Shown in pieces: positions 1 to 64,000 of a DNA stretch of 64,000 nt. Position numbers and translations under genes: made by a program. Where the stretch lies: IMG/VR virus record IMGVR_UViG_3300020419_000009, positions 35,400 to 99,399 of that record, one strand, 5' to 3'. The notes under the pieces are model-generated. The model was not told the DNA's origin, made no database searches, and saw nothing but the letters and a program-made list of their open reading frames with translations. Numbering within the stretch: the stretch's first letter is position 1; the number at the start of each line of letters is the position of its first letter. Origin of the DNA: a virus.

Positions 1-3000
1 ATTTCTGCTGTCACTATAGACAAGTCAGGGCAGAATTATACAAGTAACATTTCTTTAACAATTAGAAAATTCTCCGTTCTTGTAAAAAATGATGAAACTG
101 TCGGAGGAAAATGGGCCATATTTGCATGGAGTGGTTCTGAATGGTTAAGAACAAAAACACAAAGTTTTGACGTAAGTGCATACTGGCAGTATATTGACTG
201 GTATAAATTAAACTACAATCAATTTACACCTATAGATTTTACTGTTGAAAGTAGTTACCAACTAAGTGGCTTAGATGATAATATAGGTAATGTAGTAAAA
301 ATTAGAAATGTTGGTACAGGAGGATGGCTGTTATTACAAAAGACAGGTGATACTATGTCCTCTGATTACACTGTAAACTATGATACAATAGGTAGAGAAA
401 ATGGTACAATAGAATTTAAAAATAGTTTGTATGACGTGTCTAATGAAAATATTGCTTATGACGGTGCAAGTTTTGACAAAATATTTTATGACACAGAGCC
501 TGTAGAAGAGTTTAGAAGAATATTATCAATTGTTAAAAATAAAATATTTACAGACGATCTTGGCATACATTGGAATAACTTATTTTTTGCAAGTTTAAGA
601 TATGTCTTTTCAGAACAACCTAACGTAGATTGGGCTTTTAAAACAAGTTATATTAAAGCAAAACATAATGTAGGATCGTTGACACAAAAAGTGAACTTTC
701 AAAACGATAACTTGTCAAGTTATGAAAGTTATGTACAAGAAATTAAGCCTTACAAAACTAAGATTAGAGAATATCTAAGTTCGTACGAAAAAATTGATCC
801 TTCTGCATCTTCAATTACTGATTTTGATCTACCTCCTGTCTATAATGTTGACGCAGGAAAAATTATTCCTCAGAGTGTACAGATTGTAGATAACAAAGTT
901 GTTTCTGGAACATCTGATATTACAAATTATCCTAGTAAACATTGGGTAGATAATATAGGTTTCGAATTAACTTCACTAACGATCGCTGATGCAGGATCAG
1001 GATATAATGGCCCTCCTAAAATAAAAATAACAGGCGGCGGCGGATCTGGGGCTGAAGCAAAAGCGTATATTGGTACTGATGGTAAAGTTACTGCGGTAGA
1101 AATGTTAAAAACAGGGAGCGGATATCTATCACAGCCAACAATAGAAGTGCAAGGTTCTCAAGCAGACGGATCTATAACAGCAAGAGTAAGTCCAGTTCTT
1201 GGAAAAGGTAAAGCAAGAGCAGTGCATGTTGTTTGTAAATTTGATAGAACAACAGGAGTTTATCTTTTTAATACGTTATCTGAAACACAAACATTTACAG
1301 CAACAAACGACCAACAGATATTTAATGTTAAATGGCCAATGCAATTAAAGTCTACGAAAATTACTGTTACAGTAGACGGTTTAGAATCTTTAAGAAGTGA
1401 ATACACCTTTACTAATATTAAGGATACTTCTAAAGGATATACAAGAAATTATGGAAGAATATTTTTTACAGCACCGCAGTCTGCGGGATCAACAATTATT
1501 ATTACCTATGATAAAGCACCGGACTTATTACAAGCACAAGATAGAATAAATCTTTACTACAATCCTGCAACAGGTATGTTTGGAAAAGAACTTGGCCAAG
1601 TAATGGACGGAATAGATTACGGTGGAGTAGAAGTTAGCAGTTATAGTTTTGGTACAGGAACTGGTTGGGATTCAGATAATTGGTTTACTGGCACATATGA
1701 TACATTTGATACAACGTATGATGATGAAATTTTTCAGTTAGATGGTAGTACAGAAGTATTTGCATTAACTAATCCTTTAGCAAACGGTGTTGTTTATAAC
1801 ATTTATAGGAACGGTGTAAGGATTGACGATCCTAACTTTGGCACAGCTAGTCAAACTAATACCAATGCTGTTATGCAAAGTATTACAGGAGACGGAACTA
1901 CAACAACAGTTACAATAACGAAATCAGTGCAAAGTTTTCAAGCAAATGATGTTGTAGTAATAAGGAAAACTACATCAGATGGTTCTTTCCTTCCAGATCC
2001 TAGGTCATATGATACTTTATTAAGCGGTGGTGATCTACAGTTTACAACAGCTAAAGGAATTAATCCCGAAGATATTGTTATAGATGGTGACGGATTTGTT
2101 ACTCCTACTACTTCTAAAGGTCCTGAAGAGCAAGTACCGGGTCAAATATTAGATTCTGTAGATATTAAAGTATTTCATAGACCAAAAGAAGGTGGAAGCC
2201 TACTATCTAGTAATTCTTATAACGCCGACGGATCTCGTGTAGAATTTGCATTTGGAATACAGCCTCAAAATAAAGAAGGATTAATTGTTAGAGTAAATGA
2301 TATAATTCAAGCACAAAATTTATATACAGTAGATTATAGATTAAAAACAATAAGATTTAATTCTGCTCCTACGTCTAATGTAACAGTGAATATTATAAGT
2401 GTAAGTGGTAATGGAGAAAATGTTGTTGAAGCAGATGAATTTATAGGTGACGGAAGTACAACACAGTTTTTAACAAAAGCAAGATGGACATCTAAATTAG
2501 ATTATTACGCAACGGTAAACGGAGTAGCCGTTGAGTCAGTATTAATTCCTAGTACAGATAGTACTGACGAAGATGCTAAAGCAATTATGTCATTTGGTAG
2601 TGCACCACCAGATAATAGTATAATAAACTTTGCTGTATACAGTGCAGTTGATAATTTTAGTAAAATTGAAACACAAGAATTTACAGGTGATGGTTCCTCA
2701 AAAATATTTACTTTAAATAAAACTCCTTATAGTGCTAAGCCTAACAGTCATAATGTAATTGTTAAGCAAGGTAATAAAATTTTAAATCCGGGCTATAATC
2801 AACAGTTTACAGTTAGTACAGGAGTATCAGAATACTTCTTAGAGATATGGCAAAGACCTATTGGAAGTTTTGATAACTCCGATGTATTAGTTTTACTTAA
2901 TGGTAAAGAATTAACTATTGCAACTGAATACAATATTAGACCTGCTAATAGTTCTGTGATACTAGAACCAGGTATAGGTTCATCTGGAGATACATTAGAA

Positions 3001-4143
3001 GTTTATATTAGAACTGATGGTGAATATGCATTTGGAAGTATACAGGTTATTAATAATCAAAATACTTGGGTAGACAGTGGTGCAGATTTACAGTTTACAA
3101 CAGCACCTGCTATTGATGAGAAGATTACAGTATATACATTTAACAAACATGACTCTTTAGATTTTGAAAGAATTAATTACGATGTAGTTTCTAGATCAAC
3201 GTTGTCGGTAGGATCAACAGACCATATAGAATACAATCATTTACGAGCTGGATTGGTAAAATTAAGAAAATTAGCCGTAGATGCTCAATTTGTTTGGTTG
3301 ACAGTTAACGGAGTGTTAAAAACTCCTAGCGTAGATTATAAGTTGACTGATGATAAACTGTTTGTTAAATATAATGGTTCTTTTGCTGATAATGATGTTA
3401 TAGAGTTGATACACTTTAGCAGTGACGGTCCTCAACAGCCTAAATTTGGATTTAGCCAATTTAAGGACATATTGAATAGGAACATTTATAAAAGGCTAGG
3501 AGATATATCTTCTATAAAACTAATAAAGCCATTATTAATTACAGATAAAGAAATACATTTAGATAACACAATTAATTTAAGTGCTCCTGACAAAACAAGT
3601 AGCATACCAGGAATAATTTTTATAAATGGTGAAAGAATTACTTATTTGGTCAAAACTGGTAATGTTTTAAAACAATTACAAAGAGGAACACTAGGTACAG
3701 GAGTGCCAACGATACATAATACAGGCAGTGATGTGTATAATGCTAATTTACAGCAAACAGCACCGTATGCCGATTCAACTATTACTGAAAACTTTACTGG
3801 AGACGGATCCACAAGCACATTTATTTTAGGGTTTACACCTAACTCTGCTAATGAATTTGAGGTATTTGTTGCTGGTAAGCGTCTAAGAAAGAACGCAATA
3901 AGCGTTTTTGATGCTACAAAGGATCAAGACTCTCCAGAAGCAGATGTTATATCACCAGCAGAATTTTCAGTAACTGGATCAAGTAATGTTTTAACACTTA
4001 CTAATATACCTACTAACAACGCTAAAATACAGGTAATACGTAAGCAAGGAAAACGCTGGACAGATCCAGGAATTTCACTTAATGATGCGGAAAGTTTGGT
4101 AGCACGTTTCTTTAAGGCGGAAAAGGTGGAGCTACCAAAATAA
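1..4143 (+). CDS. giant tail/baseplate structural protein, 5' end outside window
   Basis: The reading frame is open from base 1, so the ATG at 355 is internal and the gene is truncated by the window edge; 1380 residues are visible. The protein is built from beta-rich repeated modules. A glycine-rich module (around codons 330-400 of the visible part) carries GSGYNGPP and GSGYLSQP half-repeats, and at least four modules begin with a GDGST/GDGTT/GDGSS signature. Such modules are common in large virion proteins of marine T4-like phages. It heads a run of structural genes on the same strand, so a tail, baseplate or fibre-attachment role is inferred. No enzymatic motif was seen. Confidence 0.75.
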   Translation: MSAVTIDKSGQNYTSNISLTIRKFSVLVKNDETVGGKWAIFAWSGSEWLRTKTQSFDVSAYWQYIDWYKLNYNQFTPIDFTVESSYQLSGLDDNIGNVVKIRNVGTGGWLLLQKTGDTMSSDYTVNYDTIGRENGTIEFKNSLYDVSNENIAYDGASFDKIFYDTEPVEEFRRILSIVKNKIFTDDLGIHWNNLFFASLRYVFSEQPNVDWAFKTSYIKAKHNVGSLTQKVNFQNDNLSSYESYVQEIKPYKTKIREYLSSYEKIDPSASSITDFDLPPVYNVDAGKIIPQSVQIVDNKVVSGTSDITNYPSKHWVDNIGFELTSLTIADAGSGYNGPPKIKITGGGGSGAEAKAYIGTDGKVTAVEMLKTGSGYLSQPTIEVQGSQADGSITARVSPVLGKGKARAVHVVCKFDRTTGVYLFNTLSETQTFTATNDQQIFNVKWPMQLKSTKITVTVDGLESLRSEYTFTNIKDTSKGYTRNYGRIFFTAPQSAGSTIIITYDKAPDLLQAQDRINLYYNPATGMFGKELGQVMDGIDYGGVEVSSYSFGTGTGWDSDNWFTGTYDTFDTTYDDEIFQLDGSTEVFALTNPLANGVVYNIYRNGVRIDDPNFGTASQTNTNAVMQSITGDGTTTTVTITKSVQSFQANDVVVIRKTTSDGSFLPDPRSYDTLLSGGDLQFTTAKGINPEDIVIDGDGFVTPTTSKGPEEQVPGQILDSVDIKVFHRPKEGGSLLSSNSYNADGSRVEFAFGIQPQNKEGLIVRVNDIIQAQNLYTVDYRLKTIRFNSAPTSNVTVNIISVSGNGENVVEADEFIGDGSTTQFLTKARWTSKLDYYATVNGVAVESVLIPSTDSTDEDAKAIMSFGSAPPDNSIINFAVYSAVDNFSKIETQEFTGDGSSKIFTLNKTPYSAKPNSHNVIVKQGNKILNPGYNQQFTVSTGVSEYFLEIWQRPIGSFDNSDVLVLLNGKELTIATEYNIRPANSSVILEPGIGSSGDTLEVYIRTDGEYAFGSIQVINNQNTWVDSGADLQFTTAPAIDEKITVYTFNKHDSLDFERINYDVVSRSTLSVGSTDHIEYNHLRAGLVKLRKLAVDAQFVWLTVNGVLKTPSVDYKLTDDKLFVKYNGSFADNDVIELIHFSSDGPQQPKFGFSQFKDILNRNIYKRLGDISSIKLIKPLLITDKEIHLDNTINLSAPDKTSSIPGIIFINGERITYLVKTGNVLKQLQRGTLGTGVPTIHNTGSDVYNANLQQTAPYADSTITENFTGDGSTSTFILGFTPNSANEFEVFVAGKRLRKNAISVFDATKDQDSPEADVISPAEFSVTGSSNVLTLTNIPTNNAKIQVIRKQGKRWTDPGISLNDAESLVARFFKAEKVELPK

Positions 4144-4146
4144 ATA
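4139..4146 (+). promoter_or_regulatory. candidate T4-type late promoter (AATAAATA)
   Basis: The octamer AATAAATA overlaps the stop codon of the giant structural gene and lies about 19 bases before the next start. It fits the NATAAATA pattern reported for late promoters of T4-like cyanophages. Position before a structural gene supports it, but AT-rich DNA makes chance matches likely. Confidence 0.35.
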
Positions 4147-4164
4147 CAGTTGTAGGAAAATAAT

Positions 4165-4776
4165 ATGATTGACAATTTTAAAGAAAATAACGGAGTATTA
4201 CTTCAAGGACATATTAAGATTCATAACCCTGAATCTGGTGAAATTCTAGTAGACAAACGAAACGCTATTCATTATGAAAATATGAGTATTTCTTTAGCTG
4301 AGAGTTTAGCAAATGCTGGTTCTGGCTTTATATATCAAATGGCGTTTGGAAACGGTGGTACTAGTATTGACCCGACAGGCATCATTACATATCTTACACC
4401 AAACTCAACAGGTACAAATGCAAGTTTATACAACCAAACATTTATTAAGGTTGTAGACGATAGGAGTGTTAACAATACCGATCCTGCTAGAAACAAGATA
4501 GAATCTAGACATGTAAGCGGTACAAACTACACAGATATATTAGTTACTTGTTTATTAGATTATGGTGAACCAACAGGACAAGATGCTATTGATAATGCAA
4601 CAAACGCCAATAGTTTGTATGTGTTTGATGAGTTAGGATTAGTAAGTTATGATGCATCTGGAACAGGAAGATTACTAACACACGTTATATTCCATCCAGT
4701 ACAAAAAAGTTTGAACAGACTTGTACAAATTGATTATACAGTGAGAGTTCAAAGTTTATCAGGGTTGAATGAATAA
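4165..4776 (+). CDS. putative virion structural protein
   Basis: This 203-residue protein has no motif I can name. It sits between the giant structural protein and three tail-fibre genes, and its stop overlaps the next ATG by one base, so it is probably translated with them. The composition (Ser/Thr/Asn/Gly-rich, few Cys) and internal segments such as YQMAFGNGGTS resemble the beta-rich accessory tail proteins found in marine T4-like phages. A role in baseplate or fibre attachment is inferred from context only. Confidence 0.6.
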   Translation: MIDNFKENNGVLLQGHIKIHNPESGEILVDKRNAIHYENMSISLAESLANAGSGFIYQMAFGNGGTSIDPTGIITYLTPNSTGTNASLYNQTFIKVVDDRSVNNTDPARNKIESRHVSGTNYTDILVTCLLDYGEPTGQDAIDNATNANSLYVFDELGLVSYDASGTGRLLTHVIFHPVQKSLNRLVQIDYTVRVQSLSGLNE

Positions 4777-6857
4777 TGGCTTATACAATAAATTACGCGG
4801 ATACTAACAAAGGTACAATATCTATAGAAGACAGTACGATCAACCAAACTACCAGTTTAGATATACCGGGCAGAAACACTACAAGTTATGGTTCAGTTAT
4901 TGCGAATAGTTTTTTAAATGTATTAGAAAATTTTGCTAATACATCAGCGCCAAGAAACCCAATCCAAGGACAATTATGGTATGATAGTTCAACTGGAGTA
5001 AACACATTAAAACTATATGATGGAACAGGTTGGATAAATGCAAGTGGATTGAAAAAAGGAAATACTGCTCCTACAGTATCTTCGGCACTTACTGGAGACT
5101 TATGGAGTGATACAGATAACAATCAATTATATATTTTTACAGGATCAGGATGGACATTAGTAGGACCTGAATATAGTGATGGTTTGTTGACAGGATCAAA
5201 GCCGGTAGTCGTAACAGGTAAAGATGAAGTAAACTATACAATTTTACAGACAGAGGTTGCAGGAAGTCCTATAGCAATATATAGCACTAAATCATTTGCA
5301 CCTAAAACAACCATTAACGGATTTGAAACTATACAACCAGGATTAAATCTTTCTACAATTGATATCGGCGGAGCCGGTATAGGAAAATTTTATGGCACAA
5401 GTGAAAAAGCAGAAAACTTAGTAGTAAGTAATGTTAGTGTGCCTGCATCTAAGTTTTTAAGAAGTGATGTAACTAGTACCTCAGACAACCAAATTATTGT
5501 TAGTAATAATAAAGGAATACAAGTAGGACAAGATGCTATTGTTACTTTTGATGTGCAAGGTACATCAGGAGTTGTAACAAATTTAACTTCAGGTGCACCT
5601 ATTGATTTTAAAGTAAACAATTTAGGCACACAGAAAAACGTTATTAGGATTGACTCTACAGAAAAAGTTGGAATAAACACTCTAAGTCCAGCAGAAGCAT
5701 TAGATGTAGCAGGATCAATCCAAGCAAGTACAAATTTAATAGTTCAAGGTACAACTGATAGTTCTAGTATAGGAACAGGAGCAGTAAAAATTTCAGGTGG
5801 AGTTGGCATAGCCAAGAAGTTATACGTAGGAACTGACTTAAATGTTGCCGGAACTAGCACAACAGGAACAATATTGCCTAGTGCAACTCAAACACATACG
5901 CTAGGATCATCTACAAACAGATGGTCACAAGTACATGCAGTTGAATTTAGAGGAAATCTTATAGGAAACATTACTGGTACTGTTACAGGTGGTGCCGCAA
6001 ATGCTAATAAGTTAACTAGTGCAAGTACTTTTGAATTATCAGGTGATGTAAGTTCTAATCAAATTACATTTGACGGCCAGATAGGCGGAACTACAAAGAC
6101 ATTTACGACAGCGATTAGTAATACGTTTATTGCAAACAAGGCATTAGTAACTACACCAAATACAGATGATGAAATTATAATTAACAGGATTTCAGGTGAT
6201 GAAACAGGGGTGTTTAAGATTAGTCAACAAGCATTGACAAGCTCTGTTCCAGTGATACCTATTGGAAGTATTATGCCATACGGTGGTAGTAGTGTGCCGG
6301 GAGGTTGGTTAGAGTGTGATGGACGAGAAGTAAAAATTTCAGATTATTTAACATTATATAATACCATACTATACCAATTCAAGGATCAGAGTCAGGTGAC
6401 ATCAGGACAATTTGGTTTACCAGATCTTAGAGGTAGATTTCCACTTGGTGCTGATAACATGGGCGGTACAAGTATAAACAGAGTTACAGACGTAAATGCT
6501 GATACAGTTGGACTTGGTTCAGGTGTAGAAAGTCGTGCAATTGATGTTAGAAACTTACCTGAACACGAACATGATTTAAGATCACCTAAAGGTGCTCAGT
6601 TTTATGTAATTTTAGATGATAGCGGTACGCCACAGGATGCTGATACTATTCCTTATGATGCACCGACAGGAACTGGAGCAGGACAAGCCAGAACTTCTTC
6701 CGGTGGTGTATTAAATAGAAGAAACATTCAATATAATCAACAAACAGGTTTAGAAACTTATGAAACATTTGATATTACAGAGTTAGGTACTCCGTACAAT
6801 GTTATGAATCCGTTCTTAACAGTCAAATATATAATTTATTCAGGAGTTGGGGGCTAA
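4776..6857 (+). CDS. tail fibre protein with collar domain (fibre paralogue 1)
   Basis: This 693-residue fibre has three visible parts. The N-terminal ~110 residues (FLNVLENFANTSAP, GQLWYDSS) are shared with the next two genes and probably anchor the fibre. The middle is a low-complexity beta-rich shaft with segments such as LGSSTNRWSQVHA. A phage tail collar domain lies near residues 490-560 (IGSIMPYGGSSVPGGWLECD, then FGLPDLRGRFPLG). The collar domain is typical of T4 gp12-like short fibres and host-recognition tips. The ATG overlaps the previous stop and the stop overlaps the next ATG, which suggests translational coupling. Confidence 0.85.
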   Translation: MAYTINYADTNKGTISIEDSTINQTTSLDIPGRNTTSYGSVIANSFLNVLENFANTSAPRNPIQGQLWYDSSTGVNTLKLYDGTGWINASGLKKGNTAPTVSSALTGDLWSDTDNNQLYIFTGSGWTLVGPEYSDGLLTGSKPVVVTGKDEVNYTILQTEVAGSPIAIYSTKSFAPKTTINGFETIQPGLNLSTIDIGGAGIGKFYGTSEKAENLVVSNVSVPASKFLRSDVTSTSDNQIIVSNNKGIQVGQDAIVTFDVQGTSGVVTNLTSGAPIDFKVNNLGTQKNVIRIDSTEKVGINTLSPAEALDVAGSIQASTNLIVQGTTDSSSIGTGAVKISGGVGIAKKLYVGTDLNVAGTSTTGTILPSATQTHTLGSSTNRWSQVHAVEFRGNLIGNITGTVTGGAANANKLTSASTFELSGDVSSNQITFDGQIGGTTKTFTTAISNTFIANKALVTTPNTDDEIIINRISGDETGVFKISQQALTSSVPVIPIGSIMPYGGSSVPGGWLECDGREVKISDYLTLYNTILYQFKDQSQVTSGQFGLPDLRGRFPLGADNMGGTSINRVTDVNADTVGLGSGVESRAIDVRNLPEHEHDLRSPKGAQFYVILDDSGTPQDADTIPYDAPTGTGAGQARTSSGGVLNRRNIQYNQQTGLETYETFDITELGTPYNVMNPFLTVKYIIYSGVGG

Positions 6858-8686
6858 TGGCATATCAAATTAACAAAACAAGTGGCGCATTATTAGTCAA
6901 CTTAGCAGACGGTCAAATAGATATTAATTCAACTGACATTACTTTAATAGGAAAAAACTATTCTGGTTTTGGTGAAGCAATTAACGAAAACTTTGTTAAG
7001 ATGTTAGAGAACTTTGCAAATAGCTCAGCACCATCTCAACCTTTAGCAGGACAAATATGGTGGGATACATCTAACCAAAGGTTACAAGTATACACAGGTA
7101 CATCTTGGACTACTGGTGGCGGACCTATTGTAAGTGCATCACAACCAGACATGGTAGCAGGAGATTTGTGGATTAATAATAATCAAAATCAAATGTATTT
7201 CTTTGATGGTACAGATCTTACACTTGCAGGACCTATTTACAATGCATTTCAAGGAAAATCAGGACCTGAAACTGTAACAGTTCTTGATAATACAGGCACA
7301 AGTCGTAATATTGTAAAATATTGGATAGGCGGGTCGCTTGTTGGATTATGGAGTAAGATTGCATTTACACCACAAAATATAGATACGATTCCTAACTTTA
7401 CAGGAAATGTTGTAAAAGGATTCAACGTTGTAGATGCAGATTTTGTTTTTGCCGGAACAGCAACAAGAACAGAATCATTAGTTGATTCTTCAGGTGTTGT
7501 TAGAACAGCAGGACAGTTTTTAGCAAGTGATTCAGATGACTCTACAAGTGGTGCATTATCAGTAAGAAACAATAACGGACTAACTATAGGATTAACAGAC
7601 AATAATCAAATAAAAGTTACAAACTTAGGTGTTGTTTCTGAAAACAATGTATCTGGTGAAAACTATATTATTAGAATGACAACTAGTTTAGGTAAAAAAG
7701 ATGCTGTAACTATAGATTCAACAAATAGTAGAATAGGAATTTACAATTCATCACCTAGTGCAACGTTAGACGTTACAGGTGACATGAAAGTAAGTGGTAA
7801 TTTTACTGTAGCAGGTACACAAACTACTTTAGATGTAGAAACTTTAAGAGTAAGAGATAAGCAAATACAGTTAGCTAGAGGCGATGATAGTACATTATTA
7901 GACAATGCTGGCGTAGATGAATCAGGAATAACGGTAGAATCATCAGGTGGAAACAAAGAATGGTTATGGAAAAATGCAACCAATTCTTGGACATCAAATG
8001 TAAACATCAATATGACAGGCGGAGCAAAACTCCAATCCGATGGTGTTGACCTAATTGATGGTACAACTGCTCCTGGTATAACTGCAATTGGTAACTTGAC
8101 AAGTGCTAATATAGGAAATATGAGCTTTGCTGGTATAACAATGACTACTGGAACACCAAGTGCAGGTAATGGATTGCTAATGAATCTTGCAGGTGATTTA
8201 AGCATGGTACAAGCAAGGAAAATTAGGAATGTAAGTGATCCTGTATCAGATCAGGATGTGGCAACTAAAGCATACGTGGATAGTAGTATAGATTTAGAGG
8301 TTATTCCACTGACATTAGATATTACAGGTTTAGGCACGGGTAGTAATTTAAACACAAATATTGCAACAATAATCAACGATATTTCACCGTCAACTACTAA
8401 AAGAGACGGTACAGAAGCTAGAGTGCATTGTACTTCTACTGTAGGAGCAACTGCTACACTATCTGCTTCAAATTTGAATAATAGTTTCAATAAAAGTTTA
8501 ACAACAGTGCAAAAATTAGACGGTAATGGTGCCGATGATGGGTCTGCATCGGTGATTGGAGACGCAACATTTAATGATGTTACTGGTTCTATTACTTCAT
8601 CTGTAACAAGGACCTTGAAATTATTTAGAGTTAACAACGGATCATGGGGTTATGTGCAAGACCTAACTCCGGGCAACTTAGTATAA
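6857..8686 (+). CDS. tail fibre protein (fibre paralogue 2)
   Basis: This 609-residue protein shares its N-terminal anchor with its neighbours (FVKMLENFANSSAP, GQIWWDTSN). Its shaft contains the IRMTTSLGKKDAVTID and ATLDVTGDMKVSG segments common in phage fibres, followed by ATKAYVDSS, a motif often seen just before a fibre's C-terminal region. It lacks the collar domain of paralogue 1 and the chaperone-like end of paralogue 3, so the three fibres differ at the tip while keeping the same base. Confidence 0.8.
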   Translation: MAYQINKTSGALLVNLADGQIDINSTDITLIGKNYSGFGEAINENFVKMLENFANSSAPSQPLAGQIWWDTSNQRLQVYTGTSWTTGGGPIVSASQPDMVAGDLWINNNQNQMYFFDGTDLTLAGPIYNAFQGKSGPETVTVLDNTGTSRNIVKYWIGGSLVGLWSKIAFTPQNIDTIPNFTGNVVKGFNVVDADFVFAGTATRTESLVDSSGVVRTAGQFLASDSDDSTSGALSVRNNNGLTIGLTDNNQIKVTNLGVVSENNVSGENYIIRMTTSLGKKDAVTIDSTNSRIGIYNSSPSATLDVTGDMKVSGNFTVAGTQTTLDVETLRVRDKQIQLARGDDSTLLDNAGVDESGITVESSGGNKEWLWKNATNSWTSNVNINMTGGAKLQSDGVDLIDGTTAPGITAIGNLTSANIGNMSFAGITMTTGTPSAGNGLLMNLAGDLSMVQARKIRNVSDPVSDQDVATKAYVDSSIDLEVIPLTLDITGLGTGSNLNTNIATIINDISPSTTKRDGTEARVHCTSTVGATATLSASNLNNSFNKSLTTVQKLDGNGADDGSASVIGDATFNDVTGSITSSVTRTLKLFRVNNGSWGYVQDLTPGNLV

Positions 8687-8689
8687 ATA
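8682..8689 (+). promoter_or_regulatory. candidate T4-type late promoter (TATAAATA)
   Basis: An exact copy of the T4 late-promoter core TATAAATA overlaps the stop codon of fibre paralogue 2. It is about 28 bases before the ATG of paralogue 3, in one of the few intergenic gaps of this run. It could give paralogue 3 and downstream genes a separate late transcript. Confidence 0.5.
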
Positions 8690-8717
8690 CATATAACATA
8701 CGATTAGGGGTTAATAC

Positions 8718-10196
8718 ATGGCGTACATAATAAATTTAACAAATGGCACACAGTTAGCTTCCGTAGAAGATGGAACTATTGACCAAACTACCACACTAAA
8801 ATTAGTTGGTAAAAACTATGCTGGTTATGGTGAAATCCAAAACGAGAACTTTGTTCATTTGCTGGAGAATTTTTCAAGTGCAAACCAACCTGCTTCTCCT
8901 TTATCAGGGCAGATTTGGTTTGATAGTTCAGTAAAAAAACTTAAATTTTACGATGGAACTAAATTTAGAACAACAGGTGGAGCAGAAGTATCCACAACAC
9001 AACCGGTTGGTTTAACAACTGGAGATTTTTGGTGGGATTCAACAAACAACCAACTTTACGCACAAAATGCCGCAGGCGCTTTTACCCTAATTGGTCCACA
9101 AAGCATTGGTGCAACTGTAACAGCAATGGTTACAGCTCAAGTAAAAGATAGCAATCAAGTAAACAGAACTGTAATAAGAGGTACTATTGAAGATAATACG
9201 GTCTTTATAGTAAGTAATTCAGAATTTACCATTGACAGCACAGATGCAAGTAATGTTATCACAGGATTTGATGTTGTACGACAAGGTATAACATTAAGAA
9301 ATACCACATCTAGTACAAATGGTGCAACGAGTAGTGCCCATAGATTTTACGGAACGGCTACAAACGCAGACAAGTTAAATGGCCAACCAGCATCTAGTTA
9401 TGCACTTTCAGGAAATGCAAACTTTTCTAGTGTAGTAAGATTTGGAGATCCGGGATATACAGTAGGAGCGGCAAACGATTTAGCTTTTTTCATTGATAGT
9501 GCAGGTTCAGGTAACGAAGCTGTCATAGAAAATACTACAGGACAAAAAATAAGGTTCAAAGTAAAATCAGGTGCAGGTGTATCAACAGAACCAATGCATA
9601 TTTCGGCAACAGGTTTAATACCTACGACAACAGCAACTTATGATATAGGTGATACAAACTTTAAATTTAGAAATATTTACGCCAATTCCTTTATAGGATT
9701 GGCAACTAATGCAACAAATTTACAAGTTGGCTCTAATTTTAGAACAGGTGATGTAAATGCAACAAATAACACTGTTGCTGTAAGAGATTCAAGCGGAAAT
9801 TTAGCCGCGAATACATTTAATGGAATATCAACATCGGCAAAATATGCTGACTTGGCAGAAAAATACTCCACTGATCAACATTATCCAGTAGGAACATTAA
9901 TGACTATAGGCGGAGATGCAGAATCTACAGCATGTGAAGGCGACGATACTTGCATTGGTGTTATTAGTACAAAACCTGCTTATTTAATGAATTCAGATGC
10001 AGACGGTCAAGCAATAGCACTAGTCGGAAGAGTGCCTGTAAGGATTACTGGTCCGGTAAATAAAGGGGATAAGGTTTATATTGCTCAAAACGGAACAGCA
10101 AGTGCAGTTACAGTATTAGGCGATATGATAGGTATTGCATTGGAAACAAACGATAGACACGAAGAAACTTTGGTTGAATGTATTTTGAAGTTATAA
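8718..10196 (+). CDS. tail fibre protein (fibre paralogue 3) with conserved C-terminal domain
   Basis: This 492-residue protein starts with the shared anchor (FVHLLENFSSANQP, GQIWFDSS). It ends with a well-marked domain: YADLAEKYSTDQHYPVGTLM, then STKPAYLMNSDADG, then VGRVPVRITGPVNKGDKVYI. This kind of C-terminal module occurs at the ends of many tail fibres of marine T4-like phages. ATG is preceded by GGGG at 8707-8710. The protein is probably a host-recognition fibre. Confidence 0.82.
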   Translation: MAYIINLTNGTQLASVEDGTIDQTTTLKLVGKNYAGYGEIQNENFVHLLENFSSANQPASPLSGQIWFDSSVKKLKFYDGTKFRTTGGAEVSTTQPVGLTTGDFWWDSTNNQLYAQNAAGAFTLIGPQSIGATVTAMVTAQVKDSNQVNRTVIRGTIEDNTVFIVSNSEFTIDSTDASNVITGFDVVRQGITLRNTTSSTNGATSSAHRFYGTATNADKLNGQPASSYALSGNANFSSVVRFGDPGYTVGAANDLAFFIDSAGSGNEAVIENTTGQKIRFKVKSGAGVSTEPMHISATGLIPTTTATYDIGDTNFKFRNIYANSFIGLATNATNLQVGSNFRTGDVNATNNTVAVRDSSGNLAANTFNGISTSAKYADLAEKYSTDQHYPVGTLMTIGGDAESTACEGDDTCIGVISTKPAYLMNSDADGQAIALVGRVPVRITGPVNKGDKVYIAQNGTASAVTVLGDMIGIALETNDRHEETLVECILKL

Positions 10197-10210
10197 GATA
10201 AGGAAGTACT

Positions 10211-11125
10211 ATGGCAGTAGGAGATACAATAACAGCGGCTCGTTATAATATTATTAGAGCGAGAATTGCCGCAGTTTTAGGTTTAGGCGCAGGCGACGAA
10301 GGGTATGGACAAGCAGTTACAAGTGCAACAGTAGCCGCAGGTGCAACGATTACAGCAACACATATGGCGAATCTTAATACCGACATGATAAAATGTCGTG
10401 TACATCAAACTGGATCAAGTCCTTCGGAAATTGTTGCTCCGGTAGTAGGTGACACAATTGAAGATAGTAACTCTACGAGTAAAAAAGGGTATGCACAATA
10501 CGAAACTTTAAGCACAACTTGCCAAACAGCAAGATTAAATGTTGATGCAGGACAGCTTGGTTTACAAGCAGGCATTTCAAGCTCGAGAACAGCTAGTTGG
10601 TCAAGTGATATTACTCATATTATGACTGTAACTTTTGGAGGTTACTCAGTTACAAACGGTGACGGCAGTACATCAACTATTACTGCGGCAGATCATATGC
10701 GTGTATTTTTTAATGCAGGCGGAACAATATTATTCAGCGGTACAATTGGATCAGGAAGTTCAGCAATTAACAACGATTGGCGTAACTTAATGACTTCAGT
10801 AGGTACTGTATCTTTTGGTAGATCAACAACATCAAATGGATCAACTGGAACATCATATGGTTATGCAAATTTGCCAACTTCTTATACCACAGTTTTTAAC
10901 AAAACTGCTTCAGCTTACTCGGCAAACGATTACTTAATTGAAGGACAGAAAAACGGAAATGTTTTAACATTTAGAATTACATTTAACGAAGATAAAGGTC
11001 CTAATCCAAATTACGATGAAGCAGTAACAGCCACAACAACTAGTACGGTGCAAATGAACAGACCTAACAACTCAAACTCTGTTGATATCACAGCACCAGC
11101 TTTCGCAAATAGCTCTACATTATAA
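10211..11125 (+). CDS. putative virion structural protein
   Basis: This 304-residue Ser/Thr/Gly-rich protein is preceded by AAGGAAGT close to its ATG. The N-terminus (DTITAARYNIIRARIAAVLG) looks like a small helical anchor and the remainder looks beta-rich. It lies right after the fibre genes on the same strand, so a fibre-tip or small tail protein is plausible. I recognise no named family. Confidence 0.6.
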   Translation: MAVGDTITAARYNIIRARIAAVLGLGAGDEGYGQAVTSATVAAGATITATHMANLNTDMIKCRVHQTGSSPSEIVAPVVGDTIEDSNSTSKKGYAQYETLSTTCQTARLNVDAGQLGLQAGISSSRTASWSSDITHIMTVTFGGYSVTNGDGSTSTITAADHMRVFFNAGGTILFSGTIGSGSSAINNDWRNLMTSVGTVSFGRSTTSNGSTGTSYGYANLPTSYTTVFNKTASAYSANDYLIEGQKNGNVLTFRITFNEDKGPNPNYDEAVTATTTSTVQMNRPNNSNSVDITAPAFANSSTL

Positions 11126-11161
11126 GGTTAAATAGTTATACAATAAACTAGGAGTATAACT

Positions 11162-11509
11162 ATGGATAAATCTTTAGACAAAGCCCTTGATTTCTCTAAC
11201 TATATGGTTACGTTTAATAACCAAAAACGCATTATCCATGAAGAATATTTAGAAGATTTGGTAGTGTATCAAAATGGCGGCAAGTTTACTGTAGATAAAG
11301 AGCTAATTTGTTTTGCTAATCATCTAAATGAAAAGGTTGAAACCAAAGTAGTACTGATAGATGACAACAATATACCTGTTGTAATTGAAGACTTGCAAAA
11401 ATTTCTACATGATATTACATCAACATATAGCGAAGCATCTCGAGTATACTATGACAAATATAAAAAAATGATAGACAAGAGAAGTGTGGAAAGTTTAGTT
11501 AATGTCTAA
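11162..11509 (+). CDS. conserved small phage protein, unknown function
   Basis: This 115-residue acidic protein has no Cys-rich or catalytic motif. An AGGAG ribosome site at 11150-11154 sets the ATG. It is the first gene of the long overlapping run and its end overlaps the next gene by 8 bases. Its style (charged, helical, ending in a Lys/Glu-rich segment) resembles small accessory proteins found after fibre genes in T4-like marine phages. No function can be given. Confidence 0.6.
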   Translation: MDKSLDKALDFSNYMVTFNNQKRIIHEEYLEDLVVYQNGGKFTVDKELICFANHLNEKVETKVVLIDDNNIPVVIEDLQKFLHDITSTYSEASRVYYDKYKKMIDKRSVESLVNV

Positions 11510-12335
11510 TGGGGTTTTATTGTTTGCAAATAATAATGGCAAGGTTGATTACTTAAAACAAGCAATTTTTTTGGCTAAGAGAGTAAAAGAATATCTTGGT
11601 GTTCCTGTATCTCTAGCAACCAGCAGTAAAAGAAAGCTAACGTATTCTTATGAAAAGGATATGGATCTTTTTGATAAGATAATTGAGATTCCAGATTCTT
11701 ATGAAAATACAAAACGTTATTACGACGGAACTTTGGACCACCAATACCTTTTGTTTAAAAATTATAGTAGAATAGATAGTTATGATATATCACCTTACAG
11801 TAAAACTCTTGTAATGGATACAGATTACATACTCTGTAACGATGATCTTAAACAAGCATTTACATCGAATACCGATTTTCAAATTTATAAAAAAGGAGTA
11901 GATGTTTGCGGTTGGAGAGAATACAATGAGTTTAATTACATTAATAAAATAGGTATACCTTTTTATTGGGCAACATGTTTTTGTTTCAAAAAAACAGAAA
12001 ATACAAAAATATTTTTTGAATTAATGAAACATTTAGAGAAAAATTGGATTCATTATTCTAAAATATATAATTTAGGAAGTAAAAATTTCAGAAACGATCA
12101 TGTGTTTAGTATTGCAATACATATGATGAACGGATTTGAAGATAGTGACTGGGCAAAAATATTACCCGGTAAGATGTTTTATACGTTAGATAGAGATAAA
12201 ATTTACAAAATTGATAAAGATAAATTAACATTCCTAGTAGAAAAACAAAATAGATCAGGCGAATATACATTAGCCTCTACTAATAAGTCAAATGTGCATG
12301 TTATGAATAAATTCAGTTTGGAAAAATTAATATGA
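11502..12335 (+). CDS. glycosyltransferase-like protein (GT-A fold, DxD)
   Basis: This 277-residue protein has the layout of a nucleotide-diphospho-sugar transferase. It has an N-terminal Rossmann-like strand (GVLLFANNNGK), a variable segment, then VMDTDYILCND, where DTD is the probable metal/nucleotide-sugar DxD. It resembles the following gene in organisation (GKxxYxKQA near the N-terminus, then the DTD strand near residue 105), so the two look like diverged paralogues. The donor sugar and acceptor are unknown. The start overlaps the preceding gene by 8 bases. Confidence 0.6.
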   Translation: MSNGVLLFANNNGKVDYLKQAIFLAKRVKEYLGVPVSLATSSKRKLTYSYEKDMDLFDKIIEIPDSYENTKRYYDGTLDHQYLLFKNYSRIDSYDISPYSKTLVMDTDYILCNDDLKQAFTSNTDFQIYKKGVDVCGWREYNEFNYINKIGIPFYWATCFCFKKTENTKIFFELMKHLEKNWIHYSKIYNLGSKNFRNDHVFSIAIHMMNGFEDSDWAKILPGKMFYTLDRDKIYKIDKDKLTFLVEKQNRSGEYTLASTNKSNVHVMNKFSLEKLI

Positions 12336-13147
12336 AGAAAGGTTATCTATTAATAGCAAGTGGTAAAGAATATGTAAAGCAGGCTTGTTTATGTGCAATG
12401 AGCATCAAAGCCACACAAAAAATAAAAAACGTTTCTTTAGCAACCAATGACTTTGTTCCAAGAAAATATGCATCGTTGTTTGATGAAATTATAGAAATAC
12501 CTTGGGTAGATATGAATTTTGCGGCAACTTCTTATATTGCAGAACAACGATGGAAAGCATTTCATATTACACCGTACGAAGAAACTGTTCTGTTAGATAC
12601 TGATATGATATTTTTAAGCGAGGTTAGTCATTGGTGGAAATACTTGAGCAAACAAGATATATGTTTTACAAATAATGTATTTTCTTATAGAAATCAAAAG
12701 GTTACAAGTGATTTTTATAGAAAAGCGTTTTCAGAAAATAATTTACCTAGTGTGTACTGTGCGTTTCATTATTTTAAACAGAACGATACATGTTTAAAAT
12801 ATTATAAAACATTAGAAAACATTTGTAAAGATTTTGAAAGTTATTATAAGAAATATATTGTAAAATCAAGACCAGAACTATCTAGTATGGATATAAATCA
12901 TGCCCTTGCTTGTTTAATAACAGATACAAATACTAATACATGCGAGTGTTTAAATTTTGTGCATATGAAAAGTAAAGTACAAGATATTGAAAACATATCG
13001 TCTAATTGGTCTGATAGTTTACCTTATTACTTTACTGATGATTTAAAATTAAAAATAGGAAACTATTTACAACATGGAATATTTCATTACACAGAAAACA
13101 AGTTCTGTAATGATGTAATAGCAAAGTATGAAAAGGCAGTACTATGA
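12332..13147 (+). CDS. glycosyltransferase-like protein (GT-A fold, DxD)
   Basis: The 271-residue protein begins with GYLLIASGKEYVKQACLCA and carries VLLDTDMIFLSEV near residue 90, matching the N-terminal strand and DxD of GT8-like and related transferases. Later His residues (LNFVHMKSK, GIFHYTEN) could complete the metal site, as in GT8 enzymes, but that is inference. It overlaps both neighbours by 4 bases (ATGA), so its production is coupled to that of the first transferase. Confidence 0.6.
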   Translation: MKKGYLLIASGKEYVKQACLCAMSIKATQKIKNVSLATNDFVPRKYASLFDEIIEIPWVDMNFAATSYIAEQRWKAFHITPYEETVLLDTDMIFLSEVSHWWKYLSKQDICFTNNVFSYRNQKVTSDFYRKAFSENNLPSVYCAFHYFKQNDTCLKYYKTLENICKDFESYYKKYIVKSRPELSSMDINHALACLITDTNTNTCECLNFVHMKSKVQDIENISSNWSDSLPYYFTDDLKLKIGNYLQHGIFHYTENKFCNDVIAKYEKAVL

Positions 13148-13686
13148 AACACGAAAAAGTTCATACACCACAATATGTATCTTTTGATCAAAAAACAGGA
13201 GAAGTTTTCTGTATTGGGCCAACAATTCAAGAAGGCTACCAATACATAGAAGTTTCTGATGAACAGATTGAACCTATTAAAACATTCAAAGATAAGATGA
13301 CAGACTATAAAGTTGTCTATAACAAAAAAGAAAGAATGTTTAAATTAAAGAAACTTGTAGTTATTGAAGAAGATATTACATACCAAAAAATAGAAAAGTA
13401 TCAAAATGAAGAAATGGATTTTGATGTACTTTTAAACATTGATAAAAACAAGAAATCATGTTATATTGATACAAGCGAAGAATTATTAGATATAATGCAG
13501 AAAACTAACGTGGAACATAAAAATATTACATTTAGTTTTACTAAAAAAGATGATCCACATATTTTATATGATATGGTTACTTTTGAAATAAACAAAAATA
13601 GTAAACAGTCTATAAAAATACCAAAGCAATATGACGTTTATTCTAATAGTGATATGGCAAAATGTATGTACGGAGAAGTTAAATGA
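13144..13686 (+). CDS. hypothetical protein in glycosyltransferase run
   Basis: This 180-residue protein is rich in Lys, Glu, Ile and Asp and has no motif I recognise. It begins with a segment describing an extended N-terminus (VHTPQYVSFDQKTGEVFCIG) and ends MAKCMYGEVK. ATGA overlaps at both ends put it in the operon between two glycosyltransferase-like pairs. It could be a partner or substrate protein for its neighbours; there is no direct evidence. Confidence 0.5.
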   Translation: MKHEKVHTPQYVSFDQKTGEVFCIGPTIQEGYQYIEVSDEQIEPIKTFKDKMTDYKVVYNKKERMFKLKKLVVIEEDITYQKIEKYQNEEMDFDVLLNIDKNKKSCYIDTSEELLDIMQKTNVEHKNITFSFTKKDDPHILYDMVTFEINKNSKQSIKIPKQYDVYSNSDMAKCMYGEVK

Positions 13687-14603
13687 AAGTAAACATAGCA
13701 GAGCTTGATATAATTTACCTAAGTTACGATGAACCCAATGCAGAAAAAAATTATGCAGACTTATTAAGCAAGGTTCCTTGGGCAAAAAGAGTACACGGAG
13801 TAAAAGGTTCAGATGCGGCTCATAAGGCCTGTGCAGAGTTAAGCACAACAGACAGATTTGTAACTGTTGACGGGGACAATACTATCCGACAAGATTTTCT
13901 AAATCAAGCATTAGACTTTGACGAACATACAGATTTAAAAAATAGTGTAATTAGTTGGTGCGGAAAGAATAGCATAAACGGTTTGCTATACGGCAACGGC
14001 GGATTAAAATGTTGGCCAAAAGAATTTGTTCTAAATATGAAAACGCACGAGAATGCTGATCCAGATAATCCTCATGCACAGGTTGATTTTTGTTGGGACG
14101 TACAGTATATACAACAAAATAGCTGTTACTCAGATGTTCATAACAACGAAACTCCACATCAAGCCTGGAGAGCAGGTTTTAGAGAAGGTGTCAAGATGGC
14201 ACTGGATAGAGGAGTAAAACCATCACATGAACAGTTTTTAAAAGGTCATTGGAAAAATTTACATAGGCTTTGGATCTGGTTAATGGTAGGAGCAGATGTA
14301 AAAAACGGTTATTGGGCTATTGCTGGAGCCAGAGAAGGTCTTGCTATGACAATGTTAACAGATTGGGATTATGTAAATGTTAGAGACTTTGTACATTTAA
14401 ATGAAATGTGGGCAGACAGAGATCAAATGCCAGATGATGTTTTACATAACGAAATATTTAATCATGGAACAAACTTAATTAATCAGCTAGGAATACCAAT
14501 TGCTGTACAGCCTCTGAACGAAGAGCAAAGCCAATTTTTTAAAACAGTTTATCAAAATCCTTCAAGAAACAGCGGCGAGCAATTTGTAATAGATGTAGAA
14601 TAA
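13683..14603 (+). CDS. glycosyltransferase-like protein, IxYLSYDEPNAE family
   Basis: This 306-residue protein opens with DIIYLSYDEPNAEKNYADLL and then has RFVTVDGDNTIRQDF near residue 60, a GT2-like DxD context. It shares this architecture with the gene at 15992 (DIIFISYHEPNAEENF and FVVDGDAVIVDDF), so the two are paralogues separated by a radical SAM gene. The C-terminal region contains a long helical stretch with AGAREGLAMTM, paralleled by AGATAGMEFGL in the second copy. Role in glycan assembly is inferred. Confidence 0.6.
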   Translation: MKVNIAELDIIYLSYDEPNAEKNYADLLSKVPWAKRVHGVKGSDAAHKACAELSTTDRFVTVDGDNTIRQDFLNQALDFDEHTDLKNSVISWCGKNSINGLLYGNGGLKCWPKEFVLNMKTHENADPDNPHAQVDFCWDVQYIQQNSCYSDVHNNETPHQAWRAGFREGVKMALDRGVKPSHEQFLKGHWKNLHRLWIWLMVGADVKNGYWAIAGAREGLAMTMLTDWDYVNVRDFVHLNEMWADRDQMPDDVLHNEIFNHGTNLINQLGIPIAVQPLNEEQSQFFKTVYQNPSRNSGEQFVIDVE

Positions 14604-14604
14604 T

Positions 14605-15999
14605 ATGGTAGAACAATTTAAATGGGAAGAACCTGAAAAAGTTTTAGAAAAACTTAATTCGGCAGGTTGTGGATTTTGTCTTGCGAAATGGACGCAGGTG
14701 ACCATGCATCTTGGATCAGGACTAACACAAAGTTGTCACCACGTAAAAGCTCATCCTATAGATTTAAATGACCTTGCATCAAATCCAAGTGTGTTACATA
14801 ACACAGGGTTCAAGAAGAATATAAGAAAACAAATGTTAAACGGAGAACGTCCAGCTGAATGTGATTACTGTTGGCGTATCGAAGATAATACTGGTATGTA
14901 TAGTGATAGGACATGGAAAAGTAGAGATCCGTTTAGTTGGCCACATGTAGACACGATTCAAAATCTTACAGGAAATGAAGACTTTTATCCTACATACGTT
15001 GAAGTAAGTTTTAGTAATGTGTGTAATTTCAAATGTGGATATTGTGGGCCTGCTTTTAGTAGTAAATGGACTGACGAAATTAATGAACACGGTCCTTATT
15101 TTTTTGGTGGAATAAATTGGAGATATAATCAACCAGATGAGTATCAAAAACAAATTCCTAATCGTGAACATAATCCGTACATCGAAGCTTTCTGGAAATG
15201 GTTTCCAGAAGCAGTTAAACACATGCATACATTTAGGATTACAGGCGGAGAGCCATTAATGAGTAAACATACTACAAAGGTGATGGATTATCTAATGGAC
15301 AATCCACAACCTAATTTAGAATTATCTATCAATAGCAATGCATGTCCTCCTGGTAACAACTGGAAAGAATTTGTTGACAAAGTTAAAGTGTTAGAAGATA
15401 AAAAATGTATTAAGCAGTTTATTCTTTTTGTAAGTGCAGAGGGTATGGGTGCTCAACAAGAATACAATAGGTTTGGAATGAACTGGGAAGTCTTTACAAA
15501 AAACGTTGAATATTTTTTAAAAACAACAAATGGTATGTGTAGTTTTATGAGTGCATTCAATGTTTTAAGTATTCCAAGTTTCTTTGATTTTATAAAGTAT
15601 GTATCAGGTCTTAAAGATATATATTGGTTTAGAAAAAGCAATCACCAGAGAGTAATAATAGATACGCCATATGTAAGAAGTCCAGGATTTTTAGATGCTA
15701 AGATTGCCACACATGATTTAGTAAAAAAATACCTATATCCTTGTGTACCGTTTATGCAAAAAAATAGATTCTCTGAAAGAGAAGTACAAAAGATGGATAG
15801 GATAGTAAAAGATTTAGACGTTAGAAACAGTAAACCAGAGGAGTTTGAAAGAGAAGCTATTGAAGGAAGACGTATGTTTTATCAGTGGATCGAACAGTAT
15901 GATAAAAGGCGCGGTACTGACTTTTTAAAAACTTTTCCGCAAATGAAAAAATTTTACGATGAATGCTTAGAATGTAAGAGGCTTGCAGATAATGTATGA
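14605..15999 (+). CDS. radical SAM protein with N-terminal twitch-like domain
   Basis: The 464-residue protein has a Cys-bearing N-terminal domain (C22, C25, C44, and CDYC around 86-89) like the N-terminal twitch domain that can hold an extra Fe-S cluster. The radical SAM core follows, with C140-x3-C144-x2-C147 for the [4Fe-4S] cluster and FRITGGEPLM as the SAM-binding GGEP motif. The same two-part plan occurs at 21235 and 23821. It lies between the two IxYLSYDEPNAE-type transferases and overlaps the second by 8 bases. The substrate is unknown. Confidence 0.85.
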   Translation: MVEQFKWEEPEKVLEKLNSAGCGFCLAKWTQVTMHLGSGLTQSCHHVKAHPIDLNDLASNPSVLHNTGFKKNIRKQMLNGERPAECDYCWRIEDNTGMYSDRTWKSRDPFSWPHVDTIQNLTGNEDFYPTYVEVSFSNVCNFKCGYCGPAFSSKWTDEINEHGPYFFGGINWRYNQPDEYQKQIPNREHNPYIEAFWKWFPEAVKHMHTFRITGGEPLMSKHTTKVMDYLMDNPQPNLELSINSNACPPGNNWKEFVDKVKVLEDKKCIKQFILFVSAEGMGAQQEYNRFGMNWEVFTKNVEYFLKTTNGMCSFMSAFNVLSIPSFFDFIKYVSGLKDIYWFRKSNHQRVIIDTPYVRSPGFLDAKIATHDLVKKYLYPCVPFMQKNRFSEREVQKMDRIVKDLDVRNSKPEEFEREAIEGRRMFYQWIEQYDKRRGTDFLKTFPQMKKFYDECLECKRLADNV

Positions 16000-16678
16000 T
16001 ATAATTTTTATAAGTTACCATGAACCAAATGCAGAAGAAAATTTTACAAATCTTAACGATAGGTTTAACAGTATAGGTTTGTATGGAGAAAGAGTAAAGC
16101 GTGTAAAAAATGTTAAAGGTATACATAATGCTCATGTAGAAGGAGCAAAACTAGCCAGTACTAGTTATTTTTTTGTTGTAGACGGAGATGCTGTTATTGT
16201 TGATGATTTTGATTTCGATTATGTAACCAAAGATAAAGATATGGTACATGTTTATAGATGTATGAATCCTATAAATGATTTAGTATACGGATATGGCGGT
16301 GTTAAACTACTCCCAACCTGGCTAGTAAGAAATATGGATACAACTACAAACGATATGACAACTAGTATATCAAAAAATTTTAAAGTGCTTAATAAGATAT
16401 CAAATATTACTGCATTTAACACAGACCCGTTTAATACTTGGAAAAGTGCTTTTCGAGAATGTGCAAAATTATCAAGTAAAACTATAGATAGGCAAAAACA
16501 AGGAGAAACAGATGAAAGACTTAAAACTTGGACAACCGTGGGACAAGATAGACAGTATGGCGAATATGCTTTGGCAGGTGCTACCGCTGGTATGGAGTTT
16601 GGCCTTTCTAGCGGGTCTGATCTGGGGTTAATAAATAATTTTGAATGGTTAAAGGAACAGTTTAATGGAAACACATAA
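15992..16678 (+). CDS. glycosyltransferase-like protein, second copy of IxYLSYDEPNAE family
   Basis: This is a shorter paralogue (228 residues) of the gene at 13683. It keeps DIIFISYHEPNAEENF at the start and FFVVDGDAVIVDDF as the DxD strand but has a reduced C-terminal region. The ATG at 15992 overlaps the preceding stop and is preferred over an upstream TTG at 15983. Its 3' end overlaps the next gene by 14 bases. Duplication around a radical SAM gene suggests that the two transferases act on related substrates. Confidence 0.58.
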   Translation: MYDIIFISYHEPNAEENFTNLNDRFNSIGLYGERVKRVKNVKGIHNAHVEGAKLASTSYFFVVDGDAVIVDDFDFDYVTKDKDMVHVYRCMNPINDLVYGYGGVKLLPTWLVRNMDTTTNDMTTSISKNFKVLNKISNITAFNTDPFNTWKSAFRECAKLSSKTIDRQKQGETDERLKTWTTVGQDRQYGEYALAGATAGMEFGLSSGSDLGLINNFEWLKEQFNGNT

Positions 16679-17501
16679 ACTATTGGATAGATTTGAATTA
16701 CTGTATCCTTTGAACAGTAAATTAGCTGACTTGCGTAGAGCTTTTATAGATAAGGACCTACATAGTGTATTCAGGTTAATTACAGATAATAATAAAGAAG
16801 ATTTACGTAAAATAATATTAGAAGATAATAAATGGAGTCTATGGAAGATATTAGATTCAATGCTACAAACAAGACTTATACAATCATTAAAATCATTTGA
16901 AATCAATAAACTAGACATTGATGAAGATTGTTTAAGCCAAGGACAAATTAAAAGTAAATTATGGCTTTTAAAGGAATTACAAAATACAAAACTTGATTTA
17001 GGAACTGTGTTTATCTGTGCAGGGTGGTATGGAACTTTAGCTACAATGCTTTTTGAAAGTAAAATAAACATTGACAAGATAAGAAGTTTTGATATTGATA
17101 ATTCTTGTAAAAAGATTGCTGAAATTTTCAATAAACCCTGGGTAATAGAGGATTGGAAATTTAAACCAGTCACACAAGATATACATGATATAAACTTTGA
17201 TTCACATACCTATACTGTGACTAGGAATGATAGTACAGAATGTTCAATGACTGATTCACCAGATACAATTATAAACACTAGCTGTGAACACATTGACAAC
17301 TTTACAGAATGGTATGCAAAAATACCTAAAGGCAAACTAGTAGTTCTGCAAAATAATAATTTTTTCGAACTCAACGAACACGTAAATTGTGTTAACGACT
17401 TGGATGATTTTGCGTGCCAAACACCATTATCGAAAATACTATATGAAGGTGAATTAAAATTAGAAAAGTATACAAGATATATGAGAATAGGAGTAAAGTA
17501 A
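16665..17501 (+). CDS. class I SAM-dependent methyltransferase-like protein
   Basis: In this 278-residue protein the C-terminal two-thirds have the class I methyltransferase pattern. A motif I-like strand and loop (VFICAGWYGTLATMLF, around residues 117-132) is followed by an acidic strand end (IRSFDIDNSCKK) and later DTIINTSCEHID plus KLVVLQNNN. The N-terminal ~100 residues are helical and charged. Motif I is not the usual GxGxG, so the assignment rests on overall layout. The next gene starts directly after the stop. Confidence 0.55.
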   Translation: METHKLLDRFELLYPLNSKLADLRRAFIDKDLHSVFRLITDNNKEDLRKIILEDNKWSLWKILDSMLQTRLIQSLKSFEINKLDIDEDCLSQGQIKSKLWLLKELQNTKLDLGTVFICAGWYGTLATMLFESKINIDKIRSFDIDNSCKKIAEIFNKPWVIEDWKFKPVTQDIHDINFDSHTYTVTRNDSTECSMTDSPDTIINTSCEHIDNFTEWYAKIPKGKLVVLQNNNFFELNEHVNCVNDLDDFACQTPLSKILYEGELKLEKYTRYMRIGVK

Positions 17502-18047
17502 ATGCAAAAAGTGATACATGATACATACGTATCTAAAATAGTGCATGATCTTGATAAAAATATTCTGATTAAAACACTCAAAAGAAGAGATATTGAACGA
17601 CAATGGTTTGACCTTTATCAGAAACTACAAGAAAAAACTCCTAATGTTGTAAAAATATTTGATATGATAGATAAACGTACCTACACGATGGAATATTTAG
17701 AACACGTAATTGACAACTTTGATGACTTTACAAAACCACATAGGGCATTTCCTCCTGAAAAAAAGTTTACTAAGTTAGACTTTGTAAGACTTCATAAGTG
17801 TATATACGGCGTGTGGACATCAGCATTAGAATTAAGTGTAGATTTACCAGATCACCAGTTTTTTATAAACAATGATGCCAAGTTAGCTAATATATGCATA
17901 CTCAAACATAAGAGCGGATATCAATTCAAGTATATAGATGCAGATGGATGGTCAAGAACTAACGGTTATCATGGAATGGATTGTTATTACCAAACACAAT
18001 TAAAAATAGCATTACAAATGCAGAGGCTTTTAGTTCCTAATGTATAG
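17502..18047 (+). CDS. minimal kinase-fold protein (APH/protein-kinase-like)
   Basis: Only 181 residues long, yet the landmarks of the kinase fold are in order. These are a beta3-like Lys strand (NILIKTLKRRD), a helix with Glu, a hinge-like segment (YTMEYLEHV), a catalytic-loop match in NNDAKLANI (D-x4-N) and a DFG-equivalent in YIDADGW. This is the order seen in aminoglycoside/choline-type phosphotransferases (GDLHxGN then IDxxD), which are normally 250-300 residues. A glycine-rich loop is not obvious. It probably phosphorylates a small molecule or glycan; the substrate is unknown. Confidence 0.5.
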   Translation: MQKVIHDTYVSKIVHDLDKNILIKTLKRRDIERQWFDLYQKLQEKTPNVVKIFDMIDKRTYTMEYLEHVIDNFDDFTKPHRAFPPEKKFTKLDFVRLHKCIYGVWTSALELSVDLPDHQFFINNDAKLANICILKHKSGYQFKYIDADGWSRTNGYHGMDCYYQTQLKIALQMQRLLVPNV

Positions 18048-19116
18048 ATACGAAGATATTAGAACAATACACTTAGAGGTTACACAAAACTGCCAAGCCG
18101 CATGTCCTATGTGTGATCGTAATATGAATGGACAAGGTATCAATCCGCATATAAATTTAGATGAACTTACTCTAAAGGATTGTGAGAAAATATTTTCTCC
18201 TAAGTTTATAAGACAATTAAATACGATGTATATGTGTGGTAACCTTGGAGATCCTATAGTAGCTAAGGATACTTTAGAAATATTCAAATATTTTCGGAAG
18301 TGTAATCCTGACATATGGTTGAGCATGAATACCAACGCTGGAGCAAGAAATGAATCATGGTGGATGGAATTGGCAGACGTATTTGCTAGTCGCGGTGCTG
18401 TTATTTTTAGCGTTGATGGCTTACGATCTACAAATCACATATACCGCCAAGGCGTTGTTTGGGACAAGGTAGAAAGTAGCATGGATGCCTTTATCAAAGC
18501 AGGAGGAAGGGCTCGCTGGGACTTTTTGATATTCGAACATAACCAACACCAAGTTGATGAAGCTAGAGCGTTATCTGAAAAGAAAGGTTTTGAAAAATTT
18601 ATAGCTAAAAAAACTGGTAGATTTTTGACACAAGATAGTAATAAAAAAGATTCACATCAAGCTGTAAGTAAAAAAGGCATAGAAACAGCTACATTAAAGA
18701 AGCCGGATAAAAAGTATCAAAATAATGCTGTAAAGAAACAAAATGTAATTATTAAAAAATACGGCAGTATGGATGCGTATTATGATGCCGCACCTATTGT
18801 TTGTAAAGTAACAAAAGACAATAGTCTATATATTACTGCTGAAGGACTTGCATTGCCCTGTTGTTGGACAGCCGGCAGAATGTATAAATGGTGGCACAAG
18901 GATCCTTACGTAGAACAAATATGGGATCATATAGATCTTGCAGGAGGCAAAGAAGCCATTGATGCAAAACAGGGATTAGATAAAGTTTTTAACACAGGTA
19001 TATTTGATACTATTGCTAGGAGTTGGAATTTAGAAAGTTGTGGGTTAGGAAAATTAAAAGTTTGTGCAATGAAGTGTGGTGCAGAATTTGATCCTTTTAG
19101 GGAACAATTTACGTGA
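18040..19116 (+). CDS. radical SAM protein, HN-HQ paralogue group, copy 1
   Basis: The 358-residue enzyme has C18-x3-C22-x2-C25 in a TQNCQAACPMCDR context and a C-terminal Cys-rich region (ALPCCW, then SCGLGKLKVCAMKC) that could bind an auxiliary Fe-S cluster, as in SPASM/twitch proteins. It carries the segment LIFEHNQHQVDEA, shared in form with the genes at 19113, 20162 and 24930. The GGEP motif is replaced by a CGNLGDP-like segment. It overlaps its neighbours by 8 and 4 bases. Confidence 0.82.
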   Translation: MYRYEDIRTIHLEVTQNCQAACPMCDRNMNGQGINPHINLDELTLKDCEKIFSPKFIRQLNTMYMCGNLGDPIVAKDTLEIFKYFRKCNPDIWLSMNTNAGARNESWWMELADVFASRGAVIFSVDGLRSTNHIYRQGVVWDKVESSMDAFIKAGGRARWDFLIFEHNQHQVDEARALSEKKGFEKFIAKKTGRFLTQDSNKKDSHQAVSKKGIETATLKKPDKKYQNNAVKKQNVIIKKYGSMDAYYDAAPIVCKVTKDNSLYITAEGLALPCCWTAGRMYKWWHKDPYVEQIWDHIDLAGGKEAIDAKQGLDKVFNTGIFDTIARSWNLESCGLGKLKVCAMKCGAEFDPFREQFT

Positions 19117-20165
19117 ATATAGATAATATTAAAAAGATAGAATTAGAAATTACAAGCGACTGTAACGCCGCTTGTCCAGGATGTGCTAGGACGCAGAACT
19201 TAGACATTTTACAAGTACAAAGTTTTTCTTTAGCAGATCTATGTAGGCTGTTTCCTACAAAGAGACATATTGAAAATAAACATTTTAAGTTTTGTGGAGT
19301 ATTAGGTGATCCTTTGATACATCCTGAGTTTGTACAAATGGTAGAATATTTATTATCAAATAATCCCATGCGTGTTAGTGTAAGCACAAATACAGGATTA
19401 GGTACAACAGACGCATGGACCAGACTAGGAGAGTTAGCTTATGCCAATGAAACAAAGGTCCTATGCTTTGACTTTTGTATAGACGGTCATGAGCATACAA
19501 ACCATATTTATAGAGTAAACACAAAATGGAAAGTTATAATGCGTAACCTTGAAGCATTTACTTCTGCGGCCAAAGAAAAGTCAATTGGTTCTTCTTGGAC
19601 TTATATTGTTTTTGATCACAATGAACACGAACTTGATACAGCTATACAAGAAGCAAAAAAGTTTGGTTTAAGATTTAACAAAAGAACTGGTATGCGTAAC
19701 AGCTATCATGACTGGATAGCACAAATAGGAAAGAAAAATAACAAAATAAAAAAAGTAATTACAACAACAGGATCTAAAGAACACAAGCAAAAAGCAAAGA
19801 TAATGCAATTAGATAACATGATAAAAGAAAATAAAATTGATAGAGATATATTACAAACTATTAAATGTAAATTTTATCATGAAGGTGAAATATTTATAGG
19901 TGCGGATTTAACAATGTGGCCTTGTTGTTTCTTATATGACAGTGCTTTTAAAAACAAGGACAATATAAACAGTAAACTAAGTAAATATTTAAATGGTTGG
20001 AATAGTTTAAAAAAACAGTCAGTTGAAGATGTGATACAACACCCTTGGTATTTAGATGTTTTAGCACAAAGTTGGAATCCTGAACACGATATGCATTTAA
20101 CACGATGCATTAGAACTTGTGCATATAATCAAGCATATCATAACAAAAGAGAATATGTGGTATGA
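19113..20165 (+). CDS. radical SAM protein, HN-HQ paralogue group, copy 2
   Basis: This 350-residue protein starts at GTG (19113), giving a GTGA overlap with the preceding stop. C17-x3-C21-x2-C24 sits in SDCNAACPGCAR. VFDHNEHELDTA and a C-terminal MWPCCFLYDS plus CIRTCAY match the other members of the group. FCGVLGDP replaces the canonical GGEP. A catalytic role is likely because all cluster Cys are intact. The four-gene paralogue set suggests serial or substrate-specialised steps. Confidence 0.8.
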   Translation: MNIDNIKKIELEITSDCNAACPGCARTQNLDILQVQSFSLADLCRLFPTKRHIENKHFKFCGVLGDPLIHPEFVQMVEYLLSNNPMRVSVSTNTGLGTTDAWTRLGELAYANETKVLCFDFCIDGHEHTNHIYRVNTKWKVIMRNLEAFTSAAKEKSIGSSWTYIVFDHNEHELDTAIQEAKKFGLRFNKRTGMRNSYHDWIAQIGKKNNKIKKVITTTGSKEHKQKAKIMQLDNMIKENKIDRDILQTIKCKFYHEGEIFIGADLTMWPCCFLYDSAFKNKDNINSKLSKYLNGWNSLKKQSVEDVIQHPWYLDVLAQSWNPEHDMHLTRCIRTCAYNQAYHNKREYVV

Positions 20166-21238
20166 GTTGGCCAGCAAAAGCAAATCAAATAAAAAAACTT
20201 CAAATTGAGTTAACAAATTATTGTCAGGCAAGGTGTCCTGAATGTGCAAGAGAAAAATTGTATGCAGAAAATTATAAAAAACCTGACATACCTTATTTGT
20301 ATGAACTAAACAATAGTTACGTAACATTTAAACAATTCAAAAGTTGGCTAGGCAAAGACGAATGGACAGGTCTACGACTAATAGACTTTTGTGGAAATTA
20401 TGATGAACCTACAACGAATCCAGATATCCTTAAGATAATAGATTGGGTGCTTGGTAGCGATAATTTTTCTAAACAACTTGTTCTTAATATTGCAACTAAT
20501 GGAGGCACTAGGAGCACAAAATTTTGGACAGAAGTAGCAAATTTGTGTAAAAAGTACAGAACAAAAGGTACATATTCTAGGTTAAGAATAGTTTGGGGTA
20601 TTGATGGTTTAGAAGATACTAACCATTTATATAGAAGAAATGTTATATGGAAAAAGGTACAAGATAATTTCAGAGCGTTTTTATCTAATGGTGGTTATGG
20701 TTATTGGCAATTCATTTATTTTAAACATAATGAACATCAAGAAGAAGAAGTTAAACAAAGAAGTATAAAGGAAGGGTTTGCAGGTATGAAGTGGAGGGGT
20801 GGTCATTCAAGAGACTATAATAAAACCAAGGTTAAACCTGCTGAGACAGGAAAATTTGAAACTAATTTTGGATATAATCATACTCCAAAAAAACAGATTG
20901 TATGTAAAGCATTATCAAGACCAGAGTATCATGGACATGATACAGGATTATATGTAACGTATCATGGTTGGGTGATTCCTTGTTGTTGGTGGGGATCGCA
21001 ATTAGAACTTGGAAAAATATATGATACATATAGAACTGATGTTGCAAGTCATAAACTAAATGGAACAAACAGTTTTCAACAAATACTAGATACTGATTGG
21101 TTCTCTAACTTATATGAATACATACAGACACAAGAATCTTCTACCTGTGTTTTACATTGTAAACAGAATGTTTTAAGTACTATAAGCACAGATGATCACA
21201 AAATTAACCACCCAGAAAATAGGATAAGTACAGTATGA
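20162..21238 (+). CDS. radical SAM protein, HN-HQ paralogue group, copy 3
   Basis: This is a 358-residue member of the group, with C21-x3-C25-x2-C28 in TNYCQARCPECARE. YFKHNEHQEEEVK is the shared HN-HQ segment. The C-terminal VIPCCWWGSQ and STCVLHCKQN supply auxiliary-cluster Cys. DFCGNYDEP stands where GGEP normally occurs. The ATG overlaps the preceding stop by 4 bases, as does its stop with the next ATG. Confidence 0.8.
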   Translation: MSWPAKANQIKKLQIELTNYCQARCPECAREKLYAENYKKPDIPYLYELNNSYVTFKQFKSWLGKDEWTGLRLIDFCGNYDEPTTNPDILKIIDWVLGSDNFSKQLVLNIATNGGTRSTKFWTEVANLCKKYRTKGTYSRLRIVWGIDGLEDTNHLYRRNVIWKKVQDNFRAFLSNGGYGYWQFIYFKHNEHQEEEVKQRSIKEGFAGMKWRGGHSRDYNKTKVKPAETGKFETNFGYNHTPKKQIVCKALSRPEYHGHDTGLYVTYHGWVIPCCWWGSQLELGKIYDTYRTDVASHKLNGTNSFQQILDTDWFSNLYEYIQTQESSTCVLHCKQNVLSTISTDDHKINHPENRISTV

Positions 21239-22644
21239 GCGAGATAAAACCACCATCAGAAACGTTTTGCTTACTACCTTGGGTACATCTAAGCACAAGA
21301 CCGGATGGCAGTATGCGTGTATGCTGTACTGCTAATGCAAGTTCTGTTGGAGCAACTAATGATAAAGAACATGGCGGCCAAGTAGGAATCCTTAAAACAG
21401 AAGACGGAAAACCAAACAACCTAAATGTAAGTGATTTTGAAACAGCATGGAACAGCACTTATATGAAAAATGTAAGAAAACAAATGCTGGCAGGTGAAAA
21501 ACCTCCTAGCTGTTTAAAGTGTTACAAAGAAGAAGCGGCTGGACATAAAAGTAAACGTATGTGGGAAACTAATTATTGGGGCCAGCGTGTAGATTTGGAA
21601 GAAATTCTAAAAAATACAAAAGAAGATGGATCAGTTCCTCCACAATTAGCGTATATTGATTTGAGATTCGGAACAAAATGCCAATTAGCCTGTGTAATGT
21701 GTTCGCCACATGATAGTTCCGGTTGGATAAAAGATTGGAAAGCTATTTTTCCTGCTGTTGAAAACGCTAGTCTAAAAGAAACAATGCAGTGGAAGGATAA
21801 AGGTAGCTATAACGGAAGTAGCTACAATTGGCATAAACAAAATCCTACTTTCTGGAAACAATTCTATGAACAAATGCCAAGTATGCAACAGATTTATTTT
21901 GCAGGAGGCGAAAGTCTTATCATTGAAGAACACTATGAAATACTTGAACATGCAATAAAAATGGGTTACGCAAAAGATTTAGAATTGCGTTATAATTCAA
22001 ATGGTGTTGAGTGGCGTGATGATCTGTTTGAGTTGTGGAAACATTTTAAATTAGTACGGTTCCATTATAGCGTTGATAGTGTGTTTGAAATGAATGAATA
22101 CATACGTTACCCTAGCACATGGGAACGTACGAAAGAAGTATTCCATATCTTAGATAAAGAAACTAGTAATAATGTAGAAATTACTGTAGCTTGTGCAGTA
22201 CAGGCTTTAAACATTCATTACATTCCTGACTTTATAAAATGGAAGATGGAAGAAAAGTTCAATAAGATTAATATGTGGCCGTTTGGTGCAGGACTAATAA
22301 ACTATCATTTTGTATATCATCCACCACATTTGAATGTAAAGGTTTTACCTAAATGGTTTAAACAAAAAACACGAGAAAAATATCAAGAATTTTATAAATG
22401 GTTAGAAGAAAATTGGGAACTAGCAATACCTAGTTGGCATAAAGGCAAAGTTACTTACGAAGATTGGCGTAATGATGCATACGGAATTAAACGATTAGAA
22501 GGTATGTTGCAATTTATGGAGTCAGAAGATTGGAGTGTAAGACTTCCTGAAATGAAAGAGTTTTTACAGCTTTGTGATACACAAAGAAAATTAACCTTTG
22601 AACAAACTTTTCCTGATATGAAAGATATTTTTAATGAACTTTGA
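21235..22644 (+). CDS. radical SAM protein with N-terminal twitch domain
   Basis: This 469-residue protein opens with LLPWVHLSTRPDGSMRVCC, the typical entry of the N-terminal twitch domain, followed by SCLKCYKEE. The radical SAM core has C149-x3-C153-x2-C156 (GTKCQLACVMCSPHDSSGW) and YFAGGESLI as the GGE motif. It parallels 14605 and 23821 in length and order. Homologues of this architecture are frequent in marine viruses, but to my knowledge their substrates have not been established. Confidence 0.85.
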   Translation: MSEIKPPSETFCLLPWVHLSTRPDGSMRVCCTANASSVGATNDKEHGGQVGILKTEDGKPNNLNVSDFETAWNSTYMKNVRKQMLAGEKPPSCLKCYKEEAAGHKSKRMWETNYWGQRVDLEEILKNTKEDGSVPPQLAYIDLRFGTKCQLACVMCSPHDSSGWIKDWKAIFPAVENASLKETMQWKDKGSYNGSSYNWHKQNPTFWKQFYEQMPSMQQIYFAGGESLIIEEHYEILEHAIKMGYAKDLELRYNSNGVEWRDDLFELWKHFKLVRFHYSVDSVFEMNEYIRYPSTWERTKEVFHILDKETSNNVEITVACAVQALNIHYIPDFIKWKMEEKFNKINMWPFGAGLINYHFVYHPPHLNVKVLPKWFKQKTREKYQEFYKWLEENWELAIPSWHKGKVTYEDWRNDAYGIKRLEGMLQFMESEDWSVRLPEMKEFLQLCDTQRKLTFEQTFPDMKDIFNEL

Positions 22645-23824
22645 CACTATTGATTTATTAACAGGAAATAAACTTCAGGTAACTTGGGACCTAGGACGTA
22701 GATGCAACTATGACTGTTCCTACTGTCCTGCACACCGCCATGATAACTTTAGTCCTCATGCTACACTAGACGAATTAAAAGCAAACACAAAATTTTTGTT
22801 TGAGTATGTAGACATTTACTTAACGCATAGAAAATTAAAAAAAGTTGGTATATCGTTCACAGGCGGAGAACCTACTGTAAATCCTAAGTTTATACAATTT
22901 TCAGAATTTTTACGTGAAGAATATAAACGTTACGAGGGTAAATGGGAAGCTGAACTGTCCTTGACAACCAACGGAGCAATGGGTCCTAAACAAGCAGAAG
23001 CTGTAAAAAATAACTTTGATTTTATGACTTTAAGTTACCATGCAGAAGCAGATGAGAAAATAAAACAACAAATTCGTGACAGGATTTTACAGTTTAAAGA
23101 CTACAGAGATAGTTGGTGGGCCGAAAATCACGATAAAGACATGCGGCATAAGTTTTGGTTTAAAATTAACACAATGTTTCATGCAGAATATTTTGAAGAA
23201 TGCAAAGAATTATGTAACTGGCTTGATGAAATAGGAGTTGAGTATACACCAAGGGTAATAGGTGAATGGGAGGATACAGGATCACTTGCTCACAAATACA
23301 CAGAAACACAACTGCAATGGTTTAAAGATTACTGGCGGAATAAAAAAGAAAAACTTAATAAAGATTCAAACCACAGTTTAAAAGCAGTTGGTGAAAAGAC
23401 TACAGAAAAGAAAAAATTAGGAATGGAAATTGGAAGACCTTGTTGTGGGAACAGAGAAATGTGTTTAAGCAGTAAAGGTAATGATGGAGTAAAAAGCACT
23501 TTTGTAGATAAAACTACATTTAAGGGTTGGCATTGTAGTGTAAATTGGTTTTTCTTACACTTGGAACAACAAACTGACCAAGTGTTTCATCATCAAACGT
23601 GCCAAGCGAGATTTGATGGAACAAGAGGTCCAATAGGAAAAATTAGTGAAGGCGATAAAATAATAAAAAATTTAAAAAAGATGTTTGCTGAAAATAGTGT
23701 TCCAACAATTATATGCCCTAAACAAACATGTAGTTGTGGATTATGTGCACCTAAAAGTTCCTCAAAAGCAAGTTACTTCCAAACAATTAAAAGTCATGTT
23801 GACGTAGGAGTTTTAAAAACATGA
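22634..23824 (+). CDS. radical SAM protein, LGRxCNYxCSYC group, copy 1
   Basis: In this 396-residue protein C24-x3-C28-x2-C31 lies in LGRRCNYDCSYCPAHRH and is followed by SFTGGEPTVNP. The C-terminus has a cluster of Cys (RPCCGNREMC, GWHCSVNWFF, CPKQTCSCGLC) that could bind one or two further Fe-S clusters. Gene 26595 is its nearest relative in this window. The ATG overlaps the previous coding region by 11 bases. Confidence 0.82.
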   Translation: MNFDTIDLLTGNKLQVTWDLGRRCNYDCSYCPAHRHDNFSPHATLDELKANTKFLFEYVDIYLTHRKLKKVGISFTGGEPTVNPKFIQFSEFLREEYKRYEGKWEAELSLTTNGAMGPKQAEAVKNNFDFMTLSYHAEADEKIKQQIRDRILQFKDYRDSWWAENHDKDMRHKFWFKINTMFHAEYFEECKELCNWLDEIGVEYTPRVIGEWEDTGSLAHKYTETQLQWFKDYWRNKKEKLNKDSNHSLKAVGEKTTEKKKLGMEIGRPCCGNREMCLSSKGNDGVKSTFVDKTTFKGWHCSVNWFFLHLEQQTDQVFHHQTCQARFDGTRGPIGKISEGDKIIKNLKKMFAENSVPTIICPKQTCSCGLCAPKSSSKASYFQTIKSHVDVGVLKT

Positions 23825-24930
23825 CCAAGCATGACTGTTTAGAATCAATTAACAGCTTGTATGTTGAAAAAACTGCAAAAGGATACAACATGAAACCTTG
23901 TTGTTTATGGAAACGCACAGGCAGTCATGGTTTAGGATTCACAGATAAGATAGAAGATTTAATTGATCACCCTGTTTTAAATGAAGTTAGGACAAGATTT
24001 ATTCCTACAGAAACCAGTAATTGGAAACGGGACGAATGTGATACATGTGTTATGAAAGAAAATACTGGCGGAATTAGTAAACGTTTGAGAAGTTTGGAGA
24101 GAGGTTATAACGGCACTATTCAAAGATGGGATATACGTCCAGGACATACTTGTAATTTAAAATGTATAATGTGCAATCCTAATAATAGCTCTAAGTGGTA
24201 CGAAGATTTAGACATTTATGAAAGTTATAACGGAACAACACTTAATTTAGAACAACAAAGAATACGAGAACAATTAGATTGGGATTATATAGTAGATAAG
24301 TGTAAAAACAATGCGAAAGAAATATACATAGCAGGAGGAGAACCGTTTTATATGAAGTCTATTAATGATTTCTTAGATAGATTATCTCAATTCGAATGGA
24401 ATAGAAAAAACACAAGACTAACAATACAAACTAATGCAATGAGTAATTCGGAAAAATTATTAAACATATTAAAGAAGTTTCAAAGGTTAAACTTTAATAT
24501 TAGTATAGATGGTTGGGGAAGTGTAAATGAACTAATTAGATTTCCAACAGTACACGAAGAAATGTTAAAAAATGTAAGTCAATTACAAAAATTACAACCG
24601 TGGATGATTTGGAACATGACTGTACAAGCATTGAATTTGCCTAACATTGATAAAACAATAGAAAAAATAGGTGAAACTTGGAAGCCTATTAATCCGCATT
24701 ATTATGATCTTAATAAGCTATGGAGTCCTAGACATTTAAGTATTAATAGTCTTAAACCTAGTGTAGTAGCTAGAGTAAATGCTATGACTAAATTAAAAAA
24801 AATAAAAGAATTTTGTAAAGATTACAAATATGATGCTAAACAAAATGTAACTATGCAAAAGTTTTTATTAGAACTTGATGAAAAAAGAGGAACCAATAGT
24901 CCTAAGACTATACCTTGGTGCTTTGTATAA
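23821..24930 (+). CDS. radical SAM protein with N-terminal twitch domain
   Basis: This is a 369-residue protein. The N-terminal domain shows NMKPCCLWKR and DECDTCVMKE, and the core has C111-x3-C115-x2-C118 (GHTCNLKCIMCNPNNSSKW) with YIAGGEPFYM. The CxMCxPxxSSxW signature is close to that of 21235, pointing to a shared ancestor. It is shorter at the C-terminus than 14605 and 21235. Its stop overlaps the next ATG by one base. Confidence 0.84.
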   Translation: MTKHDCLESINSLYVEKTAKGYNMKPCCLWKRTGSHGLGFTDKIEDLIDHPVLNEVRTRFIPTETSNWKRDECDTCVMKENTGGISKRLRSLERGYNGTIQRWDIRPGHTCNLKCIMCNPNNSSKWYEDLDIYESYNGTTLNLEQQRIREQLDWDYIVDKCKNNAKEIYIAGGEPFYMKSINDFLDRLSQFEWNRKNTRLTIQTNAMSNSEKLLNILKKFQRLNFNISIDGWGSVNELIRFPTVHEEMLKNVSQLQKLQPWMIWNMTVQALNLPNIDKTIEKIGETWKPINPHYYDLNKLWSPRHLSINSLKPSVVARVNAMTKLKKIKEFCKDYKYDAKQNVTMQKFLLELDEKRGTNSPKTIPWCFV

Positions 24931-25871
24931 TGTGGACAACTGATACACTAGAATGGATTGATATTGAACTTACAAGTTTTTGTAACATTCGTTGCAAAGG
25001 CTGTTTTCGTGTAATATCTAACCACGCTGATAAAATATTAAACAAGACTTATCTTGATCTTGATACTATTAAAGAAAAATTTCGAAAAGAAATGTTTCCC
25101 AATATTAAGATAATTAATTTTTGCGGTAGTGTTGATGAGCCATGTAGCCATCCACAGTTCCATCAAATAGTAGAACATTTTTCAGACTGGAATGTACACA
25201 TCAATATTGCTACTAATGGTAGTTTGCGTACAACAAAATGGTGGGAGAAGTTAGCAAGTATACTTCCTTCAAGTCATAAAGTTGTATGGGGTATTGACGG
25301 CAGTGATGAATTATCAGAAGTATATAGAGAAGGATCAAGTTTTAAAAAAGTACAGCAAAATTTTAGAGCATTTATTGCCGCAGGTGGCAGAGCTAACTGG
25401 CAGTTTATTGTTTTTGAACATAATGAACATCAGCTTGAAATTGCAAAGCAAATGGCCAAAGACGAAGGCTTTAAAGAATTTAAAACTATAATAAGTCATA
25501 GAAAAGATACAGGCGGAGTAAAGCATAAAAAAGTTGAGGTAGAAGAATCGAATTGTATTAGCTGTAAGTATGCAAATCAAAAAAGAATTTTTGTAAACCA
25601 TATGGGAAATATAATACCATGCTGTCATCTAAATAGTAAGATGCTTGAATATCCTGTTAGCGGTAATAAGAAAGATAGATTTGAAGAGATACTAGACGAA
25701 GAAAAATATATGGACGACATCAACATAAAAAATGTAAGTGTCGAACAAGCAATAAACGGAAAAGTTTGGAATGCTATTAAAAATAGCTGGGAGTCAAACA
25801 ATAGAATACCAAGATGCGAACAGGTTTGTAAACAGAATAAAAGAGATGTTTTTATAAAGGAACAGTTATGA
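24930..25871 (+). CDS. radical SAM protein, HN-HQ paralogue group, copy 4
   Basis: This 313-residue protein starts at the ATG in TAATG at 24930, preferred over an upstream GTG at 24915. C18-x3-C22-x2-C25 lies in TSFCNIRCKGCFRV. VFEHNEHQLEIAKQ is the shared segment, and IIPCCHLNS plus RCEQVCKQN give C-terminal Cys. NFCGSVDEP replaces GGEP. It is separated from copies 1-3 by three radical SAM genes of other groups, so either the set was reshuffled or genes were inserted into it. Confidence 0.82.
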   Translation: MWTTDTLEWIDIELTSFCNIRCKGCFRVISNHADKILNKTYLDLDTIKEKFRKEMFPNIKIINFCGSVDEPCSHPQFHQIVEHFSDWNVHINIATNGSLRTTKWWEKLASILPSSHKVVWGIDGSDELSEVYREGSSFKKVQQNFRAFIAAGGRANWQFIVFEHNEHQLEIAKQMAKDEGFKEFKTIISHRKDTGGVKHKKVEVEESNCISCKYANQKRIFVNHMGNIIPCCHLNSKMLEYPVSGNKKDRFEEILDEEKYMDDINIKNVSVEQAINGKVWNAIKNSWESNNRIPRCEQVCKQNKRDVFIKEQL

Positions 25872-26557
25872 TATTCAAAAACAGCCAACAAGATGTAAAC
25901 ATACATGAAGAAGACAATGTTAAAGTAGTTTCCTTAAAGATATCAGGAGGAGCAGATAGCGCCATAGTAGGATTTATGTTATCAAATTATGTAGCAGTTG
26001 AAAGACCGGATATAAAGATTATTCCTATAACAACTAATCATCCAAGAAAACCATACCAAGGTTTATTTGCTAAAAGGATTATTGAATTTTATAAAGAAAC
26101 ATTTGGTGATATTTTCGGAAAACATTATATTAATAATCTAGATCAAATAGCAACTAATGAAGATTATAATTCTGCCCAAACTGATATTTTTAATATAGCT
26201 AATAAAAATGAAAAAATAATATCCAGTTATTCCGGTATAACTTCTAATCCCCCAAAAGATGAAATGGACAAATTTGTAAACAAATATAAGAAAAACGAAA
26301 CAGGTCCTTATGACGATAGGAACGGAAAAAAGTTTTCTGTGATTGCCAATGGTCCTGGAGGCAGTAACGGCTCTAAGAGGCATCTAGTAAACATAGATAA
26401 AAAAGGTGTAGCAGAATTATATAATAATTTAGGATTGATGGATACACTTTTTCCTTTGACAAGAAGTTGTGAAGAAATAACAAATGATTTTAGCAGTCAT
26501 TGTGAACATTGCTGGTTCTGTAGAGAAAGGTATTGGGGATTTGGAAGATACATTTAA
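25868..26557 (+). CDS. PP-loop ATPase with QueC-like zinc site
   Basis: This 229-residue protein has the N-type ATP-pyrophosphatase signature SGGADS at residues 26-31. Near the C-terminus it has a four-Cys pattern, SC-x10-C-x2-C-x2-C with a following Arg (SHCEHCWFCRER), laid out like the zinc site of QueC (7-cyano-7-deazaguanine synthase). The length also fits QueC (~230). However, the PGRN-type motif I expect in QueC is not visible, and the gene lies with radical SAM enzymes, about 23 kb from the queE/folE/queD block. It may serve preQ0 formation or adenylate a different substrate here. Confidence 0.6.
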   Translation: MIFKNSQQDVNIHEEDNVKVVSLKISGGADSAIVGFMLSNYVAVERPDIKIIPITTNHPRKPYQGLFAKRIIEFYKETFGDIFGKHYINNLDQIATNEDYNSAQTDIFNIANKNEKIISSYSGITSNPPKDEMDKFVNKYKKNETGPYDDRNGKKFSVIANGPGGSNGSKRHLVNIDKKGVAELYNNLGLMDTLFPLTRSCEEITNDFSSHCEHCWFCRERYWGFGRYI

Positions 26558-26571
26558 AGATTGCAATCTTT
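26556..26571. promoter_or_regulatory. perfect 16-bp palindrome overlapping a -35 element
   Basis: AAAGATTGCAATCTTT is a perfect inverted repeat starting in the stop codon of the PP-loop gene. Its centre TTGCAA is also the -35-like hexamer of the promoter candidate at 26561-26589. That geometry is what a dimeric repressor operator would have. It could also fold as a short hairpin (6-bp stem, TGCA loop). Confidence 0.45.
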
Positions 26572-26589
26572 TCAAAAAGGTGTTATAAT
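26561..26589 (+). promoter_or_regulatory. sigma-70-like promoter TTGCAA-N17-TATAAT
   Basis: TTGCAA at 26561-26566 and TATAAT at 26584-26589 are separated by 17 bases. The next gene's ATG begins at 26595, so the predicted transcript start falls at or near the ATG. The message would then be nearly leaderless. Confidence 0.5.
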
Positions 26590-26594
26590 ATATT

Positions 26595-27713
26595 ATGTCT
26601 GAAGATTTAAAATGGAGTAGTTATGATTTTTCTAAAATACCGTTTGACGAAATTGTTAAAGTCGGACAGAGGACGCTTATATACAGAGATTTGTTTACTG
26701 TTAGTTGGCTTCTTGGTCGCTTTTGCAACTATAGGTGCAGTTATTGTTGGCCATACGCCAGATCAGATAAAAAAGATCACAGGCCCACACAGCTCTGTTG
26801 TGATACGATCGATGAGATAAAGAGACAGGCCCGTGACAACAATTTTAATAGTTTCCATTTTTCTTTTTCTGGTGGTGAGCCTACTTTTCACCCTGGTTAC
26901 AACGATCTTCTACGGCATCTTGCTAATGATATTAATAATACCAATTATACTTCTATTCATATGACAAGTAATTGTAGTCGTAAATTAAAATGGTTTCAAG
27001 AGTACACTGAAATAGCAAAAGCATTTCATCGTGCTAGTATTACAGCAAGTTTACACACAGAACACGTTAACACTCCACAAAAAATGCAAGACTTTGCAGA
27101 CAAGCTGATACATTGTCAAGAACAAGACGTCCAAGTCACAATAAACATGGTTATGGTACCAGAAATATTTGAAAAGAGTTGGGAAAACGCATTGTTCTTT
27201 CATGAACAAGGAATTAACGTTACATTAAAACCACAAAGTGATCCTACAGCAAGTTTTGTTGTTAGTGGATACACGGAAGAACAAATGAAGTTGTTACATA
27301 ATGGTATGCCACAGAGAGGGTACACAGAAGTTAAACGTAAGTGGTCTGGTAGACCTAAAGCCCAATGGAAAAGTTGGAAACAGTTTAATACAAAAGAATC
27401 AGTACCTGCACACTTCCAGGTCGAGTTTGAAGATAAAGACGGTAAGAAATGGTACATGGATCAAGCTGAAAGATTTAATGCTTTTAATTTTAACAAGTTT
27501 AAAGGTTGGTCATGTAATGCAGGATATAGTGGAATAATAATTAGAGAACCAGACGGCAGTATCAAAAGATCATACAGTTGTAGAGATGTCCCATTAGGAA
27601 ATATCGAAACAGGCTTTAAATTATTTGATAAGCCTATGCCGTGTATAACAGATAGTTGTGTTAGTAGTGCTGATAGTAAAATACCTAAACAAAAGATTGC
27701 TGAAACTATTTAA
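26595..27713 (+). CDS. radical SAM protein, LGRxCNYxCSYC group, copy 2
   Basis: This 372-residue protein has C44-x3-C48-x2-C51 in LGRFCNYRCSYCWPYARS and FSGGEPTFHPG. The C-terminal CNAGYSG, SYSCRDVP and MPCITDSCVSS supply candidate auxiliary-cluster Cys, as in 22634. It is the only radical SAM gene here with its own promoter-like upstream region. The distance from the -10 (5 bases) leaves no room for a normal ribosome site. Its stop overlaps the convergent nitroreductase-like gene by 8 bases. Confidence 0.82.
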   Translation: MSEDLKWSSYDFSKIPFDEIVKVGQRTLIYRDLFTVSWLLGRFCNYRCSYCWPYARSDKKDHRPTQLCCDTIDEIKRQARDNNFNSFHFSFSGGEPTFHPGYNDLLRHLANDINNTNYTSIHMTSNCSRKLKWFQEYTEIAKAFHRASITASLHTEHVNTPQKMQDFADKLIHCQEQDVQVTINMVMVPEIFEKSWENALFFHEQGINVTLKPQSDPTASFVVSGYTEEQMKLLHNGMPQRGYTEVKRKWSGRPKAQWKSWKQFNTKESVPAHFQVEFEDKDGKKWYMDQAERFNAFNFNKFKGWSCNAGYSGIIIREPDGSIKRSYSCRDVPLGNIETGFKLFDKPMPCITDSCVSSADSKIPKQKIAETI

Positions 27714-28410
27714 TTATTTCCACTGGTATACTTTTATCGTAAGAAGGTGCTTTGTCAAAATATGATTTACCAAATCTTGCGTTTTCAGAATTATTTTCTT
27801 TTACAATCATACGCGGGTGAAAGCCAACTCCTTTATCAATAACTTGTCTATGATATGGTCCGGGTAGTCCTACACCCAAAGTTAATTGTGGTTTTGCAAT
27901 ATCTTTTCCGGTAAATTCTTTTAATAATTTTTCAGCTTGTTTATCATCAAAACACCTACAGAATCCTGATTTATAGCCTAAGTAATTAGCACCAAGTGCC
28001 GCCGCTCCTGCACTTATACCTATTTCTAGCATTGTTTGTTGAAAAATGTTTTTTATATCTTTTTCTCTCATGCCTTTAGTCTTACCCATTTTCTTCCTTA
28101 CGTCACTTGTAGAATTGAATGACCACATCATAAGCATGGGAGCATTGGTTTGTGAATTTCTATGTTCAACAAAAAAATCCTTCTTTGGATCTATAGCAAT
28201 TTTAAAGAAGCTGTTGTTAAATTTTTGGTTAATACTTACTATTAGTTTATATGACTCTATGTTTTGTTTTGTTGGCATATTGGTACAGACCTGTATTATA
28301 GTATCAATGTCCTGTTGTGGTATTGGTGTGTAATCCCAATTACGCTGGCATCGTTCTGCACCTAAACTTGCTTTCAAAATTTGTTTGTGACGTTTCATAT
28401 CTGATTGCAT
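27706..28410 (-). CDS. nitroreductase-like flavoprotein
   Basis: The 234-residue protein fits the nitroreductase fold. Its N-terminal region (QRNWDYTPIPQQDIDTIIQV, then MPTKQNIESYKLIV) parallels the RRSxRxF...P...L..I...A..APSxxNxQPW FMN-binding start. A later GISAGAAALGANYLGYKSGF and a GVGLP turn match the conserved helix and strand. It is the only minus-strand gene in 11-37 kb. Nitroreductase relatives include dehydrogenases and dehalogenases, so the reaction is open. Confidence 0.62.
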   Translation of the reverse strand: MQSDMKRHKQILKASLGAERCQRNWDYTPIPQQDIDTIIQVCTNMPTKQNIESYKLIVSINQKFNNSFFKIAIDPKKDFFVEHRNSQTNAPMLMMWSFNSTSDVRKKMGKTKGMREKDIKNIFQQTMLEIGISAGAAALGANYLGYKSGFCRCFDDKQAEKLLKEFTGKDIAKPQLTLGVGLPGPYHRQVIDKGVGFHPRMIVKENNSENARFGKSYFDKAPSYDKSIPVEIIK

Positions 28411-28454
28411 AGTATAATATTTAGTTTAAATACTTTACTGTGGAGAATAATAAA

Positions 28455-29213
28455 ATGGATCTTAAAAAATTTGATAAAAACGGAAAACCTTTAAATTTGA
28501 TTTCTGCTAGTAATCGTAAAAGCCAAGGCAACTTTTATGAATGGTGGAAACAAAATCCTGAAAAATACGAACCAACACAACAAGATATATGGTGTGAAAT
28601 GCAGTTGTCCGCTATTGGAAATTTTGAACAGTTAAAATTTAGAATAGATGAGCATGATTTTAATAAAGAAATTAAGCAATATAAAGACACTTGGGTGCCT
28701 TATTTAAGAAGAGAAGGCGTAGCGAATGATAGAGAAGGTTTATTATTAGTTGGGCTAGAAGGTGATGAACCTACCGACAGTCTTAGCAGGCCGGAGGCAA
28801 TACAAAGGGCAGGACACTGGTTAGAAGAAACTGACTTTACACATAAGACACAGCTATACAAAGATCTACCATGTTTACACGAGCTCCTAGATTATTGGGA
28901 TGGATTAGGTAGGACAATGTTAATTAAATCTAATAAAGGAGGATTTTTTCCACCTCACAGAGATAATCCTAATCTTACAAGAGATTGTTTTAGAGTAATT
29001 GCATTTATAGGAAAATTTACAAATTCAAATGCATATGAATGGTACATTGGTGATAACAGAATGCAGATAGTTGCAAATAGTTCTTACTATGTAGACACAC
29101 GTAAATCTCATAGGACTCACAGTTGGGAAGATGACAGTATTCATTTAATATTAAACGTTCCGAAAACGTATAGTAATGTGATGAAACTGATCAGTGTTTT
29201 GAGACACTATTAA
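28455..29213 (+). CDS. 2OG-Fe(II) oxygenase, Asp/Asn hydroxylase-like
   Basis: The ATG at 28455 follows a GGAG at 28442-28445; a GTG at 28440 is possible but lacks a ribosome site. The 252-residue protein has PPHRDN (HxD) followed by a beta-strand region and SHRTHSWEDDSIHLILNV supplying the distal His and a basic residue, as in aspartyl/asparaginyl beta-hydroxylase-like double-stranded beta-helix enzymes. It is the first of a dense set of 2OG oxygenases. The substrate could be a protein side chain or a small molecule. Confidence 0.7.
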   Translation: MDLKKFDKNGKPLNLISASNRKSQGNFYEWWKQNPEKYEPTQQDIWCEMQLSAIGNFEQLKFRIDEHDFNKEIKQYKDTWVPYLRREGVANDREGLLLVGLEGDEPTDSLSRPEAIQRAGHWLEETDFTHKTQLYKDLPCLHELLDYWDGLGRTMLIKSNKGGFFPPHRDNPNLTRDCFRVIAFIGKFTNSNAYEWYIGDNRMQIVANSSYYVDTRKSHRTHSWEDDSIHLILNVPKTYSNVMKLISVLRHY

Positions 29214-29923
29214 TGCGAACAGATGCACAGATATCAAAAATTAAAGAAACACAGTCTGCAAGTTTACAATTAAATAATTTTGTAGATACAAGTGTTATAC
29301 ATGCTATAATAGATTATTATAATGATAGTAATAAATTAGAAAAGCCTACGGGTCCTATTACTTGTAAAATACCAACTTCGCAAGGTGTTTTAGAAGCAAA
29401 TTTTCTTAATAATTTGCTGGCAGACCTGCATAAGCAATTTGGTCATTTCAAAGTATGGAGTGCTCAGATATTTAAAACAAAATATCCACATGTACTACAT
29501 AATGATGATCACGAAGGGCAACCTAATTGTTTTAAAACATTTCTAATTCCTTTAGTTGCTTCTCCTACAGATATAGATCAAGAAAAGGTTAAAACAGTTA
29601 CATATAATCAACATTTTTATCACGGAGCAAAGAAGTTTTTTAACGGTGAAAATGATACAAAGAATGTATATAAAAATCAACCATTGTACGAATACAGTAT
29701 GGTTGAAGATTTAACAGATATTGAAATAGAAGAGTCAATACGAAAAAAAGAATTAACCCATTTACAAGCTAATTGGCTTAAAGGTTTAAGCATAGAAAAC
29801 ATGTTTACTTGGAAAAAGAATAGCTGTATTGTATTTGACACTTTAAGATTACATAGTGCTAGTGATTTTACACAAGTAGGAATAGAATATAAAATGGGAT
29901 TAAGTATATTTACGGAGATATAA
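29213..29923 (+). CDS. 2OG-Fe(II) oxygenase-like protein
   Basis: This is a 236-residue protein. HVLHNDDHEG gives the HxD motif and RLHSASDF...GIEYKMGLSIF the distal His and following strand. The gap between them is longer than in compact family members and holds a charged helical insert. The start overlaps the preceding stop by one base. No substrate can be inferred. Confidence 0.62.
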   Translation: MRTDAQISKIKETQSASLQLNNFVDTSVIHAIIDYYNDSNKLEKPTGPITCKIPTSQGVLEANFLNNLLADLHKQFGHFKVWSAQIFKTKYPHVLHNDDHEGQPNCFKTFLIPLVASPTDIDQEKVKTVTYNQHFYHGAKKFFNGENDTKNVYKNQPLYEYSMVEDLTDIEIEESIRKKELTHLQANWLKGLSIENMFTWKKNSCIVFDTLRLHSASDFTQVGIEYKMGLSIFTEI

Positions 29924-29924
29924 A

Positions 29925-30749
29925 ATGAAATTACTTTGTGATGGATGGTGTGCTGAATATGATGTACAATTAAAAGGAATGCCAGAAGATGAACTTAGAG
30001 ATATATTCAAAGACATTTATAAGTATCTAGTTTTAAATTTTAGAAGTCAAGATCTAAACGAAAAAGAACTACTACGTATTTCAGAAGTAGTAGGAACTGT
30101 GCAAAAACAAGATCAGAGTGACGCTAAACGTAAACATGGCGGCAGTGGAGACGTTTGGGCAGGTGAAGGAATATTAAGAGTAGGTGGAGATGACATAACA
30201 GGTAAGCCTAGTCTGTTTGCACACAAACATGACTTAGATTGGCATGCAAATCAACCAAGCAACCCTAGTAGAAAAGAATTAATATGGTTGTATGCATTTA
30301 CAGGAACTAAAGGTAGCAGGACAAGTTGGCTTAATAATGCATGGGCTTATGAAGATTTACCAGCTGATATGAAGCTTAAATTAGAAGATGTTTATGTATA
30401 CTGTGGCTATAAGGCAGGCCGGTATAGCGATACACCTTTGTTTAAGGACCATATAGATAGAGAAAATAAAGTAAAACTAATAAGAAATTTTGGAGAACAC
30501 AAGGGAATATTCTTTCCCTTTTTCCAAATTTTTGAAGTATTAGATATGCCCGAAAACGAAGGTCAAGATTTGATTAAATATTTACAAGACCATATTTTAA
30601 ATGAAAAATATATGTATCATCATGACTGGAAAGACACTGATCTCAACATAGCAGAGCAGGTTGTAACAATTCATAAACGATGGTATTTTGAACAAATGGG
30701 TAAACGAATACTTTGGAGAGTAGCTAGTGGACACGAAAATTTGCAGTGA
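29925..30749 (+). CDS. TauD/TfdA-like dioxygenase with HxN in place of HxD
   Basis: This 274-residue protein matches the TauD/TfdA layout: WHANQ, then LYAFTGTKGSRTSWLNNAWAYEDLP (compare GDTxWxxxxxAYxxLP), and a distal TIHKR. The facial-triad position reads H107-x-N109 rather than H-x-D/E, with H250 as distal His and R252 nearby. Loss of the acidic ligand is known in iron halogenases (to Ala/Gly), so altered chemistry is possible, but Asn could also be a lineage-wide substitution. It overlaps the next gene by 23 bases. Confidence 0.65.
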   Translation: MKLLCDGWCAEYDVQLKGMPEDELRDIFKDIYKYLVLNFRSQDLNEKELLRISEVVGTVQKQDQSDAKRKHGGSGDVWAGEGILRVGGDDITGKPSLFAHKHDLDWHANQPSNPSRKELIWLYAFTGTKGSRTSWLNNAWAYEDLPADMKLKLEDVYVYCGYKAGRYSDTPLFKDHIDRENKVKLIRNFGEHKGIFFPFFQIFEVLDMPENEGQDLIKYLQDHILNEKYMYHHDWKDTDLNIAEQVVTIHKRWYFEQMGKRILWRVASGHENLQ

Positions 30750-31488
30750 TATTTTAGCCTTAAGCCTAGCTGTAAGAACAAACGTGCTAGATGAAGTTAA
30801 GACCGCTGTACAGGCGTTAAAATGCGATTTAGACGGTGTTTTAAAGTACTCTACTAGCATAAAACAATGGCTCAAACCGATGGTAGACTTAACCAATTTC
30901 CATGTATATCCTATGAACGGAATAACACAAGGTTTGGATTGGTGGTATGATAAAGAACAAAGATCAGTTACTTTGAACAAGGGCGACTACCAATGGATCA
31001 CACCAAAAGCAGGAATAGGACATATACATTATGTTAGTGTTCCAAGTGCAATAAATGGTAATTTCGTAGAGATACCAACAGATGTGCCAACCGCAGTTGA
31101 TTTGGCTTATGTAGGTAGCACTGAAATAAAACATATAGAGATACCAAAAAATACCGAATTTGTCTTTTACAGTTTAAGTAAACCGTTTGGTGTAAGAAAT
31201 ATTAGAACAGGTTGGATTTTTACAAGAGAAGCTGACGCACGATTAGAAGCATTGACCCATAGTGCTAAGTATTATAATTACTATGCAAATGATGTAGCAG
31301 AAACTATTATGAAAAACTTTGACATTGATTATATACACAAGAGTTTACATAAAAAACAAATAGAAGTTTGCAATGAATATGGATTTACGCCAAGTGATAG
31401 TGTATGGTTGGCGACGACAGACAATCCAGCTTACGATAAGTTTAAGAGAGAGGGTAGTGCAAGGTTATGTCTCGCACCGTGTTATTAG
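30727..31488 (+). CDS. short PLP-dependent aminotransferase-like protein
   Basis: The 253-residue protein (GTG start) contains DLAYVGS followed by FYSLSKPFGVRNIRTGWIF. This is the class I/II aminotransferase pair of PLP-contacting Asp/Tyr and the Schiff-base lysine, here K152, with the Arg/Gly turn. Typical enzymes have 380-420 residues, so both the N-terminal and C-terminal small-domain portions are reduced. It may be a compact aminotransferase, a partner-dependent one or a remnant. Overlaps on both sides argue that it is maintained. Confidence 0.6.
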   Translation: MDTKICSDILALSLAVRTNVLDEVKTAVQALKCDLDGVLKYSTSIKQWLKPMVDLTNFHVYPMNGITQGLDWWYDKEQRSVTLNKGDYQWITPKAGIGHIHYVSVPSAINGNFVEIPTDVPTAVDLAYVGSTEIKHIEIPKNTEFVFYSLSKPFGVRNIRTGWIFTREADARLEALTHSAKYYNYYANDVAETIMKNFDIDYIHKSLHKKQIEVCNEYGFTPSDSVWLATTDNPAYDKFKREGSARLCLAPCY

Positions 31489-32987
31489 GAACTATCTCAA
31501 GTGTTTATCACGATTGGGTACCATACCCTGTTGGGTGCCTTATATCTCACTGTCAAAAAAATCCTAAAATTAAAAAAGAATACAAATTTTTAGAACCTAT
31601 ATACAAAAATAAATGGGACACTCCTGAGCTACATGAAAAATTAAAACAGACAGATATACTAGGACTTACCTGTTATGTTTGGAATCAAAATGCTAATGAT
31701 GAAATAGCACAATTATTTAAAAAATATAATCCTAAAGGCTTTGTAGTATACGGTGGACCAAACGTACCAGAAGAAAATTTAAATGAATTTAAACGTAATT
31801 ATGTTGATCATTACATGACTGGTCCTGGAGAGTTGAAATGGGAAAAACTTTTAGACCCTGAAAGTAAAAGCGAATATGCAATACCTACACCATATACAGA
31901 TGGAATATTTGATAATATATTAGAAAAAGAAAATGACATAGCTGTTGCTTTTGAAACAAATAGAGGTTGTCCTTATCATTGTGCATTTTGTGATTGGGGC
32001 GGAGTAAGTAGAAGTAAAATTACAAAGCTAAAAGATACAGCAGTTAAGGAAACAATAGAACATATTTTAAGTTTTGATAAAGTCAAAAGATTAGAAATCT
32101 TAGATGCCAATTATGGTATATTTCCAAGAGATGTAGACTTTGTACATCATATTGTTGATAATAAAAAACGAGATGATATGTTACTTACTTTTGCCGGATT
32201 TGCAAAAAACGGATCTCCTTATTTGCCTGAAATAATGAATCTGACAATGGACAATTTTAATGACAAATTACGAAATGTAAAAATAAGTTTACAAACCCTT
32301 ACACCTGATGTACTAGATACCATTCAAAGAAAAAATATTTCTACAGATAAGTTACTAAGAATTATGGATCAATTACGAGATATCAAAGTAAATTCTGAAC
32401 TTATAATAGGATTGCCAGGTGAAACGGCAGATAGTTGGGCAGATACTTTATTTAAACATCCTGAGTTAGGAATTGACTTTGCTAGAGCATATCCTCTATA
32501 TGTTTTGCCTAATACTCCTATGGCAACAGAAGAATATAGACAACAGCACAAAATAAAAACTAAAAAAATTACACTGCCTAATAAAGAAACGTTTGAAATG
32601 ATATACGAGTGTAGTAGTTATGACTTAGAAGAAATAACACAAATATATTTAAACTGGTGGTACTTTAATACTTTTTATAATTTTGGAATAGATAAAACAA
32701 TAACAAAAGATACAATGAAACAATTTTTTAAAAATTTAAATAATACCCCGTTTATGAGTTGTTGTGTTGAAGAAGTAAGAAATGCATTGTATAGGATATT
32801 CAAACCAGAAGATAACTTACTTTTAGAAGGATTTGATTATAGTTTTTTACATAAACAATTAGGTAGAGGAAAAGAATTATTGTATATGAAAAAACACAAT
32901 AAACAAGTACAGGAAGAACTTGGAATTAAATTCGAAATAAAAAATGAAGATAGAGAATTAGGGAGCGCCTTTGCGTATATAAAATGA
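31467..32987 (+). CDS. B12-binding-like radical SAM enzyme
   Basis: This 506-residue protein has an N-terminal Rossmann-like region (TDILGLTCYVWNQN, GFVVYGGPNV, YMTGPGELKWEKLL), the pattern of cobalamin-binding B12-radical SAM proteins, although a DxHxxG cofactor motif is not evident. The core has C168-x3-C172-x2-C175 in NRGCPYHCAFCDWGG and LIIGLPGETADSW near the core's end. Class B enzymes often methylate unactivated carbons or rearrange rings. It overlaps the aminotransferase-like gene by 22 bases, hinting at a joint step. Confidence 0.78.
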   Translation: MSRTVLLGTISSVYHDWVPYPVGCLISHCQKNPKIKKEYKFLEPIYKNKWDTPELHEKLKQTDILGLTCYVWNQNANDEIAQLFKKYNPKGFVVYGGPNVPEENLNEFKRNYVDHYMTGPGELKWEKLLDPESKSEYAIPTPYTDGIFDNILEKENDIAVAFETNRGCPYHCAFCDWGGVSRSKITKLKDTAVKETIEHILSFDKVKRLEILDANYGIFPRDVDFVHHIVDNKKRDDMLLTFAGFAKNGSPYLPEIMNLTMDNFNDKLRNVKISLQTLTPDVLDTIQRKNISTDKLLRIMDQLRDIKVNSELIIGLPGETADSWADTLFKHPELGIDFARAYPLYVLPNTPMATEEYRQQHKIKTKKITLPNKETFEMIYECSSYDLEEITQIYLNWWYFNTFYNFGIDKTITKDTMKQFFKNLNNTPFMSCCVEEVRNALYRIFKPEDNLLLEGFDYSFLHKQLGRGKELLYMKKHNKQVQEELGIKFEIKNEDRELGSAFAYIK

Positions 32988-33649
32988 AAGACATAATTTT
33001 TACACCGTTAGCTATACCTCCTATACCTAATAAAGAAAAGATCCTTAATAGGTTTAATGCACCAGACTTTTACATCTGGTGGGACGAGGAAACATTATTA
33101 GGCGAAAAGAAAAATAACAATCCATTAGGAAATCCACAACAATGGACAGATAAAGCAAAAGAAAATTATCCTGAACTTATAGATTGGATAGAAACATACA
33201 TTCCTTGTGACGACTTTTACTATATCCGTATAGCAAGAGCCAAGCATGAAATTCCTCCACATATTGATGGTAATGCTGTTAAGCCAACACATGAACATCA
33301 TTTAGCTATAATGCCTGAAACACTAGAATATAATATGGAACACGAACCTATAGGATACCGTTTTGTTGTTTCAGGAAGTAAAAATAAAATGTATATGTGC
33401 AAGGAGTATGACTATACAAAAGATATGACCTGGCAAGAAAAACATAGATGTATTGTACCAGACGAAACAGATGCTTTTTTGATACGTAATCAAGATCAAG
33501 CACACGGTGTTGAAGCTGATACTGAAGATAGATTAATAGGCTTTATACTAGGAAAAGTTAATGCCAGGAGGCATTGGAACCTAATAGAAAAAAGCGTAAG
33601 TAAGTATAGCGATAAAGTAATAAGGAAACAAGATGTATTCAATGCATGA
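32984..33649 (+). CDS. 2OG-Fe(II) oxygenase, Asp/Asn hydroxylase-like
   Basis: This 221-residue protein has PPHIDG (HxD) and a distal NQDQAHGVEADTEDRLIGFIL (His, then Arg for 2OG). Between them a strand-rich segment (GYRFVVSGSKNKMYM) fits the jelly-roll core. ATGA overlap with the preceding radical SAM gene indicates coupling. Its end overlaps the next gene by 17 bases. Confidence 0.68.
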   Translation: MKDIIFTPLAIPPIPNKEKILNRFNAPDFYIWWDEETLLGEKKNNNPLGNPQQWTDKAKENYPELIDWIETYIPCDDFYYIRIARAKHEIPPHIDGNAVKPTHEHHLAIMPETLEYNMEHEPIGYRFVVSGSKNKMYMCKEYDYTKDMTWQEKHRCIVPDETDAFLIRNQDQAHGVEADTEDRLIGFILGKVNARRHWNLIEKSVSKYSDKVIRKQDVFNA

Positions 33650-34235
33650 TGGTGCTAATATAAGTGTGCACCAAGAAATTGCACAGAGATTAAATCCAAA
33701 GACATGTGTAGAAATTGGTGCATACTATGGCGGTATTACTTACAAACTATGTAAACTATTACCACAAAGCCATTTTTTTGCAATCCAGGCATACCATGAT
33801 CACAAATTAAATCATATGCCTGATACGCCTAGAGGAGAATATAGTGTAGGTAGTGCAGAAGGTTCTATAGATCCTGATTTAAAAGATAAAGACTGGAAAC
33901 GTTCTGTAGTAAGACATTTTCCTAAAGAGTATCATGATTATTTTGATTTCAACTTACTTGTAAAAACATTCCAAGATACAGATAATGTGTCTATACTTTT
34001 AGACACAAGTCCGTTGAAATATGATTGGAAATTAGGTTTTGATCTTGCTATATTTGACGTATCTCCCTTGTTTGAAGAAAATGTAAAACAATTTAACTAT
34101 TGGTGTAAGTATGGCAATAACAGTAGTCATATATTGATGGGTGCATATACCCATCAAGAAGAATTTTATCAATATGTAGATAAAAGATATAAGGCTGAAA
34201 AAATAAGGGATGATTATGTTCTCGTGTGCATATGA
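33633..34235 (+). CDS. class I SAM methyltransferase-like protein
   Basis: In this 200-residue protein CVEIGAYYGGITYKLCKLLP is a convincing motif I (ExGxxxGxxT) of methyltransferases of the Methyltransf_24/FkbM kind, followed by a strand (SHFFAIQAY), which may contact SAM, and LAIFDVSPLF as the motif II/post-I strand. The ATG at 33633 is placed by AAGG at 33621-33624. The target is unknown; FkbM-like relatives often O-methylate sugars. Confidence 0.58.
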   Translation: MYSMHDGANISVHQEIAQRLNPKTCVEIGAYYGGITYKLCKLLPQSHFFAIQAYHDHKLNHMPDTPRGEYSVGSAEGSIDPDLKDKDWKRSVVRHFPKEYHDYFDFNLLVKTFQDTDNVSILLDTSPLKYDWKLGFDLAIFDVSPLFEENVKQFNYWCKYGNNSSHILMGAYTHQEEFYQYVDKRYKAEKIRDDYVLVCI

Positions 34236-34881
34236 GATTAATTTAGATATTTCACAAGTTCGTGAAGAATTAAAGCATTTGAATAATCCTACGTTTAAAC
34301 GTGCAGGATATGATGACATGTGTTTTTATGTTTCTGATAAAACAATTAAAGACCAAGGCTGTGATGCTGTAATTAAATTTAAAAAGGATCTTGGTGATCC
34401 TTTTGTTGAAGGTGTTAGGTTTTTAAATATGTATCCTAAGTCATATTATCTCCCTCATTGTGATAGTAATGAGCAAGGCTTTCATGAAGATATACCCATG
34501 GATGTGCTACATCCAGGTAACGTAAACATATTACTCAGTGAACCTGTAGAAGATACAACTATATGGTATATTGATCCTGACCTAAGAAAACTATGGCCTT
34601 GGGGATTCTCTCCCAAAGGCGTTTTGTATCCCGGAGATATAAATCCTAACATTACGAAAGAGTCTATGGGCCATGATTATAGTAATCTTGTAGAAGTTGA
34701 TAGATTTAAATTACAGGATAAAGCTACATTATTCAATAGTGGAGTCAATCATCATATAGTAAGCGAAGATAAAGAAAATCCAAGAGCAAGTGCGTGTTTT
34801 GTATTTTGGCCCTATAATACATGGCAAGGTATCGTAGAAGCAATGAAGTTAAAAGGTTTATTAAATGACCGCGTGGAATAA
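34216..34881 (+). CDS. 2OG-Fe(II) oxygenase-like protein
   Basis: The second of two in-frame ATGs (34210, 34216) has better spacing from the AAGGG at 34205-34209. The protein (221 residues) has YLPHCDSN (HxD) and NSGVNHHIVSED...ASACFVFW with the distal His and following strand. It resembles 36543 (HxD followed by a Pro-rich loop and distal GVFHSAEN), so the two may be diverged copies. Confidence 0.62.
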   Translation: MFSCAYEINLDISQVREELKHLNNPTFKRAGYDDMCFYVSDKTIKDQGCDAVIKFKKDLGDPFVEGVRFLNMYPKSYYLPHCDSNEQGFHEDIPMDVLHPGNVNILLSEPVEDTTIWYIDPDLRKLWPWGFSPKGVLYPGDINPNITKESMGHDYSNLVEVDRFKLQDKATLFNSGVNHHIVSEDKENPRASACFVFWPYNTWQGIVEAMKLKGLLNDRVE

Positions 34882-35392
34882 AGAAAAACTTTTTATCCAC
34901 ATACCTAAAACTGCTGGACGAAGTGTTACAGTATCAATGGGAAAGGTAAACATAAAACCACATGCTCCTATTTCAGACCCTAGCTTACCTAAATTACCAA
35001 GTTTTACAGTTGTAAGAAATCCGTATGAACGAGCAGTAAGTTGGTGGAAATATTCTAAAGAATTTGGTATAGATGTAGGATTTTTGGAATATCTTTATAT
35101 GTATTTTAATAAACCTTGGCCTAATTGGCAGGAACAGTTTCAAGAATATACTACTACTACTTCAGACTTTCATTTAGGAGAATTCAAACCTAGCATTCCT
35201 ATGATAGATTATATATCTATAGACGGAAAGGTCTGTGTTGATAATATTATTAGATTAGAAGATAATACTATTCAAGAACGAAAAAACGTTAGCAAATTCC
35301 AAGTAAATACTAGAGAGATACTTACACCGGAGGCTAAGAATGTAATTGAACACTATTATGGTGTTGACTTAGAAAGATTTAATTATGCATAA
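34865..35392 (+). CDS. PAPS-dependent sulfotransferase-like protein
   Basis: The 175-residue protein starts FIHIPKTAGRSV, the 5'-phosphosulfate loop of Golgi/bacterial carbohydrate sulfotransferases (PKTAG at 14-18). It has VVRNPYERAVSWW at 49-61, the 3'-phosphate-binding motif with R51 and S59. A later IDNIIRLEDN-like strand also fits. It is shorter than most members (200-300 residues), so the acceptor-binding part is minimal. It probably moves sulfate from host PAPS onto a sugar or hydroxyl; no PAPS-making gene is visible here. Confidence 0.75.
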   Translation: MTAWNKEKLFIHIPKTAGRSVTVSMGKVNIKPHAPISDPSLPKLPSFTVVRNPYERAVSWWKYSKEFGIDVGFLEYLYMYFNKPWPNWQEQFQEYTTTTSDFHLGEFKPSIPMIDYISIDGKVCVDNIIRLEDNTIQERKNVSKFQVNTREILTPEAKNVIEHYYGVDLERFNYA

Positions 35393-35999
35393 AAAAACTT
35401 TACCCAGTATACACAATTTTAAACTAGATATTGACTTAAAAAAGCTACAACAAGCAACAGATACACTTGCAGAAAAGTTTGTAGATGTTAAAACAGCTAA
35501 TCCAATGTTATGCGACAATCACATGGAGTTAGTTGCTCATGTGTACGATAATTTTGAACAAATAAACTTAACTACCCCTAGTGAGATATTACCTTATACG
35601 ACTAGCATAAAAGAAAGATTAAAACGTAAAGAAGAACATTTATATAATGTTCCTACAGAAGATTATAAAAATAGCTACTTTGAACAAGTAGTTACGCAAC
35701 TCAAATCACCTGCAAGTAGGATTAGAATAACTAAATTAGCACCAGGAAAAAATATTCCATTTCATGTGGATTATGACGTAAGTTATGCTGTAAGATGTAT
35801 TGTTCCTATCTACGGCGACAAACAGGTTATTAATTTATTCAAACGCGAAGATAAACTTGAAGCATATAATTTAGAAAATGGCAATGCTTATTTCCTAAAC
35901 ATAGGATATCCACATGCTGTGGTTAACATGAGTAACAAACCACGAATTGCATTGATGTTTAGTTTAAATGGAACGGATGACTTGGATGGATTGGTATAA
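35385..35999 (+). CDS. 2OG-Fe(II) oxygenase, Asp/Asn hydroxylase-like
   Basis: The 204-residue protein has a clear core. PGKNIPFHVDYDVSYAVRCI gives the HxD and strand, and NGNAYFLNIGYPHAVVN plus RIALMF give the distal His and Arg. Helical N-terminal ~100 residues precede the core. It overlaps the sulfotransferase by 8 bases and the next oxygenase by 32 bases. Confidence 0.72.
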   Translation: MHKKTLPSIHNFKLDIDLKKLQQATDTLAEKFVDVKTANPMLCDNHMELVAHVYDNFEQINLTTPSEILPYTTSIKERLKRKEEHLYNVPTEDYKNSYFEQVVTQLKSPASRIRITKLAPGKNIPFHVDYDVSYAVRCIVPIYGDKQVINLFKREDKLEAYNLENGNAYFLNIGYPHAVVNMSNKPRIALMFSLNGTDDLDGLV

Positions 36000-36546
36000 A
36001 TTAGATATTCCGGTGACTACCCAATATATAGACTTAGCAAAAAAATGTTATGAATTAGAAGGTAGGTATGGACAGAATGAAGATTTATTAAGTCCATTTA
36101 GAAATCTTCCTATTGATATAGTTACATATAAGTTTAGAGTAATGAATGATATAGAAGAAATTCATCCGCATAAAGATCGCAATAATGGGCAATATAACTT
36201 TGATGGAGAAGTTATAGGAGCAATTCAAGTACCAATTGAAAATCCTACCTATGCAGAAACTACTTGGTGGAACGCAGATAAAGATATAGATGACGGCTGG
36301 CATTTTTACAAAGGTAATGCTAAATCATTATTTGATAAAGATCCAAATTTTGTACCTGAAGGATTTACTAAAAAAAGCACAATGATAATGGATAACAAGT
36401 GTGCTTTGATACGTATAGATGGATGGCATTCAGTACGAAGATTAAATGAGGGAAGAAGACTTATTTTATCATTAATTATTGATCCAAAGTATACATGGAA
36501 TGAAATTACAAGTAGGCTTATGCCGTTAGTAGAGGAGAGAATATGA
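35968..36546 (+). CDS. 2OG-Fe(II) oxygenase-like protein
   Basis: This 192-residue protein has EIHPHKDRN (HxD) and IDGWHSVRRLNEGRRLILSLI (distal His and Arg). Three in-frame ATGs (35968, 35977, 35986) are possible; the longest form is given, while the shorter ones reduce the 32-base overlap with the preceding gene. Substrate unknown. Confidence 0.66.
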   Translation: MERMTWMDWYKLDIPVTTQYIDLAKKCYELEGRYGQNEDLLSPFRNLPIDIVTYKFRVMNDIEEIHPHKDRNNGQYNFDGEVIGAIQVPIENPTYAETTWWNADKDIDDGWHFYKGNAKSLFDKDPNFVPEGFTKKSTMIMDNKCALIRIDGWHSVRRLNEGRRLILSLIIDPKYTWNEITSRLMPLVEERI

Positions 36547-37124
36547 AGTGTTGTTACGAATTAAATATTGAAATAAGTGATGCGTATAAGGAACGAGTAA
36601 AAGAAATTTATGACTTGTGCAAAGATGATGCAAAGAAAGATGTTGCACCAGATTGTATGCGGAAAGAGTTTCCGGAATTATGGGCACCTATTGAACCAGT
36701 AGCTGATTGGTTTTCACCTGTAGTAAGAATGTTATATGAACCTCCGGGACAAAAAGTTGTAAAGCATATTGATCTAAATGCACATGCACAATATGGTGAT
36801 GCAGGAAGATACATAATTTGTCCAGGTGCTTTAAATATTCCTTGCTTCAAACCCATTGGAGATATTACTAAATGGTGGCGACAAAAAAATCCTGAATTTA
36901 TTCATCCATATGATTTTTGGAAGGGAAAAGATCATGACATGGTAGAAATAGATTCATTTGAAATAACAACTAAGCCTGTTATGCTACGTACAGGAGTATT
37001 TCATAGTGCTGAAAATAACGGTAGTGAAAATAGATTAATGGTTAGTTTTTTTACTCATTGGACTGTTGATTGGGATACTATTATTGACGTGATGTCTTCC
37101 AACGGACTCTTACTTCCTCGTTAG
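36543..37124 (+). CDS. 2OG-Fe(II) oxygenase-like protein
   Basis: In this 193-residue protein VVKHIDLNAH gives HxD and RTGVFHSAENNGSENRLMVSFF gives the distal His and Arg. It is the last gene of the long plus-strand run. Its final 44 bases overlap the end of the convergent oxygenase gene on the minus strand. No terminator hairpin is visible at the junction. Confidence 0.68.
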   Translation: MKCCYELNIEISDAYKERVKEIYDLCKDDAKKDVAPDCMRKEFPELWAPIEPVADWFSPVVRMLYEPPGQKVVKHIDLNAHAQYGDAGRYIICPGALNIPCFKPIGDITKWWRQKNPEFIHPYDFWKGKDHDMVEIDSFEITTKPVMLRTGVFHSAENNGSENRLMVSFFTHWTVDWDTIIDVMSSNGLLLPR

Positions 37125-37611
37125 CAAAAGGCCAACCACTTATATTAATTCTACTTCCTGTACACGGTTCAACCCAATGATCAAAACCTGTATTCATGAT
37201 TACAAGTCTGTTTCTTTTAGGAAGTATAGTCATGTCTTCTGTACATAAAGAACCGTCAATTTCGTCTGTCATATAAAGCATCCACACCCAATTACCATAT
37301 ACAGCAGGATCTTCTTTGTGTTTTCCTATATGACTTGATGGAGTAAACTTTTTAGCAAATAGTTGTAATGGCTCTAAATCTATGTACGGAACAGGCTCAC
37401 CTATGTATTTAGAAACCTTATGCAATAATTCTAACCTATCATAACTTTTTCGTATGTCATTTTTTACAATTTGCCATTCGTATTCAGAATAGTCTCCTAC
37501 GTGAGAACCAGTATCACTATCTAATTGTTTTAATTCCCCTTCACAAAGTTTATCAAGTTTTTTGAGATAGTCTTCCTCAAAGACGTCATCAACTACTATA
37601 ACCGTTTTCAC
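37081..37611 (-). CDS. 2OG-Fe(II) oxygenase, prolyl-4-hydroxylase-like
   Basis: The 176-residue protein (GTG start) has a P4H-type order. A helical start is followed by the segment HIGKHKEDP, where the iron motif appears to read HxE, then MLYMTDEIDGSLC (a typical P4H strand-turn) and IMNTGFDHWVEPCTGSRINIS (distal His, Arg). P4H-like phage proteins may hydroxylate proteins or free amino acids. It is the last gene of the minus-strand fibre/oxygenase run. Confidence 0.62.
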   Translation of the reverse strand: MKTVIVVDDVFEEDYLKKLDKLCEGELKQLDSDTGSHVGDYSEYEWQIVKNDIRKSYDRLELLHKVSKYIGEPVPYIDLEPLQLFAKKFTPSSHIGKHKEDPAVYGNWVWMLYMTDEIDGSLCTEDMTILPKRNRLVIMNTGFDHWVEPCTGSRINISGWPFANEEVRVRWKTSRQ

Positions 37612-38341
37612 GAGTCCAATCCTTCCAAGTTAGGTTAGTATCTTCTAACCACTGATTATTATGATCTTGTCCTTTACTGTTAGGACCATTAATACTAGCA
37701 ACAGCATGTAGTCTTACACTTTTACATGGTGTTACAGAATGTGCTTTTGCTGTATTTAAAATGAATGCTTCTCCGGGTTTTCTAAACACACTTCCGTCAC
37801 AAGATTCAATACTACTAGTGACACCTTCTCCGTCGTTTAGTAGAACATGATGATATCTAAAACCTGTATCTCCGTCAGTGTGCCATTCAAACTCACAATC
37901 GTGTTCCATATAACTGAACCAATAATTGTTACGCAAATAAGGTATCTTGTTAGATAGTTCTGAAAAATATTTACTTCCTAATTTTTTAAAGTCTTTATGA
38001 AAAAACGCATAGATGTTTAATCCTTTATAGTCTCCTAATCTTGCGTTTTCTTTTTTCATGTTGATATAATATAGTACACCGGATTCGTATTGAGTTTCTT
38101 TCACATAGTCTAGCCAGTTGTGTTCATCTTTTATATCAAATCCTCTAAGACTATTGTATACTTCTCTTTTACTTACAAGTTCATCTGGCCTTTCTAAATA
38201 AACATTCAAGTAAGTTTGGTATCCAAACTCTAAGTCAGGCCATATTTCATCGGTCATGTTGTAAAATAATTGTGTTAATTCTTTAGTATTACTTACAGGG
38301 TCGCAATGAATAAATCCTTCTTTCATATGTTGATCAAACAT
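37589..38341 (-). CDS. 2OG-Fe(II) oxygenase-like protein
   Basis: This 250-residue protein has EWHTDGD (HxD) and NTAKAHSVTPCKSVRLHAVA (distal His and Arg). A GAGGAG at 38350-38355 (minus strand) sets the ATG. It has a longer N-terminal region (~120 residues) than its neighbours. It overlaps the downstream oxygenase gene by 23 bases and the upstream one by 19 bases, so three oxygenases are strung together. Confidence 0.68.
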   Translation of the reverse strand: MFDQHMKEGFIHCDPVSNTKELTQLFYNMTDEIWPDLEFGYQTYLNVYLERPDELVSKREVYNSLRGFDIKDEHNWLDYVKETQYESGVLYYINMKKENARLGDYKGLNIYAFFHKDFKKLGSKYFSELSNKIPYLRNNYWFSYMEHDCEFEWHTDGDTGFRYHHVLLNDGEGVTSSIESCDGSVFRKPGEAFILNTAKAHSVTPCKSVRLHAVASINGPNSKGQDHNNQWLEDTNLTWKDWTRENGYSS

Positions 38342-38784
38342 TTATGTAACTCCTCTATTGGTTCTGCAAAGCAGATTTGAAAATTGTATCTTGGATGTTC
38401 ATTATTGTTTATATAATGCGGTATTTGTGTATTAAATAATATAGGACTTTCATGTGTAACCTTAATACCATCGTTAAAATAACAAGGAGCATATTCTTCA
38501 TGCCAAAATAAAGGCACAATTAAAACTGTATTTCTATTCCATTTATTGTTATCTGTATGCTCTATTACTTTTGCATTGGCTTCTTGATGCACAAACATAG
38601 TATAACATTCATAGTTAAATCTTTTGAAATATGGCAGATCCATATCCCAACATAAATTTCCATCATGTTTTCCGCTTATTGTATCGTATGCAATAAAATT
38701 TGCTTCTGGAGATTTGCAAAGCCCTTCTAGAAACGTTACGTCTTCTTTGGATATTAAATTTGTTTTTTCAAAATAAGGAATCAC
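38323..38784 (-). CDS. compact 2OG-Fe(II) oxygenase-like protein
   Basis: At 153 residues this is the smallest of the set. It still has VIEHTDNNKW (HxD), a central strand pair and FNTQIPHYINNNEHPRYNFQI (distal His and Arg). The start is GTG within a GTGA overlap with the preceding gene's stop. It could represent the bare catalytic core of the family. Confidence 0.62.
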   Translation of the reverse strand: MIPYFEKTNLISKEDVTFLEGLCKSPEANFIAYDTISGKHDGNLCWDMDLPYFKRFNYECYTMFVHQEANAKVIEHTDNNKWNRNTVLIVPLFWHEEYAPCYFNDGIKVTHESPILFNTQIPHYINNNEHPRYNFQICFAEPIEELHKCLINI

Positions 38785-39428
38785 AATGAAATCCTTTTAC
38801 GCCATTCAATCACACTCTCCTCGCATGTGGTAATATTACAAACCAACCATATGCTATCTATTGCACTAGCATTGAACAACCAATGTCTTTTATTTGTGTT
38901 TAGGTAGTACATTCTTCCTAGTTCCCATTGTAACGGAAAATAGTTTTGATCGTCTCCGTACATCCAACAAAAGTCCGGAGGATTAACGTTTTGTAAAGGA
39001 AATACAATTCTAAAAGATGTAGGTATACGAAAAGTTCCACCATCGATATGAGGAGGAAAATGTCCTCCCTGCGGTAATCTAATAAATTGTGTTCTGTTCA
39101 ACCAAGGCTTCCAACATTTTAACATATCTTGTAGTATAGGACTGTTATCGTATACTGTAGTAAAGTGTTTAAAATCTTCTTCGTAAAGATTTTTTCCAGT
39201 TGCTTTTGTAATATCTTTTAAACTACCAAAGTTTATAGGATCGTTAGTTCCATCAAAACTTGTTACTGCTAATGCATCTCTTTTTATTTCTGGCTTGTAT
39301 GGATTATATTTTTGCCAGAGGTTGTCAAATTGCTTTATCTCTTGTAAAAGTTCAAAGGGCTTTACTTTATAATCACAACTTAAAAAGTCACCATATAATT
39401 GCATTTGACTATATAGAGTCCAACTCAT
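38781..39428 (-). CDS. 2OG-Fe(II) oxygenase, Asp/Asn hydroxylase-like
   Basis: The 215-residue protein has FPPHIDGG (HxD), SFRIVFPLQN as the second strand, and YLNTNKRHWLFNASAIDSIWLV with the distal His. The usual Arg that binds 2OG is not evident after the distal His. The PPHxDG context matches 28455 and 32984, grouping these three. It overlaps the SDR-like gene by 20 bases. Confidence 0.66.
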   Translation of the reverse strand: MSWTLYSQMQLYGDFLSCDYKVKPFELLQEIKQFDNLWQKYNPYKPEIKRDALAVTSFDGTNDPINFGSLKDITKATGKNLYEEDFKHFTTVYDNSPILQDMLKCWKPWLNRTQFIRLPQGGHFPPHIDGGTFRIPTSFRIVFPLQNVNPPDFCWMYGDDQNYFPLQWELGRMYYLNTNKRHWLFNASAIDSIWLVCNITTCEESVIEWRKRISL

Positions 39429-39876
39429 TCATTACCTCCTTTACTGCATCTTGTACTGTTATATTTGTTTCTAATTCTGGATTGTTATCTAAAATAGAAT
39501 GCCCTTTTGCAAACCCCCAAGTAAGATAAGTCTGTCCTAAACTCTGGCTTATCTCCTTTAATGCAATTTTATTATCTTTCGTAATTATATCTGCATGTTC
39601 AGTGACAGTTGCTTCTGTTATATTGCTACCTATGTTTATACATGGTAATTCCTGTCTGTGTGATTGTACACATATATTCACCTGTGCATTACCAACATCT
39701 GCATTATTAATAATACAATCTAGTTTTTTATCAAACACAGGAGATACATCAAACATTAAATCATGGCCGCTAGTTTTACTAAAGCCTTCTACAGTATGCC
39801 CTGCGGCTCTACATGCTTCAGCAATATGTTTGCCAAAGCCCGAAGTATGTCCTGTTATGCCAATCTTAAGACCCAT
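39409..39876 (-). CDS. short-chain dehydrogenase-like Rossmann protein
   Basis: The ATG at 39876 follows a strong GGGAGGA site and gives a protein of 155 residues that begins directly with the nucleotide-binding turn GITGHTSGFGKHIAEAC. CIINNADVGNA corresponds to the NAG strand of SDR proteins, and AKGHSILDN follows later. A clear YxxxK catalytic pair is not seen and the protein is much shorter than the usual 250 residues. It may bind NAD(P) without being a standard SDR enzyme. Confidence 0.6.
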   Translation of the reverse strand: MGLKIGITGHTSGFGKHIAEACRAAGHTVEGFSKTSGHDLMFDVSPVFDKKLDCIINNADVGNAQVNICVQSHRQELPCINIGSNITEATVTEHADIITKDNKIALKEISQSLGQTYLTWGFAKGHSILDNNPELETNITVQDAVKEVMNELDSI

Positions 39877-40310
39877 TGTAATCCTCCCATAGGTATATCT
39901 TCTTGATTCAATGTCCATTCATAAGAACTATTTTGCTTAAACCATTCTAGTAATTTTGGATTTTCTTCTCTGCTTATCCAGATATCTTTATAGCCCATGT
40001 TCAAAGCAAACTTTGTGCTTTGTTCTAATGTACTTTTGCCACGTGCAAGATCATCCTTTATACTGCCCCAATTATAAGTTCTATCTCGTGTATGCCTGCT
40101 CATGATTCTAATGCTACCATTATATTCAGGACGTTCTATTCCTGCACTGTAATATATTAAATGAGGATCATATGCCATACGGGCAAATTTTGTGTATTCA
40201 AATAAAGGCCATTTGCTATAATTATCAGCATGTTTGTGTCCTTTTGTTTTTTCAAACAGTGATTTTATATTGACTAAATGATTATCTATTGGCTCTAGGT
40301 GCCACTGCAT
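39855..40310 (-). CDS. GNAT-like acyltransferase, tentative
   Basis: The ATG at 40310 is preferred because GAGGAAAG lies just upstream; a longer in-frame version would run deep into the desaturase gene. The 151-residue protein has a strand (LIYYSAGIER), then GSIRIMSRHTRDRTYNWGS, a helix (LEQSTKFALNMGYKDIWISR) and a final strand, an order compatible with the GNAT fold. No convincing acetyl-CoA loop was seen, so this is a fold-level guess. Confidence 0.4.
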   Translation of the reverse strand: MQWHLEPIDNHLVNIKSLFEKTKGHKHADNYSKWPLFEYTKFARMAYDPHLIYYSAGIERPEYNGSIRIMSRHTRDRTYNWGSIKDDLARGKSTLEQSTKFALNMGYKDIWISREENPKLLEWFKQNSSYEWTLNQEDIPMGGLQWVLRLA

Positions 40311-40884
40311 TATTACTTTCCTCGTGATGATCTTTATGGTTGCCTTCAAACGGAGCAATTAAATTTACCCATAGTCTGTTGGCAGGTCCTTCTGCATCGT
40401 GCCCAAAAAGATTCAAAAGTCCGAAGCCCAGATATGATAGGATAAAAATCTGAGAAAGTATTATTATTCCTGGTATACTAAAAATAATGTAAACCAACAA
40501 TGCTGTGATAGAATAGATATGATATCTATATTTGTGAAAAAATATTATTCTTTTATTTTTTAAACAGTCTTTTATATACTTCCTTGGAATACTATCAACA
40601 CTCCACAAACTAAACAAAATTTTCCACCATGGCTGAAATTTTGCACTATGTGGGTCCTTAGGTGTATCTGCATAGCGATGATGCATTCTATGTACACCTA
40701 CCCATCCTAATGGAGATCTACAGCCACATAGTAATCCGCAATATAGCATTACTACTTCTCCTACAGAATTAGTTGCAAATTCTTGATGTGAAAAATATCT
40801 ATGGTAACCGTATGTAATACCAATCGTTACGATTAAGTAATATGCTATGTATCCATAGAGTAGTATCCAGTATGATTCTATCAT
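40282..40884 (-). CDS. membrane fatty-acid desaturase
   Basis: All three histidine boxes of membrane di-iron desaturases are present: H28-x4-H33 (GYHRYFSH), H65-x2-HH69 (HRMHH) and H183-x2-HH187 (GNHKDHH). Two hydrophobic spans (residues ~5-25 and ~125-160) flank the boxes. The length of 200 is short for delta-9 acyl-lipid or acyl-CoA desaturases (about 270-320). It would introduce double bonds into host membrane lipid. It lies directly after a tail-fibre gene. Confidence 0.85.
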   Translation of the reverse strand: MIESYWILLYGYIAYYLIVTIGITYGYHRYFSHQEFATNSVGEVVMLYCGLLCGCRSPLGWVGVHRMHHRYADTPKDPHSAKFQPWWKILFSLWSVDSIPRKYIKDCLKNKRIIFFHKYRYHIYSITALLVYIIFSIPGIIILSQIFILSYLGFGLLNLFGHDAEGPANRLWVNLIAPFEGNHKDHHEESNNAVAPRANR

Positions 40885-40916
40885 ACTAATACTTATCTAA
40901 ATTAAGATTGTGAATT

Positions 40917-42062
40917 TTAAATTAGGTTAGCCCAAGAACCATTTTCATAGCCTTGGAATTTATTATCTGTTGTATTGTAAATAACCATTCCATTAGCGGC
41001 TGTAAGTGCATTTCGTTGTGTAGTTGTTAAACTACCAAACTGTACAAAACCTGTGCCTTTAATATTTCCTAATACTTCTAGTGCTTCAGTTGGTGCTGTA
41101 AAATCTGTGTTTGCTGGCTCAATTTTTAACTTCATTCCACCGTGAATACTATGATCAGGTTTCTGTGTTATTCCTGTAGTACCATCATCACTGTGACTAT
41201 AGTAAGTATTATGTTGTCTAGACTGCATTGTAAATTTTTGTTGAGTACCTACTCTAACTGTAAATCTACTTAAGATATCTGAGTTAGCTAGTGTCTGACC
41301 TGACTGAAGTGTATATACTGCATCTATTTGTGGCGAAAGTGTATTTGGTTGATTACCGTTAATTGTAATACCACCGGTACCTGCAATTATTTCTGGTGAA
41401 TTTACATTACCTACAATTCTACTGTTGATGCCATCTACAAGTAAAGTTGATCCATCACTAAAAACAGAACCTGTCATTGTTCCGTCTAGTGTACCTTTCA
41501 ACGCACCTGATAATGTTCCACTTACTACACTAGTCGCAGTGACCGTACCTGTAGTAATTGCATTATTATTTGAATCTACTATTGCAGTACTATCATCTGC
41601 AAATACAGAACCTTTTAAGTCACCTACTACTGTACCAACTACATTACCTACTACTGAACCTGTGTGCGATCCTATAGTATCTCCTGTAAGTGTTCCTGTT
41701 AATGTTGTAGAAATAACTGAAGATGTTTGTATTGGTCCTACAATTTTTCCATTTATTGCATCAACTAAAAGAGTGGAGTCGTCTGCATATATATTACCTC
41801 TAATGTCTAATGCTGGATTATCTGTAGCGGCCCAGTTTGAACCATTGTATACTAATAATTGATCTTTTTGCGGTGTTAGTGACTGAACGTTACCTAGGTT
41901 TTCTAAGTTCTGTGTGGAAACTGATACTGCAATACCGCCCTGCGTAGACCCATCGCCTACATAAACCTCTTTTGTATTGGTATCATAAATTAACTCAGCT
42001 TCTACAGGTGTAAATCCTGTTCTTGCTGAAGTTGTACCACGTTTAATTCTGAGAGTACCCAT
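40917..42062 (-). CDS. tail fibre protein with repeated DDSTLLVD modules
   Basis: The 381-residue protein begins with LRIKRGTTSARTGF and ELIYDTNTKEVYVGDGSTQG, the N-terminal fold typical of many phage fibre and receptor-binding proteins. Its shaft has three modules with the signature YADDSTLLVD, FADDSTAIVD and FSDGSTLLVD. Gly/Thr/Val-rich repeats lie between them, and a C-terminal segment reads GSLTTTQRNALTAANGMVIYN. Its N-terminus is unlike the three plus-strand fibres, so it attaches differently or belongs to another fibre. Confidence 0.8.
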   Translation of the reverse strand: MGTLRIKRGTTSARTGFTPVEAELIYDTNTKEVYVGDGSTQGGIAVSVSTQNLENLGNVQSLTPQKDQLLVYNGSNWAATDNPALDIRGNIYADDSTLLVDAINGKIVGPIQTSSVISTTLTGTLTGDTIGSHTGSVVGNVVGTVVGDLKGSVFADDSTAIVDSNNNAITTGTVTATSVVSGTLSGALKGTLDGTMTGSVFSDGSTLLVDGINSRIVGNVNSPEIIAGTGGITINGNQPNTLSPQIDAVYTLQSGQTLANSDILSRFTVRVGTQQKFTMQSRQHNTYYSHSDDGTTGITQKPDHSIHGGMKLKIEPANTDFTAPTEALEVLGNIKGTGFVQFGSLTTTQRNALTAANGMVIYNTTDNKFQGYENGSWANLI

Positions 42063-42089
42063 CTAATGCTCCTAATTCATTGTTATATA

Positions 42090-42097
42090 TATTTATC
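42090..42097 (-). promoter_or_regulatory. candidate late promoter (GATAAATA)
   Basis: GATAAATA on the minus strand, about 28 bases before the fibre gene's ATG at 42062, fits the NATAAATA late-promoter pattern. The spacing matches that of the TATAAATA at 8682 relative to its gene. Confidence 0.4.
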
Positions 42098-42113
42098 ACA
42101 AAACATAAATTAA

Positions 42114-42428
42114 TTACTTCTTCTTTTTAGTTGGGTTCTTAAGAAAAGCACGAGTTCTTTTTTCAACATCTCGCTTTAATTTGGCAGTATTAAGCCTAAA
42201 ATCAACGTGTATGATATCGTTCTTATAGGTTTCGAATAGTTCTGATACTGACTTCTCTAGGTTAACACCAGTCTGCTTCTTTGCATTACAATCTATTTCC
42301 CATACATTACCTTTTTGAAAGGCTACCTTAATACTTGTAAGGTATTCTAAAGGCAGTGTGTGAACGTCGATTTCTTCGAAAACTTCTGGCCAGTATCTTA
42401 CTACATCATCAGGAAGCCGTTTTGGCAC
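42114..42428 (-). CDS. conserved hypothetical protein
   Basis: This 104-residue basic protein (GTG start) ends in a Lys-rich tail (FLKNPTKKKK) and contains a predicted alpha/beta core (VWEIDCNAKKQTG, IIHVDFRLNT). It overlaps the preceding gene by 20 bases. I cannot name a function. The basic tail would suit nucleic-acid or virion contact, which is speculation. Confidence 0.6.
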   Translation of the reverse strand: MPKRLPDDVVRYWPEVFEEIDVHTLPLEYLTSIKVAFQKGNVWEIDCNAKKQTGVNLEKSVSELFETYKNDIIHVDFRLNTAKLKRDVEKRTRAFLKNPTKKKK

Positions 42429-43065
42429 TGGCTTTACTTTTCTTTTTAGTAGGGACCAGTTCTTCTGCTTGTTCTCTAAGTCTTTTAGCTTCTTTGTACA
42501 TACTATCCGCTTGGGATCTGTAACTTGCCGCTAATTGCTCATCTGAGATAGCTGAATTATCTGGAGCCTGTACCCGTGCCGCCTGTACTTCTGCCTGTAC
42601 CTTTGTTGTTTTTGGCATTTCGTTAACTGACCCTACTTCTTCTAACGTTGCACCTTCTGGTAACTTATTAGGGTCTTCTAATGCCAAGCCTGCGATTGTT
42701 GTGCCTCTTTGTTTTGCAATTACTTCATTAAGTTCATCTAAACCAACAACATAGTTTGGATTAGGTAACATCTCAATTTCAGTCATTGGAACTTTTGATA
42801 GTTTTCCGGTTTTATGAAAGTTTGCTAACATATTAGAACCGTCTGATAAAGTTGTTCTTGCCATTACTTCAGCAAATTCAAATGCTTGTTGGCCTGCAGA
42901 ACCTTCAACAGTTTTAATTAAAGTATCATGATCAGCATCACTTAATGATGCAGTATCAATTACTAATGCATTTGTAGGATTTTCCTCTCCAGGAATAACT
43001 CTAAAAGCTACAACGATTCTACGTTGATTTGCTTTGATTCTACCTACATGTTTTAATTCAGCCAT
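42409..43065 (-). CDS. conserved hypothetical protein
   Basis: This is a 218-residue protein. The N-terminal half (GRIKANQRRIVVAFRVIPG, LVIDTASLSDADHD) looks globular, and the C-terminal ~60 residues are a charged helix/coiled-coil (SMYKEAKRLREQAEELV) with a basic tail. It sits with two other small genes upstream of VWA and MoxR in gene order, an arrangement familiar from T4-like marine phages. Function unknown. Confidence 0.6.
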   Translation of the reverse strand: MAELKHVGRIKANQRRIVVAFRVIPGEENPTNALVIDTASLSDADHDTLIKTVEGSAGQQAFEFAEVMARTTLSDGSNMLANFHKTGKLSKVPMTEIEMLPNPNYVVGLDELNEVIAKQRGTTIAGLALEDPNKLPEGATLEEVGSVNEMPKTTKVQAEVQAARVQAPDNSAISDEQLAASYRSQADSMYKEAKRLREQAEELVPTKKKSKASAKTAS

Positions 43066-43334
43066 TATTTGTCTCCTTTAGGCTCTTCCGTAGCTTCGTT
43101 AGCCTTTTTTGCTTCTTCCTCAGCTTTCTGAACTTGAGTCAAGAAAGAGTCTAGCTTATTATAAGTTTTACCAACTGCTTCCATTTCGTTGGCTTTAAAT
43201 GCGCCTCTTTGAGAAGCTACATCGATTACAGATCTGAGAACACCAAGATCCTGTACTGTAAGTTCTACAGGTTTCTGTTCACCTTGTGGTGCAGTTGCCT
43301 GGGGCTCTGGTGCTTTAGTTTGTTCTTCGGACAT
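43065..43334 (-). CDS. small acidic hypothetical protein
   Basis: The ATG at 43334 is chosen over a GTG nine bases upstream because AAGGAG ends at a usable distance from it. The 89-residue protein has a disordered Pro/Gln-rich start, a central helical region (LGVLRSVIDVASQRG) and a Lys/Glu-rich tail. Its stop shares a base with the next start. Function unknown. Confidence 0.58.
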   Translation of the reverse strand: MSEEQTKAPEPQATAPQGEQKPVELTVQDLGVLRSVIDVASQRGAFKANEMEAVGKTYNKLDSFLTQVQKAEEEAKKANEATEEPKGDK

Positions 43335-43373
43335 AAATTTCACTCCTTATGTTAATATATATGTACTTTATAT

Positions 43374-43655
43374 TTACTTGTATTTTAAAAGTGGACACGC
43401 CAAAACGAAATAGGATAGTTCTTTTGGATCTTCAAATCCTATTCGCATTACTTGGTCTACTTTATTTTCTTTGGTTAATCCCACTGATTTGCCCAAAAAA
43501 TACCTTTTCTTTAGGTTAGTGCTAATCCACTTGTTTAATGCATCTTCCATATTATACCTTTGCGGAACATCAATAATTTCCAAGTGAGGAGGCTGAAATT
43601 TTAACCTTCTTACTTCGAAAAACTCTTGTGGACTGATCTTTTTTGTTTTTATCAT
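43374..43655 (-). CDS. hypothetical protein
   Basis: This 93-residue basic protein (IKTKKISPQEFFEVRRLKFQ at the start) lies four bases after the VWA gene. No motif is recognised. The close spacing suggests that it is co-expressed with the VWA/metallopeptidase-like protein from the promoter at 44958-44986. Confidence 0.55.
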   Translation of the reverse strand: MIKTKKISPQEFFEVRRLKFQPPHLEIIDVPQRYNMEDALNKWISTNLKKRYFLGKSVGLTKENKVDQVMRIGFEDPKELSYFVLACPLLKYK

Positions 43656-43658
43656 ATA

Positions 43659-44921
43659 TTATGCGGCATCCTCGTAGTGTGCAGTAACACCAAATGGTGC
43701 CTGTAAAGTTCTTTCATTATTACCATGTATAACAAATACAGTATCACAGTAAGTTTCGTCACCCCAACTACTCCAAGGATAACCATCTGTAAACATGATA
43801 AACTTTTTAGGAACTATATCATTTTCTTTCATATAATCCCAATTACAATCAAATTCTGTGCCGCCGCCTCCCATTATTTGATAATCTAATATATCTTCAC
43901 CATCAGTAGAAGAAAAATCTTGCTCGTTATAAACCTTAGTATCAAAACACCAGATCTTTAAATTGTATTCTTTAAACTCATCCATAATGCCTTTTACTTC
44001 TGAAAGAAACACCTTAGCTTGACTATTTCCAATTGATCCACTCATATCAATACCAATTACACAATCAATTTGTTGATCGAAATTCATACCAGGAAGTATC
44101 GCTCCACTATGCCAACCTTTTCTACTAGGCCTACTAAATGTATAATCATTTCTAATAGTAGCTTGTATTTGTTGACGCAGTATTTCACGCCAATTCATTT
44201 TAGGTTCAGTTAAATCTTTAATCATTCTTTCAACTTCACCAGGAACATTACCTGCACCTGCGGCCTGTGCCGCAGACATCATGTTTTCTTTAATCTCATC
44301 ACGGATCTTTTTAAGCTCATCTTTTGTATATGTAGGTCTGTTACCACCTTTACCTTTAGCTTTTTTCCCTTGACCTGGTTGCGGTTTTTCCCAGTCAACA
44401 TGTTCGTCAAGTAATTGACCTAAACGTTCTAATTCTTCTTCATCATATTTTTTATGGATATCGTCATATACTTCTTCTGATGACCAACCATCATATTTCC
44501 AGTCTTGGAATATAGGAATCATTTTTACCTTGTCACCAATTTTATCTCTAACAAGAGTATTGTTAACAATGTAATCACATGCAATATTGTAAACTTGGGG
44601 ATGTCTATCTTCTCTACGTATAATATGATCAAAAACACAATGAAGTATTTCGTGTGCAATTACAAATTCAATTTCTTTATTTGTAAGAGCATTAAAAAAC
44701 TGTGTGTTGTAATATAAATTTTTGCCATCTGTTGCGGCAGTAGGACACCAATCATCACAATGTTGTACTTTCATTCTAGTAGCCATGTTACCAAAGAAAG
44801 GATGTCTTAAAAGCAGTCCTACTCTTGCAACGATAATACGATCTTGAACATCAACTCGCATTTCAGTAAGTTCTTCTTTAGTAAGTTCCTTAGGAACAAA
44901 GCCTTTAGTATCTATTGTCAT
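43659..44921 (-). CDS. VWA-like / metallopeptidase-like protein, MoxR partner
   Basis: The 420-residue protein combines two parts. The first has an N-terminal zinc-peptidase-like HEILHCVFDH (HExxH, around residues 90-99). The second is a C-terminal von Willebrand A-like domain with VIGIDMSGSIGNS (DxSGS metal-ion site) and FIMFTDGYPWS. This is the DUF2201 plan. Such proteins pair with MoxR AAA+ ATPases to remodel protein or metal-centre targets; the ATPase is the next gene upstream. The middle is rich in charged residues. Confidence 0.78.
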   Translation of the reverse strand: MTIDTKGFVPKELTKEELTEMRVDVQDRIIVARVGLLLRHPFFGNMATRMKVQHCDDWCPTAATDGKNLYYNTQFFNALTNKEIEFVIAHEILHCVFDHIIRREDRHPQVYNIACDYIVNNTLVRDKIGDKVKMIPIFQDWKYDGWSSEEVYDDIHKKYDEEELERLGQLLDEHVDWEKPQPGQGKKAKGKGGNRPTYTKDELKKIRDEIKENMMSAAQAAGAGNVPGEVERMIKDLTEPKMNWREILRQQIQATIRNDYTFSRPSRKGWHSGAILPGMNFDQQIDCVIGIDMSGSIGNSQAKVFLSEVKGIMDEFKEYNLKIWCFDTKVYNEQDFSSTDGEDILDYQIMGGGGTEFDCNWDYMKENDIVPKKFIMFTDGYPWSSWGDETYCDTVFVIHGNNERTLQAPFGVTAHYEDAA

Positions 44922-44957
44922 GTATTGCCTCCTAGTTCAGTGCCTTATTATGTATAT

Positions 44958-44986
44958 AATATAACACATTTTCTACTATAAGTCAA
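44958..44986 (-). promoter_or_regulatory. early promoter TTGACT-N17-TATATT
   Basis: On the minus strand TTGACT (44981-44986) and TATATT (44958-44963) are 17 bases apart, ahead of the VWA gene. This is close to the sigma-70 consensus and matches the other early promoters found in this window. Confidence 0.7.
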
Positions 44987-44994
44987 GTAGAAAT

Positions 44995-45021
44995 GGGCGT
45001 TTTTGATAAAGAAGAACGCCC
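44995..45021 (-). terminator. 10-bp hairpin between MoxR and VWA genes
   Basis: GGGCGTTTTT and AAGAACGCCC pair over 10 bases (one G-U) around a 7-base loop, 17 bases past the MoxR stop. No U-run follows on the minus strand, so it may be a weak terminator, an attenuator or an RNA-stability element. The next promoter's -35 begins only 8 bases further on. Confidence 0.45.
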
Positions 45022-45037
45022 AAACTCCTTGTGCTTA

Positions 45038-46129
45038 TTAGGCACTCTGTGCGGCTTGGATATACTTACCAAAGCGATTATGGAATTCATCAAAACACTC
45101 AACCTCATCAGGGTCAATTGGTAATGAGTATTGTGTGAGGGCTAATTTAATACCCATGACCACCAATTCTGTGTCAAAATTATCCATTGCAAAACGTAAA
45201 AAGTTATTGACTTTTGAGTCCCACTTTTTATCGTTTTTATCACATGCTTCTTTAAGTTCATAGCAAAGAGAGACTGTCAAGGAATACATGGCACTGATTT
45301 CTTTAGTCTCAATTTCTTTAACCTTACCATTTAAGATGTCCATCGGATCAGGTAGTTTAGAAGCTACCTTACGATGAGCCATGAACTTTACTGCAAGTCC
45401 TTCGCCTACAGAACCACTTACCAAATCGGTAGTGGTATTCTCGTCATCATCATCCTCAAGTAATTCGGATACAAATGACCAAGAACGCGGTGTTGCAAAA
45501 GAACGACTCGGACTTTTAGGATCAAAGTCATATAAGTCTTTCTTTGCAAATGTCAAATAACCTACAACATCTGAATGAAGTTGATTAGCAGTTGCCCACT
45601 GTAACCAATCATCAAAGTTTACAGATAGTTCTAAGTGTACAAATCTATTAGCCAACGGAGCAGGCATTCTATAAGTAACACCTTTATCAGCTTCTCTATT
45701 ACCTGCGGCTACAATAACTACGTTGTCAGGTAAATGATAAGTACCAACTCTACGGTTAAGAATTAGTTGATATGCCGCCGCCTGTACTGCTGGAGGAGCC
45801 GAATTAAGTTCGTCCATGAATACAATAATTGTATCATATTTTTTTGCAGTTGCAGAATCTGGTAATTCTGCCGGAGGTGCCCATACCATTGTACTAGAAT
45901 TGCTATCAAAGTATGGAATACCTTTAATATCTGTAGGTTCCCATAATGATAATCTAATATCTATTACAAGTGAATTTTTAATTTCGTCACCAATTTGATG
46001 AACAATCTCAGACTTACCAATGCCTGGAGGTCCCCATATAAAAATTGGTCTTTTCTTTTTGAATGCCCTACGTATGCTACTTTTAGCTTGGTTGGGGCTT
46101 ACAGTTCTTAATGCTATATTATCTGCCAT
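45038..46129 (-). CDS. MoxR-like AAA+ ATPase
   Basis: The 363-residue protein has Walker A GPPGIGKSE near residues 33-41, Walker B VFMDELNSAPP, a sensor-like VIVAAGNREAD and an arginine-bearing NRFVHLEL. This is the layout of MoxR-type AAA+ ATPases. With the adjacent VWA protein it should form a chaperone-like pair acting on a protein target in the cell. It has its own near-consensus promoter (46177-46204), so it is probably made early. Confidence 0.88.
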   Translation of the reverse strand: MADNIALRTVSPNQAKSSIRRAFKKKRPIFIWGPPGIGKSEIVHQIGDEIKNSLVIDIRLSLWEPTDIKGIPYFDSNSSTMVWAPPAELPDSATAKKYDTIIVFMDELNSAPPAVQAAAYQLILNRRVGTYHLPDNVVIVAAGNREADKGVTYRMPAPLANRFVHLELSVNFDDWLQWATANQLHSDVVGYLTFAKKDLYDFDPKSPSRSFATPRSWSFVSELLEDDDDENTTTDLVSGSVGEGLAVKFMAHRKVASKLPDPMDILNGKVKEIETKEISAMYSLTVSLCYELKEACDKNDKKWDSKVNNFLRFAMDNFDTELVVMGIKLALTQYSLPIDPDEVECFDEFHNRFGKYIQAAQSA

Positions 46130-46176
46130 GTTGTACTCCTTGTTTGTGTCAGTGCCTAATTTCTAACTATGTATAC

Positions 46177-46204
46177 ATTATAACACCTATTGAACAAAAG
46201 TCAA
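46177..46204 (-). promoter_or_regulatory. early promoter TTGACT-N16-TATAAT
   Basis: TTGACT at 46199-46204 and a perfect TATAAT at 46177-46182 on the minus strand are 16 bases apart. They lie about 48 bases before the MoxR ATG and just after the end of the previous gene. Confidence 0.75.
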
Positions 46205-46223
46205 CCTCTTTTTTGCCAAAATG

Positions 46224-46607
46224 TTATTTTTTTTGGCGTTCTATAGCTTTTATTAATCCATATTTTCTTAGATCTCCGGAAAAAAGATGCAGTTCCATCG
46301 ACTTCTTTTCGTCCGTAACGTTAATACTATGAGGAGTAAGATAGTAGGGACAGTTAATAAACTGATCTAAAAATATAATGGTTTGTACTGTAAGTTTTAA
46401 ATCTTTTGGAAAGGGGATTTCATAGAACTGTAAATCCAATTTTTCTATACAATAGTCATAACCTGAATCTGTAAGACGTAATCCGCCTTCTTCTTTATCT
46501 CGGGTATTTTGCCACCACACAGGCATATATTGCTTTAGTGTTGCTTCACTAATAGCTATATTAGACTGTTTAAGGAAGATCTTAGTATATGTTTCTTTCC
46601 AGTTCAT
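46224..46607 (-). CDS. hypothetical protein
   Basis: This 127-residue protein contains LRLTDSGYDYCIEKLDL and LFSGDLRKYGLIKAIER, a helix-turn feel but no clear named domain. It overlaps the upstream gene by 4 bases (ATGA). It ends inside an AT-rich inverted repeat before the MoxR promoter. Function unknown. Confidence 0.6.
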   Translation of the reverse strand: MNWKETYTKIFLKQSNIAISEATLKQYMPVWWQNTRDKEEGGLRLTDSGYDYCIEKLDLQFYEIPFPKDLKLTVQTIIFLDQFINCPYYLTPHSINVTDEKKSMELHLFSGDLRKYGLIKAIERQKK

Positions 46608-46894
46608 TCATCATGCACCATTTCACCTTGTGTAAGTTTATACACTTCGAACTCTTCTGAACGAAACATTTCATTCAATTTTTTTGCTAGGTTATGTGCA
46701 TGTCCTGGATTTGAAAAAGAAACCTTTTTATATTTAGGTCCGGGGTAATTTGTTAATGCATTAGATGTCTTTAAGTTAAATGGTGCACCTTGATAGAATA
46801 CGGCCCAAATAGCTTCTGCTTTTAATACCTGTTCACACTTGTAGTTTGCTTTGTCTACGTTTTCTAAAATTATTGTTGGTTTTGGTCTACTCAT
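46604..46894 (-). CDS. hypothetical protein
   Basis: This 96-residue protein reads KPTIILENVDKANYKCEQVL then AIWAVFYQGAPFNLK and KKLNEMFRSEEFEVYKL, suggesting a small alpha/beta fold. A GATAAATA candidate late promoter lies 30 bases upstream. I recognise no family. Confidence 0.6.
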   Translation of the reverse strand: MSRPKPTIILENVDKANYKCEQVLKAEAIWAVFYQGAPFNLKTSNALTNYPGPKYKKVSFSNPGHAHNLAKKLNEMFRSEEFEVYKLTQGEMVHDE

Positions 46895-46923
46895 ATGTGT
46901 ATCCTTTAAATTAACTACACATA

Positions 46924-46931
46924 TATTTATC
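46924..46931 (-). promoter_or_regulatory. candidate late promoter (GATAAATA)
   Basis: The octamer on the minus strand lies 30 bases before the ATG at 46894, in a 62-base gap. It is identical to the one before the minus-strand fibre gene. Confidence 0.35.
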
Positions 46932-46956
46932 TCTTTTGTAGAGTTAAACTGGTGTT

Positions 46957-47202
46957 TTACTTCCAGCCTGATCCGCCATCCATACTTATTGTAACAGTTT
47001 CTTCACCACTGCCTTTATTATCTAAGATAAGTTTTTCAAGTCTACCTGTTTGATTTGCCATAACTGTGGATAAACTAAATGCTAATGCCTTAGCCTGTGC
47101 TATAGGAATCTTTATTTCTTTTTGTTGTCCACTGTCAGCAGTTTTTACCTGTTGAATAAATTGTTGTATAGGAATAGTATTAATGGGTTCGTTTGTTTGC
47201 AT
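46957..47202 (-). CDS. small hypothetical protein
   Basis: The 81-residue protein has a helical middle (QAKALAFSLSTVMANQTGRL) and ends DGGSGWK. It overlaps the upstream gene by 23 bases. Function unknown; the position before exonuclease-linked genes suggests a small accessory replication or host-interaction protein. Confidence 0.55.
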   Translation of the reverse strand: MQTNEPINTIPIQQFIQQVKTADSGQQKEIKIPIAQAKALAFSLSTVMANQTGRLEKLILDNKGSGEETVTISMDGGSGWK

Positions 47203-47659
47203 CAGATAATTCCTGTCTCATTGTAAATTCTGTTTTAAAAGGACCTTTGTATGGATACTTTTCTAAAGTAACTAGTTTAGGACAAAAACTTCTAACCCAA
47301 CCCTTATCAAATCTAATTATATAATATCCTGCACTGTATAAACTCTTTGACTTCTTACTCTTAGTAAACAAAGGTAACTTCTTTTGAACATTATACATTA
47401 TATTAAAAGGATTTGTAGATGTTGCAAATCCGTGTATTTCCTTGTGTTTAGTGCTGTCATCTGAAATCTTTGTTTTATCCCAATTTACTCCACCGATAAA
47501 ACTATTAAAAGATTTAGTATCGCTAAAGTATTCTGTACCAGTAGCACAACTATACATATATCTTTTATCTTCTTGTTTAGATAAAGTTCCTATTCTTTGC
47601 CCATCTGATTCTATAATCCAAAACTTATTTTTAAGAATTGGTTTTGCTTTTACTGACAT
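47180..47659 (-). CDS. hypothetical protein
   Basis: The start at 47659 is set by AAGGAG just upstream; an in-frame extension to 47686 has no ribosome site. The 159-residue basic protein has strand-rich stretches (FWIIESDGQRIGTL, GYYIIRFDKGWVRSFCPKL). It lies 10 bases after the exonuclease gene. No family recognised. Confidence 0.6.
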   Translation of the reverse strand: MSVKAKPILKNKFWIIESDGQRIGTLSKQEDKRYMYSCATGTEYFSDTKSFNSFIGGVNWDKTKISDDSTKHKEIHGFATSTNPFNIMYNVQKKLPLFTKSKKSKSLYSAGYYIIRFDKGWVRSFCPKLVTLEKYPYKGPFKTEFTMRQELSDANKRTH

Positions 47660-47669
47660 ATCTTCTCCT

Positions 47670-48653
47670 TTATGCATACTTGGCATTTAGTGCCTCAGCA
47701 TACTGTTGAACGTTGTCTGCTATTCTCTGCATGTCATGTTTTGCACAGAATTTCATTAAGTGTAATCCTACCTGTGATACCTTCTTAGGTTCCATAGCAT
47801 CTTCGACTACATCGTTTATAATAGATCTAATATTACCAGGTTGTGCAGATAAATCACATAGTGTAACATTACGATTGTAATCGTCTAACACACGATGTTC
47901 TACGCCTTCGTGATCAGTCCAACGTTGTAACATCATGTTATTCCAGTTAAATCCTTTTGTCTTTCTATCTTCAAATGCTTCTAATAAGCCTACCTTGTTC
48001 CGTGTGCCTTTTGTTCTTACACCAGGATATGCACTGAACACATTATCACTTGTATCACCTCTCATGCATTTTTCAAACAACATAAATTCTGGATTAGGTG
48101 CTAGTTTAGGATTACCTGTTTTCTTATCAATCACAGGCTTTTTCTTCTTATCGTCAAAATAACCTTCATGTGTAATTATAGTATTGCTTACACCATTGTA
48201 TTGTTTTACATTAGGTGCAATAAGTTGTGCAAAGTCACCATCAGTTGATATAATAACATGCTCATCGTTAGGGTGTGCTTGTACCCAACCTGCAATAAGA
48301 TCATCTGCTTCTAGTTGGGGATGTTGTAATACCGAACAATTTGTTTTACTAGATACAAAGTCTTTAAACTCATCAAACATCTCCCAGAACACAACATCTT
48401 CTTGTTGTTGTGCTTCAGTCTGTGCCGCACGAGCATCACTTCTATTTCTCTTGTAAGGCTCATATACATCCTTACGCCAGCTTCTACCTTCTAAGCAAAA
48501 CACAACATGAGCACCTTCAAAGTCAGCCCATGCTTTTCTAATACTACCTAAGGTAATATGGAAAGCCATACCCACCTTAGTATCAAGATCACCTCTTACA
48601 ACGTGTCTTGCTCTAAAAAAAGTATTTGCCGTGTCTACTAGAATGTATGTCAT
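47670..48653 (-). CDS. 5'-3' exonuclease / RNase H, FEN family
   Basis: The 327-residue protein opens YILVDTANTFFRARH, the FEN/PIN metal-site strand. It has RSWRKDVYEPYKRNRS, LEADDLIAGWV and ISTDGDFAQLI, the acidic motifs of 5'-3' exonucleases such as T4 RNase H and polymerase-linked 5' nucleases. It would remove RNA primers or flaps during phage DNA replication. An early promoter lies inside the end of the preceding gene. Confidence 0.88.
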   Translation of the reverse strand: MTYILVDTANTFFRARHVVRGDLDTKVGMAFHITLGSIRKAWADFEGAHVVFCLEGRSWRKDVYEPYKRNRSDARAAQTEAQQQEDVVFWEMFDEFKDFVSSKTNCSVLQHPQLEADDLIAGWVQAHPNDEHVIISTDGDFAQLIAPNVKQYNGVSNTIITHEGYFDDKKKKPVIDKKTGNPKLAPNPEFMLFEKCMRGDTSDNVFSAYPGVRTKGTRNKVGLLEAFEDRKTKGFNWNNMMLQRWTDHEGVEHRVLDDYNRNVTLCDLSAQPGNIRSIINDVVEDAMEPKKVSQVGLHLMKFCAKHDMQRIADNVQQYAEALNAKYA

Positions 48654-49036
48654 TTTACCTCGCTCTTATCATCGCCTAAGTTACTAGTATTAATATAACC
48701 TGAATTTCGCTCTTTGTCAAGTCCTTCATCATCCAAAATCTGTCTAGCTATAGTTTTAAACCAACCATCTACGATTTCTTCAGGTGACGAACCCGAATAT
48801 CCTGCGTCTATCAGTTTTTCAACGAATTCATTGTTCCAATCAAGTTCAAAGAATCCGTTACGGATATTCTCTGGATTTACCTTAGTATCCAAAACTCCTA
48901 CCCAAGGCTCACCATCTTTAGTTGCCTTTTCTTTTTCTTTGGCAAGTACTGCTCTTCTTTCGTCTTCAGCACTAAGAGGTTTTTCTGTCTCTTTCTTTTT
49001 ACCAAAGCCTTTTATCTTATTAATGATATCTTTCAT
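48650..49036 (-). CDS. conserved hypothetical protein
   Basis: This 128-residue charged protein begins with a Lys/Glu-rich helix and contains NIRNGFFELDWNNEFVEKLI and EEIVDGWFKTIARQIL. It overlaps the exonuclease gene by 4 bases. Its last ~70 bases carry the exonuclease promoter. A gene of this kind next to the exonuclease is something I associate with T4-like marine phages; function unknown. Confidence 0.6.
   Translation of the reverse strand: MKDIINKIKGFGKKKETEKPLSAEDERRAVLAKEKEKATKDGEPWVGVLDTKVNPENIRNGFFELDWNNEFVEKLIDAGYSGSSPEEIVDGWFKTIARQILDDEGLDKERNSGYINTSNLGDDKSEVK
48692..48720 (-). promoter_or_regulatory. early promoter TTGACA-N17-TATATT inside a gene
   Basis: TTGACA at 48715-48720 and TATATT at 48692-48697 on the minus strand sit 17 bases apart within the 3' end of the preceding coding region. 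They are about 39 bases before the exonuclease ATG. Confidence 0.65.
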
Positions 49037-49046
49037 ATCACCTCCT

Positions 49047-49943
49047 TTATGTTCCTATTGCATTACCAAATAGATATACATGTACTCTTGCCGCCACGTT
49101 ATATCCTCTTTGAAATGCCATTTTTGCAACGTCACCTGCTGTCGTAGTCTGTTCTTCTTCTCTTGCACCAACAGGCATGACCCATATAGGCCAATCTACT
49201 CCCTCTGCTTTAAATTTCTCTATAACAGATTCCATTTCATCCCATTGTTGTTGTTCGGAACCTACAACAAATTTTAATTGTCCTTTATCAGAAAGTTCTG
49301 CATACTCGCCAACTACTTGTGGAAGTATTGCCTTCTTTGCTTCTTCACCTGCTACTGTCCATAACTTAGGACTACAACTAAAAAATACTTCTTCATCAAT
49401 TCTTTTAACCCATTCTTTAAAAGGATCTCTTAACTTTTGTGTACCATTAGTTTCAAAAGTCATTGAACTAGGCAAGTTACCTTGCTTTTCTAATTCTTCA
49501 TATATACCAACACTTGCTAACTGTCCTGTTATCATTAAAGGCTCACCGCCTGTAAAACATAAGTGTTGTGTCTGTTTGCTAACAGGATGTAAAAACAAAC
49601 CTTCTGGATTAGAATCTGTTCTTAGTATATCTACAATTTTGTTTGCTAATACACTAGGAGTTTCATGTCCCATAAGATGTTTGTATTTCTTTGCCCAAGT
49701 ATACGAACTATCACAACCTTTTTCCCATACAGGCAAGTCTTCTACTCTTTTTACTTGACTTACGTCATAATCTAAAAAAGGAAGATCATAAGTTTCTGGA
49801 TTTGTAGGATCTATTTGACCGAAGCCACTGCATTGTAAATTACAAAGAAAAAATCTTATCCAAGCAGTAGGTACACCTGTGTAATGTCCTTCTCCTTGAA
49901 TACTATGAAATATTTCAGAATAATATACAGGCTTCTCAGTCAT
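49047..49943 (-). CDS. queE: 7-carboxy-7-deazaguanine synthase (radical SAM)
   Basis: The 298-residue enzyme starts with SEIFHSIQGEGHYTGVPTAW, the QueE hallmark, and has HLCFTGGEPLM for SAM. The cluster cysteines are spread out. C34 and C38 are followed only at C77 by the third (GCDSSYTW, matching the usual CDxxYTW), because about 36 extra residues separate the second and third Cys. QueE turns 6-carboxytetrahydropterin into 7-carboxy-7-deazaguanine. With FolE, QueD and the DpdA-like protein it would feed DNA base modification. Confidence 0.88.
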   Translation of the reverse strand: MTEKPVYYSEIFHSIQGEGHYTGVPTAWIRFFLCNLQCSGFGQIDPTNPETYDLPFLDYDVSQVKRVEDLPVWEKGCDSSYTWAKKYKHLMGHETPSVLANKIVDILRTDSNPEGLFLHPVSKQTQHLCFTGGEPLMITGQLASVGIYEELEKQGNLPSSMTFETNGTQKLRDPFKEWVKRIDEEVFFSCSPKLWTVAGEEAKKAILPQVVGEYAELSDKGQLKFVVGSEQQQWDEMESVIEKFKAEGVDWPIWVMPVGAREEEQTTTAGDVAKMAFQRGYNVAARVHVYLFGNAIGT

Positions 49944-50130
49944 GCTTTACTTCTACCAATGGTTCAAAATAAGTGCTATCAGTATAATCACCACCTGGAG
50001 AAAATTTTCTAACAACAGTTTCTTTTACAAATTGATTGCCTTTTACAATGTATGTGATAAATTCTTGTTGCACCACACCTTTTGTATCTCTTTCAAAAGC
50101 TGATCTAAGTGGACCATCATCTATTACCAT
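49936..50130 (-). CDS. small hypothetical protein
   Basis: This 64-residue protein is strand-rich (FITYIVKGNQFVKETVVRKF). It overlaps queE by 8 bases and shares a base with the upstream small membrane protein gene. Function unknown. Confidence 0.5.
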   Translation of the reverse strand: MVIDDGPLRSAFERDTKGVVQQEFITYIVKGNQFVKETVVRKFSPGGDYTDSTYFEPLVEVKHD

Positions 50131-50330
50131 TATACTATCTCCTCTACAATACCTAATATTTCTGCCAATACAAATGCAACACCAGAAAACATCATTAAAT
50201 AACCTGAATAAGCAATAATAATATCTGTGTAGTCATTCGCTGACCAAAGTTCGTAGCCTGCGTATGCTAGTACTCCGCCTGCTATAATTCTAAGAACACT
50301 CTTTACCATACTAACGGAAAAATGATTCAT
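50130..50330 (-). CDS. small membrane protein, two spans
   Basis: This 66-residue protein has two hydrophobic segments (SVLRIIAGGVLAYAGYEL and IIIAYSGYLMMFSGVAFVLA) joined by a short polar turn. It is a likely inner-membrane hairpin. It lies between folE and queE but has no motif linking it to that pathway. Confidence 0.6.
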   Translation of the reverse strand: MNHFSVSMVKSVLRIIAGGVLAYAGYELWSANDYTDIIIAYSGYLMMFSGVAFVLAEILGIVEEIV

Positions 50331-50342
50331 AATAATACTCCT

Positions 50343-51029
50343 TTATCTTGGTGCAAACTCTTGTTGCAGTTTAATATTATCCATAAACTCTTTTTTAGTT
50401 CCTGGATCTTCATTAAATGCTCCACGTAGTACAGTAGTCTGTGTCAAACTACTATGAGCACCAATGCCTCTGTTTTCACAACAACCATGTGTTGCTTGTA
50501 AGTAAACACCTATATTAGAACTACCTGTTGCTTTTTGTATTTCATTAGCAATTACATTGTTTAGTTCTTCTTGTAGTGTTCCTCTTCTTGCACACCATTG
50601 TGCTATTCTTGTATACTTAGAAAGTCCTATAAGTGTCTCAGCGGCAATAATACCAATGTATGCTACACCCGATACTGGCTGATGATGATGCGAACACATA
50701 CTTTTAATTTCACTTCTCACAACCAACATTCCTTTATAACCATCATCTACATGATTAGGAAATGCAGTTGCATTAGGCATAGGATTATACCTACCACTCA
50801 TAATTTCATTAATATACATTTTTGCTAGTCTTCTACCAGTGTCCATACTGTTAGGATCATTGTACCGATCAATAACTAGGCTATCTAATACTGCTTCAAA
50901 CTTTGGTGTTAGTTCTTCAATAAGTGCTTCCTTGTCACCTTCTTGTAATACATTACTAATGTTATCTCCTGCCCAATACCTAATGTTAGCATCTTGCAGT
51001 CTTGCTATAATTTCGTCACTTTTATTCAA
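50343..51029 (-). CDS. folE: GTP cyclohydrolase I
   Basis: The 228-residue protein has SMCSHHHQPVSG (zinc Cys and His), LIGLSKYTRIAQWCARRGTLQEEL and TGSSNIGVYLQATHGCCENRG (the second zinc Cys). These are all core FolE-I motifs. It makes 7,8-dihydroneopterin triphosphate, the entry to 7-deazaguanine synthesis. A perfect-consensus early promoter stands 44 bases upstream of the ATG. Confidence 0.93.
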   Translation of the reverse strand: MNKSDEIIARLQDANIRYWAGDNISNVLQEGDKEALIEELTPKFEAVLDSLVIDRYNDPNSMDTGRRLAKMYINEIMSGRYNPMPNATAFPNHVDDGYKGMLVVRSEIKSMCSHHHQPVSGVAYIGIIAAETLIGLSKYTRIAQWCARRGTLQEELNNVIANEIQKATGSSNIGVYLQATHGCCENRGIGAHSSLTQTTVLRGAFNEDPGTKKEFMDNIKLQQEFAPR

Positions 51030-51072
51030 TTTTCGTCTCCGATGTTAAGGCAGTGGATTGCCATTTCTGTTT

Positions 51073-51101
51073 ATTATACATGTTATTTAGGTCTTTGTCA
51101 A
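51073..51101 (-). promoter_or_regulatory. early promoter TTGACA-N17-TATAAT (perfect consensus)
   Basis: TTGACA at 51096-51101 and TATAAT at 51073-51078 on the minus strand are 17 bases apart, directly ahead of folE. Both hexamers and the spacer match the sigma-70 optimum. The 5' untranslated region contains a small GGCA/TGCC inverted repeat. Confidence 0.85.
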
Positions 51102-51115
51102 CAGTTATTTTAAAA

Positions 51116-51934
51116 TTATTTGCCATCTTGCTCTTTAATATAGCCAAAATAATCAACTGCTATCTTCCTATGTATTTCTCTTATGTAGTGTTCTCTATCA
51201 ATTCTATAATGTTCGCTTTCAGTATCGATATCAAATCTTTCTTTCATAAACTCTTGAGCTGTCATAGGAGCTCTTACACAATCTATTTTTCCAAAGAAGT
51301 CTAGATTGTCTGGCATAAAAACACGTTCGTTGATATTCCACAGGTACCATTTCACGTTGTTTCTTCTGCATAATTCATTTATTGTAAACAGGTTCATACA
51401 ATAGTTCTTATATTGTAATACCGTTGTTAGCTCATGGTATATTTTTGTATATGTATATTTTTCATGAAATAAACTAAAATCATGTGTAGTATTCATATCA
51501 TCAAATTCAAAGCCCTTAAACTGTTCGTAATTTTCCGTACGTGGCTGTTCGATCATTTCAACATAGTTGTCAGAAACTCTATGATCTGTATATCTATGTA
51601 TAAGGTCGTCTTTTTCTAATGTGTCATCTAAAAAAAGATCGGATTTAGTAAATTCGCCTACGTCTAGTTCCCTGGAACAGGATAAAAGAAACCTGTTCCA
51701 GTAAGTTGATTGTATGAATACTTCGTCGAAATCTGTATATCGGTCAAACATTGTTTTTAACCAAACAGGATATTTGTCGTTACAACCACCTGGCATACTG
51801 TATATCACTGTTTTTTTATTGAAATGATTTGCATATATTTCTGCATAGTTATTACTTTGCCATGCAGATATCTTGCCTCCCATTTCGAAGTATCCGTGCG
51901 AGTGACTATCGCCTATGAATAGTGTTCTAGCCAT
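51116..51934 (-). CDS. SGNH-hydrolase-like protein
   Basis: The ATG at 51934 overlaps the previous stop by 8 bases and is preferred to a TTG at 51949. The 272-residue protein begins RTLFIGDSHSHGYFE, a GDS(H) block I with the nucleophile Ser, and has SMPGGCNDK where the oxyanion Gly/Asn would be. EVFIQSTYWNRF follows as a strand. A His near the C-terminus (REHYIREIHRK) could complete the triad. Ester or acetyl-sugar hydrolysis is plausible. Confidence 0.62.
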   Translation of the reverse strand: MARTLFIGDSHSHGYFEMGGKISAWQSNNYAEIYANHFNKKTVIYSMPGGCNDKYPVWLKTMFDRYTDFDEVFIQSTYWNRFLLSCSRELDVGEFTKSDLFLDDTLEKDDLIHRYTDHRVSDNYVEMIEQPRTENYEQFKGFEFDDMNTTHDFSLFHEKYTYTKIYHELTTVLQYKNYCMNLFTINELCRRNNVKWYLWNINERVFMPDNLDFFGKIDCVRAPMTAQEFMKERFDIDTESEHYRIDREHYIREIHRKIAVDYFGYIKEQDGK

Positions 51935-52136
51935 TAAAATATTTGTCAATCATAGACAGTCTGTCATCCGCCGCCGCCAATTTATCAAGCTCTGAAATTA
52001 CTGCCTCAGTAACATCTGAATGTTCACCAATACCTGCTGGCATTGTCTGATACACTTGAATGTTAGCTAAATGAACTGCAACTTCGCCTTCTGCTTGTTT
52101 CTTGGCCGCCTGTAGTATTGCGTCTCCAACTTTCAT
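51927..52136 (-). CDS. small hypothetical protein
   Basis: This is a 69-residue mostly helical protein (AAKKQAEGEVAVHLANIQVY, VTEAVISELDKLAAADDRL). It overlaps the HIT gene by 4 bases and the SGNH gene by 8, so translation is coupled. Unknown function. Confidence 0.55.
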   Translation of the reverse strand: MKVGDAILQAAKKQAEGEVAVHLANIQVYQTMPAGIGEHSDVTEAVISELDKLAAADDRLSMIDKYFNG

Positions 52137-52492
52137 TTTTGCTTTTCCTTTCTGTAATTACCCTTGCTAGGAATGACATGACGTACTCCTCCTCTTGGGT
52201 CTTCCATATCCCCGTTTCTACGTGGAATTAAATGGACATGAGGATAATCAACACTTTGACCTGCTTCTTTACCTACATTTTGTCCTATGTTGAACGCATC
52301 ACAATATCCACGTTCAACCCAATCGTAGCCCCATTTGTATGCGGCTTCGAAACACTTTACTAGAGATTGCCAATTTTCTTCTTTGGGTACAAAAAGAACA
52401 TGTCCGTCTGTGACCGGATATCCGTCTCTAAAAACTGTAAACTCTCTTGAATCTATTAATATATCAGTCCAAGGTATATCTTTATATTCCAT
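52133..52492 (-). CDS. HIT-family nucleotide hydrolase-like protein
   Basis: The 119-residue protein has FRDGYPVTDGHVLFVPKEE, the strand pattern of HIT proteins, and YPHVHLIPRRNGD, the HIT motif with the first His replaced by Tyr or Pro but the two central His kept. HIT proteins hydrolyse nucleoside phosphoramidates or dinucleotides. It overlaps the upstream oxygenase gene by 11 bases. Confidence 0.75.
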   Translation of the reverse strand: MEYKDIPWTDILIDSREFTVFRDGYPVTDGHVLFVPKEENWQSLVKCFEAAYKWGYDWVERGYCDAFNIGQNVGKEAGQSVDYPHVHLIPRRNGDMEDPRGGVRHVIPSKGNYRKEKQK

Positions 52493-53066
52493 AATTAAAA
52501 CTCACCATTATACGTTCTTTATCTATCGTTTGCTGATGTACTTTGTGTAGCACATGACTAGGAAATATAATTAAACTTCCTGTTTCTGCAGAACAAGTTA
52601 CTTCGGGAGAGTTGAATTCTGTTAACCCTTTTACCCCAGTTCTTGGCCAATGACCTTTTTGATTACGATTTACAAACGTCAAACCAGGATGTGTTTGATC
52701 AGCTTGTACATAATATACACCACTCCACACACTAGGCAAATGGTGATGTTCTTCATGGTAAGTATGTTTTCTCATAATACTATACCAACTAGACTCTAAG
52801 ATTGGAGTGCCTTCTAACATTGTTTCGTTATGACACTTCATTATTACTTCATTTATAAATTCTTTGAGTTTACTTAATTGAGGAAGATCTAATACATTTG
52901 TATTAGCACCATAGGAAGTATATCCGTTAGCTGAATATCTAACTGGAGAAGGATCTTGTTTTTCTTTTTCTAATAATAAAGGAACAACATCTTTTTGAAG
53001 TTCTTGCGAATCCTCAAACTTTGATCTATAAACTTTTGTAGGAAAAATTAATTGTGCATCAATCAT
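52482..53066 (-). CDS. 2OG-Fe(II) oxygenase (2OG-FeII_Oxy_5-like)
   Basis: The 194-residue protein has SSWYSIMRKHTYHEEHHHLP followed by WSGVYYVQAD, the typical HxH/HxD-containing block of this phage-common family. IIFPSHVLHKVHQQ gives the distal His. Such proteins are widespread in T4-like marine phages. It stands apart from the 28-39 kb oxygenase array and is probably an early gene with a separate role. Confidence 0.72.
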   Translation of the reverse strand: MIDAQLIFPTKVYRSKFEDSQELQKDVVPLLLEKEKQDPSPVRYSANGYTSYGANTNVLDLPQLSKLKEFINEVIMKCHNETMLEGTPILESSWYSIMRKHTYHEEHHHLPSVWSGVYYVQADQTHPGLTFVNRNQKGHWPRTGVKGLTEFNSPEVTCSAETGSLIIFPSHVLHKVHQQTIDKERIMVSFNYGI

Positions 53067-53592
53067 AAGTGCCTACCCTTTCCCAAGGGTAAACTAGCCA
53101 AACATCTTCTTCTGCTTTGTTAACTTCGTGTGTAGAATAGTTTATTGCAAACTTAAAATCACTTGCAGAATTATCTGTTAACACTGCAAAACGTACATTC
53201 TCACACCAAACATCACGCCACCCTGTGTCACCTGGCATACAACTTTTTTCCCAGTCATCAACAATCCAATTGAACGTTGCTCCTGTGTCATTAATATCAT
53301 CTACTATTAGAATGTTTTTTGAGTCATTTCTTGGTTGTCCTTGTTGAAACATACCAAATGCATCTTCAGCCATCCAAGTATTACTTTCTAGTTTACTATC
53401 ATCTCTTAAACTTACTTTTATGGCTTCACAAGGTATACCAGTCATATTACTAATAATAGTAGCAGGAATATTACCGCCTCTTGTAATACCTACAATGTAA
53501 TCAGGCCGCCATTCGTCTTTGTACATTTGATTAACTATGCTTACACAACTGCGTTCAACGTCCTTCCAAGAATAGTAATGCTTCTTAACCAT
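53059..53592 (-). CDS. purine-type phosphoribosyltransferase
   Basis: This 177-residue protein has an N-terminal GITRGGNIPATIISN strand-loop and ILIVDDINDTGATF, the 13-residue PRPP-binding motif of type I phosphoribosyltransferases. Length and layout fit hypoxanthine/xanthine-guanine PRTases. It may salvage bases, or act on 7-deazaguanine intermediates given the nearby pathway; the second idea is inference only. Confidence 0.8.
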   Translation of the reverse strand: MVKKHYYSWKDVERSCVSIVNQMYKDEWRPDYIVGITRGGNIPATIISNMTGIPCEAIKVSLRDDSKLESNTWMAEDAFGMFQQGQPRNDSKNILIVDDINDTGATFNWIVDDWEKSCMPGDTGWRDVWCENVRFAVLTDNSASDFKFAINYSTHEVNKAEEDVWLVYPWERVGTYD

Positions 53593-54079
53593 TAAGTTTT
53601 TCCTTCAAATAAGTTTCATTATGTACCCATTTATATCCTGCTTCTCTCCAATTATCTTTTGTAGCTGGTACCCAATCTACAAATCCCCATTCCATTCTCT
53701 TTTGTCCCATAAAGAATAAACTCCAGCAAGGAATGTTTTTACCATCTTTATCCTTTTCTAATTCTAACCAGTGCAGATCTTCTGCCTTTCTAAATCTAAT
53801 GTGTCCTGGACCACGCCATTCCTTTGTACTACCTACTACTGCTCCTTCTTGTGAAATAATAGGAATATGTTCCCAATAGCCACCTTTTAGAATTACTGCT
53901 CCCCAGTTCCAAGGATGATCATGTAGCACAGGCTCATCGCTCACTAGTATCTTGTGTAGTGTTATATTGAATGGAAAGTTTTTTCTTTCTTTCAAAAAAA
54001 GATAGTAACGAATAAGATAAGGAATCTTTCCGCTCCTATCAGTGATTATTCTTTTTCTATTCTTCAAAAAATTAATCAT
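53585..54079 (-). CDS. cupin-like protein
   Basis: The 164-residue protein has NITLHKILVSDEPVLHDHPW followed by AVILKGGYWEHIP and HIRFRKAEDLHWLEL. This reads as a small beta-barrel with an HxH metal pair and later His, compatible with a cupin fold. The N-terminal 35 residues are basic. The reaction is unknown. Confidence 0.5.
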   Translation of the reverse strand: MINFLKNRKRIITDRSGKIPYLIRYYLFLKERKNFPFNITLHKILVSDEPVLHDHPWNWGAVILKGGYWEHIPIISQEGAVVGSTKEWRGPGHIRFRKAEDLHWLELEKDKDGKNIPCWSLFFMGQKRMEWGFVDWVPATKDNWREAGYKWVHNETYLKEKLNG

Positions 54080-54509
54080 CTAGTTCGCCTGCTTGTACCT
54101 TTCCATCATAATCTTGTTGTGTCAGTTTATAAGCAAAAACAAAATGTTCATATGCTTTTTTTAATCCTGGATACTGCTCACACATTTTTTCTATTTTTTC
54201 TAAACTAGGAATATGTGTAACAAATTCTTTAGAAGGTATACAACTATCTAATCCCTCTAATGTAATACTATCATCCAGGGCATAGTCATTCATATTAACT
54301 GTTACTGTACCATCACTCATGCCACCTGAAAAAGTATAACTATGAGTATTATAACTTTCTACGGCTGAATCATAAGTAGGTCCGGTGATAGTTGTTACAT
54401 AATCACCACCTGTCGTAGGACATACAACGTCATATTTAAATGCTGATTGATCATGTCTAGGATCTTGTTGTTGCTTTATAAGTTCTGCTTCGTAATCATC
54501 ATCGTTCAT
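54072..54509 (-). CDS. hypothetical protein
   Basis: This 145-residue acidic protein has a central beta-rich part (TTGGDYVTTITGPTYDSAV) and a C-terminal helix (KMCEQYPGLKKAYEHFVFAY). It overlaps both neighbours. Unknown function. Confidence 0.55.
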   Translation of the reverse strand: MNDDDYEAELIKQQQDPRHDQSAFKYDVVCPTTGGDYVTTITGPTYDSAVESYNTHSYTFSGGMSDGTVTVNMNDYALDDSITLEGLDSCIPSKEFVTHIPSLEKIEKMCEQYPGLKKAYEHFVFAYKLTQQDYDGKVQAGELDD

Positions 54510-55572
54510 TTTTCAACTCCTTATATAAAGCATTACCACTAAAAAATTGACTTGACAATCTTAGTTTTTGTTTAGGTAGTAAACGTTTATAGTCTTTGTA
54601 ATTTTCCATCATATCAACTATTTTATCCACTAGTTGCTGATAATTCTTCTTATAAGTTGTAAAGTTTCTTGTAAGATTACTTGCATACTTAAACTCTGGC
54701 ATTGCCATTTCGACATAGCTAAGTCTATCTGGAACCAACGGCAAAGTATCAACTAATACACCTTCATACCAACTTATACCTAAAGTTTCTTGCAAGTTAG
54801 CACTAAAAACAAGTTTTGCTTCACCTAATAGGTTATGATAGTCGTTTTTAGTTAGCTGTCTTTCTTGACAAACAATAAACTCATACTTGGGTAAACGTTC
54901 TTTTAAATCATAAAATATTTCAGGTTGTTTTTCAGGTGCAATTCTGTGCGGAAACAATATAATATTTTTCTTAGGCATATTTTTATATGATATAAGATCA
55001 CCTTCAAGATATTCCATTGGCCATCCAACTTTTTTAATACGTTGTTGGTTATTAAAAGCAGGATCTTTAGTGAAACCTTTAAAAACTCTTTCAAACATTT
55101 CTATATGAAACTGTGTAGCATAAAAGTTATCATCATAACAAGCAAACATAGATTGTTCAGCATGTCTTACCCATGGTTGATTCCCTATGATCCTACCTAA
55201 AAAATCTTGCGAATCATAACTACCAGCATGCCACAACCCACCAATGCGAATGTTAACACCCAATAGTTCTGCCATATACCGTAGTTGAATAACTGTAGGA
55301 TTCCAAGCATCGGTATACAGAAAATAATCGCCATTTTTAACAGTTCCATTACAAAACATTTCTCCGATTTGTTCTAATTGTTTACTTTTGTAAACATTAG
55401 TACCACCAAAATTAAGAAATGCTCCAGGCGTTGTTGCCTGTGGAGCATCTCCACCACTTATAGTAATGATTTCTTCATTTGTAGACTTCGCAAGTTGCTT
55501 TGGAAGATGTTCTTTCCATTGCTTTGTATAACGAGTGTCAACTGCTTCAATATCTACAATATGTATTGTCAT
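54499..55572 (-). CDS. GT-B glycosyltransferase
   Basis: The 357-residue protein has a two-domain GT-B plan. The C-terminal half has NIILFPHRIAPEKQPEIF (donor-domain start), AKLVFSANLQETLGISWYEG (the E-x7-E type donor-binding segment) and TLPLVPDRLSYVEM. It probably transfers a nucleotide-activated sugar. The nucleotide-sugar cassette at 59503-61368 could supply a donor. Target could be modified DNA, as in T4, or surface glycan. Confidence 0.68.
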   Translation of the reverse strand: MTIHIVDIEAVDTRYTKQWKEHLPKQLAKSTNEEIITISGGDAPQATTPGAFLNFGGTNVYKSKQLEQIGEMFCNGTVKNGDYFLYTDAWNPTVIQLRYMAELLGVNIRIGGLWHAGSYDSQDFLGRIIGNQPWVRHAEQSMFACYDDNFYATQFHIEMFERVFKGFTKDPAFNNQQRIKKVGWPMEYLEGDLISYKNMPKKNIILFPHRIAPEKQPEIFYDLKERLPKYEFIVCQERQLTKNDYHNLLGEAKLVFSANLQETLGISWYEGVLVDTLPLVPDRLSYVEMAMPEFKYASNLTRNFTTYKKNYQQLVDKIVDMMENYKDYKRLLPKQKLRLSSQFFSGNALYKELKNER

Positions 55573-55829
55573 TTGTTTTTCCTAAAACTTTTAAAACCTT
55601 TCTTCCAAGGCTTGTTATAGTTTGGTTTCCATTTACGAGGACCAAACTTTTTGTACATACAAAAAGATTGCCATACTCTACTTTTTGTATCGTACAAGTC
55701 CTTTTCGTTATACACGTAACCGTTATAGCCGTATGCATAAGCATAGCGACAAAATTCTCTAAACTCTTCGAGATCAATAAAAATTTTTTCAATATTAGGA
55801 TTTTTAGAAAAGTAGTCACCCTGTTGCAT
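55569..55829 (-). CDS. small basic hypothetical protein
   Basis: AAAAGGAG upstream places the ATG at 55829, giving 86 residues; a longer in-frame form would run into queD. It is rich in Tyr, Lys and Arg with a strongly basic tail (WKPNYNKPWKKGFKSF). Nucleic-acid binding is possible. It lies just after queD. Confidence 0.58.
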   Translation of the reverse strand: MQQGDYFSKNPNIEKIFIDLEEFREFCRYAYAYGYNGYVYNEKDLYDTKSRVWQSFCMYKKFGPRKWKPNYNKPWKKGFKSFRKNK

Positions 55830-55842
55830 TGTAGTTCTCCTT

Positions 55843-56226
55843 TTAGCTAGGGTATTCAATGTGTGCACCGTTTTCACCATCTTCAGAAACATCAATATGA
55901 ACTTCACGTCCTGGATATTTTGCTTTGATCTTATCATAAAGATCATCAGCCATCATCTCACAGGATTTGTAATCAAGTTCTAATGTTTTTTCTGCATAAA
56001 GTTTTTCAATCCATCTTTTAAACTGGATAAATTCAATATCTCTATCGTTGTGTGTCACAGATATCGCAACTTTAAAATGGAAAATATGTCTATGTGGATA
56101 GCCTAAGAATGATACGTCATATTCATCACCAGTAGCCAGGCTTGGATCTTCAAGAGCCGCCGGATATTTATGAATACCTTCTTTTGTAAATGTAATCCAA
56201 ATCATTCTTTTTGCTTTAGCTTTCAT
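55843..56226 (-). CDS. queD: 6-carboxytetrahydropterin synthase-like protein
   Basis: The 127-residue form starts at 56226 after a GAGG site and matches usual QueD length. An ATG at 56319 would add 31 residues but overlaps the -10 of the early promoter (56318-56346), so transcripts from that promoter cannot use it. FTKEGIHKYP, LGYPHRHIFHFKVAI (zinc His) and a C-terminal DVSEDGENGAHIEY fit the QueD/PTPS family. It converts dihydroneopterin triphosphate to 6-carboxytetrahydropterin. Confidence 0.8.
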   Translation of the reverse strand: MKAKAKRMIWITFTKEGIHKYPAALEDPSLATGDEYDVSFLGYPHRHIFHFKVAISVTHNDRDIEFIQFKRWIEKLYAEKTLELDYKSCEMMADDLYDKIKAKYPGREVHIDVSEDGENGAHIEYPS

Positions 56227-56317
56227 ATTTGCCTCTTCCTCTTCTTTAAGTCTCCTACCCATATAATTGTAATAGGATTCTTGTTTTGTGTCAGTTTCAC
56301 TTATACTACTTTCTAAC

Positions 56318-56346
56318 ATTATACTACCTTTAGTGTTCTTTGTCAA
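56318..56346 (-). promoter_or_regulatory. early promoter TTGACA-N17-TATAAT (perfect consensus)
   Basis: TTGACA at 56341-56346 and TATAAT at 56318-56323 on the minus strand are 17 bases apart. The -35 lies within the end of the upstream gene. The -10 overlaps the upstream in-frame ATG of queD, leaving a leader of about 80 bases to the ATG at 56226. Confidence 0.8.
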
Positions 56347-56875
56347 GTATTATTGGTTGATCTTTACCGTATTCGTCCCACGATGTAAACTTTTTTCTAT
56401 CTTTGAGTTCAGATGCATAATACACCCATACACCTGGATTGGTTGCCTTAAAGTTTGTATCGTCAATTTTGATACAAGCATTATAATTAAGTTGTTCTAT
56501 GTAAGGAAGTTTTACTGAAATCATACTTATAAACTGGTCGTGTTCATTATATCCACTTTCTAGTACAAATTCATGAAATCTTACATCATAATCTAGTGTA
56601 ACCCAATATCCTGCTTTCAAAAGTTCTGTAACCATTTCGTCCCAGTCTTCTGATTCTTGTGATGTACCTAGGTCGCCTGTGATATTAAAACTTTGATTAG
56701 CACCAAGGTATATATGATCACAATCATTCCTATTTGCTAATTTTATAATATCACGATAAGGCTTTACTCCAACAACAAAAAGAGTTTTCTTATCATAGGC
56801 AGGAGTCTTTTCAACTTCTAGTCCTACAAAGTAGTCTATGTTAGTCTTTTCGCCGTCTATGTAGTCTCTATTCAT
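56330..56875 (-). CDS. hypothetical protein next to queD
   Basis: This 181-residue alpha/beta protein has IDYFVGLEVEKTPAYDKKTL at the start and CDHIYLGANQSFNITGD and YWVTLDYDVRFHEF in the middle. No family is recognised with certainty. It lies between queD and a small gene before the DpdA-like gene, and it reads like a compact single-domain enzyme. A link to base modification is possible from position only. Confidence 0.58.
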   Translation of the reverse strand: MNRDYIDGEKTNIDYFVGLEVEKTPAYDKKTLFVVGVKPYRDIIKLANRNDCDHIYLGANQSFNITGDLGTSQESEDWDEMVTELLKAGYWVTLDYDVRFHEFVLESGYNEHDQFISMISVKLPYIEQLNYNACIKIDDTNFKATNPGVWVYYASELKDRKKFTSWDEYGKDQPIILDKEH

Positions 56876-57050
56876 TTTTTAGCCTATCCTTTGCCACTAA
56901 TTTTTGTTTTTTTAAGTTTACGAGATGAACTTTGTGGCTGTAAGTTCTATCGTAATTCCGTTCTTTCTCTACTTCTTCTACTTTCTTAGACAAATAATCA
57001 TGTAAACCTGTTAATCGTTTTGCCTTTTTACTTAATCTTCCTGTCGCCAT
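56868..57050 (-). CDS. small YdcH/DUF465-like protein
   Basis: The 60-residue basic helical protein ends HLVNLKKQKLVAKDRLKN, close to the LKKxKLxLKD signature of the DUF465/YdcH family. It starts 3 bases before the DpdA-like gene's stop in gene order. Function of the family is poorly known. Confidence 0.55.
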   Translation of the reverse strand: MATGRLSKKAKRLTGLHDYLSKKVEEVEKERNYDRTYSHKVHLVNLKKQKLVAKDRLKNE

Positions 57051-57052
57051 CT

Positions 57053-58504
57053 TTATACCTCCTCAAACAAATTTCCAAATTGCGTTGTTGCATTGACTGT
57101 TTTCTTACCAACGGCACCTCTTGTACCGATGATGCTCATCCAAAATTTATTGAATTCTTCTATTACTGCATTTGCTTCATCTCTATTATCAGTAGCAAAT
57201 ATAGCCTCTACTACATCTCTAAAATACACTCTGTCAAAAGATTCATCTACTAACATTGAAGGCAAGATACCTTGATCATATTTTCTATTAGCTTCTTGTA
57301 CGGCATTTATGTGACTCCAAACATTATGTCCCATCTGTATTGCATAACTAAAAGAGTCCCAAGATGTTTTTCCTTCTTTGCCTATTTTGTTTACATCTCC
57401 TGGCTTGTAAATACAAACATCAGATACTTTTAAGTTTTGTGTCAGTGGAGAATCTGTAAAGTTTTTAAATATATTATCTTGCAATACTGCATCTTTAAAT
57501 AATCTATTATCAGTTGCATACTTTTTGTCATCAACTGATGGAACCATTCTATAAACCCATTTAGTTCTATCTTGTGTTTCTGTTTGTATGTATATTTGAC
57601 CATTTGCAGTTGCTAAGAAAGGAGATGCACAATCAAAAGTTATTGTAAAGTTTTCATTGTGATATTTACGAACTGCTCTTTGTACATCAGTTAATAATGT
57701 TGCCCACTCTAACTTACTTGTACCTAAGAAGTGCATAAAGTCATGTTTACCTTTTTCTAATAGTCCATCAAAACGTAATGCTACCAATCTTTTTAGTGCT
57801 AGATGTATGTCACACATATTCTGTCCACCCATTGACCAACCATTAAAATGATCTGTATACTTCTTTGGATCACAGTAATCTTTCATTTGTTGATACCAAT
57901 CGTCAGCGTCAGCATGATTCTCGCCTTGTAATACATTCAAGAACTTACAATTACCATTTCTATTTTTCATAAAGTAATCATTGTTTATTCTTGTAGCAGT
58001 TACGGCATCTTGATATTTCGTAATACCTGTTGCCTTTTGTCCTTCTGGTGAACGTGATACCCAAGCCGGAATATCAAGTATCATACCATAGTCCATATAT
58101 GCATCCATCCATGCAAGAACTTGTTCACGTTTCTTTTGTGCTTTAGGACAGTTAGGATCTTTCCAATCACCTTCCCATACACCCTTACCAATCTGGAAAC
58201 CACCGGAGTCACCTAGTAACCAACTGTTGTTTCTATCTCTGTTCCTAATCATATCTTCTTTAGGAGAATCTTTATTGATATCAAGTTCGGCATGTCCTGC
58301 ACTATAAAGAGTCCAGTGATAGTTAAACAAGCCATCTTTTTTGTTTAACCAGTTCATTGATTCCATTCCGTTAGGATAAGGAATACGTGTTTTATCTACA
58401 TACTCATCAGATCTTTGTTTTCCTACAAAAGTTGCATAAAATCCGCTAAGAGCTGGAAGAAATAATGCATAGTCCTTTTGTGCTTCTGTTAGATTAGTAT
58501 TCAA
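57053..58504 (-). CDS. dpdA: DpdA-like DNA 7-deazaguanine transglycosylase
   Basis: This 483-residue protein has tRNA-guanine-transglycosylase landmarks. These are LLGDSGGFQIG (the SDSGGFQ pocket), MILDIPAW (second Asp), LNVLQGEN (base-binding Gln), GWSMGGQ (Gly-rich turn) and TFDCASPF (nucleophile Asp in FDC). The C-terminal zinc Cys cluster of tRNA enzymes is not seen. That combination characterises DpdA proteins, which swap DNA guanine for a 7-deazaguanine. With FolE, QueD and QueE in the same run it supports a modified genome. Confidence 0.82.
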   Translation of the reverse strand: MNTNLTEAQKDYALFLPALSGFYATFVGKQRSDEYVDKTRIPYPNGMESMNWLNKKDGLFNYHWTLYSAGHAELDINKDSPKEDMIRNRDRNNSWLLGDSGGFQIGKGVWEGDWKDPNCPKAQKKREQVLAWMDAYMDYGMILDIPAWVSRSPEGQKATGITKYQDAVTATRINNDYFMKNRNGNCKFLNVLQGENHADADDWYQQMKDYCDPKKYTDHFNGWSMGGQNMCDIHLALKRLVALRFDGLLEKGKHDFMHFLGTSKLEWATLLTDVQRAVRKYHNENFTITFDCASPFLATANGQIYIQTETQDRTKWVYRMVPSVDDKKYATDNRLFKDAVLQDNIFKNFTDSPLTQNLKVSDVCIYKPGDVNKIGKEGKTSWDSFSYAIQMGHNVWSHINAVQEANRKYDQGILPSMLVDESFDRVYFRDVVEAIFATDNRDEANAVIEEFNKFWMSIIGTRGAVGKKTVNATTQFGNLFEEV

Positions 58505-58702
58505 TTAAATGTCCGTCCTTACAATGTGTTTTCTTAAAGCTCTAACAAGTTCTTCAATTTTGTCTATTACAGATATCATATCTTTGTCTGTAATATACTT
58601 TTGTTTTTCTCTCAACTTGTCATACTCCTTAAGAGGTATAGTTACTGTGCTATTTTCATTTTCAAATGTTTTGTCATCATCATTAATATTAACACTTGTC
58701 AT
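58505..58702 (-). CDS. small acidic hypothetical protein
   Basis: GGAG upstream places the ATG at 58702 (65 residues). The protein has a polar start and a long helix (KDMISVIDKIEELVRALRKHI), perhaps a coiled-coil. It lies between the sliding clamp and the DpdA-like gene. Function unknown. Confidence 0.55.
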   Translation of the reverse strand: MTSVNINDDDKTFENENSTVTIPLKEYDKLREKQKYITDKDMISVIDKIEELVRALRKHIVRTDI

Positions 58703-58709
58703 AAAACTC

Positions 58710-59456
58710 CTATTTAGATTGTGCTGGTAATATGTAATCATATTGTGCAAGACCACTGTCTACACTGATCTGCATTGCTCCTTGATCACTAAGTGATACA
58801 GTTGCATTGCCATCTAAGTTTAATATAGCTTGTACTTGTGCAACAGGATAAGCCCAAGCATGAGCCAATGTACCTTCTACTGCATTTTGAAATACAAATT
58901 TACCTGCATGTGTGTTTGCATCACCAAAATGGAACACAAGATCACTAGTGCCGTTAGTTTCTTCAACCTTAACTGTAAAAACAGTTTCTTCTGAATGTGC
59001 CGCACTTTGTAATTTCATTCTATTAATAGATGCTATTGAAGGACTGAAGTTAACGTTCCAGTTAGCACCTTTAAACTTTACACTTTTAAGTTTTTCGTTA
59101 ATAATTTCTGTTACCATAAAACGGAAATCGTTTTGAAAGTCACCAGCTTCGTTCTCAAAATGTATTCCAGTAGGAACCTTTTCATTATTACGTTCAGCTT
59201 CTGTGATTGTAAGTTTACTATTTTTTTGATACTCTGGATTTTTCAAATGCAAAGCTAATTTATCTAAGTTCGGCATTCCAAAAATGTTATTTCCAAATTC
59301 AGCAACTTTGCTTTTTGTTTTTGCTGTCAATATTACACTTCTATCTTCAGCCATTGACTCAACAACAGTTGCCTCGTCAGTACCAGTTACTTTTACTAGA
59401 TTCAAAAATCCTAATGAATGTGTCTTAGCAACGATGTCTTGTAAAATATCTTTCAT
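58710..59456 (-). CDS. 45: sliding clamp, T4 gp45-like
   Basis: The 248-residue protein has the T4-type clamp features IFGMPNLDKLALHL, ITEIINEKLKSVKF-like helices and the C-terminal DSGLAQYDYILPAQ. These match gp45 of marine T4-like phages (T4 gp45 is 228 residues). It encircles DNA and holds the polymerase and late transcription machinery. It has its own early promoter. Its gene and the polymerase flank the nucleotide-sugar cassette. Confidence 0.88.
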   Translation of the reverse strand: MKDILQDIVAKTHSLGFLNLVKVTGTDEATVVESMAEDRSVILTAKTKSKVAEFGNNIFGMPNLDKLALHLKNPEYQKNSKLTITEAERNNEKVPTGIHFENEAGDFQNDFRFMVTEIINEKLKSVKFKGANWNVNFSPSIASINRMKLQSAAHSEETVFTVKVEETNGTSDLVFHFGDANTHAGKFVFQNAVEGTLAHAWAYPVAQVQAILNLDGNATVSLSDQGAMQISVDSGLAQYDYILPAQSK

Positions 59457-59477
59457 ATTTCTTCTCCTATTAGTTGT

Positions 59478-59506
59478 ATTATACGATATTTCTTGTTAAA
59501 AGTCAA
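59478..59506 (-). promoter_or_regulatory. early promoter TTGACT-N17-TATAAT
   Basis: TTGACT at 59501-59506 and TATAAT at 59478-59483 on the minus strand are 17 bases apart, directly ahead of the clamp gene. The -35 overlaps the stop-codon region of the cytidylyltransferase-like gene. Confidence 0.8.
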
Positions 59507-59910
59507 CAACTTTTTACCCTATTTCTAAGATCGCTTGTTGAAAACCTGTGGTCACGTTTATTGAAGTATAACATTATACTCCTTTTTTTACATATATCTT
59601 TACCTGTAAAATCTTTATCTCTATATTCTTCACCCAAAATTCTTACATCGATGTGATACATTTCGAGTATGTCTTCTAGATCTCTTTCTGTTTGGTAAGG
59701 AATGATCTCGTCAACATACTTTACACCATTTAGTTGTGCATGTCTTTCTACTAATGTTTGTACTGGGGAATTTTTTTCTTTCCTGTCTAAGGAAGGATCA
59801 ACTTGTAATCCACAAATAAGGAAATCGCATTGTTCTTTTGCTTCTCGGAGCATTTGCAGATGGCCTGCGTGTAGTAAGTCAAATGTTGAGCAAGTAAAGC
59901 CTATTTTCAT
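59503..59910 (-). CDS. cytidylyl/adenylyltransferase-like protein
   Basis: In this 135-residue protein GFTCSTFDLLHAGHLQML carries the HxGH motif and RDHRFSTSDLRNRV the ISTS-type motif of glycerol-3-phosphate cytidylyltransferase and ADP-heptose adenylyltransferase relatives. It would activate a phosphorylated sugar or polyol with CTP or ATP. ATGA overlap links it to the epimerase gene. Confidence 0.8.
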   Translation of the reverse strand: MKIGFTCSTFDLLHAGHLQMLREAKEQCDFLICGLQVDPSLDRKEKNSPVQTLVERHAQLNGVKYVDEIIPYQTERDLEDILEMYHIDVRILGEEYRDKDFTGKDICKKRSIMLYFNKRDHRFSTSDLRNRVKSC

Positions 59911-60626
59911 TTTATGCCTCTATCTTTTAGAAACTGTGCTACTGTATGTTTTGGTGTAAAGCCTAAGTCTCTAAGTTTTTTTGTGTTTGCCTGTGTTATA
60001 TTTCTTTCGCCAATAGTATTTATTTTAACTGGTAGGTCCGGTCTTATATCTTGGATACTTACAGTTGTTCCTGTTCCTACATCTATAGGACCAGTTACTT
60101 TATCATCTATTATTATTTCTATTGCGTCACATAAATCTTCTATATGTATGAAATCTCTTTTGTGCGGAGTTACATATTCTAGTTTGTCATTTAATAGTTT
60201 ATCAAAAAACATATTGGCTCTTGGTATTGGACCATATACAGTATGAAATCTCATAAAACAACAGTTCTTATGAGGTATGTATTCAATAACATTCTTACTT
60301 GCCGCATATGGATTAAGATGTGGCTCGTATTGGGAACTAGATCCTGCTACTAGTACTCTAGCATTAGGATAATAGTTCAAAATTCTTTTTGTTCCTTCAA
60401 CGTTATTATTCCAATATTTGGCAGGATCTGCCAAACTTTCTCTTACACCACCTATACCTGCTAAATGTATTACCATCTCTACAACATTAGGGTGCGGTAA
60501 ATCGCAATCTAATATGTTATTTCCACTTTTTGTGTCTAGTCCTAGCAAATCGTGTTTAGTTGAAAGCCTTTGCCATAAAGCACTTCCTATAAAGCCTTCG
60601 TGTCCTGTTATTAGTATATTATGCAT
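59907..60626 (-). CDS. NAD-dependent sugar epimerase/dehydratase
   Basis: The 239-residue protein has NILITGHEGFIGSAL (GxxGxxG), MVIHLAGIGG, VAGSSSQY (catalytic Ser/Tyr region), NPYAASKNVIE (YxxxK) and MRFHTVYGP. These are the standard extended-SDR motifs of nucleotide-sugar epimerases. It is shorter than GalE (338), with a reduced substrate domain. It overlaps the dehydrogenase gene by 8 bases. Confidence 0.82.
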   Translation of the reverse strand: MHNILITGHEGFIGSALWQRLSTKHDLLGLDTKSGNNILDCDLPHPNVVEMVIHLAGIGGVRESLADPAKYWNNNVEGTKRILNYYPNARVLVAGSSSQYEPHLNPYAASKNVIEYIPHKNCCFMRFHTVYGPIPRANMFFDKLLNDKLEYVTPHKRDFIHIEDLCDAIEIIIDDKVTGPIDVGTGTTVSIQDIRPDLPVKINTIGERNITQANTKKLRDLGFTPKHTVAQFLKDRGIK

Positions 60627-61368
60627 CTTTTATCCTTTTGTTACTTTCTACAACTTGCCCTAATATTGAGAAAGGTTGTTTATAATATAAACCTGTGTAC
60701 ATTAATGCTTTTGTGTCCTTAGGAAAACATGCACCACCAAATCCTCTTTCGCCGTCGGGACCAGGAATTTGCATATGACTTTTAGTAATCCTTTCATCCA
60801 TGCCAACCAAGTCTGCTATGTTTTCATAATTAATTCCCAAGCTAGAACAAAAATCATAAACTTCATTAAAAAATGCTACCTTGGTTGCTAAAAAACTATT
60901 CCGTAAATACTTTGTTAATATTAATTCCTCAATCGTGCCATATACAGGCGTAAAACCTTTTGCTAATATAAAAATATCTTCCCAAAAATCTATATCATCA
61001 CCACCAAACAACATTGTTTTCTGGTTTTTAAAATCTTCATTTGCATTTGCGGCTGTCAAAAACTCGGGACTAAATGTAATGGATTTATTCATGTTGGAAA
61101 TTATTTCCCAACCTTCTAAGCTAATTGTACTTTTAATTAATATAGGTTTGTCACCTGGGCATTGTTTTATAACATCAAAAATTATACTCATATCACAAGC
61201 ACCTGTATCGGAACTTGGTGTGGGTACACAAACTATATACCCGTCTGATTTGTCGTCTATTACATCATCATTGTATTTAGGATCAACTATTTTAACGTCG
61301 TAGTAATCTTTTAATACATTGTGTACTGCTTTACCTACAAAGCCATATCCTATGAGTGTAAGTTTCAT
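60619..61368 (-). CDS. UDP-glucose/GDP-mannose 6-dehydrogenase-like protein
   Basis: GGAG places the ATG at 61368, giving 249 residues starting LTLIGYGFVGKAV (NAD motif). VCVPTPSSDTGACD, FSPEFLTAANA, YLRNSFLATKVAFFNE and GFGGACFPKDT, with the catalytic Cys in GGxCxPKD, match the UGD family. The C-terminal UDP-binding domain is largely missing (full enzymes have ~400 residues), so the subunit is compact. It would produce an acidic nucleotide sugar. Confidence 0.8.
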   Translation of the reverse strand: MKLTLIGYGFVGKAVHNVLKDYYDVKIVDPKYNDDVIDDKSDGYIVCVPTPSSDTGACDMSIIFDVIKQCPGDKPILIKSTISLEGWEIISNMNKSITFSPEFLTAANANEDFKNQKTMLFGGDDIDFWEDIFILAKGFTPVYGTIEELILTKYLRNSFLATKVAFFNEVYDFCSSLGINYENIADLVGMDERITKSHMQIPGPDGERGFGGACFPKDTKALMYTGLYYKQPFSILGQVVESNKRIKDA

Positions 61369-61451
61369 AAATTTCTCCAACATAGGTAAGCATAAAATAA
61401 TCCACCTAGTACTAAAGTTAATAACATTATTTCTGCATCTGATATTATCAT
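61365..61451 (-). CDS. 28-residue membrane peptide
   Basis: An ATG at 61451 preceded by GGAG opens a 28-codon frame. It has ATGA overlaps with the stop of the upstream gene and with the ATG of the dehydrogenase gene. The peptide is one hydrophobic span (MLLTLVLGGLFYAYLCW) with an acidic start. Two exact stop/start overlaps and a ribosome site make it a believable gene. Function unknown. Confidence 0.55.
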   Translation of the reverse strand: MIISDAEIMLLTLVLGGLFYAYLCWRNL

Positions 61452-61717
61452 TTTGCTCTCCATCTATAAACTTCTTCAGTACAGAAGTTTCTCCAAAATT
61501 TACAGTCTGCCAATTTAGCACCTTCAGTAGGTACTGAACAAACTTTTTCATGTTTACTGTTTTCCCAACAATCGCCAGTCACTCCACGCATCTGAACAAA
61601 TTTTGCAAAGCCGTCATCTATTGACAGCATTATCAAAGCTGGTGCTATAAAAAATAATATTATTATCCATAAAAAGGATACTCCAAAGCCTTGATTATGA
61701 TATGGTTGATTACTCAT
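61448..61717 (-). CDS. small membrane protein with Cys-rich outer part
   Basis: The 89-residue protein has one hydrophobic span (VSFLWIIILFFIAPALIML). A polar region with four Cys (GDCWENSKHEKVC, LADCKFWRNFC) follows, suggesting disulfides outside the membrane. It is coupled by short overlaps with its neighbours. Function unknown. Confidence 0.6.
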   Translation of the reverse strand: MSNQPYHNQGFGVSFLWIIILFFIAPALIMLSIDDGFAKFVQMRGVTGDCWENSKHEKVCSVPTEGAKLADCKFWRNFCTEEVYRWRAK

Positions 61718-61943
61718 ATTTTTTCCTTTTAATTTCTTCTTGCATGTCTAACATATTTTGTTTATATTCTTCATATAGTGCTGGATCAGATTTACTGCCA
61801 GTACCGTCTACTCCAAAATTACAACTAACTAAAAGAACAAAAATTAAGCCGATAACCCAACCTGTCTTTTTAGTCAAACTCCAGAAGAGATCATAGGCCT
61901 CTTCTGCTTGTTCTTGTGCAACTTTTTTTACTTCGTCACTCAC
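61710..61943 (-). CDS. small single-span membrane protein
   Basis: The 77-residue protein starts at GTG (GTGA overlap). It has a helical start, one span (GWVIGLIFVLLVSCNFGV) and a charged helical tail (YEEYKQNMLDMQEEIKRKK). The Cys right after the span gives it a lipoprotein-like look, though the long N-terminus argues against that. Function unknown. Confidence 0.58.
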   Translation of the reverse strand: MSDEVKKVAQEQAEEAYDLFWSLTKKTGWVIGLIFVLLVSCNFGVDGTGSKSDPALYEEYKQNMLDMQEEIKRKKYE

Positions 61944-62131
61944 TTAATTTCATCTCCTTCTTTATCATGATAAATTTCACCGGCCATAGCCTGTATTTGC
62001 TCTATGTCATGTTTGAGCATTGCATGGTCATAACTACCATCATGATTTTGATATCTTTTCCTATGAGCTAGTACGGCCATATCGTGCATTGCATTAATTT
62101 TGTTTATAAGTTGTTCTAAACTGTGTATCAT
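61940..62131 (-). CDS. small hypothetical protein
   Basis: GGAG in the end of the polymerase gene places the ATG at 62131 (63 residues). The protein is helical with many His (HSLEQLINKINAMHDMAVLAHRKR cut into two helices). It is the first of four tiny genes between polymerase and the dehydrogenase. Function unknown. Confidence 0.55.
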   Translation of the reverse strand: MIHSLEQLINKINAMHDMAVLAHRKRYQNHDGSYDHAMLKHDIEQIQAMAGEIYHDKEGDEIK

Positions 62132-62132
62132 T

Positions 62133-64000
62133 TTACTCTCCAAAGTCAAAAAGAGTGTTAAACGTATTATTCTGCTTTGTGTTTTCTAAGTCATAGTTTA
62201 ACACACCAATTAAGTTGCCTAATTTATTATCTATTATTGTTTCTTCCATGGCATCATTGTCGAATGGTAGTTCTTTGAACCATTCAGGAAGTCTTAGTTC
62301 ATCAGTTGGATATGCAACTGACGTATAACCTAAAGGATTTTGTTTTAGTTTACATACATTTACTTTCATACCATCAACTATCTCTTGACAGTACTTGTCA
62401 CCGTTCATTCTTTTTAGTGTATTCCAGTTTATACTTGCTCTAACATGACCTGGCATGTTAGCTTTACCTTGTTTTTGTTCTAATCTTTGATAATGTCCTA
62501 TCTTATTTGCACGTTTCGGAGATCCTTTTTCATATCCTGGACGTTGTTTAAATTCTTTTCGAAACTCTGTAATTCTATCTAGTATTTCTTTCTCAGGCTT
62601 GTCAGTTAAAACCATTAGTAATAGTTCACTTAGGAATTCTTGCATGAATACAGGAGTATCCGATCTACGTAGATCAAGACCCATTGCTTTTACCTTACCA
62701 GGTTTGCCATCTGTGTCAGCTCTAAACCCTTCTAAGTCATATACCAGTGCGGCATATCTTTTCTTAGTGATGTATAACCCACTTTCTGCTACAATTTCTC
62801 TACCTGCCGCAATAACATCTGATCTACTTTTAGGACAATGGAATGCTTCTGTCATAAATTTTTCAAAAGTACTGTTTGCCGCTTCGGCAACTTGATCATA
62901 AAGTGTAATAACATTATCTTTTGACCAAGGAATCTTACCAGATGATATGTCTTGTTTTAAAATAGGATATGCACTAAAATAAACTGAGTCAGTATCTCCG
63001 TAAATTACTGCATCTCCTACGTGATCATAAGTACCTGTAATAACCTTGTTTACTTCAGCTGACATGTGTTTAACAATAGTTCTGCCTGATAGTGTAGTTG
63101 ACTGGCCGATACGTTTATCAAAGAATCTACAACCAGGATTAAGAATCGCACCATACAAACTATTCAAATTAATTTTCTTAACCAACTGCCTTTTGTCCCA
63201 ATATTCTATCTCAATATCGTTATTGGCATCTTTTGCTTTTTTAAGTTGTGATTGTAGTTCTTTTCTTTCTTGGTACCAACGTTTTAGTAAACCTGGAATA
63301 ACGCCTTCGTGTTCTGTAGTGAATATAGTACCATTTGAACTTAACATCCAAGGTTTATTACTATCGAAAATTACTTTGTATATCTCAGCACCGCTGAGAA
63401 TGTCTTCTGTACCGTTCTCCCAGTCTACCGTTATAGAGGTATCTCTCTTTTGTTCCATCACTGCATCATATTCTAATGTTGCAAACTTACCTTCCCAAGC
63501 CCCGGCAAAGGATTTTTTCTGTAAGTTCATTGCTTCATTGAGATATTCGTCAGTCATTGTAGGACGAAGTTGTCCTATAATAGTAGCTGGATCCATATTT
63601 AGAGCCCTAATAACCGAAGGATATAGTGAATTCAAGTCCATAGAGCCTATCCATTTATGTAATCCTTTTTTAGGAAAGGCAACATAAGCACCAGCGGCTG
63701 TACTTGCTTCTGGATCACGTTTAGGTCTATTTGGAACTCTCATTCCACGTCTGTGTGCTTCGTTTACAATAGCTTGTTCTGTAACTGCGACAGCACCCAT
63801 AGTTGTCTGTAGCAAAACAGTATTTGCATGAGCAAGTTCGTTACTAAGATCTATAAATCTTAGTTTTTTGTCCAGCTTGTCCAGTAGTGCAGTGTCTTGT
63901 CTGTTGTATTCAATGAACGTTCTGAAGTCATTGTTATAAAGTTGATCGAGGGTACCTTCATAAACAGTCTTCTTTTCGCCAACTTCAAGTTCTCCAATGG
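62133..64000 (-). CDS. 43: family B DNA polymerase, T4 gp43-like, 5' end outside window
   Basis: The frame is open to the right edge, so the gene is truncated; about 620 C-terminal residues are visible. Near the edge the Exo III-type segment EYNRQDTALL is visible, so the proofreading domain is present. Polymerase motifs follow in order: DLNSLYPSVIRALNMDP (motif A), KINLNSLYGAILNPGC (motif B) and IYGDTDSVYFS (motif C). This is the replicative polymerase that works with the gp45 clamp. Confidence 0.93.
   Translation of the reverse strand, partial: IGELEVGEKKTVYEGTLDQLYNNDFRTFIEYNRQDTALLDKLDKKLRFIDLSNELAHANTVLLQTTMGAVAVTEQAIVNEAHRRGMRVPNRPKRDPEASTAAGAYVAFPKKGLHKWIGSMDLNSLYPSVIRALNMDPATIIGQLRPTMTDEYLNEAMNLQKKSFAGAWEGKFATLEYDAVMEQKRDTSITVDWENGTEDILSGAEIYKVIFDSNKPWMLSSNGTIFTTEHEGVIPGLLKRWYQERKELQSQLKKAKDANNDIEIEYWDKRQLVKKINLNSLYGAILNPGCRFFDKRIGQSTTLSGRTIVKHMSAEVNKVITGTYDHVGDAVIYGDTDSVYFSAYPILKQDISSGKIPWSKDNVITLYDQVAEAANSTFEKFMTEAFHCPKSRSDVIAAGREIVAESGLYITKKRYAALVYDLEGFRADTDGKPGKVKAMGLDLRRSDTPVFMQEFLSELLLMVLTDKPEKEILDRITEFRKEFKQRPGYEKGSPKRANKIGHYQRLEQKQGKANMPGHVRASINWNTLKRMNGDKYCQEIVDGMKVNVCKLKQNPLGYTSVAYPTDELRLPEWFKELPFDNDAMEETIIDNKLGNLIGVLNYDLENTKQNNTFNTLFDFGE

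Follow-up and report, generated by a model that had tools for sequence, protein, structure and literature searches.

A gene island between tail-fibre sets of marine T4-like viruses, its counterpart in Bdellovibrionota, and a possible role in fibre decoration

What does a T4-like virus build with dozens of tightly packed enzyme genes set between two groups of tail-fibre genes? This question was addressed in a window of 64,000 nt (IMGVR_UViG_3300020419_000009, positions 35,400-99,399; one strand), the whole stretch of DNA analysed here, in which genes are named by their first position (Table 1). An earlier note on this DNA had described an island at 11502-39428 and proposed that it makes or decorates a glycan or peptide, perhaps on the virion fibres or the host surface. 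Its observation was confirmed, while its interpretation was partly supported. Every open reading frame it listed was found in place, fibre genes bracket the island left and right, and the dense overlap was borne out, with 30 of 34 same-strand junctions overlapping and only 68 uncovered bases in the 27.9 kb of 11502-39428. The limits are wider than claimed, at about 11162 to 40884.

The left flank consists of giant virion proteins, and the right flank encodes an HNH endonuclease, an AAA ATPase and a DNA polymerase. A gp20-type portal (PF07230, E 1e-108 in L089), closest to those of jumbo T4-like phages, assigns these viruses to the T4 superfamily. In a 256-kb relative, G001, the regions left and right of the island are collinear with those of this genome, and an orthologue of 8718 (48%) lies in the matching place; the G001 island measures 54 kb and has mainly the core in common with the present one. 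Nucleotide-sugar genes are present in this genome and, in G001, inside the island. Pfam and PHROG searches with 10211 gave no match; the gene is syntenic among viral loci, and a homologue adjoins the core in one Bdellovibrionales contig. The neighbouring 11162, which in G027 again lies between a fibre-like gene and glycosyltransferases, may act as an assembly factor or modification partner.

Table 1. Features of the island and its surroundings, with positions in the window
Feature	Position	Strand	Basis
Tail fibre/virion structural protein, left flank	8718..10196	+	PHROG tail fibre and virion structural matches
Fibre-like protein, last of left set	10211..11125	+	position and composition
Small conserved protein, always after fibre gene	11162..11509	+	syntenic in 15/80 loci and G001
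GT8-like protein	11502..12335	+	DTD motif only; syntenic
GT8-like protein	12332..13147	+	DTD motif only; syntenic
Weak tail-fibre similarity	13144..13686	+	phrog_1801 E 0.008
Core glycosyltransferase, predicted GT-A fold	13683..14603	+	AF2 pLDDT 92
Accessory radical SAM, N_Twi_rSAM	14605..15999	+	NF033640 311 bits
Core GT-A family protein	15983..16678	+	homologue of 13683, about 33% in alignment
Core methyltransferase, predicted class I SAM fold	16665..17501	+	AF2 pLDDT 94.6
Kinase-like in earlier note, unsupported	17502..18047	+	Pfam, PHROG no match
Core radical SAM	18040..19116	+	Pfam E 2e-5; 78/80 loci
Semi-core radical SAM	19113..20165	+	Pfam E 3e-5; 48/80 loci
Accessory radical SAM	20162..21238	+	NF033640 E 9e-11, under cut-off
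Core twitch-domain radical SAM (N_Twi_rSAM)	21235..22644	+	NF033640 421 bits
Semi-core radical SAM, viperin/MoaA-like	22634..23824	+	Pfam E 2e-13
Accessory radical SAM, N_Twi_rSAM	23821..24930	+	NF033640 187 bits
Radical SAM/SPASM	24915..25871	+	Pfam Radical_SAM and SPASM above cut-off
PP-loop ATPase, QueC-like	25868..26557	+	QueC E 5e-4
Core radical SAM, one of the best-conserved genes of the island	26595..27713	+	Pfam E 4e-13
Nitroreductase family, overlooked in earlier note	27706..28410	-	PF00881 above cut-off
AspH-like 2OG oxygenase	28440..29213	+	profile 97.5-100% to 35385 and 38781
Claimed 2OG oxygenase, unproven	29213..29923	+	no link in profile comparison
TauD/TfdA dioxygenase	29925..30749	+	PF02668 E 1e-20, above cut-off
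Aminotransferase-like protein, short	30727..31488	+	PF00155 E 0.025
Cobalamin-type radical SAM, TokK/CysS/KedN5-like	31467..32987	+	TokK 7kdx E 3e-51
Claimed 2OG oxygenase, unproven	32984..33649	+	profile links <=11%
Methyltransferase-like in earlier note	33633..34235	+	syntenic; no Pfam match
Probable 2OG oxygenase	34210..34881	+	profile 100% to 36543
PAPS sulfotransferase	34865..35392	+	PF03567 above cut-off; PHROG galactose-3-O-sulfotransferase
Aspartyl/asparaginyl beta-hydroxylase-like 2OG (AspH)	35385..35999	+	PF05118 above cut-off
Probable 2OG oxygenase	35968..36546	+	profile 92-96% to 34210 and 36543
Probable 2OG oxygenase	36543..37124	+	profile 74% to AspH 35385
Probable 2OG oxygenase	37081..37611	-	PF13640 E 4e-4, under cut-off
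Probable 2OG oxygenase	37589..38341	-	profile 50% to 35385
Probable 2OG oxygenase	38323..38784	-	profile 72% to 38781
AspH-like 2OG oxygenase	38781..39428	-	PF05118 22.5 bits vs cut-off 22.6; profile 98% to 35385
Two small 2OG-half proteins (39409, 39855)	39409..40358	-	syntenic at 53-77%
Fatty-acid-desaturase fold enzyme, overlooked in earlier note	40282..40884	-	PF00487 above cut-off
Right-hand fibre with Mtd_N domain	40917..42062	-	PF18454 E 2e-10
Nucleotide-sugar epimerase (59907), outside island	within 59907..61551	-	PF01370 in G000
UDP-glucose/GDP-mannose dehydrogenase (60619), outside island	within 59907..61551	-	PF00984 E 4e-22

In many marine T4-like viruses, a cluster of 30-55 kb occupies one fixed site between two tail-fibre sets. 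Across 80 loci from marine viruses, which form 44 lineages at 95% identity, the core order 13683-15983-16665-18040-(19113)-21235-(22634)-26595 is kept in 1357 of 1358 gene pairs, and the order fibre-11162-glycosyltransferase-glycosyltransferase-13683 is constant. About 110 radical-SAM families come and go between the core genes, 66 of them present in two loci or fewer, with a mean load of 9.5 radical-SAM ORFs per 21-kb locus. The 2OG half (29925-40884) keeps its order in about eight contigs and is also found, rearranged, in a distant T4-like phage. The island lies far beyond chance, since dozens of contigs repeat its order and content. The cross-genome synteny comparison that the earlier note had proposed thus revealed a co-occurring unit, in viral loci, in the rearranged distant phage and on bacterial chromosomes, rather than homologues scattered singly.

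The bacterial chromosomes belong to Bdellovibrionota, a phylum of predatory bacteria, where the core genes cluster in orders unlike those of the phages. Orthologues of 26595 were identified in 17 of 291 Bdellovibrionota genomes; 397 Pseudomonadota genomes yielded none, once a bin containing a misbinned phage contig had been set aside. Like the island, clusters L096-L108 and L114 hold 18040, 21235, 26595, 13683/15983 and 16665 together, and some (L097) add a cobalamin radical SAM, AspH, TauD and a desaturase to this core. Unlike the island, they show different orders and strands at 38-67% identity (43-48% for 18040), contain extra GT2 enzymes and usually have no fibre gene. The core genes are grouped there with GT2, PP-loop (in L102, QueC 3.8e-6) and aminotransferase-like genes. 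In one Bdellovibrionales contig, a fibre-like gene, 11162, two glycosyltransferases and 13683 stand in phage order beside the core; the G+C content falls at this cluster, which makes a recent transfer or a chimeric assembly possible. Only one of the 291 genomes has this fibre-like gene, so the core does not require that fibre. Together, the fixed site and the bacterial clustering of the core suggest a real, undescribed pathway, probably one of surface decoration.

Several functional labels proved weaker than the earlier note had them. Among its four DxD glycosyltransferase-like proteins, 13683 combines a predicted GT-A fold with a conserved DxD-type motif, and 15983, present in 68 of the 80 viral loci, is homologous to it; 11502 and 12332 show the motif only. 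The 13683 model matched the PBCV-1 capsid glycosyltransferase 2p73 in Foldseek (prob 1.00), as well as SunS, TarP and RmlT, at full-length TM-scores of only about 0.3. One of two proposed methyltransferases, 16665, is upheld by its predicted fold, whose Foldseek matches (prob 1.00) include CFA synthase and the sugar-acting NodS; 33633 was left unconfirmed. The kinase-like label of 17502 found no backing.

All ten claimed radical SAM enzymes contain CxxxCxxC. Pfam Radical_SAM matches nine (E 3e-5 to 2e-13; six above cut-off), and the tenth, 20162, is matched solely via NCBIfam NF033640 (N_Twi_rSAM, twitch-domain radical SAM), a family whose curated threshold of 170 bits is exceeded by 14605, 21235 and 23821. 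For 21235, which resembles SkfB, at least 200 viral relatives were found. Assignment of 22634 and 26595 to prokaryotic viperin (NF038283) was rejected at 52 and 41 bits against a cut-off of 180, as was that of 31467 to the KedN5 family (NF033712; 156 bits, covering the model only in part, cut-off 700). The QueC match of 25868, proposed as a PP-loop ATPase, and the PF00155 match of the aminotransferase-like 30727 both fall just under the Pfam cut-off; the sulfotransferase label of 34865 held. Of twelve proposed 2OG oxygenases, four are firm (29925, 35385, 38781, 28440) and six probable (34210, 35968, 36543, 37081, 37589, 38323), through profile links of 50-100% or a weak Pfam match. For 29213 and for 32984, which is syntenic at 70-93% identity, the motif alone was seen, and the loose HxD..H..R pattern is non-discriminating, appearing in shuffled sequences at a rate of 0.42.

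A decorating role fits the evidence best, because of the GT-A and methyltransferase folds, the nucleotide-sugar genes and the location. We tentatively favour, at a little under an even chance, a pathway of soluble enzymes that assembles and tailors a glycoconjugate, with the phage's own fibre proteins as the likeliest acceptor. The island would then be a phage-borne biosynthetic gene cluster with a fixed core (GT-A 13683 and 15983, class I methyltransferase 16665, radical-SAM 18040, 21235 and 26595) and two kinds of exchangeable module: extra twitch/SPASM radical-SAM enzymes, and a 2OG/TauD/cobalamin-radical-SAM/aminotransferase/sulfotransferase/desaturase set. In the cytoplasm, glycosyltransferases would move sugars from nucleotide sugars to a soluble acceptor, and the radical-SAM, methyl, sulfo and 2OG enzymes would subsequently alter the sugar or a carrier residue. 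With fibre proteins as acceptor, each phage's fibres would have their own chemistry, and cassettes would be exchanged along with fibre tips; the benefit may lie in host binding, or in hiding from host or rival factors. A wider proposal, that T4-like marine phages and Bdellovibrionota share such a fibre or surface decoration pathway, with its fixed core and swappable cassettes, by ancient exchange, is in our judgement doubtful. If true, a fibre chemistry unique to each phage lineage would amount to combinatorial chemical diversification of the virion.

That the cluster alters a glycan on the host cell surface (O-antigen or capsule) as infection proceeds, and so blocks superinfection, appears unlikely. 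Pelagimyophage glycosyltransferases are interpreted so (PMC7029224), this genome carries sulfotransferase and UDP-sugar dehydrogenase/epimerase genes, and the bacterial clusters contain GT2 enzymes. Against this, only one of 38 island proteins here (desaturase 40282, by hydropathy) and 2 of 57 in G001 are membrane-like, whereas a bacterial contig has 55 such proteins among 134, which argues for no flippase or polymerase; neither these nor a membrane-bound or lipid-linked initiating transferase was found among the 38, although soluble enzymes could edit host precursors. Comparably improbable is a diffusible small molecule, an antimetabolite or antibiotic-like compound directed at rivals, predators or host functions. 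The cobalamin enzyme 31467 lies near the natural-product C-methylases TokK and CysS, clusters of this sort typically contain TauD, aminotransferase, nitroreductase and PP-loop genes, and the gene kit also occurs on bacterial chromosomes; however, Pfam scans show no scaffold enzyme (NRPS, PKS, terpene), glycosyltransferases belong to the core, and the site is fixed between fibre genes. The B12-radical-SAM, TauD and aminotransferase genes equally suit a small molecule as they do fibres.

A classical RiPP cluster, in which radical-SAM/SPASM enzymes act on a short island-encoded precursor, is very unlikely: most radical-SAM matches are to twitch/SPASM peptide maturase models, and 21235 is SkfB-like, but no short precursor gene was found near a maturase, and the few uncovered bases leave no room for a separate one. 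A larger protein (11162, 13144 or the fibres) could be the peptide substrate, in which case this explanation merges with fibre decoration. Known DNA-modification pathways include radical-SAM, 2OG, QueC-like PP-loop and glycosyltransferase genes, and thymidylate synthase family enzymes are the source of hydroxymethylpyrimidines. Hypermodification of phage DNA against restriction is nonetheless highly improbable here, given that this family was seen in one of 17 related records (most of them fragments), that the core occurs on bacterial chromosomes without phage genes and that the island tracks fibres. It is just as hard to credit a store of unrelated auxiliary genes at a recombination-prone site. 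Accessory genes do turn over fast, and the site is described as hypervariable in T4-like phages (PMC7029224); the core order is nevertheless constant, the 2OG half is ordered, genes co-occur in differing orders in a distant phage and in bacteria, and the five Bdellovibrionota genomes that encode the cobalamin radical SAM all fall within the 17 that have 26595 (hypergeometric 4e-7).

The earlier note could point to no described pathway that combines these enzymes. This understated the precedent, since fibre-adjacent glycosyltransferase/radical-SAM islands are known from pelagimyophages (PMC7029224) and many radical-SAM genes from other phages; the core, modules and bacterial counterpart were not found described in the literature located. 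The pelagimyophage host recognition cluster (HRC) is likewise a hypervariable island of T4-like marine phages with tail fibres, glycosyltransferases and radical-SAM cassettes, by which two relatives differ; the text consulted does not describe the radical-SAM/glycosyltransferase/methyltransferase core, the 2OG module or the bacterial link (PMC7029224). The HRC lies between VrlC and gp14; the right flank here has replication genes. A similar island lies between fibre genes and VrlC in Mosig EXVC030M (MT647606, about 54.7-72.5 kb), with Asp_Arg_Hydrox, TauD, nitroreductase, three MoaA-like radical SAM, aminotransferase, FA desaturase and methyltransferase genes; identity to 18040 and 16665 is weak (21-27%), and searches for 21235, 26595 and 13683 gave no match. 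Mosig EXVC030M is a cultured Pelagibacter phage with host HTCC1062. Chlorovirus PBCV-1 offers a likeness in working only: virus-encoded GT-A and methyl enzymes decorate a virion protein, and its glycosyltransferase is a top fold match of the 13683 model. We know of no radical-SAM tailoring in that system. Campylobacter phages CP220 and CPt10 have 11-12 radical-SAM proteins, an interchangeable module, nucleotide-diphospho-sugar transferases and an amidinotransferase (PMC2853527); identity to 18040 is 23%, and core orthologues were not found there. Finally, the T4-like environmental genome TARA_ERS488813_N000010 carries 12 radical-SAM genes, read as Fe-S metabolism in an account without a pathway, core or bacterial counterpart (PMC5332604), and is probably a virus of the present type with an island of the present type.

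The window comes from a 99.4-kb viral record, whose membership in the T4 superfamily was indicated by a profile search that identified a gp20-type portal in the record. This portal has its nearest matches, GAP32 and Atu_ph07 among them, in jumbo T4-like phages (~48-51% identity). The island and its flanking fibre genes are listed in the table.

Features of the fibre-side island and its flanks (window positions)
Feature	Positions	Strand	Remarks
Left fibre set	4776-11125	+	flanks the island
Island	~11162-40884		between left and right fibre genes
Second module	29925-40884		TauD, aminotransferase-like, cobalamin radical SAM, 2OG enzymes, sulfotransferase, desaturase
Right-hand fibre	40917-42062	-	Mtd_N domain

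A nucleotide search of the island DNA against 50,697 phage records returned no match, and tblastn of the radical-SAM proteins 21235, 26595, and 18040, the GT-A protein 13683, the methyltransferase 16665, the small conserved protein 11162, and the fibre-like protein 10211 against the same records gave weak matches or none. In IMG/VR, at least 200 relatives of 21235 were identified, and the best 80, with their flanks, formed the viral locus set, in which 21235 is present by construction. These loci, mostly from fragmentary records, grouped into 44 clusters at 95% identity, which lessens the redundancy among them without removing all of it. The order and strand of 13 reference genes were kept in 1357 of 1358 pairs across the 80 loci, which answers in the affirmative the check proposed in the earlier note, whether the same enzymes co-occur as a unit. 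The island is one unit with a fixed core. Among the 80 loci, 18040 was present in 78, 16665 in 72, the second GT-A gene 15983 in 68, and the semi-core genes 22634 and 19113 in 49 and 48, respectively, while 26595 was observed in 50, with many loci stopping short of its position. Between the core genes, accessory radical-SAM genes vary from locus to locus: each 21-kb locus carries a mean of 9.5 radical-SAM genes, and clustering at 40% identity sorts these into 110 families, of which 66 are confined to two loci or fewer.

The 256-kb relative G001 is collinear with the window genome on both island flanks, and its own island spans 54 kb and mainly has the core in common with the window island. Other large relatives contain 8 to 19 radical-SAM matches each. 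The right fibres of the two viruses (window 40917-42062 and G001:C1:192762-194738) have approximately the first 43 residues in common (65%, Mtd_N region), and the remainder is wholly different; judging from this comparison, the fibre tip adjoining the island has been exchanged. Three sugar-related genes lie near the DNA polymerase (window 54499-61551): 54499 encodes a GT1-like protein, 59907 an epimerase, and 60619 a UDP-sugar dehydrogenase. Orthologues of 54499 and 59907 also lie near the G001 polymerase. Considered as a clue to the host, tRNAs numbered two in G001 and none in the window's record.

All ten radical-SAM proteins reported earlier in the island possess the CxxxCxxC motif. Three of the ten passed the N_Twi_rSAM cut-off, and 31467 closely resembles the cobalamin enzymes TokK and CysS. 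The claim of twelve 2OG oxygenases held in part: Pfam and profile comparison gave four firm and six probable assignments, and two were unproven. Profile-profile comparison was used because a loose motif pattern, since dropped, fitted the majority of island proteins and also 42% of shuffled sequences. Only 68 bases of 11502-39428 are uncovered by ORFs. The gene order of the second module recurs in about eight other contigs and partially in one more. L182, which belongs to a distant T4-like record with a 47% identical portal, contains many of the module's genes in a different order, together with 26595 at 62%. This combination of two gene orders with one content points to a function that these genes share.

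A GTDB scan with the 21235 family located the core on Bdellovibrionota contigs. Across 20 bacterial loci, which include some overlapping views of one place and come mostly from MAGs, 26595 was present in 18, 21235 in 17, 18040 in 14, 13683/15983 in 10, and 16665 in 8. Gene orders and strands vary in these clusters, and GT2 enzymes join the core. The cluster is chromosomal, since rpoB lies 31 kb from it on the same contig in G018 and the contig carrying it in G070 measures 1.62 Mb. Orthologues of 26595 were identified in 17 of 291 Bdellovibrionota genomes, and a close cobalamin radical SAM in five, all within these 17 (probability 4e-7). The one match among 398 Pseudomonadota genomes shares its contig with a T4 portal and was rejected as misbinned phage. 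Likewise, GTDB matches in Rickettsiales, Gammaproteobacteria, and Chloroflexi bins (L105, L106, L111) were not counted as bacterial. L106 (MED685, Gammaproteobacteria bin) and L111 (NAT137, Chloroflexi bin) each combine the radical-SAM core and a T4 portal on a single contig and are misbinned T4-like phage contigs; for L105, the portal is in the same bin on a different contig.

The 26595 tree placed phages apart from bacteria, with the bacteria deeper-branching and modest support; this reading uses 26595 only, the 18040 tree being set aside for two imperfectly labelled rows (L154 is bacterial). In G027:C21:127060-139512 (L151, Bdellovibrionales), a run directly after pheT consists of the core and then a phage-type fibre-like gene, 11162, a pair of GTs, and 13683, arranged as in the phages. 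As G+C falls there and the run occurs in 1 of 291 Bdellovibrionota genomes, recent transfer or chimeric assembly is possible. The shared core is not taken to identify Bdellovibrionota as the host, as 38-67% identity fits old gene exchange equally.

Regarding function, 13683 was modelled with confidence as a GT-A protein (pLDDT 92; nearest solved folds PBCV-1 capsid GT, SunS, TarP, and RmlT), and 16665 is, by its fold, a class I methyltransferase. The window genome encodes a nucleotide-sugar epimerase and a UDP-sugar dehydrogenase, and the G001 island contains more nucleotide-sugar genes. Membrane-like proteins account for 1 of 38 in the window island and 2 of 57 in the G001 island, versus 55 of 134 on a bacterial control contig. 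This solubility favours a cytoplasmic acceptor and makes it less likely that the island assembles a complete host-surface polysaccharide; editing of a host glycan is an unlikely but possible role, and the making of a small molecule is possible to a similar degree. Because the island is always in contact with fibre genes, the fibre proteins would be the most likely acceptor, a tentative assignment that we nevertheless prefer.

This kind of island is already known. In pelagimyophages, the host recognition cluster is hypervariable and combines fibres and glycosyltransferases with radical-SAM cassettes (PMC7029224). The 12 radical-SAM genes of a T4-like environmental genome were interpreted in terms of Fe-S metabolism (PMC5332604), and an exchangeable module of Campylobacter phages CP220 and CPt10 encodes 11-12 radical-SAM proteins (PMC2853527). 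No description of the conserved core, of the division into two modules, or of the Bdellovibrionota counterpart was found in these three open-access papers. The cultured Pelagibacter phage Mosig EXVC030M has a kit and placement similar to those of the window island. Since Bdellovibrio carries phage-like adhesive fibres (PMC10769870), a decoration pathway common to phages and Bdellovibrionota is attractive but unproven.

In marine T4-like phages, the islands beside the fibre genes were formerly seen as glycosyltransferases with assorted metabolic genes; the constant-order core, the ~110 exchangeable radical-SAM families in 80 loci, and the Bdellovibrionota counterpart turn them into a defined, testable pathway. 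If fibres are decorated, phages would vary their receptor-binding surfaces by chemistry, beyond sequence alone. Whatever the target, a large amount of unexplored radical-SAM chemistry resides in these islands, and the viruses that carry them had no cultured member among the records examined.

Further genes were observed in the G001 island, including an amidinotransferase/arginine-deiminase-like protein (L167:12245-13303; PF02274 E 1e-4, below cut-off) with a counterpart in Campylobacter phage radical-SAM modules (CP220 gp086), and a TctA-family membrane transporter (L169:7613-8902, equal to G001:C1:187613-188902). The 15983-type GT of G001 forms part of an 854-residue protein (L167:15720-18284) with no Pfam match. 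In the jumbo Vibrio phages K566/K567 (L093, ~161.5-166 kb), three adjoining radical-SAM genes are distant kin of 21235 (20%), and a PagP-like lipid A gene lies close to this trio.
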